From Labia minor (Eukaryota > Arthropoda > Insecta > Dermaptera > Spongiphoridae): 64,000 nt of DNA. Location: positions 49,758,296-49,822,295 of the forward strand of contig OY720346.1 in assembly GCA_963082975.1 (NCBI GenBank). The letters are read 5' to 3'. Numbering within the stretch: the first letter of the stretch is position 1; every line of letters starts with the position of its first letter. Shown here piece by piece: positions 1 to 64,000 of the stretch. The position numbers were made by a program, and so were the translations under genes. Below the pieces are notes generated by a model. The model did no database searches. It worked only from the letters and a program-made list of their open reading frames with translations, and was not told where the DNA came from.

Positions 1-32
1 TGAGTACCTTATATGCGGTTTTCTCCGCCGAC

Positions 33-632
33 ATGTTCTTGAGTGATTGTAACGCTCCTGGCCTAGTAGGAAGTTTCTTCCAGACCATTGTTCACCTGCT
101 TGATGGAGTCGAAATGACACACTTATACAACATAGAGAATTACATAATGGGCAAGTATAAGGAAGTGTTCAAGATCCGGATTATCAGAGATGAGATGCGG
201 GCGTACAACAAGGCAATTGACTTCGTGTGCTCCAAAGACGCTAATGAGCATGGTTATATCAAGCTTCTTTATGACAAGACAGAGGCTGCTTGCCTCAATC
301 GAGGCAATTTCCGCATCTTGCCGATGGCGGCAACAATCCTCGCCCGTTACGAGAATTCCTCGATGACAAACTACATGGGCGCTCAAAGTGATGCTACCTA
401 TAAGATCTTAGAGGACTGCATCATGAGATACTTGTCTTCTAGGAACGCCTTGGCTCCAGTTGACATGATGCATTTTTCGTCTGCTCATTCAACACAGATA
501 GAAAGTGAGGAGATATCAAGGAGCTTCATCATCTCGTGGAGAGAGAAGGACAGTATCAAGGAATCAGGATCATGGAACATCGCATTTCCAAACCCTATGA
601 TACAAGCTCAGAACTCTCAGGTCCCCTCTTAG
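33..632 (+). pseudogene. N-like ORF2, unit 1 (class B, left-truncated)
   Basis: The unit's ATG would begin one base before the window, so the first visible Met is codon 12. E-type with Met142 and Trp192. Its ORF1 follows at 796-999, cut to 67 codons by the class B tract (about 926-992). Confidence 0.75.
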
Positions 633-795
633 GAGATAAGTAAAGTAGTGTTTTTTCAATTTGGGTGTCGGTTTTTAACTAAATTTAGGTACAGGTTTCC
701 TACCTGAGTATTTGTATTTTTAACTTTTAACTTAGAATTAAAAATAATAATTGTTTAATGTATTTATAAGAGCTTTCCTATAATACAAATAGATA
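633..795 (+). other. AT-rich spacer of the array (first example)
   Basis: This is the 163-bp non-coding stretch between the ORF2 stop and the ORF1 homology start, present in all class A and B units and absent from class C. It is A/T-rich, holds a short inverted repeat (AGGTA...TACCT) and ends in a pyrimidine-rich run before TTAG. Two sub-types differ at a few sites (GGGTGTCGG with AATGTATTTAT against GGGCGTCGG with AATGTAATTAT). I see no homology to the 3' flank of the divergent copies, so it may be host DNA or viral untranslated sequence. Confidence 0.7.
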
Positions 796-1168
796 GTGAA
801 CACTTTGAACATTTCTGGCTCTATGAGCAAGTTCTCTGCTGCTCTTGCTGAGATCCAGTATAATATCGTCTTCCAAGACCTGACAAACGAGGAGACAGCT
901 CAGCTCTTCCACTCTGAGCACTCAATAGAAAGTGAGGAGATATCAAGGAGCTTCATCATCTGGCGAGCAAGGATGAGGAGGACTCATTCTTCACGATGAG
1001 GGAGCAGCAATTGGTAGGCTTAGGAGTTTACTTCTTAATGATCGGGAAGAATTTACAAGCACAGGGTTACTCAGGGTGGATCAATAATAGACTGAGAACC
1101 TTTACACGAACCGCAGGTGTCTCTCAGAGATCAGTGTGGACTGAGAGGTCATTCGCCACACAGACAAC

Positions 1169-1801
1169 ATGAGTACCTTATATGCGGTTTTCTCCGCCGA
1201 CATGTTCTTGAGTGATTGTAACGCTCCTGGCCTAGTAGGAAGTTTCTTCCAGACCATTGTTCACCTGCTTGATGGAGTCGAAATGACACACTTATACAAC
1301 ATACAGAATTACATAATGGGTAAGTATAAGGAAGTGTTCAAGATCCGGATTATCAGAGATGAGATGCGGGCGTACAACAAGGCAATTGACTTCGTGTGCT
1401 CCGAAGACGCTAATGAGCATGGTTATATCAAGCTTCTTTATGACAAGACAGAGACTGCTTGCCTCAATCGAGGTAATTTCCGCATCTTGCCGATGGCGGC
1501 AACAATCCTCGCTCGTTACGAGAATTCCTTGATGACAAACTACATGGGCGCTCAAAGTGATGCTACCTATAAGATCTTAGAGGACTGCATCCTGAGATAC
1601 TTGTCTTCAAGGAACGCCTTGGCTCCAGTTGACATGATGCATTTTTCGTCTGCTCATTCAACACAGATAGAAAGTGAGGAGATATCAAGGAGCTTCATCA
1701 TCTCGTGGAGAGAGAAGGACAGTATCAAGGAATCAGGATCAGGGAACATCGCCTTTCCAAACCCTATGATACAAGCTCAGAACTCTCAGGTCCCCTCTTA
1801 G
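1169..1801 (+). pseudogene. N-like ORF2, unit 2 (class A)
   Basis: Q-type, full 210 codons. Following ORF1 at 1965-2324 has Asp42, Ser58, Asp69, Arg94 and reaches the ATGA overlap with unit 3. Confidence 0.75.
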
Positions 1802-2320
1802 GAGATAAGTAAAGTAGTGTTTTTTCAATTTGGGTGTCGGTTTTTAACTAAATTTAGGTACAGGTTTCCTACCTGAGTATTTGTATTTTTAACTTTTAAC
1901 TTAGAATTAAAAATAATAATTGTTTAATGTATTTATAAGAGCTTTCCTATAATACAAATAGATAGTGAACACTTTGAACATTTCTGGCTCTATGAGCAAG
2001 TTCTCTGCTGCTCTTGCTGAGATCCAGTATAATATCGTCTTCCAAGACCTGACAAACGAGGAGACAGCTCAGCTCTTCCACTCTGAGGACTCAAGAAAAT
2101 TCTGGGCGACCATGGCGAGCAAGGATGAGGAGGACTCATTGTTTACGATGAGGGAGCAGCAATTGGTAGACTTAGGAGTTTACTTCTTAATGATCGGGAA
2201 GAATTTACAAGCACAGGGTTACTCAGGGTGGATCAATAATAGACGGAGAACCTTTACACGAACCGCAGGTGTCTCTCAGAGATCAGTGTGGACTGAGAGG
2301 TCATTCGCCACACAGACAAC

Positions 2321-2953
2321 ATGAGTACCTTATATGCGGTTTTCTCCGCCGACATGTTCTTGAGTGATTGTAACGCTCCTGGCCTAGTAGGAAGTTTCTT
2401 CCAGACCATTGTTCACCTGCTTGATGGAGTCGAAATGACACACTTATACAACATAGAGAATTACATAATGGGCAAGTATAAGGAAGTGTTCAAGATCCGG
2501 ATTATCAGAGATGAGATGCGGGCGTACAACAAGGCAATTGACTTCGTGTGCTCCAAAGACGCTAATGAGCATGGTTATATCAAGCTTCTTTATGACAAGA
2601 CAGAGGCTGCTTGCCTCAATCGAGGCAATTTCCGCATCTTGCCGATGGCGGCAACAATCCTCGCCCGTTACGAGAATTCCTCGATGACAAACTACATGGG
2701 CGCTCAAAGTGATGCTACCTATAAGATCTTAGAGGACTGCATCCTGAGATACTTGTCTTCTAGGAACGCCTTGGCTCCAGTTGACATGATGCATTTTTCG
2801 TCTGCTCATTCAACACAGATAGAAAGTGAGGAGATATCAAGGAGCTTCATCATCTCGTGGAGAGAGAAGGACAGTATCAAGGAATCAGGATCATGGAACA
2901 TCGCCTTTCCAAACCCTATGATACAAGCTCAGAACTCTCAGGTCCCCTCTTAG
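2321..2953 (+). pseudogene. N-like ORF2, unit 3 (class A)
   Basis: E-type, 210 codons, Trp192. ORF1 at 3117-3476 has His42, Thr58, Gly69, Arg94. Twin of unit 38 (39,548). Confidence 0.75.
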
Positions 2954-3472
2954 GAGATAAGTAAAGTAGTGTTTTTTCAATTTGGGCGTCGGTTTTTAAC
3001 TAAATTTAGGTACAGGTTTCCTACCTGAGTATTTGTATTTTTAACTTTTAACTTAGAATTAAAAGTAATAATTGTTTAATGTAATTATAAGAGCTTTCCT
3101 ATAATACAAATAGATAGTGAACACTTTGAACATTTCTGGCTCTATGAGCAAGTTCTCTGCTGCTCTTGCTGAGATCCAGTATAATATCGTCTTCCAAGAC
3201 CTGACAAACGAGGAGACAGCTCAGCTCTTCCACTCTGAGCACTCAAGAAAATTCTGGGCGACCATGGCGAGCAAGGATGAGGAGGACACATTGTTTACGA
3301 TGAGGGAGCAGCAATTGGTAGGCTTAGGAGTTTACTTCTTAATGATCGGGAAGAATTTACAAGCACAGGGTTACTCAGGGTGGATCAATAATAGACGGAG
3401 AACCTTTACACGAACCGCAGGTGTCTCTCAGAGATCAGTGTGGACTGAGAGGTCATTCGCCACACAGACAAC

Positions 3473-4045
3473 ATGAGTACCTTATATGCGGTTTTCTCCG
3501 CCGACATGTTCTTGAGTGATTGTAACGCTCCTGGCCTAGTAGGAAGTTTCTTCCAGACCATTGTTCACCTGCTTGATGGAGTCGAAATGACACACTTATA
3601 CAACATAGAGAATTACATAATGGGTAAGTATAAGGAAGTGTTCAAGATCCGGATTATCAGAGATGAGATGCGGGCGTACAACAAGGCAATTGACTTCGTG
3701 TGCTCCAAAGACGCTAATGAGCATGGTTATATCAAGCTTCTTTATAACAAGACAGAGGCTGCTTGCCTCAATCGAGGCAATTTCCGCATCTTGCCGATGG
3801 CGGCAACAATCCTCGCCCGTTGCGAGAATTCCTCGATGACAAACTACATGGGCGCTCAAAGTGATGCTACCTATAAGATCTTAGAGGACTGCATCCTGAG
3901 ATACTTGTCTTCTAGGAACGCCTTGGCTCCAGTTGACATGATGCATTCTTCGTCTGCTCATTCAACACAGATAGAAAGTGAGGAGATATCAAGGAGCTTC
4001 ATCATCTGGCGAGCAAGGATGAGGAGGACTCATTCTTCACGATGA
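3473..4045 (+). pseudogene. N-like ORF2, unit 4 (class C fusion)
   Basis: 190 codons: after codon 178 the 410-bp deletion joins it out of frame to the distal half of ORF1, adding 12 foreign codons. Has Asn92, Ser159 and private Cys117 (shared only with 40,700). Confidence 0.75.
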
Positions 4046-4214
4046 GGGAGCAGCAATTGGTAGGCTTAGGAGTTTACTTCTTAATGACCGGGAAGAATTT
4101 ACAAGCACAGGGTTACTCAGGGTGGATCAATAATAGACTGAGAACATTTGCAGGAACCGCAGGTGTCATTCAGAGATCAGTGTGGGCTGAGAGGTCCTTC
4201 GCCCACAGACAGCA

Positions 4215-4787
4215 ATGAGTACCTTATATGCGGTTTTCTCCGCCGACATGTTCTTGAGTGATTGTAACGCTCCTGGCCTAGTAGGAAGTTTCTTCCAGAC
4301 CATTGTTCACCTGCTTGATGGAGTCGAAATGACACACTTATACAACATAGAGAATTACATAATGGGCAAGTATAAGGAAGTGTTCAAGAACCGGATTATC
4401 AGAGATGAGATGCGGGCGTACAACAAGGCAATTGACTTCGTGTGCTCCAAAGACGCTAATGAGCATGGTTATATCAAGCTTCTTTATAACAAGACAGAGG
4501 CTGCTTGCCTCAATCGAGGCAATTTCCGCATCTTGCCGATGGCGGCAACAATCCTCGCCCGTTACGAGAATTCCTCGATGACAAACTACATGGGCGCTCA
4601 AAGTGATGCTACCTATAAGATCTTAGAGGACTGCATCCTGAGATACTTGTCTTCTAGGAACGCCTTGGCTCCAGTTGACATGATGCATTCTTCGTCTGCT
4701 CATTCAACACAGATAGAAAGTGAGGAGATATCAAGGAGCTTCATCATCTGGCGAGCAAGGATGAGGAGGACTCATTCTTCACGATGA
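4215..4787 (+). pseudogene. N-like ORF2, unit 5 (class C fusion)
   Basis: 190 codons with the class C fusion tail. Asn92 and Ser159 plus Asn59, combining class C and Asn59-lineage markers. Two class C units in a row occur only here and at 40,700-42,183. Confidence 0.75.
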
Positions 4788-4956
4788 GGGAGCAGCAATT
4801 GGTAGGCTTAGGAGTTTACTTCTTAATGACCGGGAAGAATTTACAAGCACAGGGTTACTCAGGGTGGATCAATAATAGACTGAGAACATTTGCAGGAACC
4901 GCAGGTGTCATTCAGAGATCAGTGTGGGCTGAGAGGTCCTTCGCCCACAGACAGCA

Positions 4957-5589
4957 ATGAGTACCTTATATGCGGTTTTCTCCGCCGACATGTTCTTGAG
5001 TGATTGTAACGCTCCTGGCCTAGTAGGAAGTTTCTTCCAGACCATTGTTCACCTGCTTGATGGAGTCGAAATGACACACTTATACAACATAGAGAATTAC
5101 ATAATGGGCAAGTATAAGGAAGTGTTCAAGAACCGGATTATCAGAGATGAGATGCGGGCGTACAACAAGGAAATTGACTTCGTGTGCTCCAAAGACGCTA
5201 ATGAGCATGGTTATATCAAGCTTCTTTATGACAAGACAGAGGCTGCTTGCCTCAATCGAGGCAATTTCCGCATCTTGCCGATGGCGGCAACAATCCTCGC
5301 CCGTTACGAGAATTCCTCGATGACAAACTACATGGGCGCTCAAAGTGATGCTACCTATAAGATCTTAGAGGACTGCATCCTGAGATACTTGTCTTCTAGG
5401 AACGCCTTGGCTCCAGTTGACATGATGCATTTTTCGTCTGCTCATTCAACACAGATAGAAAGTGAGGAGATATCAAGGAGCTTCATCGTCTCGTGGAGAG
5501 AGAAGGACAGTATCAAGGAATCAGGATCAGGGAACATCGCCTTTCCAAACCCTATGATCCAAGCTCAGAACTCTCAGGTCCCCTCTTAG
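4957..5589 (+). pseudogene. N-like ORF2, unit 6 (class A)
   Basis: E-type, 210 codons, with Asn59, Glu72 and Val178. ORF1 at 5753-6112 (Asp42, Ser58, Asp69, Arg94). The spacer has GAGTAATAAATG, creating an AATAAA hexamer near 5,702. Confidence 0.75.
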
Positions 5590-6108
5590 GAGATAAGTAA
5601 AGTAGTGTTTTTTTAATTTGGGCGTCGGTTTTTAACTAAATTTAGGTACAGGTTTCCTACCTGAGTATTTGTATTTTTAACTTTTAACTTAGAATTAAGA
5701 GTAATAAATGTTTAATGTAATTATAAGAGCTTTCCTATAATACAAATAGATAGTGAACACTTTGAACATTTCTGGCTCTATGAGCAAGTTCTCTGCTGCT
5801 CTTGCTGAGATCCAGTATAATATCGTCTTCCAAGACCTGACAAACGAGGAGACAGCTCAGCTCTTCCACTCTGAGGACTCAAGAAAATTCTGGGCGACCA
5901 TGGCGAGCAAGGATGAGGAGGACTCATTGTTTACGATGAGGGAGCAGCAATTGGTAGACTTAGGAGTTTACTTCTTAATGATCGGGAAGAATTTACAAGC
6001 ACAGGGTTACTCAGGGTGGATCAATAATAGACGGAGAACCTTTACACGAACCGCAGGTGTCTCTCAGAGATCAGTGTGGACTGAGAGGTCATTCGCCACA
6101 CAGACAAC

Positions 6109-6741
6109 ATGAGTACCTTATATGCGGTTTTCTCCGCCGACATGTTCTTGAGTGATTGTAACGCTCCTGGCCTAGTAGGAAGTTTCTTCCAGACCATTGT
6201 TCACCTGCTTGATGGAGTCGAAATGACACACTTATACAACATAGAGAATTACATAATGGGCAAGTATAAGGAAGTGTTCAAGATCCGGATTATCAGAGAT
6301 GAGATGCGGGCGTACAACAAGGCAATTGACTTCGTGTGCTCCAAAGACGCTAATGAGCATGGTTATATCAAGCTTCTTTATGACAAGACAGAGGCTGCTT
6401 GCCTCAATCGAGGCAATTTCCGCATCTTGCCGATGGCGGCAACAATCCTCGCCCGTTACGAGAATTCCTCGATGACAAACTACATGGGCGCTCAAAGTGA
6501 TGCTACCTATAAGATCTTAGAGGACTGCATCCTGAGATACTTGTCTTCTAGGAACGCCTTGGCTCCAGTTGACATGATGCATTTTTCGTCTGCTCATTCA
6601 ACACAGATAGAAAGTGAGGAGATATCAAGGAGCTTCATCATCTCGTGGAGAGAGAAGGACAGTATCAAGAAATCAGGATCAGGGAACATCGCCTTTCCAA
6701 ACCCTATGATACAAGCTCAGAACTCTCAGGTCCCCTCTTAG
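6109..6741 (+). pseudogene. N-like ORF2, unit 7 (class A)
   Basis: E-type, 210 codons, Lys188. ORF1 at 6905-7264 has His42, Thr58, Gly69, Leu94 and Ala98-Gly99, a distal part resembling class C. Confidence 0.75.
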
Positions 6742-7260
6742 GAGATAAGTAAAGTAGTGTTTTTTCAATTTGGGCGTCGGTTTTTAACTAAATTTAGGTA
6801 CAGGTTTCCTACCTGAGTATTTGTATTTTTAACTTTTAACTTAGAATTAAAAGTAATAATTGTTTAATGTAATTATAAGAGCTTTCCTATAATACAAATA
6901 GATAGTGAACACTTTGAACATTTCTGGCTCTATGAGCAAGTTCTCTGCTGCTCTTGCTGAGATCCAGTATAATATCGTCTTCCAAGACCTGACAAACGAG
7001 GAGACAGCTCAGCTCTTCCACTCTGAGCACTCAAGAAAATTCTGGGCGACCATGGCGAGCAAGGATGAGGAGGACACATTGTTTACGATGAGGGAGCAGC
7101 AATTGGTAGGCTTAGGAGTTTACTTCTTAATGATCGGGAAGAATTTACAAGCACAGGGTTACTCAGGGTGGATCAATAATAGACTGAGAACCTTTGCAGG
7201 AACCGCAGGTGTCTCTCAGAGATCAGTGTGGACTGAGAGGTCCTTCGCCACACAGACAAC

Positions 7261-7779
7261 ATGAGTACCTTATATGCGGTTTTCTCCGCCGACATGTTCT
7301 TGAGTGATTGTAACGCTCCTGGCCTAGTAGGAAGTTTCTTGCAGACCATTGTTCACCTGCTTGATGGAGTCGAAATGACACACTTATACAACATAGAGAA
7401 TTACATAATGGGTAAGTATAAGGAAGTGTTCAAGATCCGGATTATCAGAGATGAGATGCGGGCGTACAACAAGGCAATTGACTTCGTGTGCTCCAAAGAC
7501 GCTAATGAGCATGGTTATATCAAGCTTCTTTATAACAAGACAGAGGCTGCTTGCCTCAATCGAGGCAATTTCCGCATCTTGCCGATGGCGGCAACAATCC
7601 TCGCCCGTTACGAGAATTCCTCGATGACAAACTACATGGGCGCTCAAAGTGATGCTACCTATAAGATCTTAGAGGACTGCATCCTGAGATACTTGTCTTC
7701 TAGGAACGCCTTGGCTCCAGTTGACATGATGCATTCTTCGTCTGCTCATTCAACACAGATAGAAAGTGAGGAGATATGA
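7261..7779 (+). pseudogene. N-like ORF2, unit 8 (class C, TGA-truncated)
   Basis: 172 codons: TCA at codon 173 has become TGA. The change also creates an ATGA stop-start with a 76-codon frame (7776-8006) covering the distal half of ORF1. Leu27, Asn92, Ser159. Confidence 0.75.
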
Positions 7780-8002
7780 AGGAGCTTCATCATCTGGCGA
7801 GCAAGGATGAGGAGGACTCATTCTTCACGATGAGGGAGCAGCAATTGGTAGGCTTAGGAGTTTACTTCTTAATGACCGGGAAGAATTTACAAGCACAGGG
7901 TTACTCAGGGTGGATCAATAATAGACTGAGAACATTTGCAGGAACCGCAGGTGTCATTCAGAGATCAGTGTGGGCTGAGAGGTCCTTCGCCCACAGACAG
8001 CA

Positions 8003-8635
8003 ATGAGTACCTTATATGCGGTTTTCTCCGCCGACATGTTCTTGAGTGATTGTAACGCTCCTGGCCTAGTAGGAAGTTTCTTCCAGACCATTGTTCACCT
8101 GCTTGATGGAGTCGAAATGACACACTTATACAACATAGAGAATTACATAATGGGCAAGTATAAGGAAGTGTTCAAGATCCGGATTATCAGAGATGAGATG
8201 CGGGCGTACAACAAGGCAATTGACTTCGTGTGCTCCAAAGACGCTAATGAGCATGGTTATATCAAGCTTCTTTATGACAAGACAGAGGCTGCTTGCCTCA
8301 ATCGAGGCAATTTCCGCATCTTGCCGATGGCGGCAACAATCCTCGCCCGTTACGAGAATTCCTCGATGACAAACTACATGGGCGCTCAAAGTGATGCTAC
8401 CTATAAGATCTTAGAGGACTGCATCCTGAGATACTTGTCTTCTAGGAACGCCTTGGCTCCAGTTGACATGATGCATTTTTCGTCTGCTCATTCAACACAG
8501 ATAGAAAGTGAGGAGATATCAAGGAGCTTCATCATCTCGTGGAGAGAGAAGGACAGTATCAAGGAATCAGGATCAGGGAACATCGCCTTTCCAAACCCTA
8601 TGATACAAGCTCAGAACTCTCAGGTCCCCTCTTAG
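8003..8635 (+). pseudogene. N-like ORF2, unit 9 (class B)
   Basis: E-type consensus, 210 codons. ORF1 at 8799-9002 is cut to 67 codons by the class B tract and has a Gly variant (RGRM) in the out-of-frame tail. Confidence 0.75.
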
Positions 8636-9171
8636 GAGATAAGTAAAGTAGTGTTTTTTCAATTTGGGCGTCGGTTTTTAACTAAATTTAGGTACAGGTT
8701 TCCTACCTGAGTATTTGTATTTTTAACTTTTAACTTAGAATTAAAAGTAATAATTGTTTAATGTAATTATAAGAGCTTTCCTATAATACAAATAGATAGT
8801 GAACACTTTGAACATTTCTGGCTCTATGAGCAAGTTCTCTGCTGCTCTTGCTGAGATCCAGTATAATATCGTCTTCCAAGACCTGACAAACGAGGAGACA
8901 GCTCAGCTCTTCCACTCTGAGCACTCAATAGAAAGTGAGGAGATATCAAGGAGCTTCATCATCTGGCGAGGAAGGATGAGGAGGACTCATTCTTCACGAT
9001 GAGGGAGCAGCAATTGGTAGGCTTAGGAGTTTACTTCTTAATGATCGGGAAGAATTTACAAGCACAGGGTTACTCAGGGTGGATCAATAATAGACTAAGA
9101 ACCTTTGCAGGAACCGCAGGTGTCTCTCAGAGATCAGTGTGGACTGAGAGGTCCTTCGCCACACAGACAAC

Positions 9172-9804
9172 ATGAGTACCTTATATGCGGTTTTCTCCGC
9201 CGACATGTTCTTGAGTGATTGTAACGCTCCTGGCCTAGTAGGAAGTTTCTTCCAGACCATTGTTCACCTGCTTGATGGAGTCGAAATGACACACTTATAC
9301 AACATACAGAATTACATAATGGGTAAGTATAAGGAAGTGTTCAAGATCCGGATTATCAGAGATGAGATGCGGGCGTACAACAAGGCAATTGACTTCGTGT
9401 GCTCCGAAGACGCTAATGAGCATGGTTATATCAAGCTTATTTATGACAAGACAGAGACTGCTTGCCTCAATCGAGGTAATTTCAGCATCTTGCCGATGGC
9501 GGCAACAATCCTCGCTCGTTACGAGAATTCCTTGATGACAAACTACATGGGCGCTCAAAGTGATGCTACCTATAAGATCTTAGAGGACTGCATCCTGAGA
9601 TACTTGTCTTCAAGGAACGCCTTGGCTCCAGTTGACATGATGCATTTTTCGTCTGCTCATTCAACACAGATAGAAAGTGAGGAGATATCAAGGAGCTTCA
9701 TCATCTCGTGGAGAGAGAAGGACAGTATCAAGGAATCAGGATCAGGGAACATCGCATTTCCAAACCCTATGATACAAGCTCAGAACTCTCAGGTCCCCTC
9801 TTAG
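9172..9804 (+). pseudogene. N-like ORF2, unit 10 (class A)
   Basis: Q-type, 210 codons, Ile90 and Ser105. ORF1 at 9968-10327 has private Val55 and Glu71. Confidence 0.75.
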
Positions 9805-10323
9805 GAGATAAGTAAAGTAGTGTTTTTTCAATTTGGGTGTCGGTTTTTAACTAAATTTAGGTACAGGTTTCCTACCTGAGTATTTGTATTTTTAACTTTT
9901 AACTTAGAATTAAAAATAATAATTGTTTAATGTATTTATAAGAGCTTTCCTATAATACAAATAGATAGTGAACACTTTGAACATTTCTGGCTCTATGAGC
10001 AAGTTCTCTGCTGCTCTTGCTGAGATCCAGTATAATATCGTCTTCCAAGACCTGACAAACGAGGAGACAGCTCAGCTCTTCCACTCTGAGGACTCAAGAA
10101 AATTCTGGGCGACCATGGCGAGCAAGGATGTGGAGGACACATTGTTTACGATGAGGGAGCAGCAATTGGTAGACTTAGAAGTTTACTTCTTAATGATCGG
10201 GAAGAATTTACAAGCACAGGGTTACTCAGGGTGGATCAATAATAGACGGAGAACCTTTACACGAACCGCAGGTGTCTCTCAGAGATCAGTGTGGACTGAG
10301 AGGTCATTCGCCACACAGACAAC

Positions 10324-10956
10324 ATGAGTACCTTATATGCGGTTTTCTCCGCCGACATGTTCTTGAGTGATTGTTACGCTCCTGGCCTAGTAGGAAGTTT
10401 CTTCCAGACCATTGTTCACCTGCTTGATGGAGTCGAAATGACACACTTATACAACATAGAGAATTACATAATGGGCAAGTATAAGGAAGTGTTCAAGATC
10501 CGGATTATCAGAGATGAGATGCGGGCGTACAACAAGGCAATTGACTTCGTGTGCTCCAAAGACGCTAATGAGCATGGTTATATCAAGCTTCTTTATGACA
10601 AGACAGAGGCTGCTTGCCTCAATCGAGGCAATTTCCGCATCTTGCCGATGGCGGCAACAATCCTCGCCCGTTACGAGAATTCCTCGATGACAAACTACAT
10701 GGGCGCTCAAAGTGATGCTACCTATAAGATCTTAGAGGACTGCATCATGAGATACTTGTCTTCTAGGAACGCCTTGGCTCCAGTTGACATGATGCATTTT
10801 TCGTCTGCTCATTCAACACAGATAGAAAGTGAGGAGATATCAAGGAGCTTCATCATCTCGTGGAGAGAGAAGGACAGTATCAAGGAATCAGGATCAGGGA
10901 ACATCGCCTTTCCAAACCCTATGATACAAGCTCAGAACTCTCAGGTCCCCTCTTAG
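10324..10956 (+). pseudogene. N-like ORF2, unit 11 (class B)
   Basis: E-type, 210 codons, Tyr18 and Met142, Gly192. ORF1 at 11120-11323 (67 codons). Confidence 0.75.
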
Positions 10957-11492
10957 GAGATAAGTAAAGTAGTGTTTTTTTAATTTGGGCGTCGGTTTTT
11001 AACTAAATTTAGGTACAGGTTTCCTACCTGAGTATTTGTATTTTTAACTTTTAACTTAGAATTAAAAGTAATAATTGTTTAATGTAATTATAAGAGCTTT
11101 CCTATAATACAAATAGATAGTGAACACTTTGAACATTTCTGGCTCTATGAGCAAGTTCTCTGCTGCTCTTGCTGAGATCCAGTATAATATCGTCTTCCAA
11201 GACCTGACAAACGAGGAGACAGCTCAGCTCTTCCACTCTGAGCACTCAATAGAAAGTGAGGAGATATCAAGGAGCTTCATCATCTGGCGAGCAAGGATGA
11301 GGAGGACTCATTCTTCACGATGAGGGAGCAGCAATTGGTAGGCTTAGGAGTTTACTTCTTAATGATCGGGAAGAATTTACAAGCACAGGGTTACTCAGGG
11401 TGGATCAATAATAGACGGAGAACCTTTACACGAACCGCAGGTGTCTCTCAGAGATCAGTGTGGACTGAGAGGTCATTCGCCACACAGACAAC

Positions 11493-12125
11493 ATGAGTAC
11501 CTTATATGCGGTTTTCTCCGCCGACATGTTCTTGAGTGATTGTAACGCTCCTGGCCTAGTAGGAAGTTTCTTCCAGACCATTGTTCACCTGCTTGATGGA
11601 GTCGAAATGACACACTTATACAACATAGAGAATTACATAATGGGCAAGTATAAGGAAGTGTTCAAGATCCGGATTATCAGAGATGAGATGCGGGCGTACA
11701 ACAAGGCAATTGACTTCGTGTGCTCCAAAGACGCTAATGAGCATGGTTATATCAAGCTTCTTTATGACAAGACAGAGGCTGCTTGCCTCAATCGAGGCAA
11801 TTTCCGCATCTTGCCGATGGCGGCAACAATCCTCGCCCGTTACGAGAATTCCTCGATGACAAACTACATGGGCGCTCAAAGTGATGCTACCTATAAGATC
11901 TTAGAGGACTGCATCCTGAGATACTTGTCTTCTAGGAACGCCTTGGCTCCAGTTGACATGATGCATTTTTCGTCTGCTCATTCAACACAGATAGAAAGTG
12001 AGGAGATATCAAGGAGCTTCATCATCTCGTGGAGAGAGAAGGACAGTATCAAGGAATCAGGATCAGGGAACATCGCCTTTCCAAACCCTATGATACAAGC
12101 TCAGAACTCTCAGGTCCCCTCTTAG
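11493..12125 (+). pseudogene. N-like ORF2, unit 12 (class B)
   Basis: E-type consensus, 210 codons. ORF1 at 12289-12492 (67 codons). Confidence 0.75.
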
Positions 12126-12661
12126 GAGATAAGTAAAGTAGTGTTTTTTTAATTTGGGCGTCGGTTTTTAACTAAATTTAGGTACAGGTTTCCTACCTGA
12201 GTATTTGTATTTTTAACTTTTAACTTAGAATTAAAAGTAATAATTGTTTAATGTAATTATAAGAGCTTTCCTATAATACAAATAGATAGTGAACACTTTG
12301 AACATTTCTGGCTCTATGAGCAAGTTCTCTGCTGCTCTTGCTGAGATCCAGTATAATATCGTCTTCCAAGACCTGACAAACGAGGAGACAGCTCAGCTCT
12401 TCCACTCTGAGCACTCAATAGAAAGTGAGGAGATATCAAGGAGCTTCATCATCTGGCGAGCAAGGATGAGGAGGACTCATTCTTCACGATGAGGGAGCAG
12501 CAATTGGTAGGCTTAGGAGTTTACTTCTTAATGATCGGGAAGAATTTACAAGCACAGGGTTACTCAGGGTGGATCAATAATAGACGGAGAACCTTTACAC
12601 GAACCGCAGGTGTCTCTCAGAGATCAGTGTGGACTGAGAGGTCATTCGCCACACAGACAAC

Positions 12662-13294
12662 ATGAGTACCTTATATGCGGTTTTCTCCGCCGACATGTTC
12701 TTGAGTGATTGTAACGCTCCTGGCCTAGTAGGAAGTTTCTTCCAGACCATTGTTCACCTGCTTGATGGAGTCGAAATGACACACTTATACAACATAGAGA
12801 ATTACATAATGGGCAAGTATAAGGAAGTGTTCAAGATCCGGATTATCAGAGATGAGATGCGGGCGTACAACAAGGCAATTGACTTCGTGTGCTCCAAAGA
12901 CGCTAATGAGCATGGTAATATCAAGCTTCTTTATGACAAGACAGAGGCTGCTTGCCTCAATCGAGGCAATTTCCGCATCTTGCCGATGGCGGCAACAATC
13001 CTCGCCCGTTACGAGAATTCCTCGATGACAAACTACATGGGCGCTCAAAGTGATGCTACCTATAAGATCTTAGAGGACTGCATCCTGAGATACTTGTCTT
13101 CTAGGAACGCCTTGGCTCCAGTTGACATGATGCATTTTTCGTCTGCTCATTCAACACAGATAGAAAGTGAGGAGATATCAAGGAGCTTCATCATCTCGTG
13201 GAGAGAGAAGGACAGTATCAAGGAATCAGGATCAGGGAACATCGCATTTCCAAACCCTATGATACAAGCTCAGAACTCTCAGGTCCCCTCTTAG
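12662..13294 (+). pseudogene. N-like ORF2, unit 13 (class A)
   Basis: E-type, 210 codons, private Asn86 (shared with 21,519). ORF1 at 13458-13817 (Asp42, Ser58, Asp69, Arg94). Confidence 0.75.
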
Positions 13295-13813
13295 GAGATA
13301 AGTAAAGTAGTGTTTTTTCAATTTGGGTGTCGGTTTTTAACTAAATTTAGGTACAGGTTTCCTACCTGAGTATTTGTATTTTTAACTTTTAACTTAGAAT
13401 TAAAAATAATAATTGTTTAATGTATTTATAAGAGCTTTCCTATAATACAAATAGATAGTGAACACTTTGAACATTTCTGGCTCTATGAGCAAGTTCTCTG
13501 CTGCTCTTGCTGAGATCCAGTATAATATCGTCTTCCAAGACCTGACAAACGAGGAGACAGCTCAGCTCTTCCACTCTGAGGACTCAAGAAAATTCTGGGC
13601 GACCATGGCGAGCAAGGATGAGGAGGACTCATTGTTTACGATGAGGGAGCAGCAATTGGTAGACTTAGGAGTTTACTTCTTAATGATCGGGAAGAATTTA
13701 CAAGCACAGGGTTACTCAGGGTGGATCAATAATAGACGGAGAACCTTTACACGAACCGCAGGTGTCTCTCAGAGATCAGTGTGGACTGAGAGGTCATTCG
13801 CCACACAGACAAC

Positions 13814-14446
13814 ATGAGTACCTTATATGCGGTTTTCTCCGCCGACATGTTCTTGAGTGATTGTAACGCTCCTGGCCTAGTAGGAAGTTTCTTCCAGACC
13901 ATTGTTCACCTGCTTGATGGAGTCGAAATGACACACTTATACAACATAGAGAATTACATAATGGGCAAGTATAAGGAAGTGTTCAAGATCCGGATTATCA
14001 GAGATGAGATGCGGGCGTACAACAAGGCAATTGACTTCGTGTGCTCCAAAGACGCTAATGAGCATGGTTATATCAAGCTTCTTTATGACAAGACAGAGGC
14101 TGCTTGCCTCAATCGAGGCAATTTCCGCATCTTGCCGATGGCGGCAACAATCCTCGCCCGTTACGAGAATTCCTCGATGACAAACTACATGGGCGCTCAA
14201 AGTGATGCTACCTATAAGATCTTAGAGGACTGCATCCTGAGATACTTGTCTTCTAGGAACGCCTTGGCTCCAGTTGACATGATGCATTTTTCGTCTGCTC
14301 ATTCAACACAGATAGAAAGTGAGGAGATATCAAGGAGCTTCATCATCTCGTGGAGAGAGAAGGACAGTATCAAGAAATCAGGATCAGGGAACATCGCCTT
14401 TCCAAACCCTATGATACAAGCTCAGAACTCTCAGGTCCCCTCTTAG
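13814..14446 (+). pseudogene. N-like ORF2, unit 14 (class A)
   Basis: E-type, 210 codons, Lys188. ORF1 at 14610-14969 (His42, Thr58, Gly69, Arg94). Confidence 0.75.
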
Positions 14447-14965
14447 GAGATAAGTAAAGTAGTGTTTTTTCAATTTGGGCGTCGGTTTTTAACTAAATTT
14501 AGGTACAGGTTTCCTACCTGAGTATTTGTATTTTTAACTTTTAACTTAGAATTAAAAGTAATAATTGTTTAATGTAATTATAAGAGCTTTCCTATAATAC
14601 AAATAGATAGTGAACACTTTGAACATTTCTGGCTCTATGAGCAAGTTCTCTGCTGCTCTTGCTGAGATCCAGTATAATATCGTCTTCCAAGACCTGACAA
14701 ACGAGGAGACAGCTCAGCTCTTCCACTCTGAGCACTCAAGAAAATTCTGGGCGACCATGGCGAGCAAGGATGAGGAGGACACATTGTTTACGATGAGGGA
14801 GCAGCAATTGGTAGGCTTAGGAGTTTACTTCTTAATGATCGGGAAGAATTTACAAGCACAGGGTTACTCAGGGTGGATCAATAATAGACGGAGAACCTTT
14901 ACACGAACCGCAGGTGTCTCTCAGAGATCAGTGTGGACTGAGAGGTCATTCGCCACACAGACAAC

Positions 14966-15598
14966 ATGAGTACCTTATATGCGGTTTTCTCCGCCGACAT
15001 GTTCTTGAGTGATTGTAACGCTCCTGGCCTAGTAGGAAGTTTCTTCCAGACCATTGTTCACCTGCTTGATGGAGTCGAAATGACACACTTATACAACATA
15101 GAGAATTACATAATGGGCAAGTATAAGGAAGTGTTCAAGATCCGGATTATCAGAGATGAGATGCGGGCGTACAACAAGGCAATTGACTTCGTGTGCTCCA
15201 AAGACGCTAATGAGCATGGTTATATCAAGCTTCTTTATGACAAGACAGAGGCTGCTTGCCTCAATCGAGGCAATTTCCGCATCTTGCCGATGGCGGCAAC
15301 AATCCTCGCCCGTTACGAGAATTCCTCGATGACAAACTACATGGGCGCTCAAAGTGATGCTACCTATAAGATCTTAGAGGACTGCATCCTGAGATACTTG
15401 TCTTCTAGGAACGCCTTGGCTCCAGTTGACATGATGCATTTTTCGTCTGCTCATTCAACACAGATAGAAAGTGAGGAGATATCAAGGAGCTTCATCATCT
15501 CGTGGAGAGAGAAGGACAGTATCAAGAAATCAGGATCAGGGAACATCGCCTTTCCAAACCCTATGATACAAGCTCAGAACTCTCAGGTCCCCTCTTAG
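14966..15598 (+). pseudogene. N-like ORF2, unit 15 (class A)
   Basis: E-type, 210 codons, Lys188, the same ORF2 variant as unit 14. ORF1 at 15762-16121 differs by Leu94 and Ala98-Gly99. Confidence 0.75.
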
Positions 15599-16117
15599 GA
15601 GATAAGTAAAGTAGTGTTTTTTCAATTTGGGCGTCGGTTTTTAACTAAATTTAGGTACAGGTTTCCTACCTGAGTATTTGTATTTTTAACTTTTAACTTA
15701 GAATTAAAAGTAATAATTGTTTAATGTAATTATAAGAGCTTTCCTATAATACAAATAGATAGTGAACACTTTGAACATTTCTGGCTCTATGAGCAAGTTC
15801 TCTGCTGCTCTTGCTGAGATCCAGTATAATATCGTCTTCCAAGACCTGACAAACGAGGAGACAGCTCAGCTCTTCCACTCTGAGCACTCAAGAAAATTCT
15901 GGGCGACCATGGCGAGCAAGGATGAGGAGGACACATTGTTTACGATGAGGGAGCAGCAATTGGTAGGCTTAGGAGTTTACTTCTTAATGATCGGGAAGAA
16001 TTTACAAGCACAGGGTTACTCAGGGTGGATCAATAATAGACTGAGAACCTTTGCAGGAACCGCAGGTGTCTCTCAGAGATCAGTGTGGACTGAGAGGTCC
16101 TTCGCCACACAGACAAC

Positions 16118-16636
16118 ATGAGTACCTTATATGCGGTTTTCTCCGCCGACATGTTCTTGAGTGATTGTAACGCTCCTGGCCTAGTAGGAAGTTTCTTGCA
16201 GACCATTGTTCACCTGCTTGATGGAGTCGAAATGACACACTTATACAACATAGAGAATTACATAATGGGTAAGTATAAGGAAGTGTTCAAGATCCGGATT
16301 ATCAGAGATGAGATGCGGGCGTACAACAAGGCAATTGACTTCGTGTGCTCCAAAGACGCTAATGAGCATGGTTATATCAAGCTTCTTTATAACAAGACAG
16401 AGGCTGCTTGCCTCAATCGAGGCAATTTCCGCATCTTGCCGATGGCGGCAACAATCCTCGCCCGTTACGAGAATTCCTCGATGACAAACTACATGGGCGC
16501 TCAAAGTGATGCTACCTATAAGATCTTAGAGGACTGCATCCTGAGATACTTGTCTTCTAGGAACGCCTTGGCTCCAGTTGACATGATGCATTCTTCGTCT
16601 GCTCATTCAACACAGATAGAAAGTGAGGAGATATGA
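16118..16636 (+). pseudogene. N-like ORF2, unit 16 (class C, TGA-truncated)
   Basis: 172 codons, twin of unit 8 with the same TGA at codon 173. The distal ORF1 frame is 16633-16863. Leu27, Asn92, Ser159. Confidence 0.75.
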
Positions 16637-16859
16637 AGGAGCTTCATCATCTGGCGAGCAAGGATGAGGAGGACTCATTCTTCACGATGAGGGAGCAGCA
16701 ATTGGTAGGCTTAGGAGTTTACTTCTTAATGACCGGGAAGAATTTACAAGCACAGGGTTACTCAGGGTGGATCAATAATAGACTGAGAACATTTGCAGGA
16801 ACCGCAGGTGTCATTCAGAGATCAGTGTGGGCTGAGAGGTCCTTCGCCCACAGACAGCA

Positions 16860-17492
16860 ATGAGTACCTTATATGCGGTTTTCTCCGCCGACATGTTCTT
16901 GAGTGATTGTAACGCTCCTGGCCTAGTAGGAAGTTTCTTCCAGACCATTGTTCACCTGCTTGATGGAGTCGAAATGACACACTTATACAACATAGAGAAT
17001 TACATAATGGGCAAGTATAAGGAAGTGTTCAAGATCCGGATTATCAGAGATGAGATGCGGGCGTACAACAAGGCAATTGACTTCGTGTGCTCCAAAGACG
17101 CTAATGAGCATGGTTATATCAAGCTTCTTTATGACAAGACAGAGGCTGCTTGCCTCAATCGAGGCAATTTCCGCATCTTGCCGATGGCGGCAACAATCCT
17201 CGCCCGTTACGAGAATTCCTCGATGACAAACTACATGGGCGCTCAAAGTGATGCTACCTATAAGATCTTAGAGGACTGCATCCTGAGATACTTGTCTTCT
17301 AGGAACGCCTTGGCTCCAGTTGACATGATGCATTTTTCGTCTGCTCATTCAACACAGATAGAAAGTGAGGAGATATCAAGGAGCTTCATCATCTCGTGGA
17401 GAGAGAAGGACAGTATCAAGGAATCAGGATCAGGGAACATCGCCTTTCCAAACCCTATGATACAAGCTCAGAACTCTCAGGTCCCCTCTTAG
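16860..17492 (+). pseudogene. N-like ORF2, unit 17 (class B)
   Basis: E-type consensus, 210 codons. ORF1 at 17656-17859, RGRM tail as in unit 9. Confidence 0.75.
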
Positions 17493-18028
17493 GAGATAAG
17501 TAAAGTAGTGTTTTTTCAATTTGGGCGTCGGTTTTTAACTAAATTTAGGTACAGGTTTCCTACCTGAGTATTTGTATTTTTAACTTTTAACTTAGAATTA
17601 AAAGTAATAATTGTTTAATGTAATTATAAGAGCTTTCCTATAATACAAATAGATAGTGAACACTTTGAACATTTCTGGCTCTATGAGCAAGTTCTCTGCT
17701 GCTCTTGCTGAGATCCAGTATAATATCGTCTTCCAAGACCTGACAAACGAGGAGACAGCTCAGCTCTTCCACTCTGAGCACTCAATAGAAAGTGAGGAGA
17801 TATCAAGGAGCTTCATCATCTGGCGAGGAAGGATGAGGAGGACTCATTCTTCACGATGAGGGAGCAGCAATTGGTAGGCTTAGGAGTTTACTTCTTAATG
17901 ATCGGGAAGAATTTACAAGCACAGGGTTACTCAGGGTGGATCAATAATAGACTAAGAACCTTTGCAGGAACCGCAGGTGTCTCTCAGAGATCAGTGTGGA
18001 CTGAGAGGTCCTTCGCCACACAGACAAC

Positions 18029-18661
18029 ATGAGTACCTTATATGCGGTTTTCTCCGCCGACATGTTCTTGAGTGATTGTAACGCTCCTGGCCTAGTAGGA
18101 AGTTTCTTCCAGACCATTGTTCACCTGCTTGATGGAGTCGAAATGACACACTTATACAACATACAGAATTACATAATGGGTAAGTATAAGGAAGTGTTCA
18201 AGATCCGGATTATCAGAGATGAGATGCGGGCGTACAACAAGGCAATTGACTTCGTGTGCTCCGAAGACGCTAATGAGCATGGTTATATCAAGCTTATTTA
18301 TGACAAGACAGAGACTGCTTGCCTCAATCGAGGTAATTTCAGCATCTTGCCGATGGCGGCAACAATCCTCGCTCGTTACGAGAATTCCTTGATGACAAAC
18401 TACATGGGCGCTCAAAGTGATGCTACCTATAAGATCTTAGAGGACTGCATCCTGAGATACTTGTCTTCAAGGAACGCCTTGGCTCCAGTTGACATGATGC
18501 ATTTTTCGTCTGCTCATTCAACACAGATAGAAAGTGAGGAGATATCAAGGAGCTTCATCATCTCGTGGAGAGAGAAGGACAGTATCAAGGAATCAGGATC
18601 AGGGAACATCGCATTTCCAAACCCTATGATACAAGCTCAGAACTCTCAGGTCCCCTCTTAG
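18029..18661 (+). pseudogene. N-like ORF2, unit 18 (class A)
   Basis: Q-type, Ile90 and Ser105. ORF1 at 18825-19184 with Val55 and Glu71, matching unit 10. Confidence 0.75.
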
Positions 18662-19180
18662 GAGATAAGTAAAGTAGTGTTTTTTCAATTTGGGTGTCGG
18701 TTTTTAACTAAATTTAGGTACAGGTTTCCTACCTGAGTATTTGTATTTTTAACTTTTAACTTAGAATTAAAAATAATAATTGTTTAATGTATTTATAAGA
18801 GCTTTCCTATAATACAAATAGATAGTGAACACTTTGAACATTTCTGGCTCTATGAGCAAGTTCTCTGCTGCTCTTGCTGAGATCCAGTATAATATCGTCT
18901 TCCAAGACCTGACAAACGAGGAGACAGCTCAGCTCTTCCACTCTGAGGACTCAAGAAAATTCTGGGCGACCATGGCGAGCAAGGATGTGGAGGACACATT
19001 GTTTACGATGAGGGAGCAGCAATTGGTAGACTTAGAAGTTTACTTCTTAATGATCGGGAAGAATTTACAAGCACAGGGTTACTCAGGGTGGATCAATAAT
19101 AGACGGAGAACCTTTACACGAACCGCAGGTGTCTCTCAGAGATCAGTGTGGACTGAGAGGTCATTCGCCACACAGACAAC

Positions 19181-19813
19181 ATGAGTACCTTATATGCGGT
19201 TTTCTCCGCCGACATGTTCTTGAGTGATTGTTACGCTCCTGGCCTAGTAGGAAGTTTCTTCCAGACCATTGTTCACCTGCTTGATGGAGTCGAAATGACA
19301 CACTTATACAACATAGAGAATTACATAATGGGCAAGTATAAGGAAGTGTTCAAGATCCGGATTATCAGAGATGAGATGCGGGCGTACAACAAGGCAATTG
19401 ACTTCGTGTGCTCCAAAGACGCTAATGAGCATGGTTATATCAAGCTTCTTTATGACAAGACAGAGGCTGCTTGCCTCAATCGAGGCAATTTCCGCATCTT
19501 GCCGATGGCGGCAACAATCCTCGCCCGTTACGAGAATTCCTCGATGACAAACTACATGGGCGCTCAAAGTGATGCTACCTATAAGATCTTAGAGGACTGC
19601 ATCATGAGATACTTGTCTTCTAGGAACGCCTTGGCTCCAGTTGACATGATGCATTTTTCGTCTGCTCATTCAACACAGATAGAAAGTGAGGAGATATCAA
19701 GGAGCTTCATCATCTCGTGGAGAGAGAAGGACAGTATCAAGGAATCAGGATCAGGGAACATCGCCTTTCCAAACCCTATGATACAAGCTCAGAACTCTCA
19801 GGTCCCCTCTTAG
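19181..19813 (+). pseudogene. N-like ORF2, unit 19 (class B)
   Basis: E-type with Tyr18 and Met142, matching unit 11. ORF1 at 19977-20180 (67 codons). Confidence 0.75.
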
Positions 19814-20349
19814 GAGATAAGTAAAGTAGTGTTTTTTTAATTTGGGCGTCGGTTTTTAACTAAATTTAGGTACAGGTTTCCTACCTGAGTATTTGTATTT
19901 TTAACTTTTAACTTAGAATTAAAAGTAATAATTGTTTAATGTAATTATAAGAGCTTTCCTATAATACAAATAGATAGTGAACACTTTGAACATTTCTGGC
20001 TCTATGAGCAAGTTCTCTGCTGCTCTTGCTGAGATCCAGTATAATATCGTCTTCCAAGACCTGACAAACGAGGAGACAGCTCAGCTCTTCCACTCTGAGC
20101 ACTCAATAGAAAGTGAGGAGATATCAAGGAGCTTCATCATCTGGCGAGCAAGGATGAGGAGGACTCATTCTTCACGATGAGGGAGCAGCAATTGGTAGGC
20201 TTAGGAGTTTACTTCTTAATGATCGGGAAGAATTTACAAGCACAGGGTTACTCAGGGTGGATCAATAATAGACGGAGAACCTTTACACGAACCGCAGGTG
20301 TCTCTCAGAGATCAGTGTGGACTGAGAGGTCATTCGCCACACAGACAAC

Positions 20350-20982
20350 ATGAGTACCTTATATGCGGTTTTCTCCGCCGACATGTTCTTGAGTGATTGT
20401 AACGCTCCTGGCCTAGTAGGAAGTTTCTTCCAGACCATTGTTCACCTGCTTGATGGAGTCGAAATGACACACTTATACAACATAGAGAATTACATAATGG
20501 GCAAGTATAAGGAAGTGTTCAAGATCCGGATTATCAGAGATGAGATGCGGGCGTACAACAAGGCAATTGACTTCGTGTGCTCCAAAGACGCTAATGAGCA
20601 TGGTTATATCAAGCTTCTTTATGACAAGACAGAGGCTGCTTGCCTCAATCGAGGCAATTTCCGCATCTTGCCGATGGCGGCAACAATCCTCGCCCGTTAC
20701 GAGAATTCCTCGATGACAAACTACATGGGCGCTCAAAGTGATGCTACCTATAAGATCTTAGAGGACTGCATCCTGAGATACTTGTCTTCTAGGAACGCCT
20801 TGGCTCCAGTTGACATGATGCATTTTTCGTCTGCTCATTCAACACAGATAGAAAGTGAGGAGATATCAAGGAGCTTCATCATCTCGTGGAGAGAGAAGGA
20901 CAGTATCAAGGAATCAGGATCAGGGAACATCGCCTTTCCAAACCCTATGATACAAGCTCAGAACTCTCAGGTCCCCTCTTAG
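20350..20982 (+). pseudogene. N-like ORF2, unit 20 (class B)
   Basis: E-type consensus, 210 codons. ORF1 at 21146-21349 (67 codons). Confidence 0.75.
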
Positions 20983-21518
20983 GAGATAAGTAAAGTAGTG
21001 TTTTTTTAATTTGGGCGTCGGTTTTTAACTAAATTTAGGTACAGGTTTCCTACCTGAGTATTTGTATTTTTAACTTTTAACTTAGAATTAAAAGTAATAA
21101 TTGTTTAATGTAATTATAAGAGCTTTCCTATAATACAAATAGATAGTGAACACTTTGAACATTTCTGGCTCTATGAGCAAGTTCTCTGCTGCTCTTGCTG
21201 AGATCCAGTATAATATCGTCTTCCAAGACCTGACAAACGAGGAGACAGCTCAGCTCTTCCACTCTGAGCACTCAATAGAAAGTGAGGAGATATCAAGGAG
21301 CTTCATCATCTGGCGAGCAAGGATGAGGAGGACTCATTCTTCACGATGAGGGAGCAGCAATTGGTAGGCTTAGGAGTTTACTTCTTAATGATCGGGAAGA
21401 ATTTACAAGCACAGGGTTACTCAGGGTGGATCAATAATAGACGGAGAACCTTTACACGAACCGCAGGTGTCTCTCAGAGATCAGTGTGGACTGAGAGGTC
21501 ATTCGCCACACAGACAAC

Positions 21519-22151
21519 ATGAGTACCTTATATGCGGTTTTCTCCGCCGACATGTTCTTGAGTGATTGTAACGCTCCTGGCCTAGTAGGAAGTTTCTTCC
21601 AGACCATTGTTCACCTGCTTGATGGAGTCGAAATGACACACTTATACAACATAGAGAATTACATAATGGGCAAGTATAAGGAAGTGTTCAAGATCCGGAT
21701 TATCAGAGATGAGATGCGGGCGTACAACAAGGCAATTGACTTCGTGTGCTCCAAAGACGCTAATGAGCATGGTAATATCAAGCTTCTTTATGACAAGACA
21801 GAGGCTGCTTGCCTCAATCGAGGCAATTTCCGCATCTTGCCGATGGCGGCAACAATCCTCGCCCGTTACGAGAATTCCTCGATGACAAACTACATGGGCG
21901 CTCAAAGTGATGCTACCTATAAGATCTTAGAGGACTGCATCCTGAGATACTTGTCTTCTAGGAACGCCTTGGCTCCAGTTGACATGATGCATTTTTCGTC
22001 TGCTCATTCAACACAGATAGAAAGTGAGGAGATATCAAGGAGCTTCATCATCTCGTGGAGAGAGAAGGACAGTATCAAGGAATCAGGATCAGGGAACATC
22101 GCATTTCCAAACCCTATGATACAAGCTCAGAACTCTCAGGTCCCCTCTTAG
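21519..22151 (+). pseudogene. N-like ORF2, unit 21 (class A)
   Basis: E-type with Asn86, matching unit 13. ORF1 at 22315-22674 (Asp42, Ser58, Asp69, Arg94). Confidence 0.75.
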
Positions 22152-22670
22152 GAGATAAGTAAAGTAGTGTTTTTTCAATTTGGGTGTCGGTTTTTAACTA
22201 AATTTAGGTACAGGTTTCCTACCTGAGTATTTGTATTTTTAACTTTTAACTTAGAATTAAAAATAATAATTGTTTAATGTATTTATAAGAGCTTTCCTAT
22301 AATACAAATAGATAGTGAACACTTTGAACATTTCTGGCTCTATGAGCAAGTTCTCTGCTGCTCTTGCTGAGATCCAGTATAATATCGTCTTCCAAGACCT
22401 GACAAACGAGGAGACAGCTCAGCTCTTCCACTCTGAGGACTCAAGAAAATTCTGGGCGACCATGGCGAGCAAGGATGAGGAGGACTCATTGTTTACGATG
22501 AGGGAGCAGCAATTGGTAGACTTAGGAGTTTACTTCTTAATGATCGGGAAGAATTTACAAGCACAGGGTTACTCAGGGTGGATCAATAATAGACGGAGAA
22601 CCTTTACACGAACCGCAGGTGTCTCTCAGAGATCAGTGTGGACTGAGAGGTCATTCGCCACACAGACAAC

Positions 22671-23303
22671 ATGAGTACCTTATATGCGGTTTTCTCCGCC
22701 GACATGTTCTTGAGTGATTGTAACGCTCCTGGCCTAGTAGGAAGTTTCTTCCAGACCATTGTTCACCTGCTTGATGGAGTCGAAATGACACACTTATACA
22801 ACATAGAGAATTACATAATGGGCAAGTATAAGGAAGTGTTCAAGATCCGGATTATCAGAGATGAGATGCGGGCGTACAACAAGGCAATTGACTTCGTGTG
22901 CTCCAAAGACGCTAATGAGCATGGTTATATCAAGCTTCTTTATGACAAGACAGAGGCTGCTTGCCTCAATCGAGGCAATTTCCGCATCTTGCCGATGGCG
23001 GCAACAATCCTCGCCCGTTACGAGAATTCCTCGATGACAAACTACATGGGCGCTCAAAGTGATGCTACCTATAAGATCTTAGAGGACTGCATCCTGAGAT
23101 ACTTGTCTTCTAGGAACGCCTTGGCTCCAGTTGACATGATGCATTTTTCGTCTGCTCATTCAACACAGATAGAAAGTGAGGAGATATCAAGGAGCTTCAT
23201 CATCTCGTGGAGAGAGAAGGACAGTATCAAGAAATCAGGATCAGGGAACATCGCCTTTCCAAACCCTATGATACAAGCTCAGAACTCTCAGGTCCCCTCT
23301 TAG
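22671..23303 (+). pseudogene. N-like ORF2, unit 22 (class A)
   Basis: E-type with Lys188. ORF1 at 23467-23826 has Leu94 and Ala98-Gly99, so this single unit joins the ORF2 of unit 14 to the ORF1 of unit 15. Confidence 0.75.
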
Positions 23304-23822
23304 GAGATAAGTAAAGTAGTGTTTTTTCAATTTGGGCGTCGGTTTTTAACTAAATTTAGGTACAGGTTTCCTACCTGAGTATTTGTATTTTTAACTTTTA
23401 ACTTAGAATTAAAAGTAATAATTGTTTAATGTAATTATAAGAGCTTTCCTATAATACAAATAGATAGTGAACACTTTGAACATTTCTGGCTCTATGAGCA
23501 AGTTCTCTGCTGCTCTTGCTGAGATCCAGTATAATATCGTCTTCCAAGACCTGACAAACGAGGAGACAGCTCAGCTCTTCCACTCTGAGCACTCAAGAAA
23601 ATTCTGGGCGACCATGGCGAGCAAGGATGAGGAGGACACATTGTTTACGATGAGGGAGCAGCAATTGGTAGGCTTAGGAGTTTACTTCTTAATGATCGGG
23701 AAGAATTTACAAGCACAGGGTTACTCAGGGTGGATCAATAATAGACTGAGAACCTTTGCAGGAACCGCAGGTGTCTCTCAGAGATCAGTGTGGACTGAGA
23801 GGTCCTTCGCCACACAGACAAC

Positions 23823-24395
23823 ATGAGTACCTTATATGCGGTTTTCTCCGCCGACATGTTCTTGAGTGATTGTAACGCTCCTGGCCTAGTAGGAAGTTTC
23901 TTGCAGACCATTGTTCACCTGCTTGATGGAGTCGAAATGACACACTTATACAACATAGAGAATTACATAATGGGTAAGTATAAGGAAGTGTTCAAGATCC
24001 GGATTATCAGAGATGAGATGCGGGCGTACAACAAGGCAATTGACTTCGTGTGCTCCAAAGACGCTAATGAGCATGGTTATATCAAGCTTCTTTATAACAA
24101 GACAGAGGCTGCTTGCCTCAATCGAGGCAATTTCCGCATCTTGCCGATGGCGGCAACAATCCTCGCCCGTTACGAGAATTCCTCGATGACAAACTACATG
24201 GGCGCTCAAAGTGATGCTACCTATAAGATCTTAGAGGACTGCATCCTGAGATACTTGTCTTCTAGGAACGCCTTGGCTCCAGTTGACATGATGCATTCTT
24301 CGTCTGCTCATTCAACACAGATAGAAAGTGAGGAGATATCAAGGAGCTTCATCATCTGGCGAGCAAGGATGAGGAGGACTCATTCTTCACGATGA
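23823..24395 (+). pseudogene. N-like ORF2, unit 23 (class C fusion)
   Basis: 190 codons with the fusion tail. Leu27, Asn92, Ser159. Unlike units 8 and 16, codon 173 is still Ser. Confidence 0.75.
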
Positions 24396-24564
24396 GGGAG
24401 CAGCAATTGGTAGGCTTAGGAGTTTACTTCTTAATGACCGGGAAGAATTTACAAGCACAGGGTTACTCAGGGTGGATCAATAATAGACTGAGAACATTTG
24501 CAGGAACCGCAGGTGTCATTCAGAGATCAGTGTGGGCTGAGAGGTCCTTCGCCCACAGACAGCA

Positions 24565-25197
24565 ATGAGTACCTTATATGCGGTTTTCTCCGCCGACATG
24601 TTCTTGAGTGATTGTAACGCTCCTGGCCTAGTAGGAAGTTTCTTCCAGACCATTGTTCACCTGCTTGATGGAGTCGAAATGACACACTTATACAACATAG
24701 AGAATTACATAATGGGCAAGTATAAGGAAGTGTTCAAGATCCGGATTATCAGAGATGAGATGCGGGCGTACAACAAGGCAATTGACTTCGTGTGCTCCAA
24801 AGACGCTAATGAGCATGGTTATATCAAGCTTCTTTATGACAAGACAGAGGCTGCTTGCCTCAATCGAGGCAATTTCCGCATCTTGCCGATGGCGGCAACA
24901 ATCCTCGCCCGTTACGAGAATTCCTCGATGACAAACTACATGGGCGCTCAAAGTGATGCTACCTATAAGATCTTAGAGGACTGCATCCTGAGATACTTGT
25001 CTTCTAGGAACGCCTTGGCTCCAGTTGACATGATGCATTTTTCGTCTGCTCATTCAACACAGATAGAAAGTGAGGAGATATCAAGGAGCTTCATCATCTC
25101 GTGGAGAGAGAAGGACAGTATCAAGGAATCAGGATCAGGGAACATCGCATTTCCAAACCCTATGATACAAGCTCAGAACTCTCAGGTCCCCTCTTAG
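24565..25197 (+). pseudogene. N-like ORF2, unit 24 (class A)
   Basis: E-type consensus, 210 codons. ORF1 at 25361-25720 has the private combination Ala98, Arg99, Ile100, a mix of the two usual versions. Confidence 0.75.
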
Positions 25198-25716
25198 GAG
25201 ATAAGTAAAGTAGTGTTTTTTCAATTTGGGTGTCGGTTTTTAACTAAATTTAGGTACAGGTTTCCTACCTGAGTATTTGTATTTTTAACTTTTAACTTAG
25301 AATTAAAAATAATAATTGTTTAATGTATTTATAAGAGCTTTCCTATAATACAAATAGATAGTGAACACTTTGAACATTTCTGGCTCTATGAGCAAGTTCT
25401 CTGCTGCTCTTGCTGAGATCCAGTATAATATCGTCTTCCAAGACCTGACAAACGAGGAGACAGCTCAGCTCTTCCACTCTGAGGACTCAAGAAAATTCTG
25501 GGCGACCATGGCGAGCAAGGATGAGGAGGACTCATTGTTTACGATGAGGGAGCAGCAATTGGTAGACTTAGGAGTTTACTTCTTAATGATCGGGAAGAAT
25601 TTACAAGCACAGGGTTACTCAGGGTGGATCAATAATAGACGGAGAACCTTTGCACGAATCGCAGGTGTCTCTCAGAGATCAGTGTGGACTGAGAGGTCAT
25701 TCGCCACACAGACAAC

Positions 25717-26289
25717 ATGAGTACCTTATATGCGGTTTTCTCCGCCGACATGTTCTTGAGTGATTGTAACGCTCCTGGCCTAGTAGGAAGTTTCTTGCAG
25801 ACCATTGTTCACCTGCTTGATGGAGTCGAAATGACACACTTATACAACATAGAGAATTACATAATGGGTAAGTATAAGGAAGTGTTCAAGATCCGGATTA
25901 TCAGAGATGAGATGCGGGCGTACAACAAGGCAATTGACTTCGTGTGCTCCAAAGACGCTAATGAGCATGGTTATATCAAGCTTCTTTATAACAAGACAGA
26001 GGCTGCTTGCCTCAATCGAGGCAATTTCCGCATCTTGCCGATGGCGGCAACAATCCTCGCCCGTTACGAGAATTCCTCGATGACAAACTACATGGGCGCT
26101 CAAAGTGATGCTACCTATAAGATCTTAGAGGACTGCATCCTGAGATACTTGTCTTCTAGGAACGCCTTGGCTCCAGTTGACATGATGCATTCTTCGTCTG
26201 CTCATTCAACACAGATAGAAAGTGAGGAGATATCAAGGAGCTTCATCATCTGGCGAGCAAGGATGAGGAGGACTCATTCTTCACGATGA
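25717..26289 (+). pseudogene. N-like ORF2, unit 25 (class C fusion)
   Basis: 190 codons, Leu27, Asn92, Ser159, same form as unit 23. Confidence 0.75.
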
Positions 26290-26458
26290 GGGAGCAGCAA
26301 TTGGTAGGCTTAGGAGTTTACTTCTTAATGACCGGGAAGAATTTACAAGCACAGGGTTACTCAGGGTGGATCAATAATAGACTGAGAACATTTGCAGGAA
26401 CCGCAGGTGTCATTCAGAGATCAGTGTGGGCTGAGAGGTCCTTCGCCCACAGACAGCA

Positions 26459-27091
26459 ATGAGTACCTTATATGCGGTTTTCTCCGCCGACATGTTCTTG
26501 AGTGATTGTAACGCTCCTGGCCTAGTAGGAAGTTTCTTCCAGACCATTGTTCACCTGCTTGATGGAGTCGAAATGACACACTTATACAACATAGAGAATT
26601 ACATAATGGGCAAGTATAAGGAAGTGTTCAAGAACCGGATTATCAGAGATGAGATGCGGGCGTACAACAAGGCAATTGACTTCGTGTGCTCCAAAGACGC
26701 TAATGAGCATGGTTATATCAAGCTTCTTTATGACAAGACAGAGGCTGCTTGCCTCAATCGAGGCAATTTCCGCATCTTGCCGATGGCGGCAACAATCCTC
26801 GCCCGTTACGAGAATTCCTCGATGACAAACTACATGGGCGCTCAAAGTGATGCTACCTATAAGATCTTAGAGGACTGCATCCTGAGATACTTGTCTTCTA
26901 GGAACGCCTTGGCTCCAGTTGACATGATGCATTTTTCGTCTGCTCATTCAACACAGATAGAAAGTGAGGAGATATCAAGGAGCTTCATCGTCTCGTGGAG
27001 AGAGAAGGACAGTATCAAGGAATCAGGATCAGGGAACATCGCCTTTCCAAACCCTATGATACAAGCTCAGAACTCTCAGGTCCCCTCTTAG
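26459..27091 (+). pseudogene. N-like ORF2, unit 26 (class B)
   Basis: E-type, 210 codons, Asn59 and Val178 but Ala72 retained, so it lies between consensus and the Glu72 copies. ORF1 at 27255-27458 (67 codons). Confidence 0.75.
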
Positions 27092-27627
27092 GAGATAAGT
27101 AAAGTAGTGTTTTTTTAATTTGGGCGTCGGTTTTTAACTAAATTTAGGTACAGGTTTCCTACCTGAGTATTTGTATTTTTAACTTTTAACTTAGAATTAA
27201 GAGTAATAATTGTTTAATGTAATTATAAGAGCTTTCCTATAATACAAATAGATAGTGAACACTTTGAACATTTCTGGCTCTATGAGCAAGTTCTCTGCTG
27301 CTCTTGCTGAGATCCAGTATAATATCGTCTTCCAAGACCTGACAAACGAGGAGACAGCTCAGCTCTTCCACTCTGAGCACTCAATAGAAAGTGAGGAGAT
27401 ATCAAGGAGCTTCATCATCTGGCGAGCAAGGATGAGGAGGACTCATTCTTCACGATGAGGGAGCAGCAATTGGTAGGCTTAGGAGTTTACTTCTTAATGA
27501 TCGGGAAGAATTTACAAGCACAGGGTTACTCAGGGTGGATCAATAATAGACGGAGAACCTTTACACGAACCGCAGGTGTCTCTCAGAGATCAGTGTGGAC
27601 TGAGAGGTCATTCGCCACACAGACAAC

Positions 27628-28260
27628 ATGAGTACCTTATATGCGGTTTTCTCCGCCGACATGTTCTTGAGTGATTGTAACGCTCCTGGCCTAGTAGGAA
27701 GTTTCTTCCAGACCATTGTTCACCTGCTTGATGGAGTCGAAATGACACACTTATACAACATAGAGAATTACATAATGGGCAAGTATAAGGAAGTGTTCAA
27801 GATCCGGATTATCAGAGATGAGATGCGGGCGTACAACAAGGCAATTGACTTCGTGTGCTCCAAAGACGCTAATGAGCATGGTTATATCAAGCTTCTTTAT
27901 GACAAGACAGAGGCTGCTTGCCTCAATCGAGGCAATTTCCGCATCTTGCCGATGGCGGCAACAATCCTCGCCCGTTACGAGAATTCCTCGATGACAAACT
28001 ACATGGGCGCTCAAAGTGATGCTACCTATAAGATCTTAGAGGACTGCATCCTGAGATACTTGTCTTCTAGGAACGCCTTGGCTCCAGTTGACATGATGCA
28101 TTTTTCGTCTGCTCATTCAACACAGATAGAAAGTGAGGAGATATCAAGGAGCTTCATCATCTCGTGGAGAGAGAAGGACAGTATCAAGGAATCAGGATCA
28201 GGGAACATCGCCTTTCCAAACCCTATGATACAAGCTCAGAACTCTCAGGTCCCCTCTTAG
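27628..28260 (+). pseudogene. N-like ORF2, unit 27 (class B)
   Basis: E-type consensus, 210 codons. ORF1 at 28424-28627, RGRM tail. The spacer has GAGCATTCC where other units have GAGCTTTCC. Confidence 0.75.
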
Positions 28261-28796
28261 GAGATAAGTAAAGTAGTGTTTTTTCAATTTGGGCGTCGGT
28301 TTTTAACTAAATTTAGGTACAGGTTTCCTACCTGAGTATTTGTATTTTTAACTTTTAACTTAGAATTAAAAGTAATAATTGTTTAATGTAATTATAAGAG
28401 CATTCCTATAATACAAATAGATAGTGAACACTTTGAACATTTCTGGCTCTATGAGCAAGTTCTCTGCTGCTCTTGCTGAGATCCAGTATAATATCGTCTT
28501 CCAAGACCTGACAAACGAGGAGACAGCTCAGCTCTTCCACTCTGAGCACTCAATAGAAAGTGAGGAGATATCAAGGAGCTTCATCATCTGGCGAGGAAGG
28601 ATGAGGAGGACTCATTCTTCACGATGAGGGAGCAGCAATTGGTAGGCTTAGGAGTTTACTTCTTAATGATCGGGAAGAATTTACAAGCACAGGGTTACTC
28701 AGGGTGGATCAATAATAGACTAAGAACCTTTGCAGGAACCGCAGGTGTCTCTCAGAGATCAGTGTGGACTGAGAGGTCCTTCGCCACACAGACAAC

Positions 28797-29429
28797 ATGA
28801 GTACCTTATATGCGGTTTTCTCCGCCGACATGTTCTTGAGTGATTGTAACGCTCCTGGCCTAGTAGGAAGTTTCTTCCAGACCATTGTTCACCTGCTTGA
28901 TGGAGTCGAAATGACACACTTATACAACATACAGAATTACATAATGGGTAAGTATAAGGAAGTGTTCAAGATCCGGATTATCAGAGATGAGATGCGGGCG
29001 TACAACAAGGCAATTGACTTCGTGTGCTCCGAAGACGCTAATGAGCATGGTTATATCAAGCTTCTTTATGACAAGACAGAGACTGCTTGCCTCAATCGAG
29101 GTAATTTCCGCATCTTGCCGATGGCGGCAACAATCCTCGCTCGTTACGAGAATTCCTTGATGACAAACTACATGGGCGCTCAAAGTGATGCTACCTATAA
29201 GATCTTAGAGGACTGCATCCTGAGATACTTGTCTTCAAGGAACGCCTTGGCTCCAGTTGACATGATGCATTTTTCGTCTGCTCATTCAACACAGATAGAA
29301 AGTGAGGAGATATCAAGGAGCTTCATCATCTCGTGGAGAGAGAAGGACAGTATCAAGGAATCAGGATCAGGGAACATCGCATTTCCAAACCCTATGATAC
29401 AAGCTCAGAACTCTCAGGTCCCCTCTTAG
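28797..29429 (+). pseudogene. N-like ORF2, unit 28 (class A)
   Basis: Q-type with Leu90 and Arg105. ORF1 at 29593-29952 has private Met79. Confidence 0.75.
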
Positions 29430-29948
29430 GAGATAAGTAAAGTAGTGTTTTTTCAATTTGGGTGTCGGTTTTTAACTAAATTTAGGTACAGGTTTCCTAC
29501 CTGAGTATTTGTATTTTTAACTTTTAACTTAGAATTAAAAATAATAATTGTTTAATGTATTTATAAGAGCTTTCCTATAATACAAATAGATAGTGAACAC
29601 TTTGAACATTTCTGGCTCTATGAGCAAGTTCTCTGCTGCTCTTGCTGAGATCCAGTATAATATCGTCTTCCAAGACCTGACAAACGAGGAGACAGCTCAG
29701 CTCTTCCACTCTGAGGACTCAAGAAAATTCTGGGCGACCATGGCGAGCAAGGATGAGGAGGACTCATTGTTTACGATGAGGGAGCAGCAATTGGTAGACT
29801 TAGGAGTTTACTTCTTAATGATCGGGATGAATTTACAAGCACAGGGTTACTCAGGGTGGATCAATAATAGACGGAGAACCTTTACACGAACCGCAGGTGT
29901 CTCTCAGAGATCAGTGTGGACTGAGAGGTCATTCGCCACACAGACAAC

Positions 29949-30581
29949 ATGAGTACCTTATATGCGGTTTTCTCCGCCGACATGTTCTTGAGTGATTGTA
30001 ACGCTCCTGGCCTAGTAGGAAGTTTCTTCCAGACCATTGTTCACCTGCTTGATGGAGTCGAAATGACACACTTATACAACATAGAGAATTACATAATGGG
30101 CAAGTATAAGGAAGTGTTCAAGATCCGGATTATCAGAGATGAGATGCGGGCGTACAACAAGGCAATTGACTTCGTGTGCTCCAAAGACGCTAATGAGCAT
30201 GGTTATATCAAGCTTCTTTATGACAAGACAGAGGCTGCTTGCCTCAATCGAGGCAATTTCCGCATCTTGCCGATGGCGGCAACAATCCTCGCCCGTTACG
30301 AGAATTCCTCGATGACAAACTACATGGGCGCTCAAAGTGATGCTACCTATAAGATCTTAGAGGACTGCATCCTGAGATACTTGTCTTCTAGGAACGCCTT
30401 GGCTCCAGTTGACATGATGCATTTTTCGTCTGCTCATTCAACACAGATAGAAAGTGAGGAGATATCAAGGAGCTTCATCATCTCGTGGAGAGAGAAGGAC
30501 AGTATCAAGAAATCAGGATCAGGGAACATCGCCTTTCCAAACCCTATGATACAAGCTCAGAACTCTCAGGTCCCCTCTTAG
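29949..30581 (+). pseudogene. N-like ORF2, unit 29 (class A)
   Basis: E-type with Lys188. ORF1 at 30745-31104 has private Leu36 and the Leu94/Ala98-Gly99 distal part. Confidence 0.75.
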
Positions 30582-31100
30582 GAGATAAGTAAAGTAGTGT
30601 TTTTTCAATTTGGGCGTCGGTTTTTAACTAAATTTAGGTACAGGTTTCCTACCTGAGTATTTGTATTTTTAACTTTTAACTTAGAATTAAAAGTAATAAT
30701 TGTTTAATGTAATTATAAGAGCTTTCCTATAATACAAATAGATAGTGAACACTTTGAACATTTCTGGCTCTATGAGCAAGTTCTCTGCTGCTCTTGCTGA
30801 GATCCAGTATAATATCGTCTTCCAAGACCTGACAAACGAGGAGACAGCTCTGCTCTTCCACTCTGAGCACTCAAGAAAATTCTGGGCGACCATGGCGAGC
30901 AAGGATGAGGAGGACACATTGTTTACGATGAGGGAGCAGCAATTGGTAGGCTTAGGAGTTTACTTCTTAATGATCGGGAAGAATTTACAAGCACAGGGTT
31001 ACTCAGGGTGGATCAATAATAGACTGAGAACCTTTGCAGGAACCGCAGGTGTCTCTCAGAGATCAGTGTGGACTGAGAGGTCCTTCGCCACACAGACAAC

Positions 31101-31673
31101 ATGAGTACCTTATATGCGGTTTTCTCCGCCGACATGTTCTTGAGTGATTGTAACGCTCCTGGCCTAGTAGGAAGTTTCTTGCAGACCATTGTTCACCTGC
31201 TTGATGGAGTCGAAATGACACACTTATACAACATAGAGAATTACATAATGGGTAAGTATAAGGAAGTGTTCAAGATCCGGATTATCAGAGATGAGATGCG
31301 GGCGTACAACAAGGCAATTGACTTCGTGTGCTCCAAAGACGCTAATGAGCATGGTTATATCAAGCTTCTTTATAACAAGACAGAGGCTGCTTGCCTCAAT
31401 CGAGGCAATTTCCGCATCTTGCCGATGGCGGCAACAATCCTCGCCCGTTACGAGAATTCCTCGATGACAAACTACATGGGCGCTCAAAGTGATGCTACCT
31501 ATAAGATCTTAGAGGACTGCATCCTGAGATACTTGTCTTCTAGGAACGCCTTGGCTCCAGTTGACATGATGCATTCTTCGTCTGCTCATTCAACACAGAT
31601 AGAAAGTGAGGAGATATCAAGGAGCTTCATCATCTGGCGAGCAAGGATGAGGAGGACTCATTCTTCACGATGA
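31101..31673 (+). pseudogene. N-like ORF2, unit 30 (class C fusion)
   Basis: 190 codons, Leu27, Asn92, Ser159. Confidence 0.75.
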
Positions 31674-31842
31674 GGGAGCAGCAATTGGTAGGCTTAGGAG
31701 TTTACTTCTTAATGACCGGGAAGAATTTACAAGCACAGGGTTACTCAGGGTGGATCAATAATAGACTGAGAACATTTGCAGGAACCGCAGGTGTCATTCA
31801 GAGATCAGTGTGGGCTGAGAGGTCCTTCGCCCACAGACAGCA

Positions 31843-32475
31843 ATGAGTACCTTATATGCGGTTTTCTCCGCCGACATGTTCTTGAGTGATTGTAACGCTC
31901 CTGGCCTAGTAGGAAGTTTCTTCCAGACCATTGTTCACCTGCTTGATGGAGTCGAAATGACACACTTATACAACATAGAGAATTACATAATGGGCAAGTA
32001 TAAGGAAGTGTTCAAGATCCGGATTATCAGAGATGAGATGCGGGCGTACAACAAGGCAATTGACTTCGTGTGCTCCAAAGACGCTAATGAGCATGGTTAT
32101 ATCAAGCTTCTTTATGACAAGACAGAGGCTGCTTGCCTCAATCGAGGCAATTTCCGCATCTTGCCGATGGCGGCAACAATCCTCGCCCGTTACGAGAATT
32201 CCTCGATGACAAACTACATGGGCGCTCAAAGTGATGCTACCTATAAGATCTTAGAGGACTGCATCCTGAGATACTTGTCTTCTAGGAACGCCTTGGCTCC
32301 AGTTGACATGATGCATTTTTCGTCTGCTCATTCAACACAGATAGAAAGTGAGGAGATATCAAGGAGCTTCATCATCTCGTGGAGAGAGAAGGACAGTATC
32401 AAGGAATCAGGATCAGGGAACATCGCCTTTCCAAACCCTATGATACAAGCTCAGAACTCTCAGGTCCCCTCTTAG
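31843..32475 (+). pseudogene. N-like ORF2, unit 31 (class B)
   Basis: E-type consensus, 210 codons. ORF1 at 32639-32842, RGRM tail. Confidence 0.75.
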
Positions 32476-33011
32476 GAGATAAGTAAAGTAGTGTTTTTTT
32501 AATTTGGGCGTCGGTTTTTAACTAAATTTAGGTACAGGTTTCCTACCTGAGTATTTGTATTTTTAACTTTTAACTTAGAATTAAAAGTAATAATTGTTTA
32601 ATGTAATTATAAGAGCTTTCCTATAATACAAATAGATAGTGAACACTTTGAACATTTCTGGCTCTATGAGCAAGTTCTCTGCTGCTCTTGCTGAGATCCA
32701 GTATAATATCGTCTTCCAAGACCTGACAAACGAGGAGACAGCTCAGCTCTTCCACTCTGAGCACTCAATAGAAAGTGAGGAGATATCAAGGAGCTTCATC
32801 ATCTGGCGAGGAAGGATGAGGAGGACTCATTCTTCACGATGAGGGAGCAGCAATTGGTAGGCTTAGGAGTTTACTTCTTAATGATCGGGAAGAATTTACA
32901 AGCACAGGGTTACTCAGGGTGGATCAATAATAGACTAAGAACCTTTGCAGGAACCGCAGGTGTCTCTCAGAGATCAGTGTGGACTGAGAGGTCCTTCGCC
33001 ACACAGACAAC

Positions 33012-33584
33012 ATGAGTACCTTATATGCGGTTTTCTCCGCCGACATGTTCTTGAGTGATTGTAACGCTCCTGGCCTAGTAGGAAGTTTCTTCCAGACCAT
33101 TGTTCACCTGCTTGATGGAGTCGAAATGACACACTTATACAACATACAGAATTACATAATGGGTAAGTATAAGGAAGTGTTCAAGATCCGGATTATCAGA
33201 GATGAGATGCGGGCGTACAACAAGGCAATTGACTTCGTGTGCTCCGAAGACGCTAATGAGCATGGTTATATCAAGCTTATTTATGACAAGACAGAGACTG
33301 CTTGCCTCAATCGAGGTAATTTCCGCATCTTGCCGATGGCGGCAACAATCCTCGCTCGTTACGAGAATTCCTCGATGACAAACTACATGGGCGCTCAAAG
33401 TGATGCTACCTATAAGATCTTAGAGGACTGCATCCTGAGATACTTGTCTTCTAGGAACGCCTTGGCTCCAGTTGACATGATGCATTCTTCGTCTGCTCAT
33501 TCAACACAGATAGAAAGTGAGGAGATATCAAGGAGCTTCATCATCTGGCGAGCAAGGATGAGGAGGACTCATTCTTCACGATGA
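33012..33584 (+). pseudogene. N-like ORF2, unit 32 (Q-type/class C hybrid)
   Basis: 190 codons. The left part is Q-type (Gln46, Glu79, Ile90, Asp92, Thr96). The right part is class C (Ser121, Ser159, fusion tail). The switch lies between 33,356 (last Q-type base) and 33,373 (first class C base). Confidence 0.78.
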
Positions 33585-33753
33585 GGGAGCAGCAATTGGT
33601 AGGCTTAGGAGTTTACTTCTTAATGACCGGGAAGAATTTACAAGCACAGGGTTACTCAGGGTGGATCAATAATAGACTGAGAACATTTGCAGGAACCGCA
33701 GGTGTCATTCAGAGATCAGTGTGGGCTGAGAGGTCCTTCGCCCACAGACAGCA

Positions 33754-34386
33754 ATGAGTACCTTATATGCGGTTTTCTCCGCCGACATGTTCTTGAGTGA
33801 TTGTAACGCTCCTGGCCTAGTAGGAAGTTTCTTCCAGACCATTGTTCACCTGCTTGATGGAGTCGAAATGACACACTTATACAACATAGAGAATTACATA
33901 ATGGGCAAGTATAAGGAAGTGTTCAAGATCCGGATTATCAGAGATGAGATGCGGGCGTACAACAAGGCAATTGACTTCGTGTGCTCCAAAGACGCTAATG
34001 AGCATGGTTATATCAAGCTTCTTTATGACAAGACAGAGGCTGCTTGCCTCAATCGAGGCAATTTCCGCATCTTGCCGATGGCGGCAACAATCCTCGCCCG
34101 TTACGAGAATTCCTCGATGACAAACTACATGGGCGCTCAAAGTGATGCTACCTATAAGATCTTAGAGGACTGCATCCTGAGATACTTGTCTTCTAGGAAC
34201 GCCTTGGCTCCAGTTGACATGATGCATTTTTCGTCTGCTCATTCAACACAGATAGAAAGTGAGGAGATATCAAGGAGCTTCATCATCTCGTGGAGAGAGA
34301 AGGACAGTATCAAGGAATCAGGATCAGGGAACATCGCCTTTCCAAACCCTATGATACAAGCTCAGAACTCTCAGGTCCCCTCTTAG
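33754..34386 (+). pseudogene. N-like ORF2, unit 33 (class B)
   Basis: E-type consensus, 210 codons. ORF1 at 34550-34753, RGRM tail. Confidence 0.75.
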
Positions 34387-34922
34387 GAGATAAGTAAAGT
34401 AGTGTTTTTTTAATTTGGGCGTCGGTTTTTAACTAAATTTAGGTACAGGTTTCCTACCTGAGTATTTGTATTTTTAACTTTTAACTTAGAATTAAAAGTA
34501 ATAATTGTTTAATGTAATTATAAGAGCTTTCCTATAATACAAATAGATAGTGAACACTTTGAACATTTCTGGCTCTATGAGCAAGTTCTCTGCTGCTCTT
34601 GCTGAGATCCAGTATAATATCGTCTTCCAAGACCTGACAAACGAGGAGACAGCTCAGCTCTTCCACTCTGAGCACTCAATAGAAAGTGAGGAGATATCAA
34701 GGAGCTTCATCATCTGGCGAGGAAGGATGAGGAGGACTCATTCTTCACGATGAGGGAGCAGCAATTGGTAGGCTTAGGAGTTTACTTCTTAATGATCGGG
34801 AAGAATTTACAAGCACAGGGTTACTCAGGGTGGATCAATAATAGACTAAGAACCTTTGCAGGAACCGCAGGTGTCTCTCAGAGATCAGTGTGGACTGAGA
34901 GGTCCTTCGCCACACAGACAAC

Positions 34923-35555
34923 ATGAGTACCTTATATGCGGTTTTCTCCGCCGACATGTTCTTGAGTGATTGTAACGCTCCTGGCCTAGTAGGAAGTTTC
35001 TTCCAGACCATTGTTCACCTGCTTGATGGAGTCGAAATGACACACTTATACAACATACAGAATTACATAATGGGTAAGTATAAGGAAGTGTTCAAGATCC
35101 GGATTATCAGAGATGAGATGCGGGCGTACAACAAGGCAATTGACTTCGTGTGCTCCGAAGACGCTAATGAGCATGGTTATATCAAGCTTATTTATGACAA
35201 GACAGAGACTGCTTGCCTCAATCGAGGTAATTTCCGCATCTTGCCGATGGCGGCAACAATCCTCGCTCGTTACGAGAATTCCTTGATGACAAACTACATG
35301 GGCGCTCAAAGTGATGCTACCTATAAGATCTTAGAGGACTGCATCCTGAGATACTTGTCTTCAAGGAACGCCTTGGCTCCAGTTGACATGATGCATTTTT
35401 CGTCTGCTCATTCAACACAGATAGAAAGTGAGGAGATATCAAGGAGCTTCATCATCTCGTGGAGAGAGAAGGACAGTATCAAGGAATCAGGATCAGGGAA
35501 CATCGCATTTCCAAACCCTATGATACAAGCTCAGAACTCTCAGGTCCCCTCTTAG
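34923..35555 (+). pseudogene. N-like ORF2, unit 34 (class A)
   Basis: Q-type with Ile90 but Arg105, so it lacks the Ser105 of units 10, 18 and 45. ORF1 at 35719-36078 has Asp42 with Thr58. Confidence 0.75.
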
Positions 35556-36074
35556 GAGATAAGTAAAGTAGTGTTTTTTCAATTTGGGTGTCGGTTTTTA
35601 ACTAAATTTAGGTACAGGTTTCCTACCTGAGTATTTGTATTTTTAACTTTTAACTTAGAATTAAAAATAATAATTGTTTAATGTATTTATAAGAGCTTTC
35701 CTATAATACAAATAGATAGTGAACACTTTGAACATTTCTGGCTCTATGAGCAAGTTCTCTGCTGCTCTTGCTGAGATCCAGTATAATATCGTCTTCCAAG
35801 ACCTGACAAACGAGGAGACAGCTCAGCTCTTCCACTCTGAGGACTCAAGAAAATTCTGGGCGACCATGGCGAGCAAGGATGAGGAGGACACATTGTTTAC
35901 GATGAGGGAGCAGCAATTGGTAGACTTAGGAGTTTACTTCTTAATGATCGGGAAGAATTTACAAGCACAGGGTTACTCAGGGTGGATCAATAATAGACGG
36001 AGAACCTTTACACGAACCGCAGGTGTCTCTCAGAGATCAGTGTGGACTGAGAGGTCATTCGCCACACAGACAAC

Positions 36075-36707
36075 ATGAGTACCTTATATGCGGTTTTCTC
36101 CGCCGACATGTTCTTGAGTGATTGTAACGCTCCTGGCCTAGTAGGAAGTTTCTTCCAGACCATTGTTCACCTGCTTGATGGAGTCGAAATGACACACTTA
36201 TACAACATAGAGAATTACATAATGGGCAAGTATAAGGAAGTGTTCAAGATCCGGATTATCAGAGATGAGATGCGGGCGTACAACAAGGCAATTGACTTCG
36301 TGTGCTCCAAAGACGCTAATGAGCATGGTTATATCAAGCTTCTTTATGACAAGACAGAGGCTGCTTGCCTCAATCGAGGCAATTTCCGCATCTTGCCGAT
36401 GGCGGCAACAATCCTCGCCCGTTACGAGAATTCCTCGATGACAAACTACATGGGCGCTCAAAGTGATGCTACCTATAAGATCTTAGAGGACTGCATCATG
36501 AGATACTTGTCTTCTAGGAACGCCTTGGCTCCAGTTGACATGATGCATTTTTCGTCTGCTCATTCAACACAGATAGAAAGTGAGGAGATATCAAGGAGCT
36601 TCATCATCTCGTGGAGAGAGAAGGACAGTATCAAGGAATCAGGATCATGGAACATCGCATTTCCAAACCCTATGATACAAGCTCAGAACTCTCAGGTCCC
36701 CTCTTAG
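36075..36707 (+). pseudogene. N-like ORF2, unit 35 (class B)
   Basis: E-type with Met142 and Trp192, same markers as unit 1 (offset 36,075). ORF1 at 36871-37074 (67 codons). Confidence 0.75.
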
Positions 36708-37243
36708 GAGATAAGTAAAGTAGTGTTTTTTCAATTTGGGTGTCGGTTTTTAACTAAATTTAGGTACAGGTTTCCTACCTGAGTATTTGTATTTTTAACT
36801 TTTAACTTAGAATTAAAAATAATAATTGTTTAATGTATTTATAAGAGCTTTCCTATAATACAAATAGATAGTGAACACTTTGAACATTTCTGGCTCTATG
36901 AGCAAGTTCTCTGCTGCTCTTGCTGAGATCCAGTATAATATCGTCTTCCAAGACCTGACAAACGAGGAGACAGCTCAGCTCTTCCACTCTGAGCACTCAA
37001 TAGAAAGTGAGGAGATATCAAGGAGCTTCATCATCTGGCGAGCAAGGATGAGGAGGACTCATTCTTCACGATGAGGGAGCAGCAATTGGTAGGCTTAGGA
37101 GTTTACTTCTTAATGATCGGGAAGAATTTACAAGCACAGGGTTACTCAGGGTGGATCAATAATAGACTGAGAACCTTTACACGAACCGCAGGTGTCTCTC
37201 AGAGATCAGTGTGGACTGAGAGGTCATTCGCCACACAGACAAC

Positions 37244-37876
37244 ATGAGTACCTTATATGCGGTTTTCTCCGCCGACATGTTCTTGAGTGATTGTAACGCT
37301 CCTGGCCTAGTAGGAAGTTTCTTCCAGACCATTGTTCACCTGCTTGATGGAGTCGAAATGACACACTTATACAACATACAGAATTACATAATGGGTAAGT
37401 ATAAGGAAGTGTTCAAGATCCGGATTATCAGAGATGAGATGCGGGCGTACAACAAGGCAATTGACTTCGTGTGCTCCGAAGACGCTAATGAGCATGGTTA
37501 TATCAAGCTTCTTTATGACAAGACAGAGACTGCTTGCCTCAATCGAGGTAATTTCCGCATCTTGCCGATGGCGGCAACAATCCTCGCTCGTTACGAGAAT
37601 TCCTTGATGACAAACTACATGGGCGCTCAAAGTGATGCTACCTATAAGATCTTAGAGGACTGCATCCTGAGATACTTGTCTTCAAGGAACGCCTTGGCTC
37701 CAGTTGACATGATGCATTTTTCGTCTGCTCATTCAACACAGATAGAAAGTGAGGAGATATCAAGGAGCTTCATCATCTCGTGGAGAGAGAAGGACAGTAT
37801 CAAGGAATCAGGATCAGGGAACATCGCCTTTCCAAACCCTATGATACAAGCTCAGAACTCTCAGGTCCCCTCTTAG
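37244..37876 (+). pseudogene. N-like ORF2, unit 36 (class A)
   Basis: Q-type with Leu90, matching unit 2. ORF1 at 38040-38399 combines the Asp42/Asp69 proximal half with the Leu94/Ala98-Gly99 distal half. Confidence 0.75.
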
Positions 37877-38395
37877 GAGATAAGTAAAGTAGTGTTTTTT
37901 CAATTTGGGTGTCGGTTTTTAACTAAATTTAGGTACAGGTTTCCTACCTGAGTATTTGTATTTTTAACTTTTAACTTAGAATTAAAAATAATAATTGTTT
38001 AATGTATTTATAAGAGCTTTCCTATAATACAAATAGATAGTGAACACTTTGAACATTTCTGGCTCTATGAGCAAGTTCTCTGCTGCTCTTGCTGAGATCC
38101 AGTATAATATCGTCTTCCAAGACCTGACAAACGAGGAGACAGCTCAGCTCTTCCACTCTGAGGACTCAAGAAAATTCTGGGCGACCATGGCGAGCAAGGA
38201 TGAGGAGGACTCATTGTTTACGATGAGGGAGCAGCAATTGGTAGACTTAGGAGTTTACTTCTTAATGATCGGGAAGAATTTACAAGCACAGGGTTACTCA
38301 GGGTGGATCAATAATAGACTGAGAACCTTTGCAGGAACCGCAGGTGTCTCTCAGAGATCAGTGTGGACTGAGAGGTCCTTCGCCACACAGACAAC

Positions 38396-39028
38396 ATGAG
38401 TACCTTATATGCGGTTTTCTCCGCCGACATGTTCTTGAGTGATTGTAACGATCCTGGCCTAGTAGGAAGTTTCTTCCAGACCATTGTTCACCTGCTTGAT
38501 GGAGTCGAAATGACACACTTATACAACATACAGAATTACATAATGGGTAAGTATAAGGAAGTGTTCAAGATCCGGATTATCAGAGATGAGATGCGGGCGT
38601 ACAACAAGGCAATTGACTTCGTGTGCTCCGAAGACGCTAATGAGCATGGTTATATCAAGCTTCTTTATGACAAGACAGAGACTGCTTGCCTCAATCGAGG
38701 TAATTTCCGCATCTTGCCGATGAGGGCAACAATCCTCGCTCGTTACGAGAATTCCTTGATGACAAACTACATGGGCGCTCAAAGTGATGCTACCTATAAG
38801 ATCTTAGAGGACTGCATCCTGAGATACTTGTCTTCAAGGAACGCCTTGGCTCCAGTTGACATGATGCATTTTTCGTCTGCTCATTCAACACAGATAGAAA
38901 GTGAGGAGATATCAAGGACCTTCATCATCTCGTGGAGAGAGAAGGACAGTATCAAGGAATCAGGATCAGGGAACATCGCATTTCCAAACCCTATGATACA
39001 AGCTCAGAACTCTCAGGTCCCCTCTTAG
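38396..39028 (+). pseudogene. N-like ORF2, unit 37 (class A)
   Basis: Q-type with private Asp19 and Thr175 and with Arg110, shared only with unit 47. This is the extra unit that separates the 36,075 and 37,227 offsets. ORF1 at 39192-39551. Confidence 0.75.
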
Positions 39029-39547
39029 GAGATAAGTAAAGTAGTGTTTTTTCAATTTGGGTGTCGGTTTTTAACTAAATTTAGGTACAGGTTTCCTACC
39101 TGAGTATTTGTATTTTTAACTTTTAACTTAGAATTAAAAATAATAATTGTTTAATGTATTTATAAGAGCTTTCCTATAATACAAATAGATAGTGAACACT
39201 TTGAACATTTCTGGCTCTATGAGCAAGTTCTCTGCTGCTCTTGCTGAGATCCAGTATAATATCGTCTTCCAAGACCTGACAAACGAGGAGACAGCTCAGC
39301 TCTTCCACTCTGAGGACTCAAGAAAATTCTGGGCGACCATGGCGAGCAAGGATGAGGAGGACTCATTGTTTACGATGAGGGAGCAGCAATTGGTAGACTT
39401 AGGAGTTTACTTCTTAATGATCGGGAAGAATTTACAAGCACAGGGTTACTCAGGGTGGATCAATAATAGACGGAGAACCTTTACACGAACCGCAGGTGTC
39501 TCTCAGAGATCAGTGTGGACTGAGAGGTCATTCGCCACACAGACAAC

Positions 39548-40180
39548 ATGAGTACCTTATATGCGGTTTTCTCCGCCGACATGTTCTTGAGTGATTGTAA
39601 CGCTCCTGGCCTAGTAGGAAGTTTCTTCCAGACCATTGTTCACCTGCTTGATGGAGTCGAAATGACACACTTATACAACATAGAGAATTACATAATGGGC
39701 AAGTATAAGGAAGTGTTCAAGATCCGGATTATCAGAGATGAGATGCGGGCGTACAACAAGGCAATTGACTTCGTGTGCTCCAAAGACGCTAATGAGCATG
39801 GTTATATCAAGCTTCTTTATGACAAGACAGAGGCTGCTTGCCTCAATCGAGGCAATTTCCGCATCTTGCCGATGGCGGCAACAATCCTCGCCCGTTACGA
39901 GAATTCCTCGATGACAAACTACATGGGCGCTCAAAGTGATGCTACCTATAAGATCTTAGAGGACTGCATCCTGAGATACTTGTCTTCTAGGAACGCCTTG
40001 GCTCCAGTTGACATGATGCATTTTTCGTCTGCTCATTCAACACAGATAGAAAGTGAGGAGATATCAAGGAGCTTCATCATCTCGTGGAGAGAGAAGGACA
40101 GTATCAAGGAATCAGGATCATGGAACATCGCCTTTCCAAACCCTATGATACAAGCTCAGAACTCTCAGGTCCCCTCTTAG
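39548..40180 (+). pseudogene. N-like ORF2, unit 38 (class A)
   Basis: E-type with Trp192, twin of unit 3. ORF1 at 40344-40703 (His42, Thr58, Gly69, Arg94). Confidence 0.75.
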
Positions 40181-40699
40181 GAGATAAGTAAAGTAGTGTT
40201 TTTTCAATTTGGGCGTCGGTTTTTAACTAAATTTAGGTACAGGTTTCCTACCTGAGTATTTGTATTTTTAACTTTTAACTTAGAATTAAAAGTAATAATT
40301 GTTTAATGTAATTATAAGAGCTTTCCTATAATACAAATAGATAGTGAACACTTTGAACATTTCTGGCTCTATGAGCAAGTTCTCTGCTGCTCTTGCTGAG
40401 ATCCAGTATAATATCGTCTTCCAAGACCTGACAAACGAGGAGACAGCTCAGCTCTTCCACTCTGAGCACTCAAGAAAATTCTGGGCGACCATGGCGAGCA
40501 AGGATGAGGAGGACACATTGTTTACGATGAGGGAGCAGCAATTGGTAGGCTTAGGAGTTTACTTCTTAATGATCGGGAAGAATTTACAAGCACAGGGTTA
40601 CTCAGGGTGGATCAATAATAGACGGAGAACCTTTACACGAACCGCAGGTGTCTCTCAGAGATCAGTGTGGACTGAGAGGTCATTCGCCACACAGACAAC

Positions 40700-41272
40700 A
40701 TGAGTACCTTATATGCGGTTTTCTCCGCCGACATGTTCTTGAGTGATTGTAACGCTCCTGGCCTAGTAGGAAGTTTCTTCCAGACCATTGTTCACCTGCT
40801 TGATGGAGTCGAAATGACACACTTATACAACATAGAGAATTACATAATGGGTAAGTATAAGGAAGTGTTCAAGATCCGGATTATCAGAGATGAGATGCGG
40901 GCGTACAACAAGGCAATTGACTTCGTGTGCTCCAAAGACGCTAATGAGCATGGTTATATCAAGCTTCTTTATAACAAGACAGAGGCTGCTTGCCTCAATC
41001 GAGGCAATTTCCGCATCTTGCCGATGGCGGCAACAATCCTCGCCCGTTGCGAGAATTCCTCGATGACAAACTACATGGGCGCTCAAAGTGATGCTACCTA
41101 TAAGATCTTAGAGGACTGCATCCTGAGATACTTGTCTTCTAGGAACGCCTTGGCTCCAGTTGACATGATGCATTCTTCGTCTGCTCATTCAACACAGATA
41201 GAAAGTGAGGAGATATCAAGGAGCTTCATCATCTGGCGAGCAAGGATGAGGAGGACTCATTCTTCACGATGA
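40700..41272 (+). pseudogene. N-like ORF2, unit 39 (class C fusion)
   Basis: 190 codons with Cys117, twin of unit 4. Confidence 0.75.
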
Positions 41273-41441
41273 GGGAGCAGCAATTGGTAGGCTTAGGAGT
41301 TTACTTCTTAATGACCGGGAAGAATTTACAAGCACAGGGTTACTCAGGGTGGATCAATAATAGACTGAGAACATTTGCAGGAACCGCAGGTGTCATTCAG
41401 AGATCAGTGTGGGCTGAGAGGTCCTTCGCCCACAGACAGCA

Positions 41442-42014
41442 ATGAGTACCTTATATGCGGTTTTCTCCGCCGACATGTTCTTGAGTGATTGTAACGCTCC
41501 TGGCCTAGTAGGAAGTTTCTTCCAGACCATTGTTCACCTGCTTGATGGAGTCGAAATGACACACTTATACAACATAGAGAATTACATAATGGGCAAGTAT
41601 AAGGAAGTGTTCAAGAACCGGATTATCAGAGATGAGATGCGGGCGTACAACAAGGCAATTGACTTCGTGTGCTCCAAAGACGCTAATGAGCATGGTTATA
41701 TCAAGCTTCTTTATAACAAGACAGAGGCTGCTTGCCTCAATCGAGGCAATTTCCGCATCTTGCCGATGGCGGCAACAATCCTCGCCCGTTACGAGAATTC
41801 CTCGATGACAAACTACATGGGCGCTCAAAGTGATGCTACCTATAAGATCTTAGAGGACTGCATCCTGAGATACTTGTCTTCTAGGAACGCCTTGGCTCCA
41901 GTTGACATGATGCATTCTTCGTCTGCTCATTCAACACAGATAGAAAGTGAGGAGATATCAAGGAGCTTCATCATCTGGCGAGCAAGGATGAGGAGGACTC
42001 ATTCTTCACGATGA
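41442..42014 (+). pseudogene. N-like ORF2, unit 40 (class C fusion)
   Basis: 190 codons with Asn59, twin of unit 5. Confidence 0.75.
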
Positions 42015-42183
42015 GGGAGCAGCAATTGGTAGGCTTAGGAGTTTACTTCTTAATGACCGGGAAGAATTTACAAGCACAGGGTTACTCAGGGTGGATCAAT
42101 AATAGACTGAGAACATTTGCAGGAACCGCAGGTGTCATTCAGAGATCAGTGTGGGCTGAGAGGTCCTTCGCCCACAGACAGCA

Positions 42184-42816
42184 ATGAGTACCTTATATGC
42201 GGTTTTCTCCGCCGACATGTTCTTGAGTGATTGTAACGCTCCTGGCCTAGTAGGAAGTTTCTTCCAGACCATTGTTCACCTGCTTGATGGAGTCGAAATG
42301 ACACACTTATACAACATAGAGAATTACATAATGGGCAAGTATAAGGAAGTGTTCAAGAACCGGATTATCAGAGATGAGATGCGGGCGTACAACAAGGAAA
42401 TTGACTTCGTGTGCTCCAAAGACGCTAATGAGCATGGTTATATCAAGCTTCTTTATGACAAGACAGAGGCTGCTTGCCTCAATCGAGGCAATTTCCGCAT
42501 CTTGCCGATGGCGGCAACAATCCTCGCCCGTTACGAGAATTCCTCGATGACAAACTACATGGGCGCTCAAAGTGATGCTACCTATAAGATCTTAGAGGAC
42601 TGCATCCTGAGATACTTGTCTTCTAGGAACGCCTTGGCTCCAGTTGACATGATGCATTTTTCGTCTGCTCATTCAACACAGATAGAAAGTGAGGAGATAT
42701 CAAGGAGCTTCATCGTCTCGTGGAGAGAGAAGGACAGTATCAAGGAATCAGGATCAGGGAACATCGCCTTTCCAAACCCTATGATCCAAGCTCAGAACTC
42801 TCAGGTCCCCTCTTAG
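42184..42816 (+). pseudogene. N-like ORF2, unit 41 (class A)
   Basis: Asn59, Glu72, Val178, twin of unit 6. ORF1 at 42980-43339. Confidence 0.75.
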
Positions 42817-43335
42817 GAGATAAGTAAAGTAGTGTTTTTTTAATTTGGGCGTCGGTTTTTAACTAAATTTAGGTACAGGTTTCCTACCTGAGTATTTGTA
42901 TTTTTAACTTTTAACTTAGAATTAAGAGTAATAAATGTTTAATGTAATTATAAGAGCTTTCCTATAATACAAATAGATAGTGAACACTTTGAACATTTCT
43001 GGCTCTATGAGCAAGTTCTCTGCTGCTCTTGCTGAGATCCAGTATAATATCGTCTTCCAAGACCTGACAAACGAGGAGACAGCTCAGCTCTTCCACTCTG
43101 AGGACTCAAGAAAATTCTGGGCGACCATGGCGAGCAAGGATGAGGAGGACTCATTGTTTACGATGAGGGAGCAGCAATTGGTAGACTTAGGAGTTTACTT
43201 CTTAATGATCGGGAAGAATTTACAAGCACAGGGTTACTCAGGGTGGATCAATAATAGACGGAGAACCTTTACACGAACCGCAGGTGTCTCTCAGAGATCA
43301 GTGTGGACTGAGAGGTCATTCGCCACACAGACAAC

Positions 43336-43968
43336 ATGAGTACCTTATATGCGGTTTTCTCCGCCGACATGTTCTTGAGTGATTGTAACGCTCCTGGCCT
43401 AGTAGGAAGTTTCTTCCAGACCATTGTTCACCTGCTTGATGGAGTCGAAATGACACACTTATACAACATAGAGAATTACATAATGGGCAAGTATAAGGAA
43501 GTGTTCAAGATCCGGATTATCAGAGATGAGATGCGGGCGTACAACAAGGCAATTGACTTCGTGTGCTCCAAAGACGCTAATGAGCATGGTTATATCAAGC
43601 TTCTTTATGACAAGACAGAGGCTGCTTGCCTCAATCGAGGCAATTTCCGCATCTTGCCGATGGCGGCAACAATCCTCGCCCGTTACGAGAATTCCTCGAT
43701 GACAAACTACATGGGCGCTCAAAGTGATGCTACCTATAAGATCTTAGAGGACTGCATCCTGAGATACTTGTCTTCTAGGAACGCCTTGGCTCCAGTTGAC
43801 ATGATGCATTTTTCGTCTGCTCATTCAACACAGATAGAAAGTGAGGAGATATCAAGGAGCTTCATCATCTCGTGGAGAGAGAAGGACAGTATCAAGAAAT
43901 CAGGATCAGGGAACATCGCCTTTCCAAACCCTATGATACAAGCTCAGAACTCTCAGGTCCCCTCTTAG
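43336..43968 (+). pseudogene. N-like ORF2, unit 42 (class A)
   Basis: E-type with Lys188, twin of unit 7. ORF1 at 44132-44491 (Leu94, Ala98-Gly99). Confidence 0.75.
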
Positions 43969-44487
43969 GAGATAAGTAAAGTAGTGTTTTTTCAATTTGG
44001 GCGTCGGTTTTTAACTAAATTTAGGTACAGGTTTCCTACCTGAGTATTTGTATTTTTAACTTTTAACTTAGAATTAAAAGTAATAATTGTTTAATGTAAT
44101 TATAAGAGCTTTCCTATAATACAAATAGATAGTGAACACTTTGAACATTTCTGGCTCTATGAGCAAGTTCTCTGCTGCTCTTGCTGAGATCCAGTATAAT
44201 ATCGTCTTCCAAGACCTGACAAACGAGGAGACAGCTCAGCTCTTCCACTCTGAGCACTCAAGAAAATTCTGGGCGACCATGGCGAGCAAGGATGAGGAGG
44301 ACACATTGTTTACGATGAGGGAGCAGCAATTGGTAGGCTTAGGAGTTTACTTCTTAATGATCGGGAAGAATTTACAAGCACAGGGTTACTCAGGGTGGAT
44401 CAATAATAGACTGAGAACCTTTGCAGGAACCGCAGGTGTCTCTCAGAGATCAGTGTGGACTGAGAGGTCCTTCGCCACACAGACAAC

Positions 44488-45006
44488 ATGAGTACCTTAT
44501 ATGCGGTTTTCTCCGCCGACATGTTCTTGAGTGATTGTAACGCTCCTGGCCTAGTAGGAAGTTTCTTGCAGACCATTGTTCACCTGCTTGATGGAGTCGA
44601 AATGACACACTTATACAACATAGAGAATTACATAATGGGTAAGTATAAGGAAGTGTTCAAGATCCGGATTATCAGAGATGAGATGCGGGCGTACAACAAG
44701 GCAATTGACTTCGTGTGCTCCAAAGACGCTAATGAGCATGGTTATATCAAGCTTCTTTATAACAAGACAGAGGCTGCTTGCCTCAATCGAGGCAATTTCC
44801 GCATCTTGCCGATGGCGGCAACAATCCTCGCCCGTTACGAGAATTCCTCGATGACAAACTACATGGGCGCTCAAAGTGATGCTACCTATAAGATCTTAGA
44901 GGACTGCATCCTGAGATACTTGTCTTCTAGGAACGCCTTGGCTCCAGTTGACATGATGCATTCTTCGTCTGCTCATTCAACACAGATAGAAAGTGAGGAG
45001 ATATGA
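44488..45006 (+). pseudogene. N-like ORF2, unit 43 (class C, TGA-truncated)
   Basis: 172 codons, third copy with TGA at codon 173 (with units 8 and 16). The distal ORF1 frame is 45003-45233. Confidence 0.75.
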
Positions 45007-45229
45007 AGGAGCTTCATCATCTGGCGAGCAAGGATGAGGAGGACTCATTCTTCACGATGAGGGAGCAGCAATTGGTAGGCTTAGGAGTTTACTTCTTAAT
45101 GACCGGGAAGAATTTACAAGCACAGGGTTACTCAGGGTGGATCAATAATAGACTGAGAACATTTGCAGGAACCGCAGGTGTCATTCAGAGATCAGTGTGG
45201 GCTGAGAGGTCCTTCGCCCACAGACAGCA

Positions 45230-45862
45230 ATGAGTACCTTATATGCGGTTTTCTCCGCCGACATGTTCTTGAGTGATTGTAACGCTCCTGGCCTAGTAGG
45301 AAGTTTCTTCCAGACCATTGTTCACCTGCTTGATGGAGTCGAAATGACACACTTATACAACATAGAGAATTACATAATGGGCAAGTATAAGGAAGTGTTC
45401 AAGATCCGGATTATCAGAGATGAGATGCGGGCGTACAACAAGGCAATTGACTTCGTGTGCTCCAAAGACGCTAATGAGCATGGTTATATCAAGCTTCTTT
45501 ATGACAAGACAGAGGCTGCTTGCCTCAATCGAGGCAATTTCCGCATCTTGCCGATGGCGGCAACAATCCTCGCCCGTTACGAGAATTCCTCGATGACAAA
45601 CTACATGGGCGCTCAAAGTGATGCTACCTATAAGATCTTAGAGGACTGCATCCTGAGATACTTGTCTTCTAGGAACGCCTTGGCTCCAGTTGACATGATG
45701 CATTTTTCGTCTGCTCATTCAACACAGATAGAAAGTGAGGAGATATCAAGGAGCTTCATCATCTCGTGGAGAGAGAAGGACAGTATCAAGGAATCAGGAT
45801 CAGGGAACATCGCCTTTCCAAACCCTATGATACAAGCTCAGAACTCTCAGGTCCCCTCTTAG
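45230..45862 (+). pseudogene. N-like ORF2, unit 44 (class B)
   Basis: E-type consensus, 210 codons. ORF1 at 46026-46229, RGRM tail. Confidence 0.75.
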
Positions 45863-46398
45863 GAGATAAGTAAAGTAGTGTTTTTTCAATTTGGGCGTCG
45901 GTTTTTAACTAAATTTAGGTACAGGTTTCCTACCTGAGTATTTGTATTTTTAACTTTTAACTTAGAATTAAAAGTAATAATTGTTTAATGTAATTATAAG
46001 AGCTTTCCTATAATACAAATAGATAGTGAACACTTTGAACATTTCTGGCTCTATGAGCAAGTTCTCTGCTGCTCTTGCTGAGATCCAGTATAATATCGTC
46101 TTCCAAGACCTGACAAACGAGGAGACAGCTCAGCTCTTCCACTCTGAGCACTCAATAGAAAGTGAGGAGATATCAAGGAGCTTCATCATCTGGCGAGGAA
46201 GGATGAGGAGGACTCATTCTTCACGATGAGGGAGCAGCAATTGGTAGGCTTAGGAGTTTACTTCTTAATGATCGGGAAGAATTTACAAGCACAGGGTTAC
46301 TCAGGGTGGATCAATAATAGACTAAGAACCTTTGCAGGAACCGCAGGTGTCTCTCAGAGATCAGTGTGGACTGAGAGGTCCTTCGCCACACAGACAAC

Positions 46399-47031
46399 AT
46401 GAGTACCTTATATGCGGTTTTCTCCGCCGACATGTTCTTGAGTGATTGTAACGCTCCTGGCCTAGTAGGAAGTTTCTTCCAGACCATTGTTCACCTGCTT
46501 GATGGAGTCGAAATGACACACTTATACAACATACAGAATTACATAATGGGTAAGTATAAGGAAGTGTTCAAGATCCGGATTATCAGAGATGAGATGCGGG
46601 CGTACAACAAGGCAATTGACTTCGTGTGCTCCGAAGACGCTAATGAGCATGGTTATATCAAGCTTATTTATGACAAGACAGAGACTGCTTGCCTCAATCG
46701 AGGTAATTTCAGCATCTTGCCGATGGCGGCAACAATCCTCGCTCGTTACGAGAATTCCTTGATGACAAACTACATGGGCGCTCAAAGTGATGCTACCTAT
46801 AAGATCTTAGAGGACTGCATCCTGAGATACTTGTCTTCAAGGAACGCCTTGGCTCCAGTTGACATGATGCATTTTTCGTCTGCTCATTCAACACAGATAG
46901 AAAGTGAGGAGATATCAAGGAGCTTCATCATCTCGTGGAGAGAGAAGGACAGTATCAAGGAATCAGGATCAGGGAACATCGCATTTCCAAACCCTATGAT
47001 ACAAGCTCAGAACTCTCAGGTCCCCTCTTAG
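46399..47031 (+). pseudogene. N-like ORF2, unit 45 (class A)
   Basis: Q-type with Ile90 and Ser105. ORF1 at 47195-47554 with Val55 and Glu71. Confidence 0.75.
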
Positions 47032-47550
47032 GAGATAAGTAAAGTAGTGTTTTTTCAATTTGGGTGTCGGTTTTTAACTAAATTTAGGTACAGGTTTCCT
47101 ACCTGAGTATTTGTATTTTTAACTTTTAACTTAGAATTAAAAATAATAATTGTTTAATGTATTTATAAGAGCTTTCCTATAATACAAATAGATAGTGAAC
47201 ACTTTGAACATTTCTGGCTCTATGAGCAAGTTCTCTGCTGCTCTTGCTGAGATCCAGTATAATATCGTCTTCCAAGACCTGACAAACGAGGAGACAGCTC
47301 AGCTCTTCCACTCTGAGGACTCAAGAAAATTCTGGGCGACCATGGCGAGCAAGGATGTGGAGGACACATTGTTTACGATGAGGGAGCAGCAATTGGTAGA
47401 CTTAGAAGTTTACTTCTTAATGATCGGGAAGAATTTACAAGCACAGGGTTACTCAGGGTGGATCAATAATAGACGGAGAACCTTTACACGAACCGCAGGT
47501 GTCTCTCAGAGATCAGTGTGGACTGAGAGGTCATTCGCCACACAGACAAC

Positions 47551-48183
47551 ATGAGTACCTTATATGCGGTTTTCTCCGCCGACATGTTCTTGAGTGATTG
47601 TTACGCTCCTGGCCTAGTAGGAAGTTTCTTCCAGACCATTGTTCACCTGCTTGATGGAGTCGAAATGACACACTTATACAACATAGAGAATTACATAATG
47701 GGCAAGTATAAGGAAGTGTTCAAGATCCGGATTATCAGAGATGAGATGCGGGCGTACAACAAGGCAATTGACTTCGTGTGCTCCAAAGACGCTAATGAGC
47801 ATGGTTATATCAAGCTTCTTTATGACAAGACAGAGGCTGCTTGCCTCAATCGAGGCAATTTCCGCATCTTGCCGATGGCGGCAACAATCCTCGCCCGTTA
47901 CGAGAATTCCTCGATGACAAACTACATGGGCGCTCAAAGTGATGCTACCTATAAGATCTTAGAGGACTGCATCATGAGATACTTGTCTTCTAGGAACGCC
48001 TTGGCTCCAGTTGACATGATGCATTTTTCGTCTGCTCATTCAACACAGATAGAAAGTGAGGAGATATCAAGGAGCTTCATCATCTCGTGGAGAGAGAAGG
48101 ACAGTATCAAGGAATCAGGATCATGGAACATCGCATTTCCAAACCCTATGATACAAGCTCAGAACTCTCAGGTCCCCTCTTAG
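47551..48183 (+). pseudogene. N-like ORF2, unit 46 (class B)
   Basis: E-type with Tyr18, Met142 and Trp192: the 5' marker of units 11/19 with the 3' marker of units 1/35, so probably recombinant. ORF1 at 48347-48550. Confidence 0.75.
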
Positions 48184-48719
48184 GAGATAAGTAAAGTAGT
48201 GTTTTTTCAATTTGGGTGTCGGTTTTTAACTAAATTTAGGTACAGGTTTCCTACCTGAGTATTTGTATTTTTAACTTTTAACTTAGAATTAAAAATAATA
48301 ATTGTTTAATGTATTTATAAGAGCTTTCCTATAATACAAATAGATAGTGAACACTTTGAACATTTCTGGCTCTATGAGCAAGTTCTCTGCTGCTCTTGCT
48401 GAGATCCAGTATAATATCGTCTTCCAAGACCTGACAAACGAGGAGACAGCTCAGCTCTTCCACTCTGAGCACTCAATAGAAAGTGAGGAGATATCAAGGA
48501 GCTTCATCATCTGGCGAGCAAGGATGAGGAGGACTCATTCTTCACGATGAGGGAGCAGCAATTGGTAGGCTTAGGAGTTTACTTCTTAATGATCGGGAAG
48601 AATTTACAAGCACAGGGTTACTCAGGGTGGATCAATAATAGACTGAGAACCTTTACACGAACCGCAGGTGTCTCTCAGAGATCAGTGTGGACTGAGAGGT
48701 CATTCGCCACACAGACAAC

Positions 48720-49286
48720 ATGAGTACCTTATATGCGGTTTTCTCCGCCGACATGTTCTTGAGTGATTGTAACGCTCCTGGCCTAGTAGGAAGTTTCTTC
48801 CAGACCATTGTTCACCTGCTTGATGGAGTCGAAATGACACACTTATACAACATACAGAATTACATAATGGGTAAGTATAAGGAAGTGTTCAAGATCCGGA
48901 TTATCAGAGATGAGATGCGGGCGTACAACAAGGCAATTGACTTCGTGTGCTCCGAAGACGCTAATGAGCATGGTTATATCAAGCTTCTTTATGACAAGAC
49001 AGAGACTGCTTGCCTCAATCGAGGTAATTTCCGCATCTTGCCGATGAGGGCAACAATCCTCGCTCGTTACGAGAATTCCTTGATGACAAACTACATGGGC
49101 GCTCAAAGTGATGCTACCTATAAGATCTTAGAGGACTGCATCCTGAGATACTTGTCTTCAAGGAACGCCTTGGCTCCAGTTGACATGATGCATTTTTCGT
49201 CTGCTCATTCAACACAGATAGAAAGTGAGGAGATATCAAGGAGCTTCATCATCTCGTGGAGAGAGAAGGACAGTATCAAGGAATAA
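48720..49286 (+). pseudogene. N-like ORF2, unit 47 (class A, TAA-truncated)
   Basis: 188 codons: Q-type with Arg110 and TCA to TAA at codon 189. ORF1 at 49516-49875 is mosaic: His42, Phe59 and Thr77 as in class C, then Arg94 and Thr98-Arg99 as in class A. Confidence 0.75.
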
Positions 49287-49871
49287 GGATCAGGGAACAT
49301 CGCATTTCCAAACCCTATGATACAAGCTCAGAACTCTCAGGTCCCCTCTTAGGAGATAAGTAAAGTAGTGTTTTTTCAATTTGGGTGTCGGTTTTTAACT
49401 AAATTTAGGTACAGGTTTCCTACCTGAGTATTTGTATTTTTAACTTTTAACTTAGAATTAAAAATAATAATTGTTTAATGTATTTATAAGAGCTTTCCTA
49501 TAATACAAATAGATAGTGAACACTTTGAACATTTCTGGCTCTATGAGCAAGTTCTCTGCTGCTCTTGCTGAGATCCAGTATAATATCGTCTTCCAAGACC
49601 TGACAAACGAGGAGACAGCTCAGCTCTTCCACTCTGAGCACTCAAGAAAATTCTGGGCGACCATGGCGAGCAAGGATGAGGAGGACTCATTCTTCACGAT
49701 GAGGGAGCAGCAATTGGTAGGCTTAGGAGTTTACTTCTTAATGACCGGGAAGAATTTACAAGCACAGGGTTACTCAGGGTGGATCAATAATAGACGGAGA
49801 ACCTTTACACGAACCGCAGGTGTCTCTCAGAGATCAGTGTGGACTGAGAGGTCATTCGCCACACAGACAAC

Positions 49872-50444
49872 ATGAGTACCTTATATGCGGTTTTCTCCGC
49901 CGACATGTTCTTGAGTGATTGTAACGCTCCTGGCCTAGTAGGAAGTTTCTTCCAGACCATTGTTCACCTGCTTGATGGAGTCGAAATGACACACTTATAC
50001 AACATAGAGAATTACATAATGGGTAAGTATAAGGAAGTGTTCAAGATCCGGATTATCAGAGATGAGATGCGGGCGTACAACAAGGCAATTGACTTCGTGT
50101 GCTCCAAAGACGCTAATGAGCATGGTTATATCAAGCTTCTTTATAACAAGACAGAGGCTGCTTGCCTCAATCGAGGCAATTTCCGCATCTTGCCGATGGC
50201 GGCAACAATCCTCGCCCGTTACGAGAATTCCTCGATGACAAACTACATGGGCGCTCAAAGTGATGCTACCTATAAGATCTTAGAGGACTGCATCCTGAGA
50301 TACTTGTCTTCTAGGAACGCCTTGGCTCCAGTTGACATGATGCATTCTTCGTCTGCTCATTCAACACAGATAGAAAGTGAGGAGATATCAAGGAGCTTCA
50401 TCATCTGGCGAGCAAGGATGAGGAGGACTCATTCTTCACGATGA
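49872..50444 (+). pseudogene. N-like ORF2, unit 48 (class C fusion)
   Basis: 190 codons, Asn92 and Ser159, with Phe27 retained. Confidence 0.75.
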
Positions 50445-50613
50445 GGGAGCAGCAATTGGTAGGCTTAGGAGTTTACTTCTTAATGACCGGGAAGAATTTA
50501 CAAGCACAGGGTTACTCAGGGTGGATCAATAATAGACTGAGAACATTTGCAGGAACCGCAGGTGTCATTCAGAGATCAGTGTGGGCTGAGAGGTCCTTCG
50601 CCCACAGACAGCA

Positions 50614-51246
50614 ATGAGTACCTTATATGCGGTTTTCTCCGCCGACATGTTCTTGAGTGATTGTAACGCTCCTGGCCTAGTAGGAAGTTTCTTCCAGACC
50701 ATTGTTCACCTGCTTGATGGAGTCGAAATGACACACTTATACAACATAGAGAATTACATAATGGGCAAGTATAAGGAAGTGTTCAAGAACCGGATTATCA
50801 GAGATGAGATGCGGGCGTACAACAAGGAAATTGACTTCGTGTGCTCCAAAGACGCTAATGAGCATGGTTATATCAAGCTTCTTTATGACAAGACAGAGGC
50901 TGCTTGCCTCAATCGAGGCAATTTCCGCATCTTGCCGATGGCGGCAACAATCCTCGCCCGTTACGAGAATTCCTCGATGACAAACTACATGGGCGCTCAA
51001 AGTGATGCTACCTATAAGATCTTAGAGGACTGCATCCTGAGATACTTGTCTTCTAGGAACGCCTTGGCTCCAGTTGACATGATGCATTTTTCGTCTGCTC
51101 ATTCAACACAGATAGAAAGTGAGGAGATATCAAGGAGCTTCATCGTCTCGTGGAGAGAGAAGGACAGTATCAAGGAATCAGGATCAGGGAACATCGCCTT
51201 TCCAAACCCTATGATACAAGCTCAGAACTCTCAGGTCCCCTCTTAG
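50614..51246 (+). pseudogene. N-like ORF2, unit 49 (class B)
   Basis: Asn59, Glu72, Val178, like units 6 and 41 but followed by a class B ORF1 at 51410-51613. Confidence 0.75.
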
Positions 51247-51782
51247 GAGATAAGTAAAGTAGTGTTTTTTTAATTTGGGCGTCGGTTTTTAACTAAATTT
51301 AGGTACAGGTTTCCTACCTGAGTATTTGTATTTTTAACTTTTAACTTAGAATTAAGAGTAATAATTGTTTAATGTAATTATAAGAGCTTTCCTATAATAC
51401 AAATAGATAGTGAACACTTTGAACATTTCTGGCTCTATGAGCAAGTTCTCTGCTGCTCTTGCTGAGATCCAGTATAATATCGTCTTCCAAGACCTGACAA
51501 ACGAGGAGACAGCTCAGCTCTTCCACTCTGAGCACTCAATAGAAAGTGAGGAGATATCAAGGAGCTTCATCATCTGGCGAGCAAGGATGAGGAGGACTCA
51601 TTCTTCACGATGAGGGAGCAGCAATTGGTAGGCTTAGGAGTTTACTTCTTAATGATCGGGAAGAATTTACAAGCACAGGGTTACTCAGGGTGGATCAATA
51701 ATAGACGGAGAACCTTTACACGAACCGCAGGTGTCTCTCAGAGATCAGTGTGGACTGAGAGGTCATTCGCCACACAGACAAC

Positions 51783-52415
51783 ATGAGTACCTTATATGCG
51801 GTTTTCTCCGCCGACATGTTCTTGAGTGATTGTAACGCTCCTGGCCTAGTAGGAAGTTTCTTCCAGACCATTGTTCACCTGCTTGATGGAGTCGAAATGA
51901 CACACTTATACAACATACAGAATTACATAATGGGTAAGTATAAGGAAGTGTTCAAGATCCGGATTATCAGAGATGAGATGCGGGCGTACAACAAGGCAAT
52001 TGACTTCGTGTGCTCCGAAGACGCTAATGAGCATGGTTATATCAAGCTTCTTTATGACAAGACAGAGACTGCTTGCCTCAATCGAGGTAATTTCCGCATC
52101 TTGCCGATGGCGGCAACAATCCTCGCTCGTTACGAGAATTCCTTGATGACAAACTACATGGGCGCTCAAAGTGATGCTACCTATAAGATCTTAGAGGACT
52201 GCATCCTGAGATACTTGTCTTCAAGGAACGCCTTGGCTACAGTTGACATGATGCATTTTTCGTCTGCTCATTCAACACAGATAGAAAGTGAGGAGATATC
52301 AAGGAGCTTCATCATCTCGTGGAGAGAGAAGGACAGTATCAAGGAATCAGGATCAGGGAACATCGCATTTCCAAACCCTATGATACAAGCTCAGAACTCT
52401 CAGGTCCCCTCTTAG
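51783..52415 (+). pseudogene. N-like ORF2, unit 50 (last copy)
   Basis: Q-type with private Thr153, 210 codons. It is followed by a complete spacer and then only about 90 bases of ORF1 (from 52,579) before the array stops at 52,665. Confidence 0.75.
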
Positions 52416-52660
52416 GAGATAAGTAAAGTAGTGTTTTTTCAATTTGGGTGTCGGTTTTTAACTAAATTTAGGTACAGGTTTCCTACCTGAGTATTTGTAT
52501 TTTTAACTTTTAACTTAGAATTAAAAATAATAATTGTTTAATGTATTTATAAGAGCTTTCCTATAATACAAATAGATAGTGAACACTTTGAACATTTCTG
52601 GCTCTATGAGCAAGTTCTCTGCTGCTCTTGCTGAGATCCAGTATAATATCGTCTTCCAAG

Positions 52661-52680
52661 ACCTGACAAGGACGATGGGT
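52661..52680 (+). other. Junction between the two arrays (ACAA microhomology)
   Basis: ORF1 runs as far as ...GACCTGACAA and the sequence then continues as ...ACAAGGACGATGGG, which recurs at 56,833 and 61,000. The ACAA at 52,666-52,669 belongs to both sides, so about 4 bp of homology lies at the join. Confidence 0.85.
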
Positions 52681-52845
52681 TTTTGGAGGATACGAGCGCG
52701 GGAGTGGGAAAATTTTCGTGGTCCCGGTGGCCATTCCTTCCAGGGAAACACTTCTTGAGCTTATCAGGGAGTAGATCGTTCCTGGAACGACTACAATCTC
52801 TGACTGTTGGCGTGCCTATACTAACCTACAGTCAGAGGGTTATTT
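52666..52845 (+). pseudogene. Merlin/ISXO2-like transposase, exon 3 fragment (cut by array junction)
   Basis: This is the right part of exon 3 of the split transposase described at 56,243. In the correct frame it reads ...GRWVFGGYERGSGK, then the second catalytic Asp context ISDCWRAY. A TAG stop at 52,772-52,774 replaces the Trp expected from the related copies. Similarity ends near 52,840. Confidence 0.75.
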
Positions 52846-52919
52846 TTATTGAAAAAGTAACATACCCCCACTCTCACCTGGCTTAAGGAATATTACCCCC
52901 ACTTCGACCAAAGTAATAA
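52846..52919. other. Unassigned 74-bp linker
   Basis: No coding similarity seen. It holds two imperfect copies of a motif around ACCCCCACT about 33 bp apart. It recurs at 57,013-57,086 and 61,180-61,253. Confidence 0.4.
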
Positions 52920-54154
52920 TTTATTAAAGGCCTTCTAATCTCAACTAATACTGGTGCTTTATCTGAGAGTTATCTTTCTAAACGTCGACCTGCTAGTTCT
53001 CAGGGAAATGTTACTGTGGTACAAGCTGGGAGAAGAGAGATACTAATCCTTAAGGAGGATGGTATCTATCACCCTGACGTCAGCGCCAAGAGTGTTGGAA
53101 TAATTCTCGCATATGTATATGGGATGGCTTTGGAAGCTGGGAGCAGCATAGATTTGGCATTATCTTCATTTTTCACAATGCTTGTAAATACGCTCAACAT
53201 CTCAGGTTCCATGAGCCAATTCTCAACCGCTTTGTCAGAAACACAGTATAATCTAGTTTTCCAAGACTTGGTTATGATGAAACATTGAATTTGGCGACTT
53301 CTGAGTATGTCCACCATGGCGAGCAGAGAAGAGAAGGAATCCATTTTTGAGATGCGAGAGCAACAACTCGTGGGTCTCGGAATCTATTTCTTAATGATTT
53401 GAAAACACTTACAGGCGCAGGGTTACTCAGGCTGGATCGGAAACAGACTTAGAACATTTTGCAGGTACTGCACGTGTATCCCAACATTCTATCTGGACAG
53501 AGCGCTCCTTTGCTAGCCAGACTACAATGAGCACCCTTTATGCGGTCTTCTCCGCCAATTTCCATCTTAGGAAAAGTGTTTTTGAAATGTTTCTCAGTGC
53601 CAGCAATGCCCCCGGGCTTTTGTTGGGAGTTTTTTTCCAAACATTAGTGAACTTATTAGACGGAGTAGAGATGACCCACCTATATAATATTTAAAATTTC
53701 ATCATGGGAAAGTACCTCGAAATTCTCAGGGCATATAACAAGGCTATCGATTTTATATGCTCTAAGAATCCTGCAGAGCATGGGTATATAAAACTATTGT
53801 ACAACAAGACTGAATGAAACAGCATGTCTTAATCGTGGCAATTTTAGGACGTTATCTATGACTGCAACGATTTTAGCTAGGTATGAAAACTCATCCATGA
53901 GTCATTACATGGGGGCCCAAACTGATACCACATACAAGGTGCTAGAAGAGTGCATACTAAAATATCTATCTTACCGAAATTCTCTTGCACCCATTGAAAT
54001 GTTGCATTCAACATCAGCACATTCAACCCCTATGGAAAGTGAAGAGATAGCAAGACACCTCCTGACCAATTGGAGAGAAAAAGACAATATGATTGAGGCA
54101 GGTTCAACATCAGCGTCGTTTCCTAATCCCATGGTTCAATCTCAAAATCCTTAA
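52920..54154 (+). pseudogene. Divergent N-like gene fragment, copy 1
   Basis: A relative of the 50-copy array gene that keeps about 90 codons more at the 5' side (open frame from 52,920; the region before the array start includes a helical stretch with IILAYVYGMALEAG). It is broken at least five times: a frameshift after the FQDL motif near 53,270; TGA at 53,400-53,402; an extra T in 53,457-53,460; TAA at 53,692-53,694; and a 4-base insertion near 53,812-53,820. At the point where the array is split by ATGA (53,527), this copy reads straight through in one frame, which suggests that ORF1 and ORF2 were once a single protein. Two 27-base in-frame length differences separate it from the array. 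The C-terminal part (53,858-54,154) is the longest intact piece. Virus family is not certain. Confidence 0.75.
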
Positions 54155-54160
54155 CGTTTC

Positions 54161-54185
54161 TCCAAAAAAAGGTTGGGAAACACTG
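54161..54185. mobile_element. Probable hAT transposon end (terminal inverted repeat)
   Basis: On the minus strand this reads CAGTGTTTCCCAACC followed by T7, which resembles the end of many animal hAT elements (recalled pattern, not searched). It sits seven bases after the stop codon of the divergent N-like copy. The next 8 bases (CTCTAGAT) would be the target duplication, but I found no matching second end. Repeated at 58,328-58,352 and 62,495-62,519. A transcript poly(A) remnant is a weaker alternative. Confidence 0.4.
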
Positions 54186-54200
54186 CTCTAGATATTTATA

Positions 54201-54250
54201 CAATGTAATATAGTGTAAAATAATGTAATACAATGTAATGCAATATATAA
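54201..54250 (+). repeat. 10-bp degenerate minisatellite, 5 copies
   Basis: Five successive 10-mers related to CAATGTAATA (CAATGTAATA, TAGTGTAAAA, TAATGTAATA, CAATGTAATG, CAATATATAA). Repeated at 58,368-58,417 and 62,535-62,584. The following bases to about 54,400 are AT-rich with nothing recognisable. Confidence 0.7.
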
Positions 54251-54403
54251 AGAAAGACACAGCACATCCTAAAACTCAATCGAAATTTTTCTTATTGCGG
54301 CGTCATTCCGTCCTGTGCATTTTTAATATTAACTACCAACTAGACTTTCCCGCATAAAATCAACAAAGCAGAATTCACTATTTTGTGCAATGATTAAGAA
54401 AAA

Positions 54404-55149
54404 TTGATCCAATTTGTGTGCGATCATGGGGTAATCCGGAGAACAATGAATTGCCCTAAATGTGGCATAGAAATGATATTGAACCTAGAAAATCTACTAT
54501 TTCGATGCACTACTTATGAATATGTATCTGTCGTTGAGATAGATGAGGCCAAATTAGGCAAACGTAAATATAATGTCGGGAGGATTGTCAAAGGCCAATG
54601 GATCTTTGGTGGGATTGAGAGGGACTCGGAAAAAAAATTTTATTGTACCAGTGGCTGATAGATCCCGGGCTACACTTCTTGAATGTATCAAGGATTGGAT
54701 TCTTCCGGGAACAACAATAATCTCGGATTGCTGGAGATCATGCAACTGCCTTGAGGATGAAGGCTTCCAGCATTTAACAGTTAACCATTCGATGAATTTT
54801 ATTAACCCCTCTACTGGTGAGAAATATTTTTATTTTTACAAAATTATATAAAAAAAATAGTATAGAATTTTTTTCATGCTTTTAATTTAGAAATTATTTT
54901 TCTCTTTGATCTTAAAAATTTGTTTTAATTACAGGAGCTCATACACAAAATATTGAGCGACTTTGGAGGGAAGTCAGGGGAAATGTCCCTAGATTTGGTA
55001 ATAAAAACCACCATCTATTGGGATATCTCTGTGAATACCTCTTCAAACGTTGCTATCCTTATATGGAGAGGATAGAGCAATTTTTCAAGGTAATAGGTGA
55101 AATGTATCCTACTCATCATTCTACTGAGGATGAGGAGGAGTTAGATTAA
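54404..55149 (+). pseudogene. Merlin/ISXO2-like transposase B, helix-turn-helix deleted, copy 1
   Basis: DDE transposase of the IS1595/ISXO2-related Merlin type, which would cut and rejoin element ends in the nucleus. An N-terminal zinc ribbon (CPKCG ... FRC) is followed within a few residues by the first catalytic region (EIDEAKLGKRKYN). The helix-turn-helix segment present in copy D is missing. The second Asp lies in ISDCWRS and the Glu in IERLWREVR. A frameshift occurs at the A8 run 54,630-54,637. A GT-AG intron, 54,817-54,934, splits the frame after ...NPSTG; exon 2 is 54,935-55,149, ending in an acidic tail and TAA. There is no ATG at the zinc-ribbon start, so the true start is lost or further upstream. 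Confidence 0.75.
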
Positions 55150-55169
55150 TTTCGACCTAATTTCTATAG

Positions 55170-55875
55170 ATCTGTATTTACTGGGCTGATAAGTATAGCC
55201 AAAAGCTTGGAGGCCCAGGACATACAGTCGAGATCGACGAGGCGAAGAACGGGAAAAGAAAATACAATAGGGGCAGGGTTTTTGGAGGGTACGAGCGCGG
55301 GAGTGGGAAAATTTTCGTGGTCCTGGTTGCCGATCGCTCCAGGGAAACACTTCTTGAGGTTATCAGGGAGTGGATCCTTCCTGGAACGACTATAATCTCT
55401 GACTCTTGGAGTGCCTATACTAACCTACAGTCAGAAGGTTTTTAACATCAGACGGTGAACCATACTTATAATTTTGTGGACCCTGAGACTGGTGAGAATT
55501 ATTTAAAATATTTTACAAAATTATAATAAAAAATAAAAATACCAATAACTTTTTTTTATTAATTACTTTTATCTGTCTTAAACACATTAATAAATTACAG
55601 GAGCACACACACAACATATAGAGCGCGTCTGGAGAGAAGTTCGAGGCAATGTAGTCCGATATGGGAATGAATACGGCTACCTGTGTGAATTTCTTTTCAA
55701 GCGCTCTTTTCAATACACAGACAGAATCGAAATTTTTTTTAAATACATCGGAGAATTGTATCCACCAAGAATGAGGGTAGTGGAGGTGCTGGGGTCCGAG
55801 GTGATCCAGGGGCCGGGAGGAATGACGCAGGGGCTGGGCAGGTGTATGAAGGGCTTCTGGACTTCACGGACATGA
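55170..55875 (+). pseudogene. Merlin/ISXO2-like transposase C, 5'-truncated, copy 1
   Basis: Starts at an intron acceptor (CTATAG, 55,164-55,169) 20 bases after the stop of copy B, so its first exons are gone. The frame reads CIYWADKYSQKLGG, then EIDEAK (first Asp), ISDSW (second Asp, with Ser replacing Cys) and IERVWREVRGN (Glu). An 18-base in-frame deletion removes VLQGRW. TAA at 55,443-55,445 replaces a Gln codon. A GT-AG intron at 55,492-55,600 sits at exactly the same place as in copy B. After ELYPP a frameshift may be present: another frame gives a Gly-rich tail ending at 55,955. It is closer to copy D than to copy B. Confidence 0.75.
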
Positions 55876-55938
55876 AGAACGCCGCCACCTTCCGTACGAG
55901 AGGAGGAGAAGAGGGGAGTTTTAGGAGTAACCAAGATA

Positions 55939-56229
55939 ATGTGGAAACAAGATAATGTCCTACAGACATATCCAATATGGTTTAGCAGCATGTATATGCT
56001 CCTGCAGTTCCAAGATGCTTGGATATTATTTGATTATGATCAGGTTATGTTATTAACTGATACAATCTCTTCTAGACCTTTTACTATTATATACCACGAT
56101 TTCATCCCTTCCAAAGATAAATCTAAGGTTACCAAGAAAAGCCTATTTGACATATATAAAATATTTGACGACCTCTTAGAGAGGGAAGGCAATGCTGCGT
56201 ACTCTACAATAGCCAACTGGGACAATTAA
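55939..56229 (+). CDS. Unrecognised 96-codon ORF, copy 1
   Basis: ATG-started frame with hydrophobic and aromatic residues in the first half (IWFSSMYMLLQF, WILFDYDQVMLL) and a charged, Lys-rich second half. I do not recognise it. It lies between the 3' end of transposase C and the zinc-ribbon exon of transposase D, overlapping the last bases of the possible C tail. It may be an exon of a captured gene or another viral remnant. Confidence 0.35.
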   Translation: MWKQDNVLQTYPIWFSSMYMLLQFQDAWILFDYDQVMLLTDTISSRPFTIIYHDFIPSKDKSKVTKKSLFDIYKIFDDLLEREGNAAYSTIANWDN

Positions 56230-56242
56230 TTAACAATTAATA

Positions 56243-57012
56243 GAGTTTCTTTGCCAACATGGGGTCTTGTCAAGATCCAAAACTTGACCCAAATGTGGCA
56301 AAGAAATTTCATTAAATATAAACAGATTAGTTTACAGATGTACCAAATTATTCAGATCACCCGGTAATAAGAGAAAAAGTATTATTTTAAGTACTGCGTT
56401 CTAAAATGTTAAACTTGACGTTTTTTATTTTTTAAACAGGAAGCCATAAGAAGAAAGAAAAATGTAATTACATATCAAGTGCCAGGGTTGGTACTTGGTT
56501 TGAAAAAAGTACACTTGGCGTGGAAACTATATGTTTAATTGTAGCATATTTTATGATGAAAAAAACTCCACACCAAGTTATAACAATGAAGGAAACCGGC
56601 GTAACAAGTCCTACCACTATTGTTAATTGGTTTAGCTTCTGTCGAGAAGTAAGAATATTTAATTTTTTATTATTTATTTTATTTTAATAATCTATTAATA
56701 TTGTCATATCTTTCTATAGGTCTGTATTTACTGGGCTGATAAGTATAGCCAAAAGCTTGGAGGCCCAGGACATACAGTCGAGATCGACGAGGCGAAGATC
56801 GGAAAAAGGAAATACAATAGGGGCAGGGTGCTACAAGGACGATGGGTTTTTGGAGGATACGAGCGCGGGAGTGGGAAAATTTTCGTGGTCCCGGTGGCCA
56901 TTCCTTCCAGGGAAACACTTCTTGAGCTTATCAGGGAGTAGATCGTTCCTGGAACGACTACAATCTCTGACTGTTGGCGTGCCTATACTAACCTACAGTC
57001 AGAGGGTTATTT
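56243..57012 (+). pseudogene. Merlin/ISXO2-like transposase D, 3'-truncated, copy 1
   Basis: Exon 1 (to 56,363) is a zinc ribbon whose first CxxC Cys is replaced by TGA (reads KT-stop-PKCG). Intron 1 is 56,364-56,439 (GTAATA...CAG). Exon 2, 56,440-56,648, carries the helical DNA-binding region ending in VNWFSFCRE. Intron 2 is 56,649-56,719 (GTAAGA...TAG). Exon 3 from 56,720 reads VCIYWADKY, EIDEAKIGKRKYN and ISDCWRAY, with TAG at 56,939-56,941. Similarity to copy C stops near 57,009, so the Glu region is lost and the linker to the N-like fragment follows. Confidence 0.78.
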
Positions 57013-57086
57013 TTATTGAAAAAGTAACATACCCCCACTCTCACCTGGCTTAAGGAATATTACCCCCACTTCGACCAAAGTAATAA

Positions 57087-58321
57087 TTTATTAAAGGCCT
57101 TCTAATCTCAACTAATACTGGTGCTTTATCTGAGAGTTATCTTTCTAAACGTCGACCTGCTAGTTCTCAGGGAAATGTTACTGTGGTACAAGCTGGGAGA
57201 AGAGAGATACTAATCCTTAAGGAGGATGGTATCTATCACCCTGACGTCAGCGCCAAGAGTGTTGGAATAATTCTCGCATATGTATATGGGATGGCTTTGG
57301 AAGCTGGGAGCAGCATAGATTTGGCATTATCTTCATTTTTCACAATGCTTGTAAATACGCTCAACATCTCAGGTTCCATGAGCCAATTCTCAACCGCTTT
57401 GTCAGAAACACAGTATAATCTAGTTTTCCAAGACTTGGTTATGATGAAACATTGAATTTGGCGACTTCTGAGTATGTCCACCATGGCGAGCAGAGAAGAG
57501 AAGGAATCCATTTTTGAGATGCGAGAGCAACAACTCGTGGGTCTCGGAATCTATTTCTTAATGATTTGAAAACACTTACAGGCGCAGGGTTACTCAGGCT
57601 GGATCGGAAACAGACTTAGAACATTTTGCAGGTACTGCACGTGTATCCCAACATTCTATCTGGACAGAGCGCTCCTTTGCTAGCCAGACTACAATGAGCA
57701 CCCTTTATGCGGTCTTCTCCGCCAATTTCCATCTTAGGAAAAGTGTTTTTGAAATGTTTCTCAGTGCCAGCAATGCCCCCGGGCTTTTGTTGGGAGTTTT
57801 TTTCCAAACATTAGTGAACTTATTAGACGGAGTAGAGATGACCCACCTATATAATATTTAAAATTTCATCATGGGAAAGTACCTCGAAATTCTCAGGGCA
57901 TATAACAAGGCTATCGATTTTATATGCTCTAAGAATCCTGCAGAGCATGGGTATATAAAACTATTGTACAACAAGACTGAATGAAACAGCATGTCTTAAT
58001 CGTGGCAATTTTAGGACGTTATCTATGACTGCAACGATTTTAGCTAGGTATGAAAACTCATCCATGAGTCATTACATGGGGGCCCAAACTGATACCACAT
58101 ACAAGGTGCTAGAAGAGTGCATACTAAAATATCTATCTTACCGAAATTCTCTTGCACCCATTGAAATGTTGCATTCAACATCAGCACATTCAACCCCTAT
58201 GGAAAGTGAAGAGATAGCAAGACACCTCCTGACCAATTGGAGAGAAAAAGACAATATGATTGAGGCAGGTTCAACATCAGCGTCGTTTCCTAATCCCATG
58301 GTTCAATCTCAAAATCCTTAA
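57087..58321 (+). pseudogene. Divergent N-like gene fragment, copy 2
   Basis: Second 4167-bp repeat of the fragment at 52,920, with the same breaks at +4167 (for example TGA at 57,567-57,569 and TAA at 57,859-57,861). The longest intact piece is 58,025-58,321. Confidence 0.75.
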
Positions 58322-58327
58322 CGTTTC

Positions 58328-58352
58328 TCCAAAAAAAGGTTGGGAAACACTG
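58328..58352. mobile_element. Probable hAT transposon end, copy 2
   Basis: Same 25 bases as 54,161-54,185; no partner end seen. Confidence 0.4.
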
Positions 58353-58367
58353 CTCTAGATATTTATA

Positions 58368-58417
58368 CAATGTAATATAGTGTAAAATAATGTAATACAA
58401 TGTAATGCAATATATAA
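58368..58417 (+). repeat. 10-bp minisatellite, repeat copy 2
   Basis: Same five 10-mers as at 54,201. Confidence 0.7.
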
Positions 58418-58570
58418 AGAAAGACACAGCACATCCTAAAACTCAATCGAAATTTTTCTTATTGCGGCGTCATTCCGTCCTGTGCATTTTTAATATTAAC
58501 TACCAACTAGACTTTCCCGCATAAAATCAACAAAGCAGAATTCACTATTTTGTGCAATGATTAAGAAAAA

Positions 58571-59316
58571 TTGATCCAATTTGTGTGCGATCATGGGGTA
58601 ATCCGGAGAACAATGAATTGCCCTAAATGTGGCATAGAAATGATATTGAACCTAGAAAATCTACTATTTCGATGCACTACTTATGAATATGTATCTGTCG
58701 TTGAGATAGATGAGGCCAAATTAGGCAAACGTAAATATAATGTCGGGAGGATTGTCAAAGGCCAATGGATCTTTGGTGGGATTGAGAGGGACTCGGAAAA
58801 AAAATTTTATTGTACCAGTGGCTGATAGATCCCGGGCTACACTTCTTGAATGTATCAAGGATTGGATTCTTCCGGGAACAACAATAATCTCGGATTGCTG
58901 GAGATCATGCAACTGCCTTGAGGATGAAGGCTTCCAGCATTTAACAGTTAACCATTCGATGAATTTTATTAACCCCTCTACTGGTGAGAAATATTTTTAT
59001 TTTTACAAAATTATATAAAAAAAATAGTATAGAATTTTTTTCATGCTTTTAATTTAGAAATTATTTTTCTCTTTGATCTTAAAAATTTGTTTTAATTACA
59101 GGAGCTCATACACAAAATATTGAGCGACTTTGGAGGGAAGTCAGGGGAAATGTCCCTAGATTTGGTAATAAAAACCACCATCTATTGGGATATCTCTGTG
59201 AATACCTCTTCAAACGTTGCTATCCTTATATGGAGAGGATAGAGCAATTTTTCAAGGTAATAGGTGAAATGTATCCTACTCATCATTCTACTGAGGATGA
59301 GGAGGAGTTAGATTAA
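58571..59316 (+). pseudogene. Merlin/ISXO2-like transposase B, copy 2
   Basis: Same structure as at 54,404: zinc ribbon joined to the catalytic region, A8 frameshift at 58,797-58,804, intron 58,984-59,101, exon 2 to 59,316. Confidence 0.75.
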
Positions 59317-59336
59317 TTTCGACCTAATTTCTATAG

Positions 59337-60042
59337 ATCTGTATTTACTGGGCTGATAAGTATAGCCAAAAGCTTGGAGGCCCAGGACATACAGTCGAGA
59401 TCGACGAGGCGAAGAACGGGAAAAGAAAATACAATAGGGGCAGGGTTTTTGGAGGGTACGAGCGCGGGAGTGGGAAAATTTTCGTGGTCCTGGTTGCCGA
59501 TCGCTCCAGGGAAACACTTCTTGAGGTTATCAGGGAGTGGATCCTTCCTGGAACGACTATAATCTCTGACTCTTGGAGTGCCTATACTAACCTACAGTCA
59601 GAAGGTTTTTAACATCAGACGGTGAACCATACTTATAATTTTGTGGACCCTGAGACTGGTGAGAATTATTTAAAATATTTTACAAAATTATAATAAAAAA
59701 TAAAAATACCAATAACTTTTTTTTATTAATTACTTTTATCTGTCTTAAACACATTAATAAATTACAGGAGCACACACACAACATATAGAGCGCGTCTGGA
59801 GAGAAGTTCGAGGCAATGTAGTCCGATATGGGAATGAATACGGCTACCTGTGTGAATTTCTTTTCAAGCGCTCTTTTCAATACACAGACAGAATCGAAAT
59901 TTTTTTTAAATACATCGGAGAATTGTATCCACCAAGAATGAGGGTAGTGGAGGTGCTGGGGTCCGAGGTGATCCAGGGGCCGGGAGGAATGACGCAGGGG
60001 CTGGGCAGGTGTATGAAGGGCTTCTGGACTTCACGGACATGA
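59337..60042 (+). pseudogene. Merlin/ISXO2-like transposase C, copy 2
   Basis: Same as 55,170, with TAA at 59,610-59,612 and intron 59,659-59,767. Confidence 0.75.
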
Positions 60043-60105
60043 AGAACGCCGCCACCTTCCGTACGAGAGGAGGAGAAGAGGGGAGTTTTAGGAGTAACCA
60101 AGATA

Positions 60106-60396
60106 ATGTGGAAACAAGATAATGTCCTACAGACATATCCAATATGGTTTAGCAGCATGTATATGCTCCTGCAGTTCCAAGATGCTTGGATATTATTTGA
60201 TTATGATCAGGTTATGTTATTAACTGATACAATCTCTTCTAGACCTTTTACTATTATATACCACGATTTCATCCCTTCCAAAGATAAATCTAAGGTTACC
60301 AAGAAAAGCCTATTTGACATATATAAAATATTTGACGACCTCTTAGAGAGGGAAGGCAATGCTGCGTACTCTACAATAGCCAACTGGGACAATTAA
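60106..60396 (+). CDS. Unrecognised 96-codon ORF, copy 2
   Basis: Translation identical to the ORF at 55,939. Confidence 0.35.
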   Translation: MWKQDNVLQTYPIWFSSMYMLLQFQDAWILFDYDQVMLLTDTISSRPFTIIYHDFIPSKDKSKVTKKSLFDIYKIFDDLLEREGNAAYSTIANWDN

Positions 60397-60409
60397 TTAA
60401 CAATTAATA

Positions 60410-61179
60410 GAGTTTCTTTGCCAACATGGGGTCTTGTCAAGATCCAAAACTTGACCCAAATGTGGCAAAGAAATTTCATTAAATATAAACAGATTAGTTT
60501 ACAGATGTACCAAATTATTCAGATCACCCGGTAATAAGAGAAAAAGTATTATTTTAAGTACTGCGTTCTAAAATGTTAAACTTGACGTTTTTTATTTTTT
60601 AAACAGGAAGCCATAAGAAGAAAGAAAAATGTAATTACATATCAAGTGCCAGGGTTGGTACTTGGTTTGAAAAAAGTACACTTGGCGTGGAAACTATATG
60701 TTTAATTGTAGCATATTTTATGATGAAAAAAACTCCACACCAAGTTATAACAATGAAGGAAACCGGCGTAACAAGTCCTACCACTATTGTTAATTGGTTT
60801 AGCTTCTGTCGAGAAGTAAGAATATTTAATTTTTTATTATTTATTTTATTTTAATAATCTATTAATATTGTCATATCTTTCTATAGGTCTGTATTTACTG
60901 GGCTGATAAGTATAGCCAAAAGCTTGGAGGCCCAGGACATACAGTCGAGATCGACGAGGCGAAGATCGGAAAAAGGAAATACAATAGGGGCAGGGTGCTA
61001 CAAGGACGATGGGTTTTTGGAGGATACGAGCGCGGGAGTGGGAAAATTTTCGTGGTCCCGGTGGCCATTCCTTCCAGGGAAACACTTCTTGAGCTTATCA
61101 GGGAGTAGATCGTTCCTGGAACGACTACAATCTCTGACTGTTGGCGTGCCTATACTAACCTACAGTCAGAGGGTTATTT
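60410..61179 (+). pseudogene. Merlin/ISXO2-like transposase D, copy 2
   Basis: Same three-exon remnant as at 56,243: introns 60,531-60,606 and 60,816-60,886, TAG at 61,106-61,108. Confidence 0.78.
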
Positions 61180-61253
61180 TTATTGAAAAAGTAACATACC
61201 CCCACTCTCACCTGGCTTAAGGAATATTACCCCCACTTCGACCAAAGTAATAA

Positions 61254-62488
61254 TTTATTAAAGGCCTTCTAATCTCAACTAATACTGGTGCTTTATCTGA
61301 GAGTTATCTTTCTAAACGTCGACCTGCTAGTTCTCAGGGAAATGTTACTGTGGTACAAGCTGGGAGAAGAGAGATACTAATCCTTAAGGAGGATGGTATC
61401 TATCACCCTGACGTCAGCGCCAAGAGTGTTGGAATAATTCTCGCATATGTATATGGGATGGCTTTGGAAGCTGGGAGCAGCATAGATTTGGCATTATCTT
61501 CATTTTTCACAATGCTTGTAAATACGCTCAACATCTCAGGTTCCATGAGCCAATTCTCAACCGCTTTGTCAGAAACACAGTATAATCTAGTTTTCCAAGA
61601 CTTGGTTATGATGAAACATTGAATTTGGCGACTTCTGAGTATGTCCACCATGGCGAGCAGAGAAGAGAAGGAATCCATTTTTGAGATGCGAGAGCAACAA
61701 CTCGTGGGTCTCGGAATCTATTTCTTAATGATTTGAAAACACTTACAGGCGCAGGGTTACTCAGGCTGGATCGGAAACAGACTTAGAACATTTTGCAGGT
61801 ACTGCACGTGTATCCCAACATTCTATCTGGACAGAGCGCTCCTTTGCTAGCCAGACTACAATGAGCACCCTTTATGCGGTCTTCTCCGCCAATTTCCATC
61901 TTAGGAAAAGTGTTTTTGAAATGTTTCTCAGTGCCAGCAATGCCCCCGGGCTTTTGTTGGGAGTTTTTTTCCAAACATTAGTGAACTTATTAGACGGAGT
62001 AGAGATGACCCACCTATATAATATTTAAAATTTCATCATGGGAAAGTACCTCGAAATTCTCAGGGCATATAACAAGGCTATCGATTTTATATGCTCTAAG
62101 AATCCTGCAGAGCATGGGTATATAAAACTATTGTACAACAAGACTGAATGAAACAGCATGTCTTAATCGTGGCAATTTTAGGACGTTATCTATGACTGCA
62201 ACGATTTTAGCTAGGTATGAAAACTCATCCATGAGTCATTACATGGGGGCCCAAACTGATACCACATACAAGGTGCTAGAAGAGTGCATACTAAAATATC
62301 TATCTTACCGAAATTCTCTTGCACCCATTGAAATGTTGCATTCAACATCAGCACATTCAACCCCTATGGAAAGTGAAGAGATAGCAAGACACCTCCTGAC
62401 CAATTGGAGAGAAAAAGACAATATGATTGAGGCAGGTTCAACATCAGCGTCGTTTCCTAATCCCATGGTTCAATCTCAAAATCCTTAA
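61254..62488 (+). pseudogene. Divergent N-like gene fragment, copy 3
   Basis: Third repeat of the fragment at 52,920, with the same breaks at +8334. The longest intact piece is 62,192-62,488. Confidence 0.75.
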
Positions 62489-62494
62489 CGTTTC

Positions 62495-62519
62495 TCCAAA
62501 AAAAGGTTGGGAAACACTG
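62495..62519. mobile_element. Probable hAT transposon end, copy 3
   Basis: Same 25 bases as 54,161-54,185; no partner end seen. Confidence 0.4.
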
Positions 62520-62534
62520 CTCTAGATATTTATA

Positions 62535-62584
62535 CAATGTAATATAGTGTAAAATAATGTAATACAATGTAATGCAATATATAA
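62535..62584 (+). repeat. 10-bp minisatellite, repeat copy 3
   Basis: Same five 10-mers as at 54,201. Confidence 0.7.
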
Positions 62585-62737
62585 AGAAAGACACAGCACA
62601 TCCTAAAACTCAATCGAAATTTTTCTTATTGCGGCGTCATTCCGTCCTGTGCATTTTTAATATTAACTACCAACTAGACTTTCCCGCATAAAATCAACAA
62701 AGCAGAATTCACTATTTTGTGCAATGATTAAGAAAAA

Positions 62738-63483
62738 TTGATCCAATTTGTGTGCGATCATGGGGTAATCCGGAGAACAATGAATTGCCCTAAATGTGGC
62801 ATAGAAATGATATTGAACCTAGAAAATCTACTATTTCGATGCACTACTTATGAATATGTATCTGTCGTTGAGAAAGATGAGGCCAAATTAGGCAAACGTA
62901 AATATAATGTCGGGAGGATTGTCAAAGGCCAATGGATCTTTGGTGGGATTGAGAGGGACTCGGAAAAAAAATTTTATTGTACCAGTGGCTGATAGATCCC
63001 GGGCTACACTTCTTGAATGTATCAAGGATTGGATTCTTCCGGGAACAACAATAATCTCGGATTGCTGGAGATCATGCAACTGCCTTGAGGATGAAGGCTT
63101 CCAGCATTTAACAGTTAACCATTCGATGAATTTTATTAACCCCTCTACTGGTGAGAAATATTTTTATTTTTACAAAATTATATAAAAAAAATAGTATAGA
63201 ATTTTTTTCAAGCTTTTAATTTAGAAATTATTTTTCTCTTTGATCTTAAAAATTTGTTTTAATTACAGGAGCTCATACACAAAATATTGAGCGACTTTGG
63301 AGGGAAGTCAGGGGAAATGTCCCTAGATTTGGTAATAAAAACCACCATCTATTGGGATATCTCTGTGAATACCTCTTCAAACGTTGCTATCCTTATATGG
63401 AGAGGATAGAGCAATTTTTCAAGGTAATAGGTGAAATGTATCCTACTCATCATTCTACTGAGGATGAGGAGGAGTTAGATTAA
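62738..63483 (+). pseudogene. Merlin/ISXO2-like transposase B, copy 3
   Basis: As at 54,404, with a private T to A at 62,874 that turns EIDEAK into EKDEAK next to the first catalytic Asp. Intron 63,151-63,268 has a T to A at 63,211. Confidence 0.75.
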
Positions 63484-63503
63484 TTTCGACCTAATTTCTA
63501 TAG

Positions 63504-64000
63504 ATCTGTATTTACTGGGCTGATAAGTATAGCCAAAAGCTTGGAGGCCCAGGACATACAGTCGAGATCGACGAGGCGAAGAACGGGAAAAGAAAATACA
63601 ATAGGGGCAGGGTTTTTGGAGGGTACGAGCGCGGGAGTGGGAAAATTTTCGTGGTCCTGGTTGCCGATCGCTCCAGGGAAACACTTCTTGAGGTTATCAG
63701 GGAGTGGATCCTTCCTGGAACGACTATAATCTCTGACTCTTGGAGTGCCTATACTAACCTACAGTCAGAAGGTTTTTAACATCAGACGGTGAACCATACT
63801 TATAATTTTGTGGACCCTGAGACTGGTGAGAATTATTTAAAATATTTTACAAAATTATAATAAAAAATAAAAATACCAATAACTTTTTTTTATTAATTAC
63901 TTTTATCTGTCTTAAACACATTAATAAATTACAGGAGCACACACACAACATATAGAGCGCGCCTGGAGAGAAGTTCGAGGCAATGTAGTCCGATATGGGA
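63504..64000 (+). pseudogene. Merlin/ISXO2-like transposase C, copy 3 (cut by window end)
   Basis: As at 55,170, with TAA at 63,777-63,779. Exon 2 begins at 63,935 and has a T to C at 63,962 that changes Val to Ala in the IERVWRE motif. Confidence 0.72.

What the first reader, a model, noticed from the sequence alone, without database searches (positions are those of the whole stretch)
1..52665. A virus-like gene fragment turned into a 50-copy satellite array
At least 51.8 kb of head-to-tail copies of a truncated virus-like coding fragment with only three unit lengths. Endogenous RNA-virus fragments are usually single or few copies; one amplified like satellite DNA is unusual. The array runs off the left edge, so it is larger still.
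Basis: partly seen in the sequence, partly recalled or inferred. Interest (0 to 1): 0.87.

Follow-up and report, generated by a model that had tools for sequence, protein, structure and literature searches.

The report
Virus-gene fragments amplified into satellite DNA
An animal chromosome carries a roughly 279-kilobase block of head-to-tail copies of a broken gene fragment that most likely came from a negative-strand RNA virus, suggesting that captured RNA-virus genes can become satellite DNA.

Summary
Window 1-52665 has 50 same-strand, head-to-tail unit starts with exactly three spacings: 1152 (22), 1169 (15) and 742 bp (12). In the chromosome the array spans about 278.6 kb, is bordered on both sides by a 4167-bp repeat, and has an inverted second site 12.4 Mb away.

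The fragment has no sequence match in any library searched, so "nucleoprotein" is inferred. Viral origin rests on neighbours: the 4167-bp unit holds a diverged copy of the gene and a Mononegavirales polymerase piece (E 1.6e-5, below cut-off), and 1.6-3.3 kb beyond the window lie polymerase pieces, best E 1.3e-32. An intact 431-aa relative sits on C1: 290 of 328 compared residues agree with the array while synonymous codons agree no more than by chance, fitting separate captures of related viruses.

The lengths are explained: 1169-bp units carry a 37-bp duplication 427 bp apart, and 1169 - 427 = 742. Identical 6-9-unit blocks recur. ORF2 variants look neutral (6 synonymous, 24 non-synonymous). 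Best reading: an EVE-derived satellite spread by unequal exchange, with no shown function.

The parts
1..52665 (+). Array of head-to-tail N-like units (50 starts; 1152/1169/742 bp), right-hand end of a ~279-kb array
2321..3472 (+). Example 1152-bp unit
2321..2953 (+). ORF2, 210 aa: C-terminal half of the N-like protein (full length in 78 of 80 1152-bp and 69 of 69 1169-bp units of the region read)
2954..3113 (+). A+T-rich spacer between the N-like 3' end and the truncated 5' end of the next copy; weakly alike to the 3' flank of the C1 relative (score 70; 1 of 200 shuffles reached it), not to that of the two other copies tried (39, 37)
3114..3476 (+). ORF1, 120 aa stop to stop, middle part of the N-like protein, out of frame with the next ORF2; shortened by the patch in 1169-bp units
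8003..9171 (+). Example 1169-bp unit
8501..8537 (+). 37-bp patch, native copy in ORF2
8928..8964 (+). Second copy of the 37-bp patch inside ORF1 of a 1169-bp unit, 427 bp downstream of the first
3473..4214 (+). Example 742-bp unit: ORF2 joined to ORF1 through the patch (1169 - 427 = 742); same joint in 12 of 12 742-bp units of the window
2321..10323 (+). Eight-unit block repeated identically at 39548-47550
6109..13813 (+). Seven-unit block repeated identically at 14966-22670
52666..64000 (+). Second tandem array, period 4167 bp, 2.72 copies in the window, 3 mismatches at lag 4167; the same unit borders the far left end of the N-like array
52920..54154 (+). Diverged, broken copy of the same N-like gene inside the 4167-bp unit (repeated at +4167 and +8334)
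55987..56220 (+). Piece of a Mononegavirales L (RNA polymerase) gene inside the 4167-bp unit
   Evidence: PF00946 E 1.6e-5, 23.3 bits, below the 27-bit cut-off; PDB matches to L polymerases not significant (5chs E 0.15, 5a22 E 0.27); not listed in the whole-genome scan at E<=0.01
54606..54791 (+). IS1595/Merlin-type transposase domain piece
   Evidence: PF12762 E 3.7e-9
55233..55439 (+). IS1595/Merlin-type transposase domain piece, second copy
   Evidence: PF12762 E 1.7e-11; relatives

Best explanation
A cDNA of the nucleoprotein-like gene of a Mononegavirales-type virus was captured in the germ line of an animal (probably an arthropod), beside older captured pieces of related viruses in a transposon-rich repeat. 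A 5'-truncated copy was tandemised and then spread by repeated unequal exchange and gene conversion into a satellite-like array of about 279 kb. A 37-bp internal duplication marks the 1169-bp form, and recombination between two such patches accounts for the length of the 742-bp form. The array now drifts as non-coding satellite DNA; no function is shown. SHOWN: the array, its extent, the unit classes and their arithmetic, recurring identical multi-unit blocks, the nearby L-gene pieces, strong past protein-level constraint, and neutral-looking variation since. INFERRED: that the gene is N, that it entered by reverse transcription, the order in which the unit classes arose, and that unequal exchange did the amplification.
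For: Array and classes. Exact 37-bp repeat at lag 427 in 12 of 14 complete 1169-bp units of the window (33 bp in the other 2), nothing over 5 bp at lags 427 or 410 in the 22 1152-bp units; 1169 - 427 = 742, and 12 of 12 742-bp units show the matching joint. Blocks of 6-9 identical units at distances of 8.9-133 kb; 69 distinct sequences among 209 units. Viral neighbourhood: L piece in the 4167-bp unit; L pieces at C4:49823865-49825553, 1.6-3.3 kb right of the window, E 1.3e-32, 1.3e-31 and 4.4e-6, 0 of 14 control genomes ringing; GDNQ in one open piece (motif recalled); Pfam E 3.2e-19 to 4.2e-9 for 4 of 7 open pieces. At E<=0.01 PF00946 rang at two clusters in 604 Mb, one of them here. Past constraint: against the 4167-bp copy pS 0.92, pN 0.16 over 209 codons; against the C1 relative pN 0.062 over 328 codons with synonymous sites saturated, 84 of 273 degenerate same-residue codons identical where 94 are expected by chance. 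Present neutrality: 6 synonymous to 24 non-synonymous variants in the first 165 codons of 196 units, 73% non-synonymous expected, p 0.54.
Against: Nothing searched gave a homologue of the N-like protein: Pfam, PDB, IMG/VR, Rhabdo_ncap in the whole genome (0 hits, but no control rang either). IMG/VR gave no relative of the L piece either and no L motif, so its silence says little. The in-window L piece is below the Pfam cut-off. The AlphaFold model of ORF2 was useless (pLDDT 34.4). The 742-bp class has variants of its own: its left 530 bp differ from the nearest 1169-bp unit at 2-8 positions and a 170-bp stretch of its right part at 6; the simulated 427-bp deletion differs at 21 or more positions in an ungapped comparison whose last bases are partly out of register. 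It is therefore not a fresh deletion of the present 1169-bp units.
Confidence: 0.78

Rival explanations
1. A host gene family (or a gene of a cellular mobile element), not a virus gene, one truncated member of which was tandemised; the L pieces nearby are a coincidence.
For: No viral homologue found; several related copies in the genome, one with an intact 431-aa frame; protein-level constraint would also fit a host gene.
Against: Intronless; no Pfam family at E<=10; polymerase pieces of a virus order lie in the same 4167-bp unit and 1.6-3.3 kb beyond the window although only two clusters were listed in 604 Mb; fully randomised synonymous codons with 290 of 328 residues identical fit fast-evolving virus lineages better than recent host paralogues.
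Confidence: 0.13
2. The captured gene has been kept and amplified as an antiviral locus (source of piRNA/siRNA, or of a truncated decoy nucleoprotein).
For: ORF2 is open at full length in 147 of 149 1152- and 1169-bp units of the region read; at least 210 same-strand copies; decoy action of virus-derived proteins and piRNA action of EVEs are discussed in PMC6166632 (passages).
Against: Variants in ORF2 look neutral; with 0.3-1.2% mean divergence few stops are expected anyway; no expression or small-RNA data; orientation relative to transcription unknown.
Confidence: 0.1
3. Assembly artefact: a short array expanded by the assembler.
For: Identical multi-unit blocks up to 9.6 kb are the kind of repeat that confuses assemblers; no reads available.
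Against: 65 distinct sequences among 196 main-class units, class-specific variants, defined left and right borders and a second site at C4:62.24-62.25 Mb are hard to get by mis-assembly; copy number may still be off.
Confidence: 0.05
4. Amplification began by rolling-circle copying of an excised circle and reinsertion, rather than by in-place unequal exchange (compatible with the best explanation in all other respects).
For: Abrupt borders at both ends inside the same 4167-bp repeat, with about 319 bp of that repeat present on both sides; an inverted second site 12.4 Mb away.
Against: Mixed unit classes and block duplications at many distances demand later exchange in any case; only 2.5 kb of the second site were read.
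Confidence: 0.3

Closest known systems
Endogenous geminivirus repeats: yam EGV1 and Nicotiana GRD elements (PMC5014472, passages)
   Same: Truncated virus gene as direct repeats in a nuclear genome; the EGV1 arrays are estimated there as possibly exceeding 23 kb, and GRD5, GRD53 and GRD3 are described as clustered multiple direct repeats
   Different: Single-stranded DNA virus, plant hosts; here an RNA-virus type of gene and an array about twelve times that estimate
Rearranged IHHNV EVE of black tiger shrimp (PMC8982415, passages)
   Same: Repeated EVE units (blocks of 6 and 4 x 661 bp) between host repeats in an arthropod
   Different: DNA parvovirus (recalled), few units, inverted order; here over two hundred units in one orientation
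Satellite DNAs derived from transposons (review PMC12628747, passages)
   Same: Two-stage origin (short tandem, then expansion), composite monomers from transposon-rich places
   Different: Monomer comes from a virus-like gene; words beginning with virus or viral have 0 occurrences in that review
Mononegavirales EVEs of crustaceans (PMC4573495, passages)
   Same: Nucleocapsid- and polymerase-like pieces of this order in arthropod genomes
   Different: The 12 of 22 passages seen describe no array; the word 'copies' has 0 occurrences in the text

Membership tests
Satellite DNA | Long head-to-tail array of near-identical units | tested here: met
   210 starts in 222,661 bp, all + strand; 98.8-99.6% within class in the window
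Satellite DNA | Concerted evolution (shared variants, block duplications) | tested here: met
   69 distinct of 209 units; identical 6-9-unit blocks
Satellite DNA | Heterochromatic location | not testable with these tools
   No chromatin or FISH data
Endogenous element of Mononegavirales | Protein homology of the array unit to a viral protein | tested here: not met
   No hit in Pfam, PDB, IMG/VR or the protein collection; the unit is called N-like by inference only. The 431-aa relative was not run against the protein collection
Endogenous element of Mononegavirales | L polymerase homology in the same locus | tested here: met
   PF00946 at C4:49823865-49825553, best E 1.3e-32; 4 of 7 open pieces E 3.2e-19 to 4.2e-9; the in-window piece E 1.6e-5 is below cut-off
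Endogenous element of Mononegavirales | Past purifying selection as protein | tested here: met
   pN 0.062 with saturated synonymous sites, 328 codons
Rhabdoviridae nucleoprotein (PF00945) | Profile match | tested here: not met
   0 matches in the whole genome at E<=1; controls did not ring either, so weak evidence; no Pfam hit of the 431-aa relative
   Whole-Pfam scans gave nothing relevant; no reference N set of these families was available
Merlin/IS1595 transposon (name Merlin recalled) | IS1595-type DDE transposase domain | tested here: met
   PF12762 E 1.7e-11 and 3.7e-9; 27 relatives, the 5 that bear an organism name are arthropods
Merlin/IS1595 transposon (name Merlin recalled) | Terminal inverted repeats and target duplications | tested here: inconclusive
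   Inverted-repeat scan of 52500-57000 listed 22 pairs, none taken as a terminal pair; target duplications not tested; copies are fragments

The most novel reading that the evidence does not exclude
The host has built a dedicated, copy-number-amplified locus out of a captured RNA-virus nucleoprotein gene, serving as heritable antiviral memory (small RNAs or decoy protein), with an intact diverged relative elsewhere kept as a working gene.
Probability: 0.1. Interest if true: 0.88.

Novelty: new variant of a known kind. Interest (0 to 1): 0.63.

Why it matters
It joins two processes usually treated apart: capture of non-retroviral RNA-virus genes, and birth of satellite DNA. Tandem EVE arrays are documented for DNA viruses; a long array from a gene of a negative-strand RNA-virus type did not turn up in my ten paper searches, which cover only an open-licence library and depend on wording. 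Unit classes whose lengths are related by simple arithmetic make the recombination history partly readable, and the locus gives a direct place to ask whether amplified EVEs feed small-RNA defence.

Tried and rejected
Structure route: AlphaFold on ORF2 with six rows from the window gave pLDDT 34.4, so no fold search was run. Homology routes that gave nothing for the N-like protein: Pfam on ORF1/ORF2 and alignment members (DUF1397, best E 0.019, below cut-off, rejected), PDB (the ATR-interacting-protein and nitroreductase rows, E 0.14 and above, taken as chance), protein collection (0 of 51 and 0 of 2392 candidates at E<=10), IMG/VR, prokaryote contigs, phages. The L piece found no relative in IMG/VR, and a scan for Mononegavirales L motifs there found 0. 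The host species was not identified; a telomere-repeat search did not complete. That 742-bp units are fresh deletions of the present 1169-bp units was considered and not kept. The syn/non-syn count (87:298) was discarded because units of other lengths were out of register; 13 of 209 units were dropped. In one search, 3 of 7 pieces gave no PF00946 match.
Full report
OBSERVATION. The window begins inside and ends beyond an array of head-to-tail units. A unit-start marker occurs 50 times on the + strand with 49 spacings: 1152 bp (22), 1169 bp (15) and 742 bp (12), nothing else. The array stops at 52665; from 52666 the sequence repeats with a period of 4167 bp and three mismatches at that lag to the window's end. 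Mean pairwise identity is 98.8% (1152), 99.4% (1169) and 99.6% (742). Tandem Repeats Finder did not report the array; its longest period is 500.

EXTENT. The window is C4:49758296-49822295 of a 604-Mb, 71-contig genome. Reading 293,987 contiguous bases around it gave 210 unit starts over 222,661 bp of array, all in one orientation, with a few further lengths (770 x6, 1179 x5, 769 x1, 1921 x1). Probes and one 7.1-kb read place the left border at about C4:49532399, so the array is about 278,562 bp, or roughly 263 units by extrapolation; of the leftmost 56 kb only parts were read, the rest being covered by listed ORF2 hits. The left border again joins the 4167-bp repeat: one full copy at 99.6% and its first 319 bp, then the array. 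So the N-like array lies inside a 4167-bp repeat block, with about 319 bp of that repeat present on both sides. A further site with three listed ORF2 copies (99%) lies at C4:62.242-62.249 Mb on the other strand; the 2.5 kb read there are rearranged array units. Only 150 of 300 candidates were scored.

ANATOMY OF THE UNIT. A unit holds ORF2 (210 aa), an A+T-rich spacer of about 160 bp, and ORF1 (120 aa stop to stop), which runs out of frame into the next ORF2. In 1169-bp units ORF1 is cut short by the patch described below (stop-free 66 residues against 117). Alignment with a 431-aa open frame on C1 (L050) shows that ORF1 and ORF2 are the middle and C-terminal parts of one protein: the array copy starts at about residue 93 of the relative, lacks a short internal stretch, and is broken by a frame shift between ORF1 and ORF2. 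The relative is intronless and complete; I describe it and propose nothing further with it than searches.

THE THREE LENGTHS. In 12 of the 14 complete 1169-bp units of the window an exact 37-bp repeat occurs at lag 427 (33 bp in the other 2); the 22 1152-bp units have nothing longer than 5 bp at lags 427 or 410. The patch is a copy of ORF2 sequence lying in ORF1. In 12 of 12 742-bp units ORF2 is joined to ORF1 at the patch, and 1169 - 427 = 742. Recombination between two patch copies thus explains the short class. Against a fresh deletion: 742-bp units have variants of their own, differing from the nearest 1169-bp unit at 2-8 of the left 530 and at 6 of 170 positions on the right; the simulated product differs at 21 or more positions ungapped, part of them in end bases that are out of register. 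The order of events is open.

HOW THE ARRAY GREW. Of 209 units read, 69 are distinct, and runs of 6-9 units recur identically at distances of 8.9 to 133 kb; in the window an eight-unit block at 2321 recurs at 39548 and a seven-unit block at 6109 recurs at 14966. This is what unequal exchange or block-wise conversion leaves. Among 196 units of the three main classes (13 of other lengths dropped), the first 165 codons of ORF2 show 6 synonymous and 24 non-synonymous variants and no stop; 73% non-synonymous is the neutral expectation (p 0.54). Further on, 2 of 80 1152-bp units stop at 188 aa and 5 of 47 742-bp units at 172 aa. The array has drifted as non-coding DNA, as far as this test can see.

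WHAT THE GENE IS. Viral contigs gave no relative of the L piece either, so their silence says little. The evidence for a virus is contextual and evolutionary. First, the 4167-bp unit holds a diverged copy of the same gene at 52920-54154 and, 1.8 kb further on, a piece matching the Mononegavirales polymerase (PF00946, E 1.6e-5, 23.3 bits, below the 27-bit cut-off), with L polymerases as best, but not significant, PDB matches (5chs E 0.15; vesicular stomatitis virus L, 5a22, E 0.27). Second, 1.6-3.3 kb beyond the window three further polymerase pieces reach E 1.3e-32, 1.3e-31 and 4.4e-6; of seven open pieces searched one by one, four match, at E 3.2e-19, 4.8e-16, 1.8e-10 and 4.2e-9, one with GDNQ (recalled as the polymerase signature of the order). 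One piece's PDB matches are L proteins in 23 of 24 rows, best E 1.5e-4; another's are weak, L first at E 0.014 and then unrelated chains. At E<=0.01 PF00946 rings in two clusters of the genome, here and at C2:55.83 Mb, and in none of 14 control genomes; the in-window piece itself is not in that list. Third, the gene evolved as a protein before amplification: array against the 4167-bp copy, pS 0.92 and pN 0.16 over 209 codons; array against the C1 frame, pN 0.062 over 328 codons, with 84 of 273 degenerate same-residue codons identical where 94 are expected by chance. Synonymous sites are randomised while 290 of 328 residues agree. Related but separate virus lineages captured at different times explain this most simply; an old host gene family is the rival.

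OTHER COPIES. A search with the N-terminal piece found, besides four 4167-bp copies, four more that carry this part: C4:58.539 and 58.542 Mb (open frames of 302 aa), C1:68.772 Mb (284 aa) and C1:68.794 Mb (436 aa stop to stop, 431 from its first ATG) (150 of 212 candidates scored).

SURROUNDINGS. The 4167-bp unit is a patchwork: IS1595-type transposase pieces (PF12762), which to my reading have intron-like interruptions, the N-like copy and the L piece. Of 27 transposase relatives the five that bear an organism name are from ant, spider, firefly, bagworm and longhorn beetle, which suggests an arthropod host; the species was not identified.

COMPARISON. Tandem arrays of captured viruses are known for DNA viruses: yam EGV1, which may exceed 23 kb, and Nicotiana GRD (PMC5014472, passages), and the rearranged IHHNV EVE of shrimp with blocks of 6 and 4 units (PMC8982415, passages). 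Mononegavirales EVEs are known from crustaceans (PMC4573495, passages). Satellites born from transposons are reviewed in PMC12628747 (passages). Antiviral roles of captured RNA-virus genes are discussed in PMC6166632 (passages). Ten searches of the open-licence library turned up no report of a satellite from a non-retroviral RNA-virus gene; apart from the five papers named, only listings were seen, and subscription papers are mostly not held.

VERDICT. The viral reading is likely but rests on neighbours and evolution, not on a direct match. It is a new variant of a known kind: an EVE-derived satellite, from an RNA-virus type of gene and of unusual length.

Noticed in passing
L050 (C1:68792700-68794500): An intact 431-aa intronless relative of the array gene, no Pfam domain; possible domesticated EVE or recent capture
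   Followed up: partly
L034, L037, L038, L040, L041 (C2:55827158-55832447): A second cluster of Mononegavirales L-gene pieces (best E 4.5e-57) on another contig
   Followed up: no
L003 1543-3330: L-gene pieces right of the window lie in rearranged order among transposase pieces; a stretch like the piece at PF00946 positions 334-401 appears a second time, shortened, at 1355-1597
   Followed up: partly
C4:62242200-62250900 (L049 = 62248401-62250900): Second, inverted site of the same unit 12.4 Mb away
   Followed up: partly
   Followed up: no
54198-54244 and repeats at +4167, +8334: 10-bp tandem repeat ATACAATGTA, 4.7 copies, in each 4167-bp unit
   Followed up: no
55743-55955: Open frame of Gly-rich character between transposase and L piece, origin unknown
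   Followed up: no
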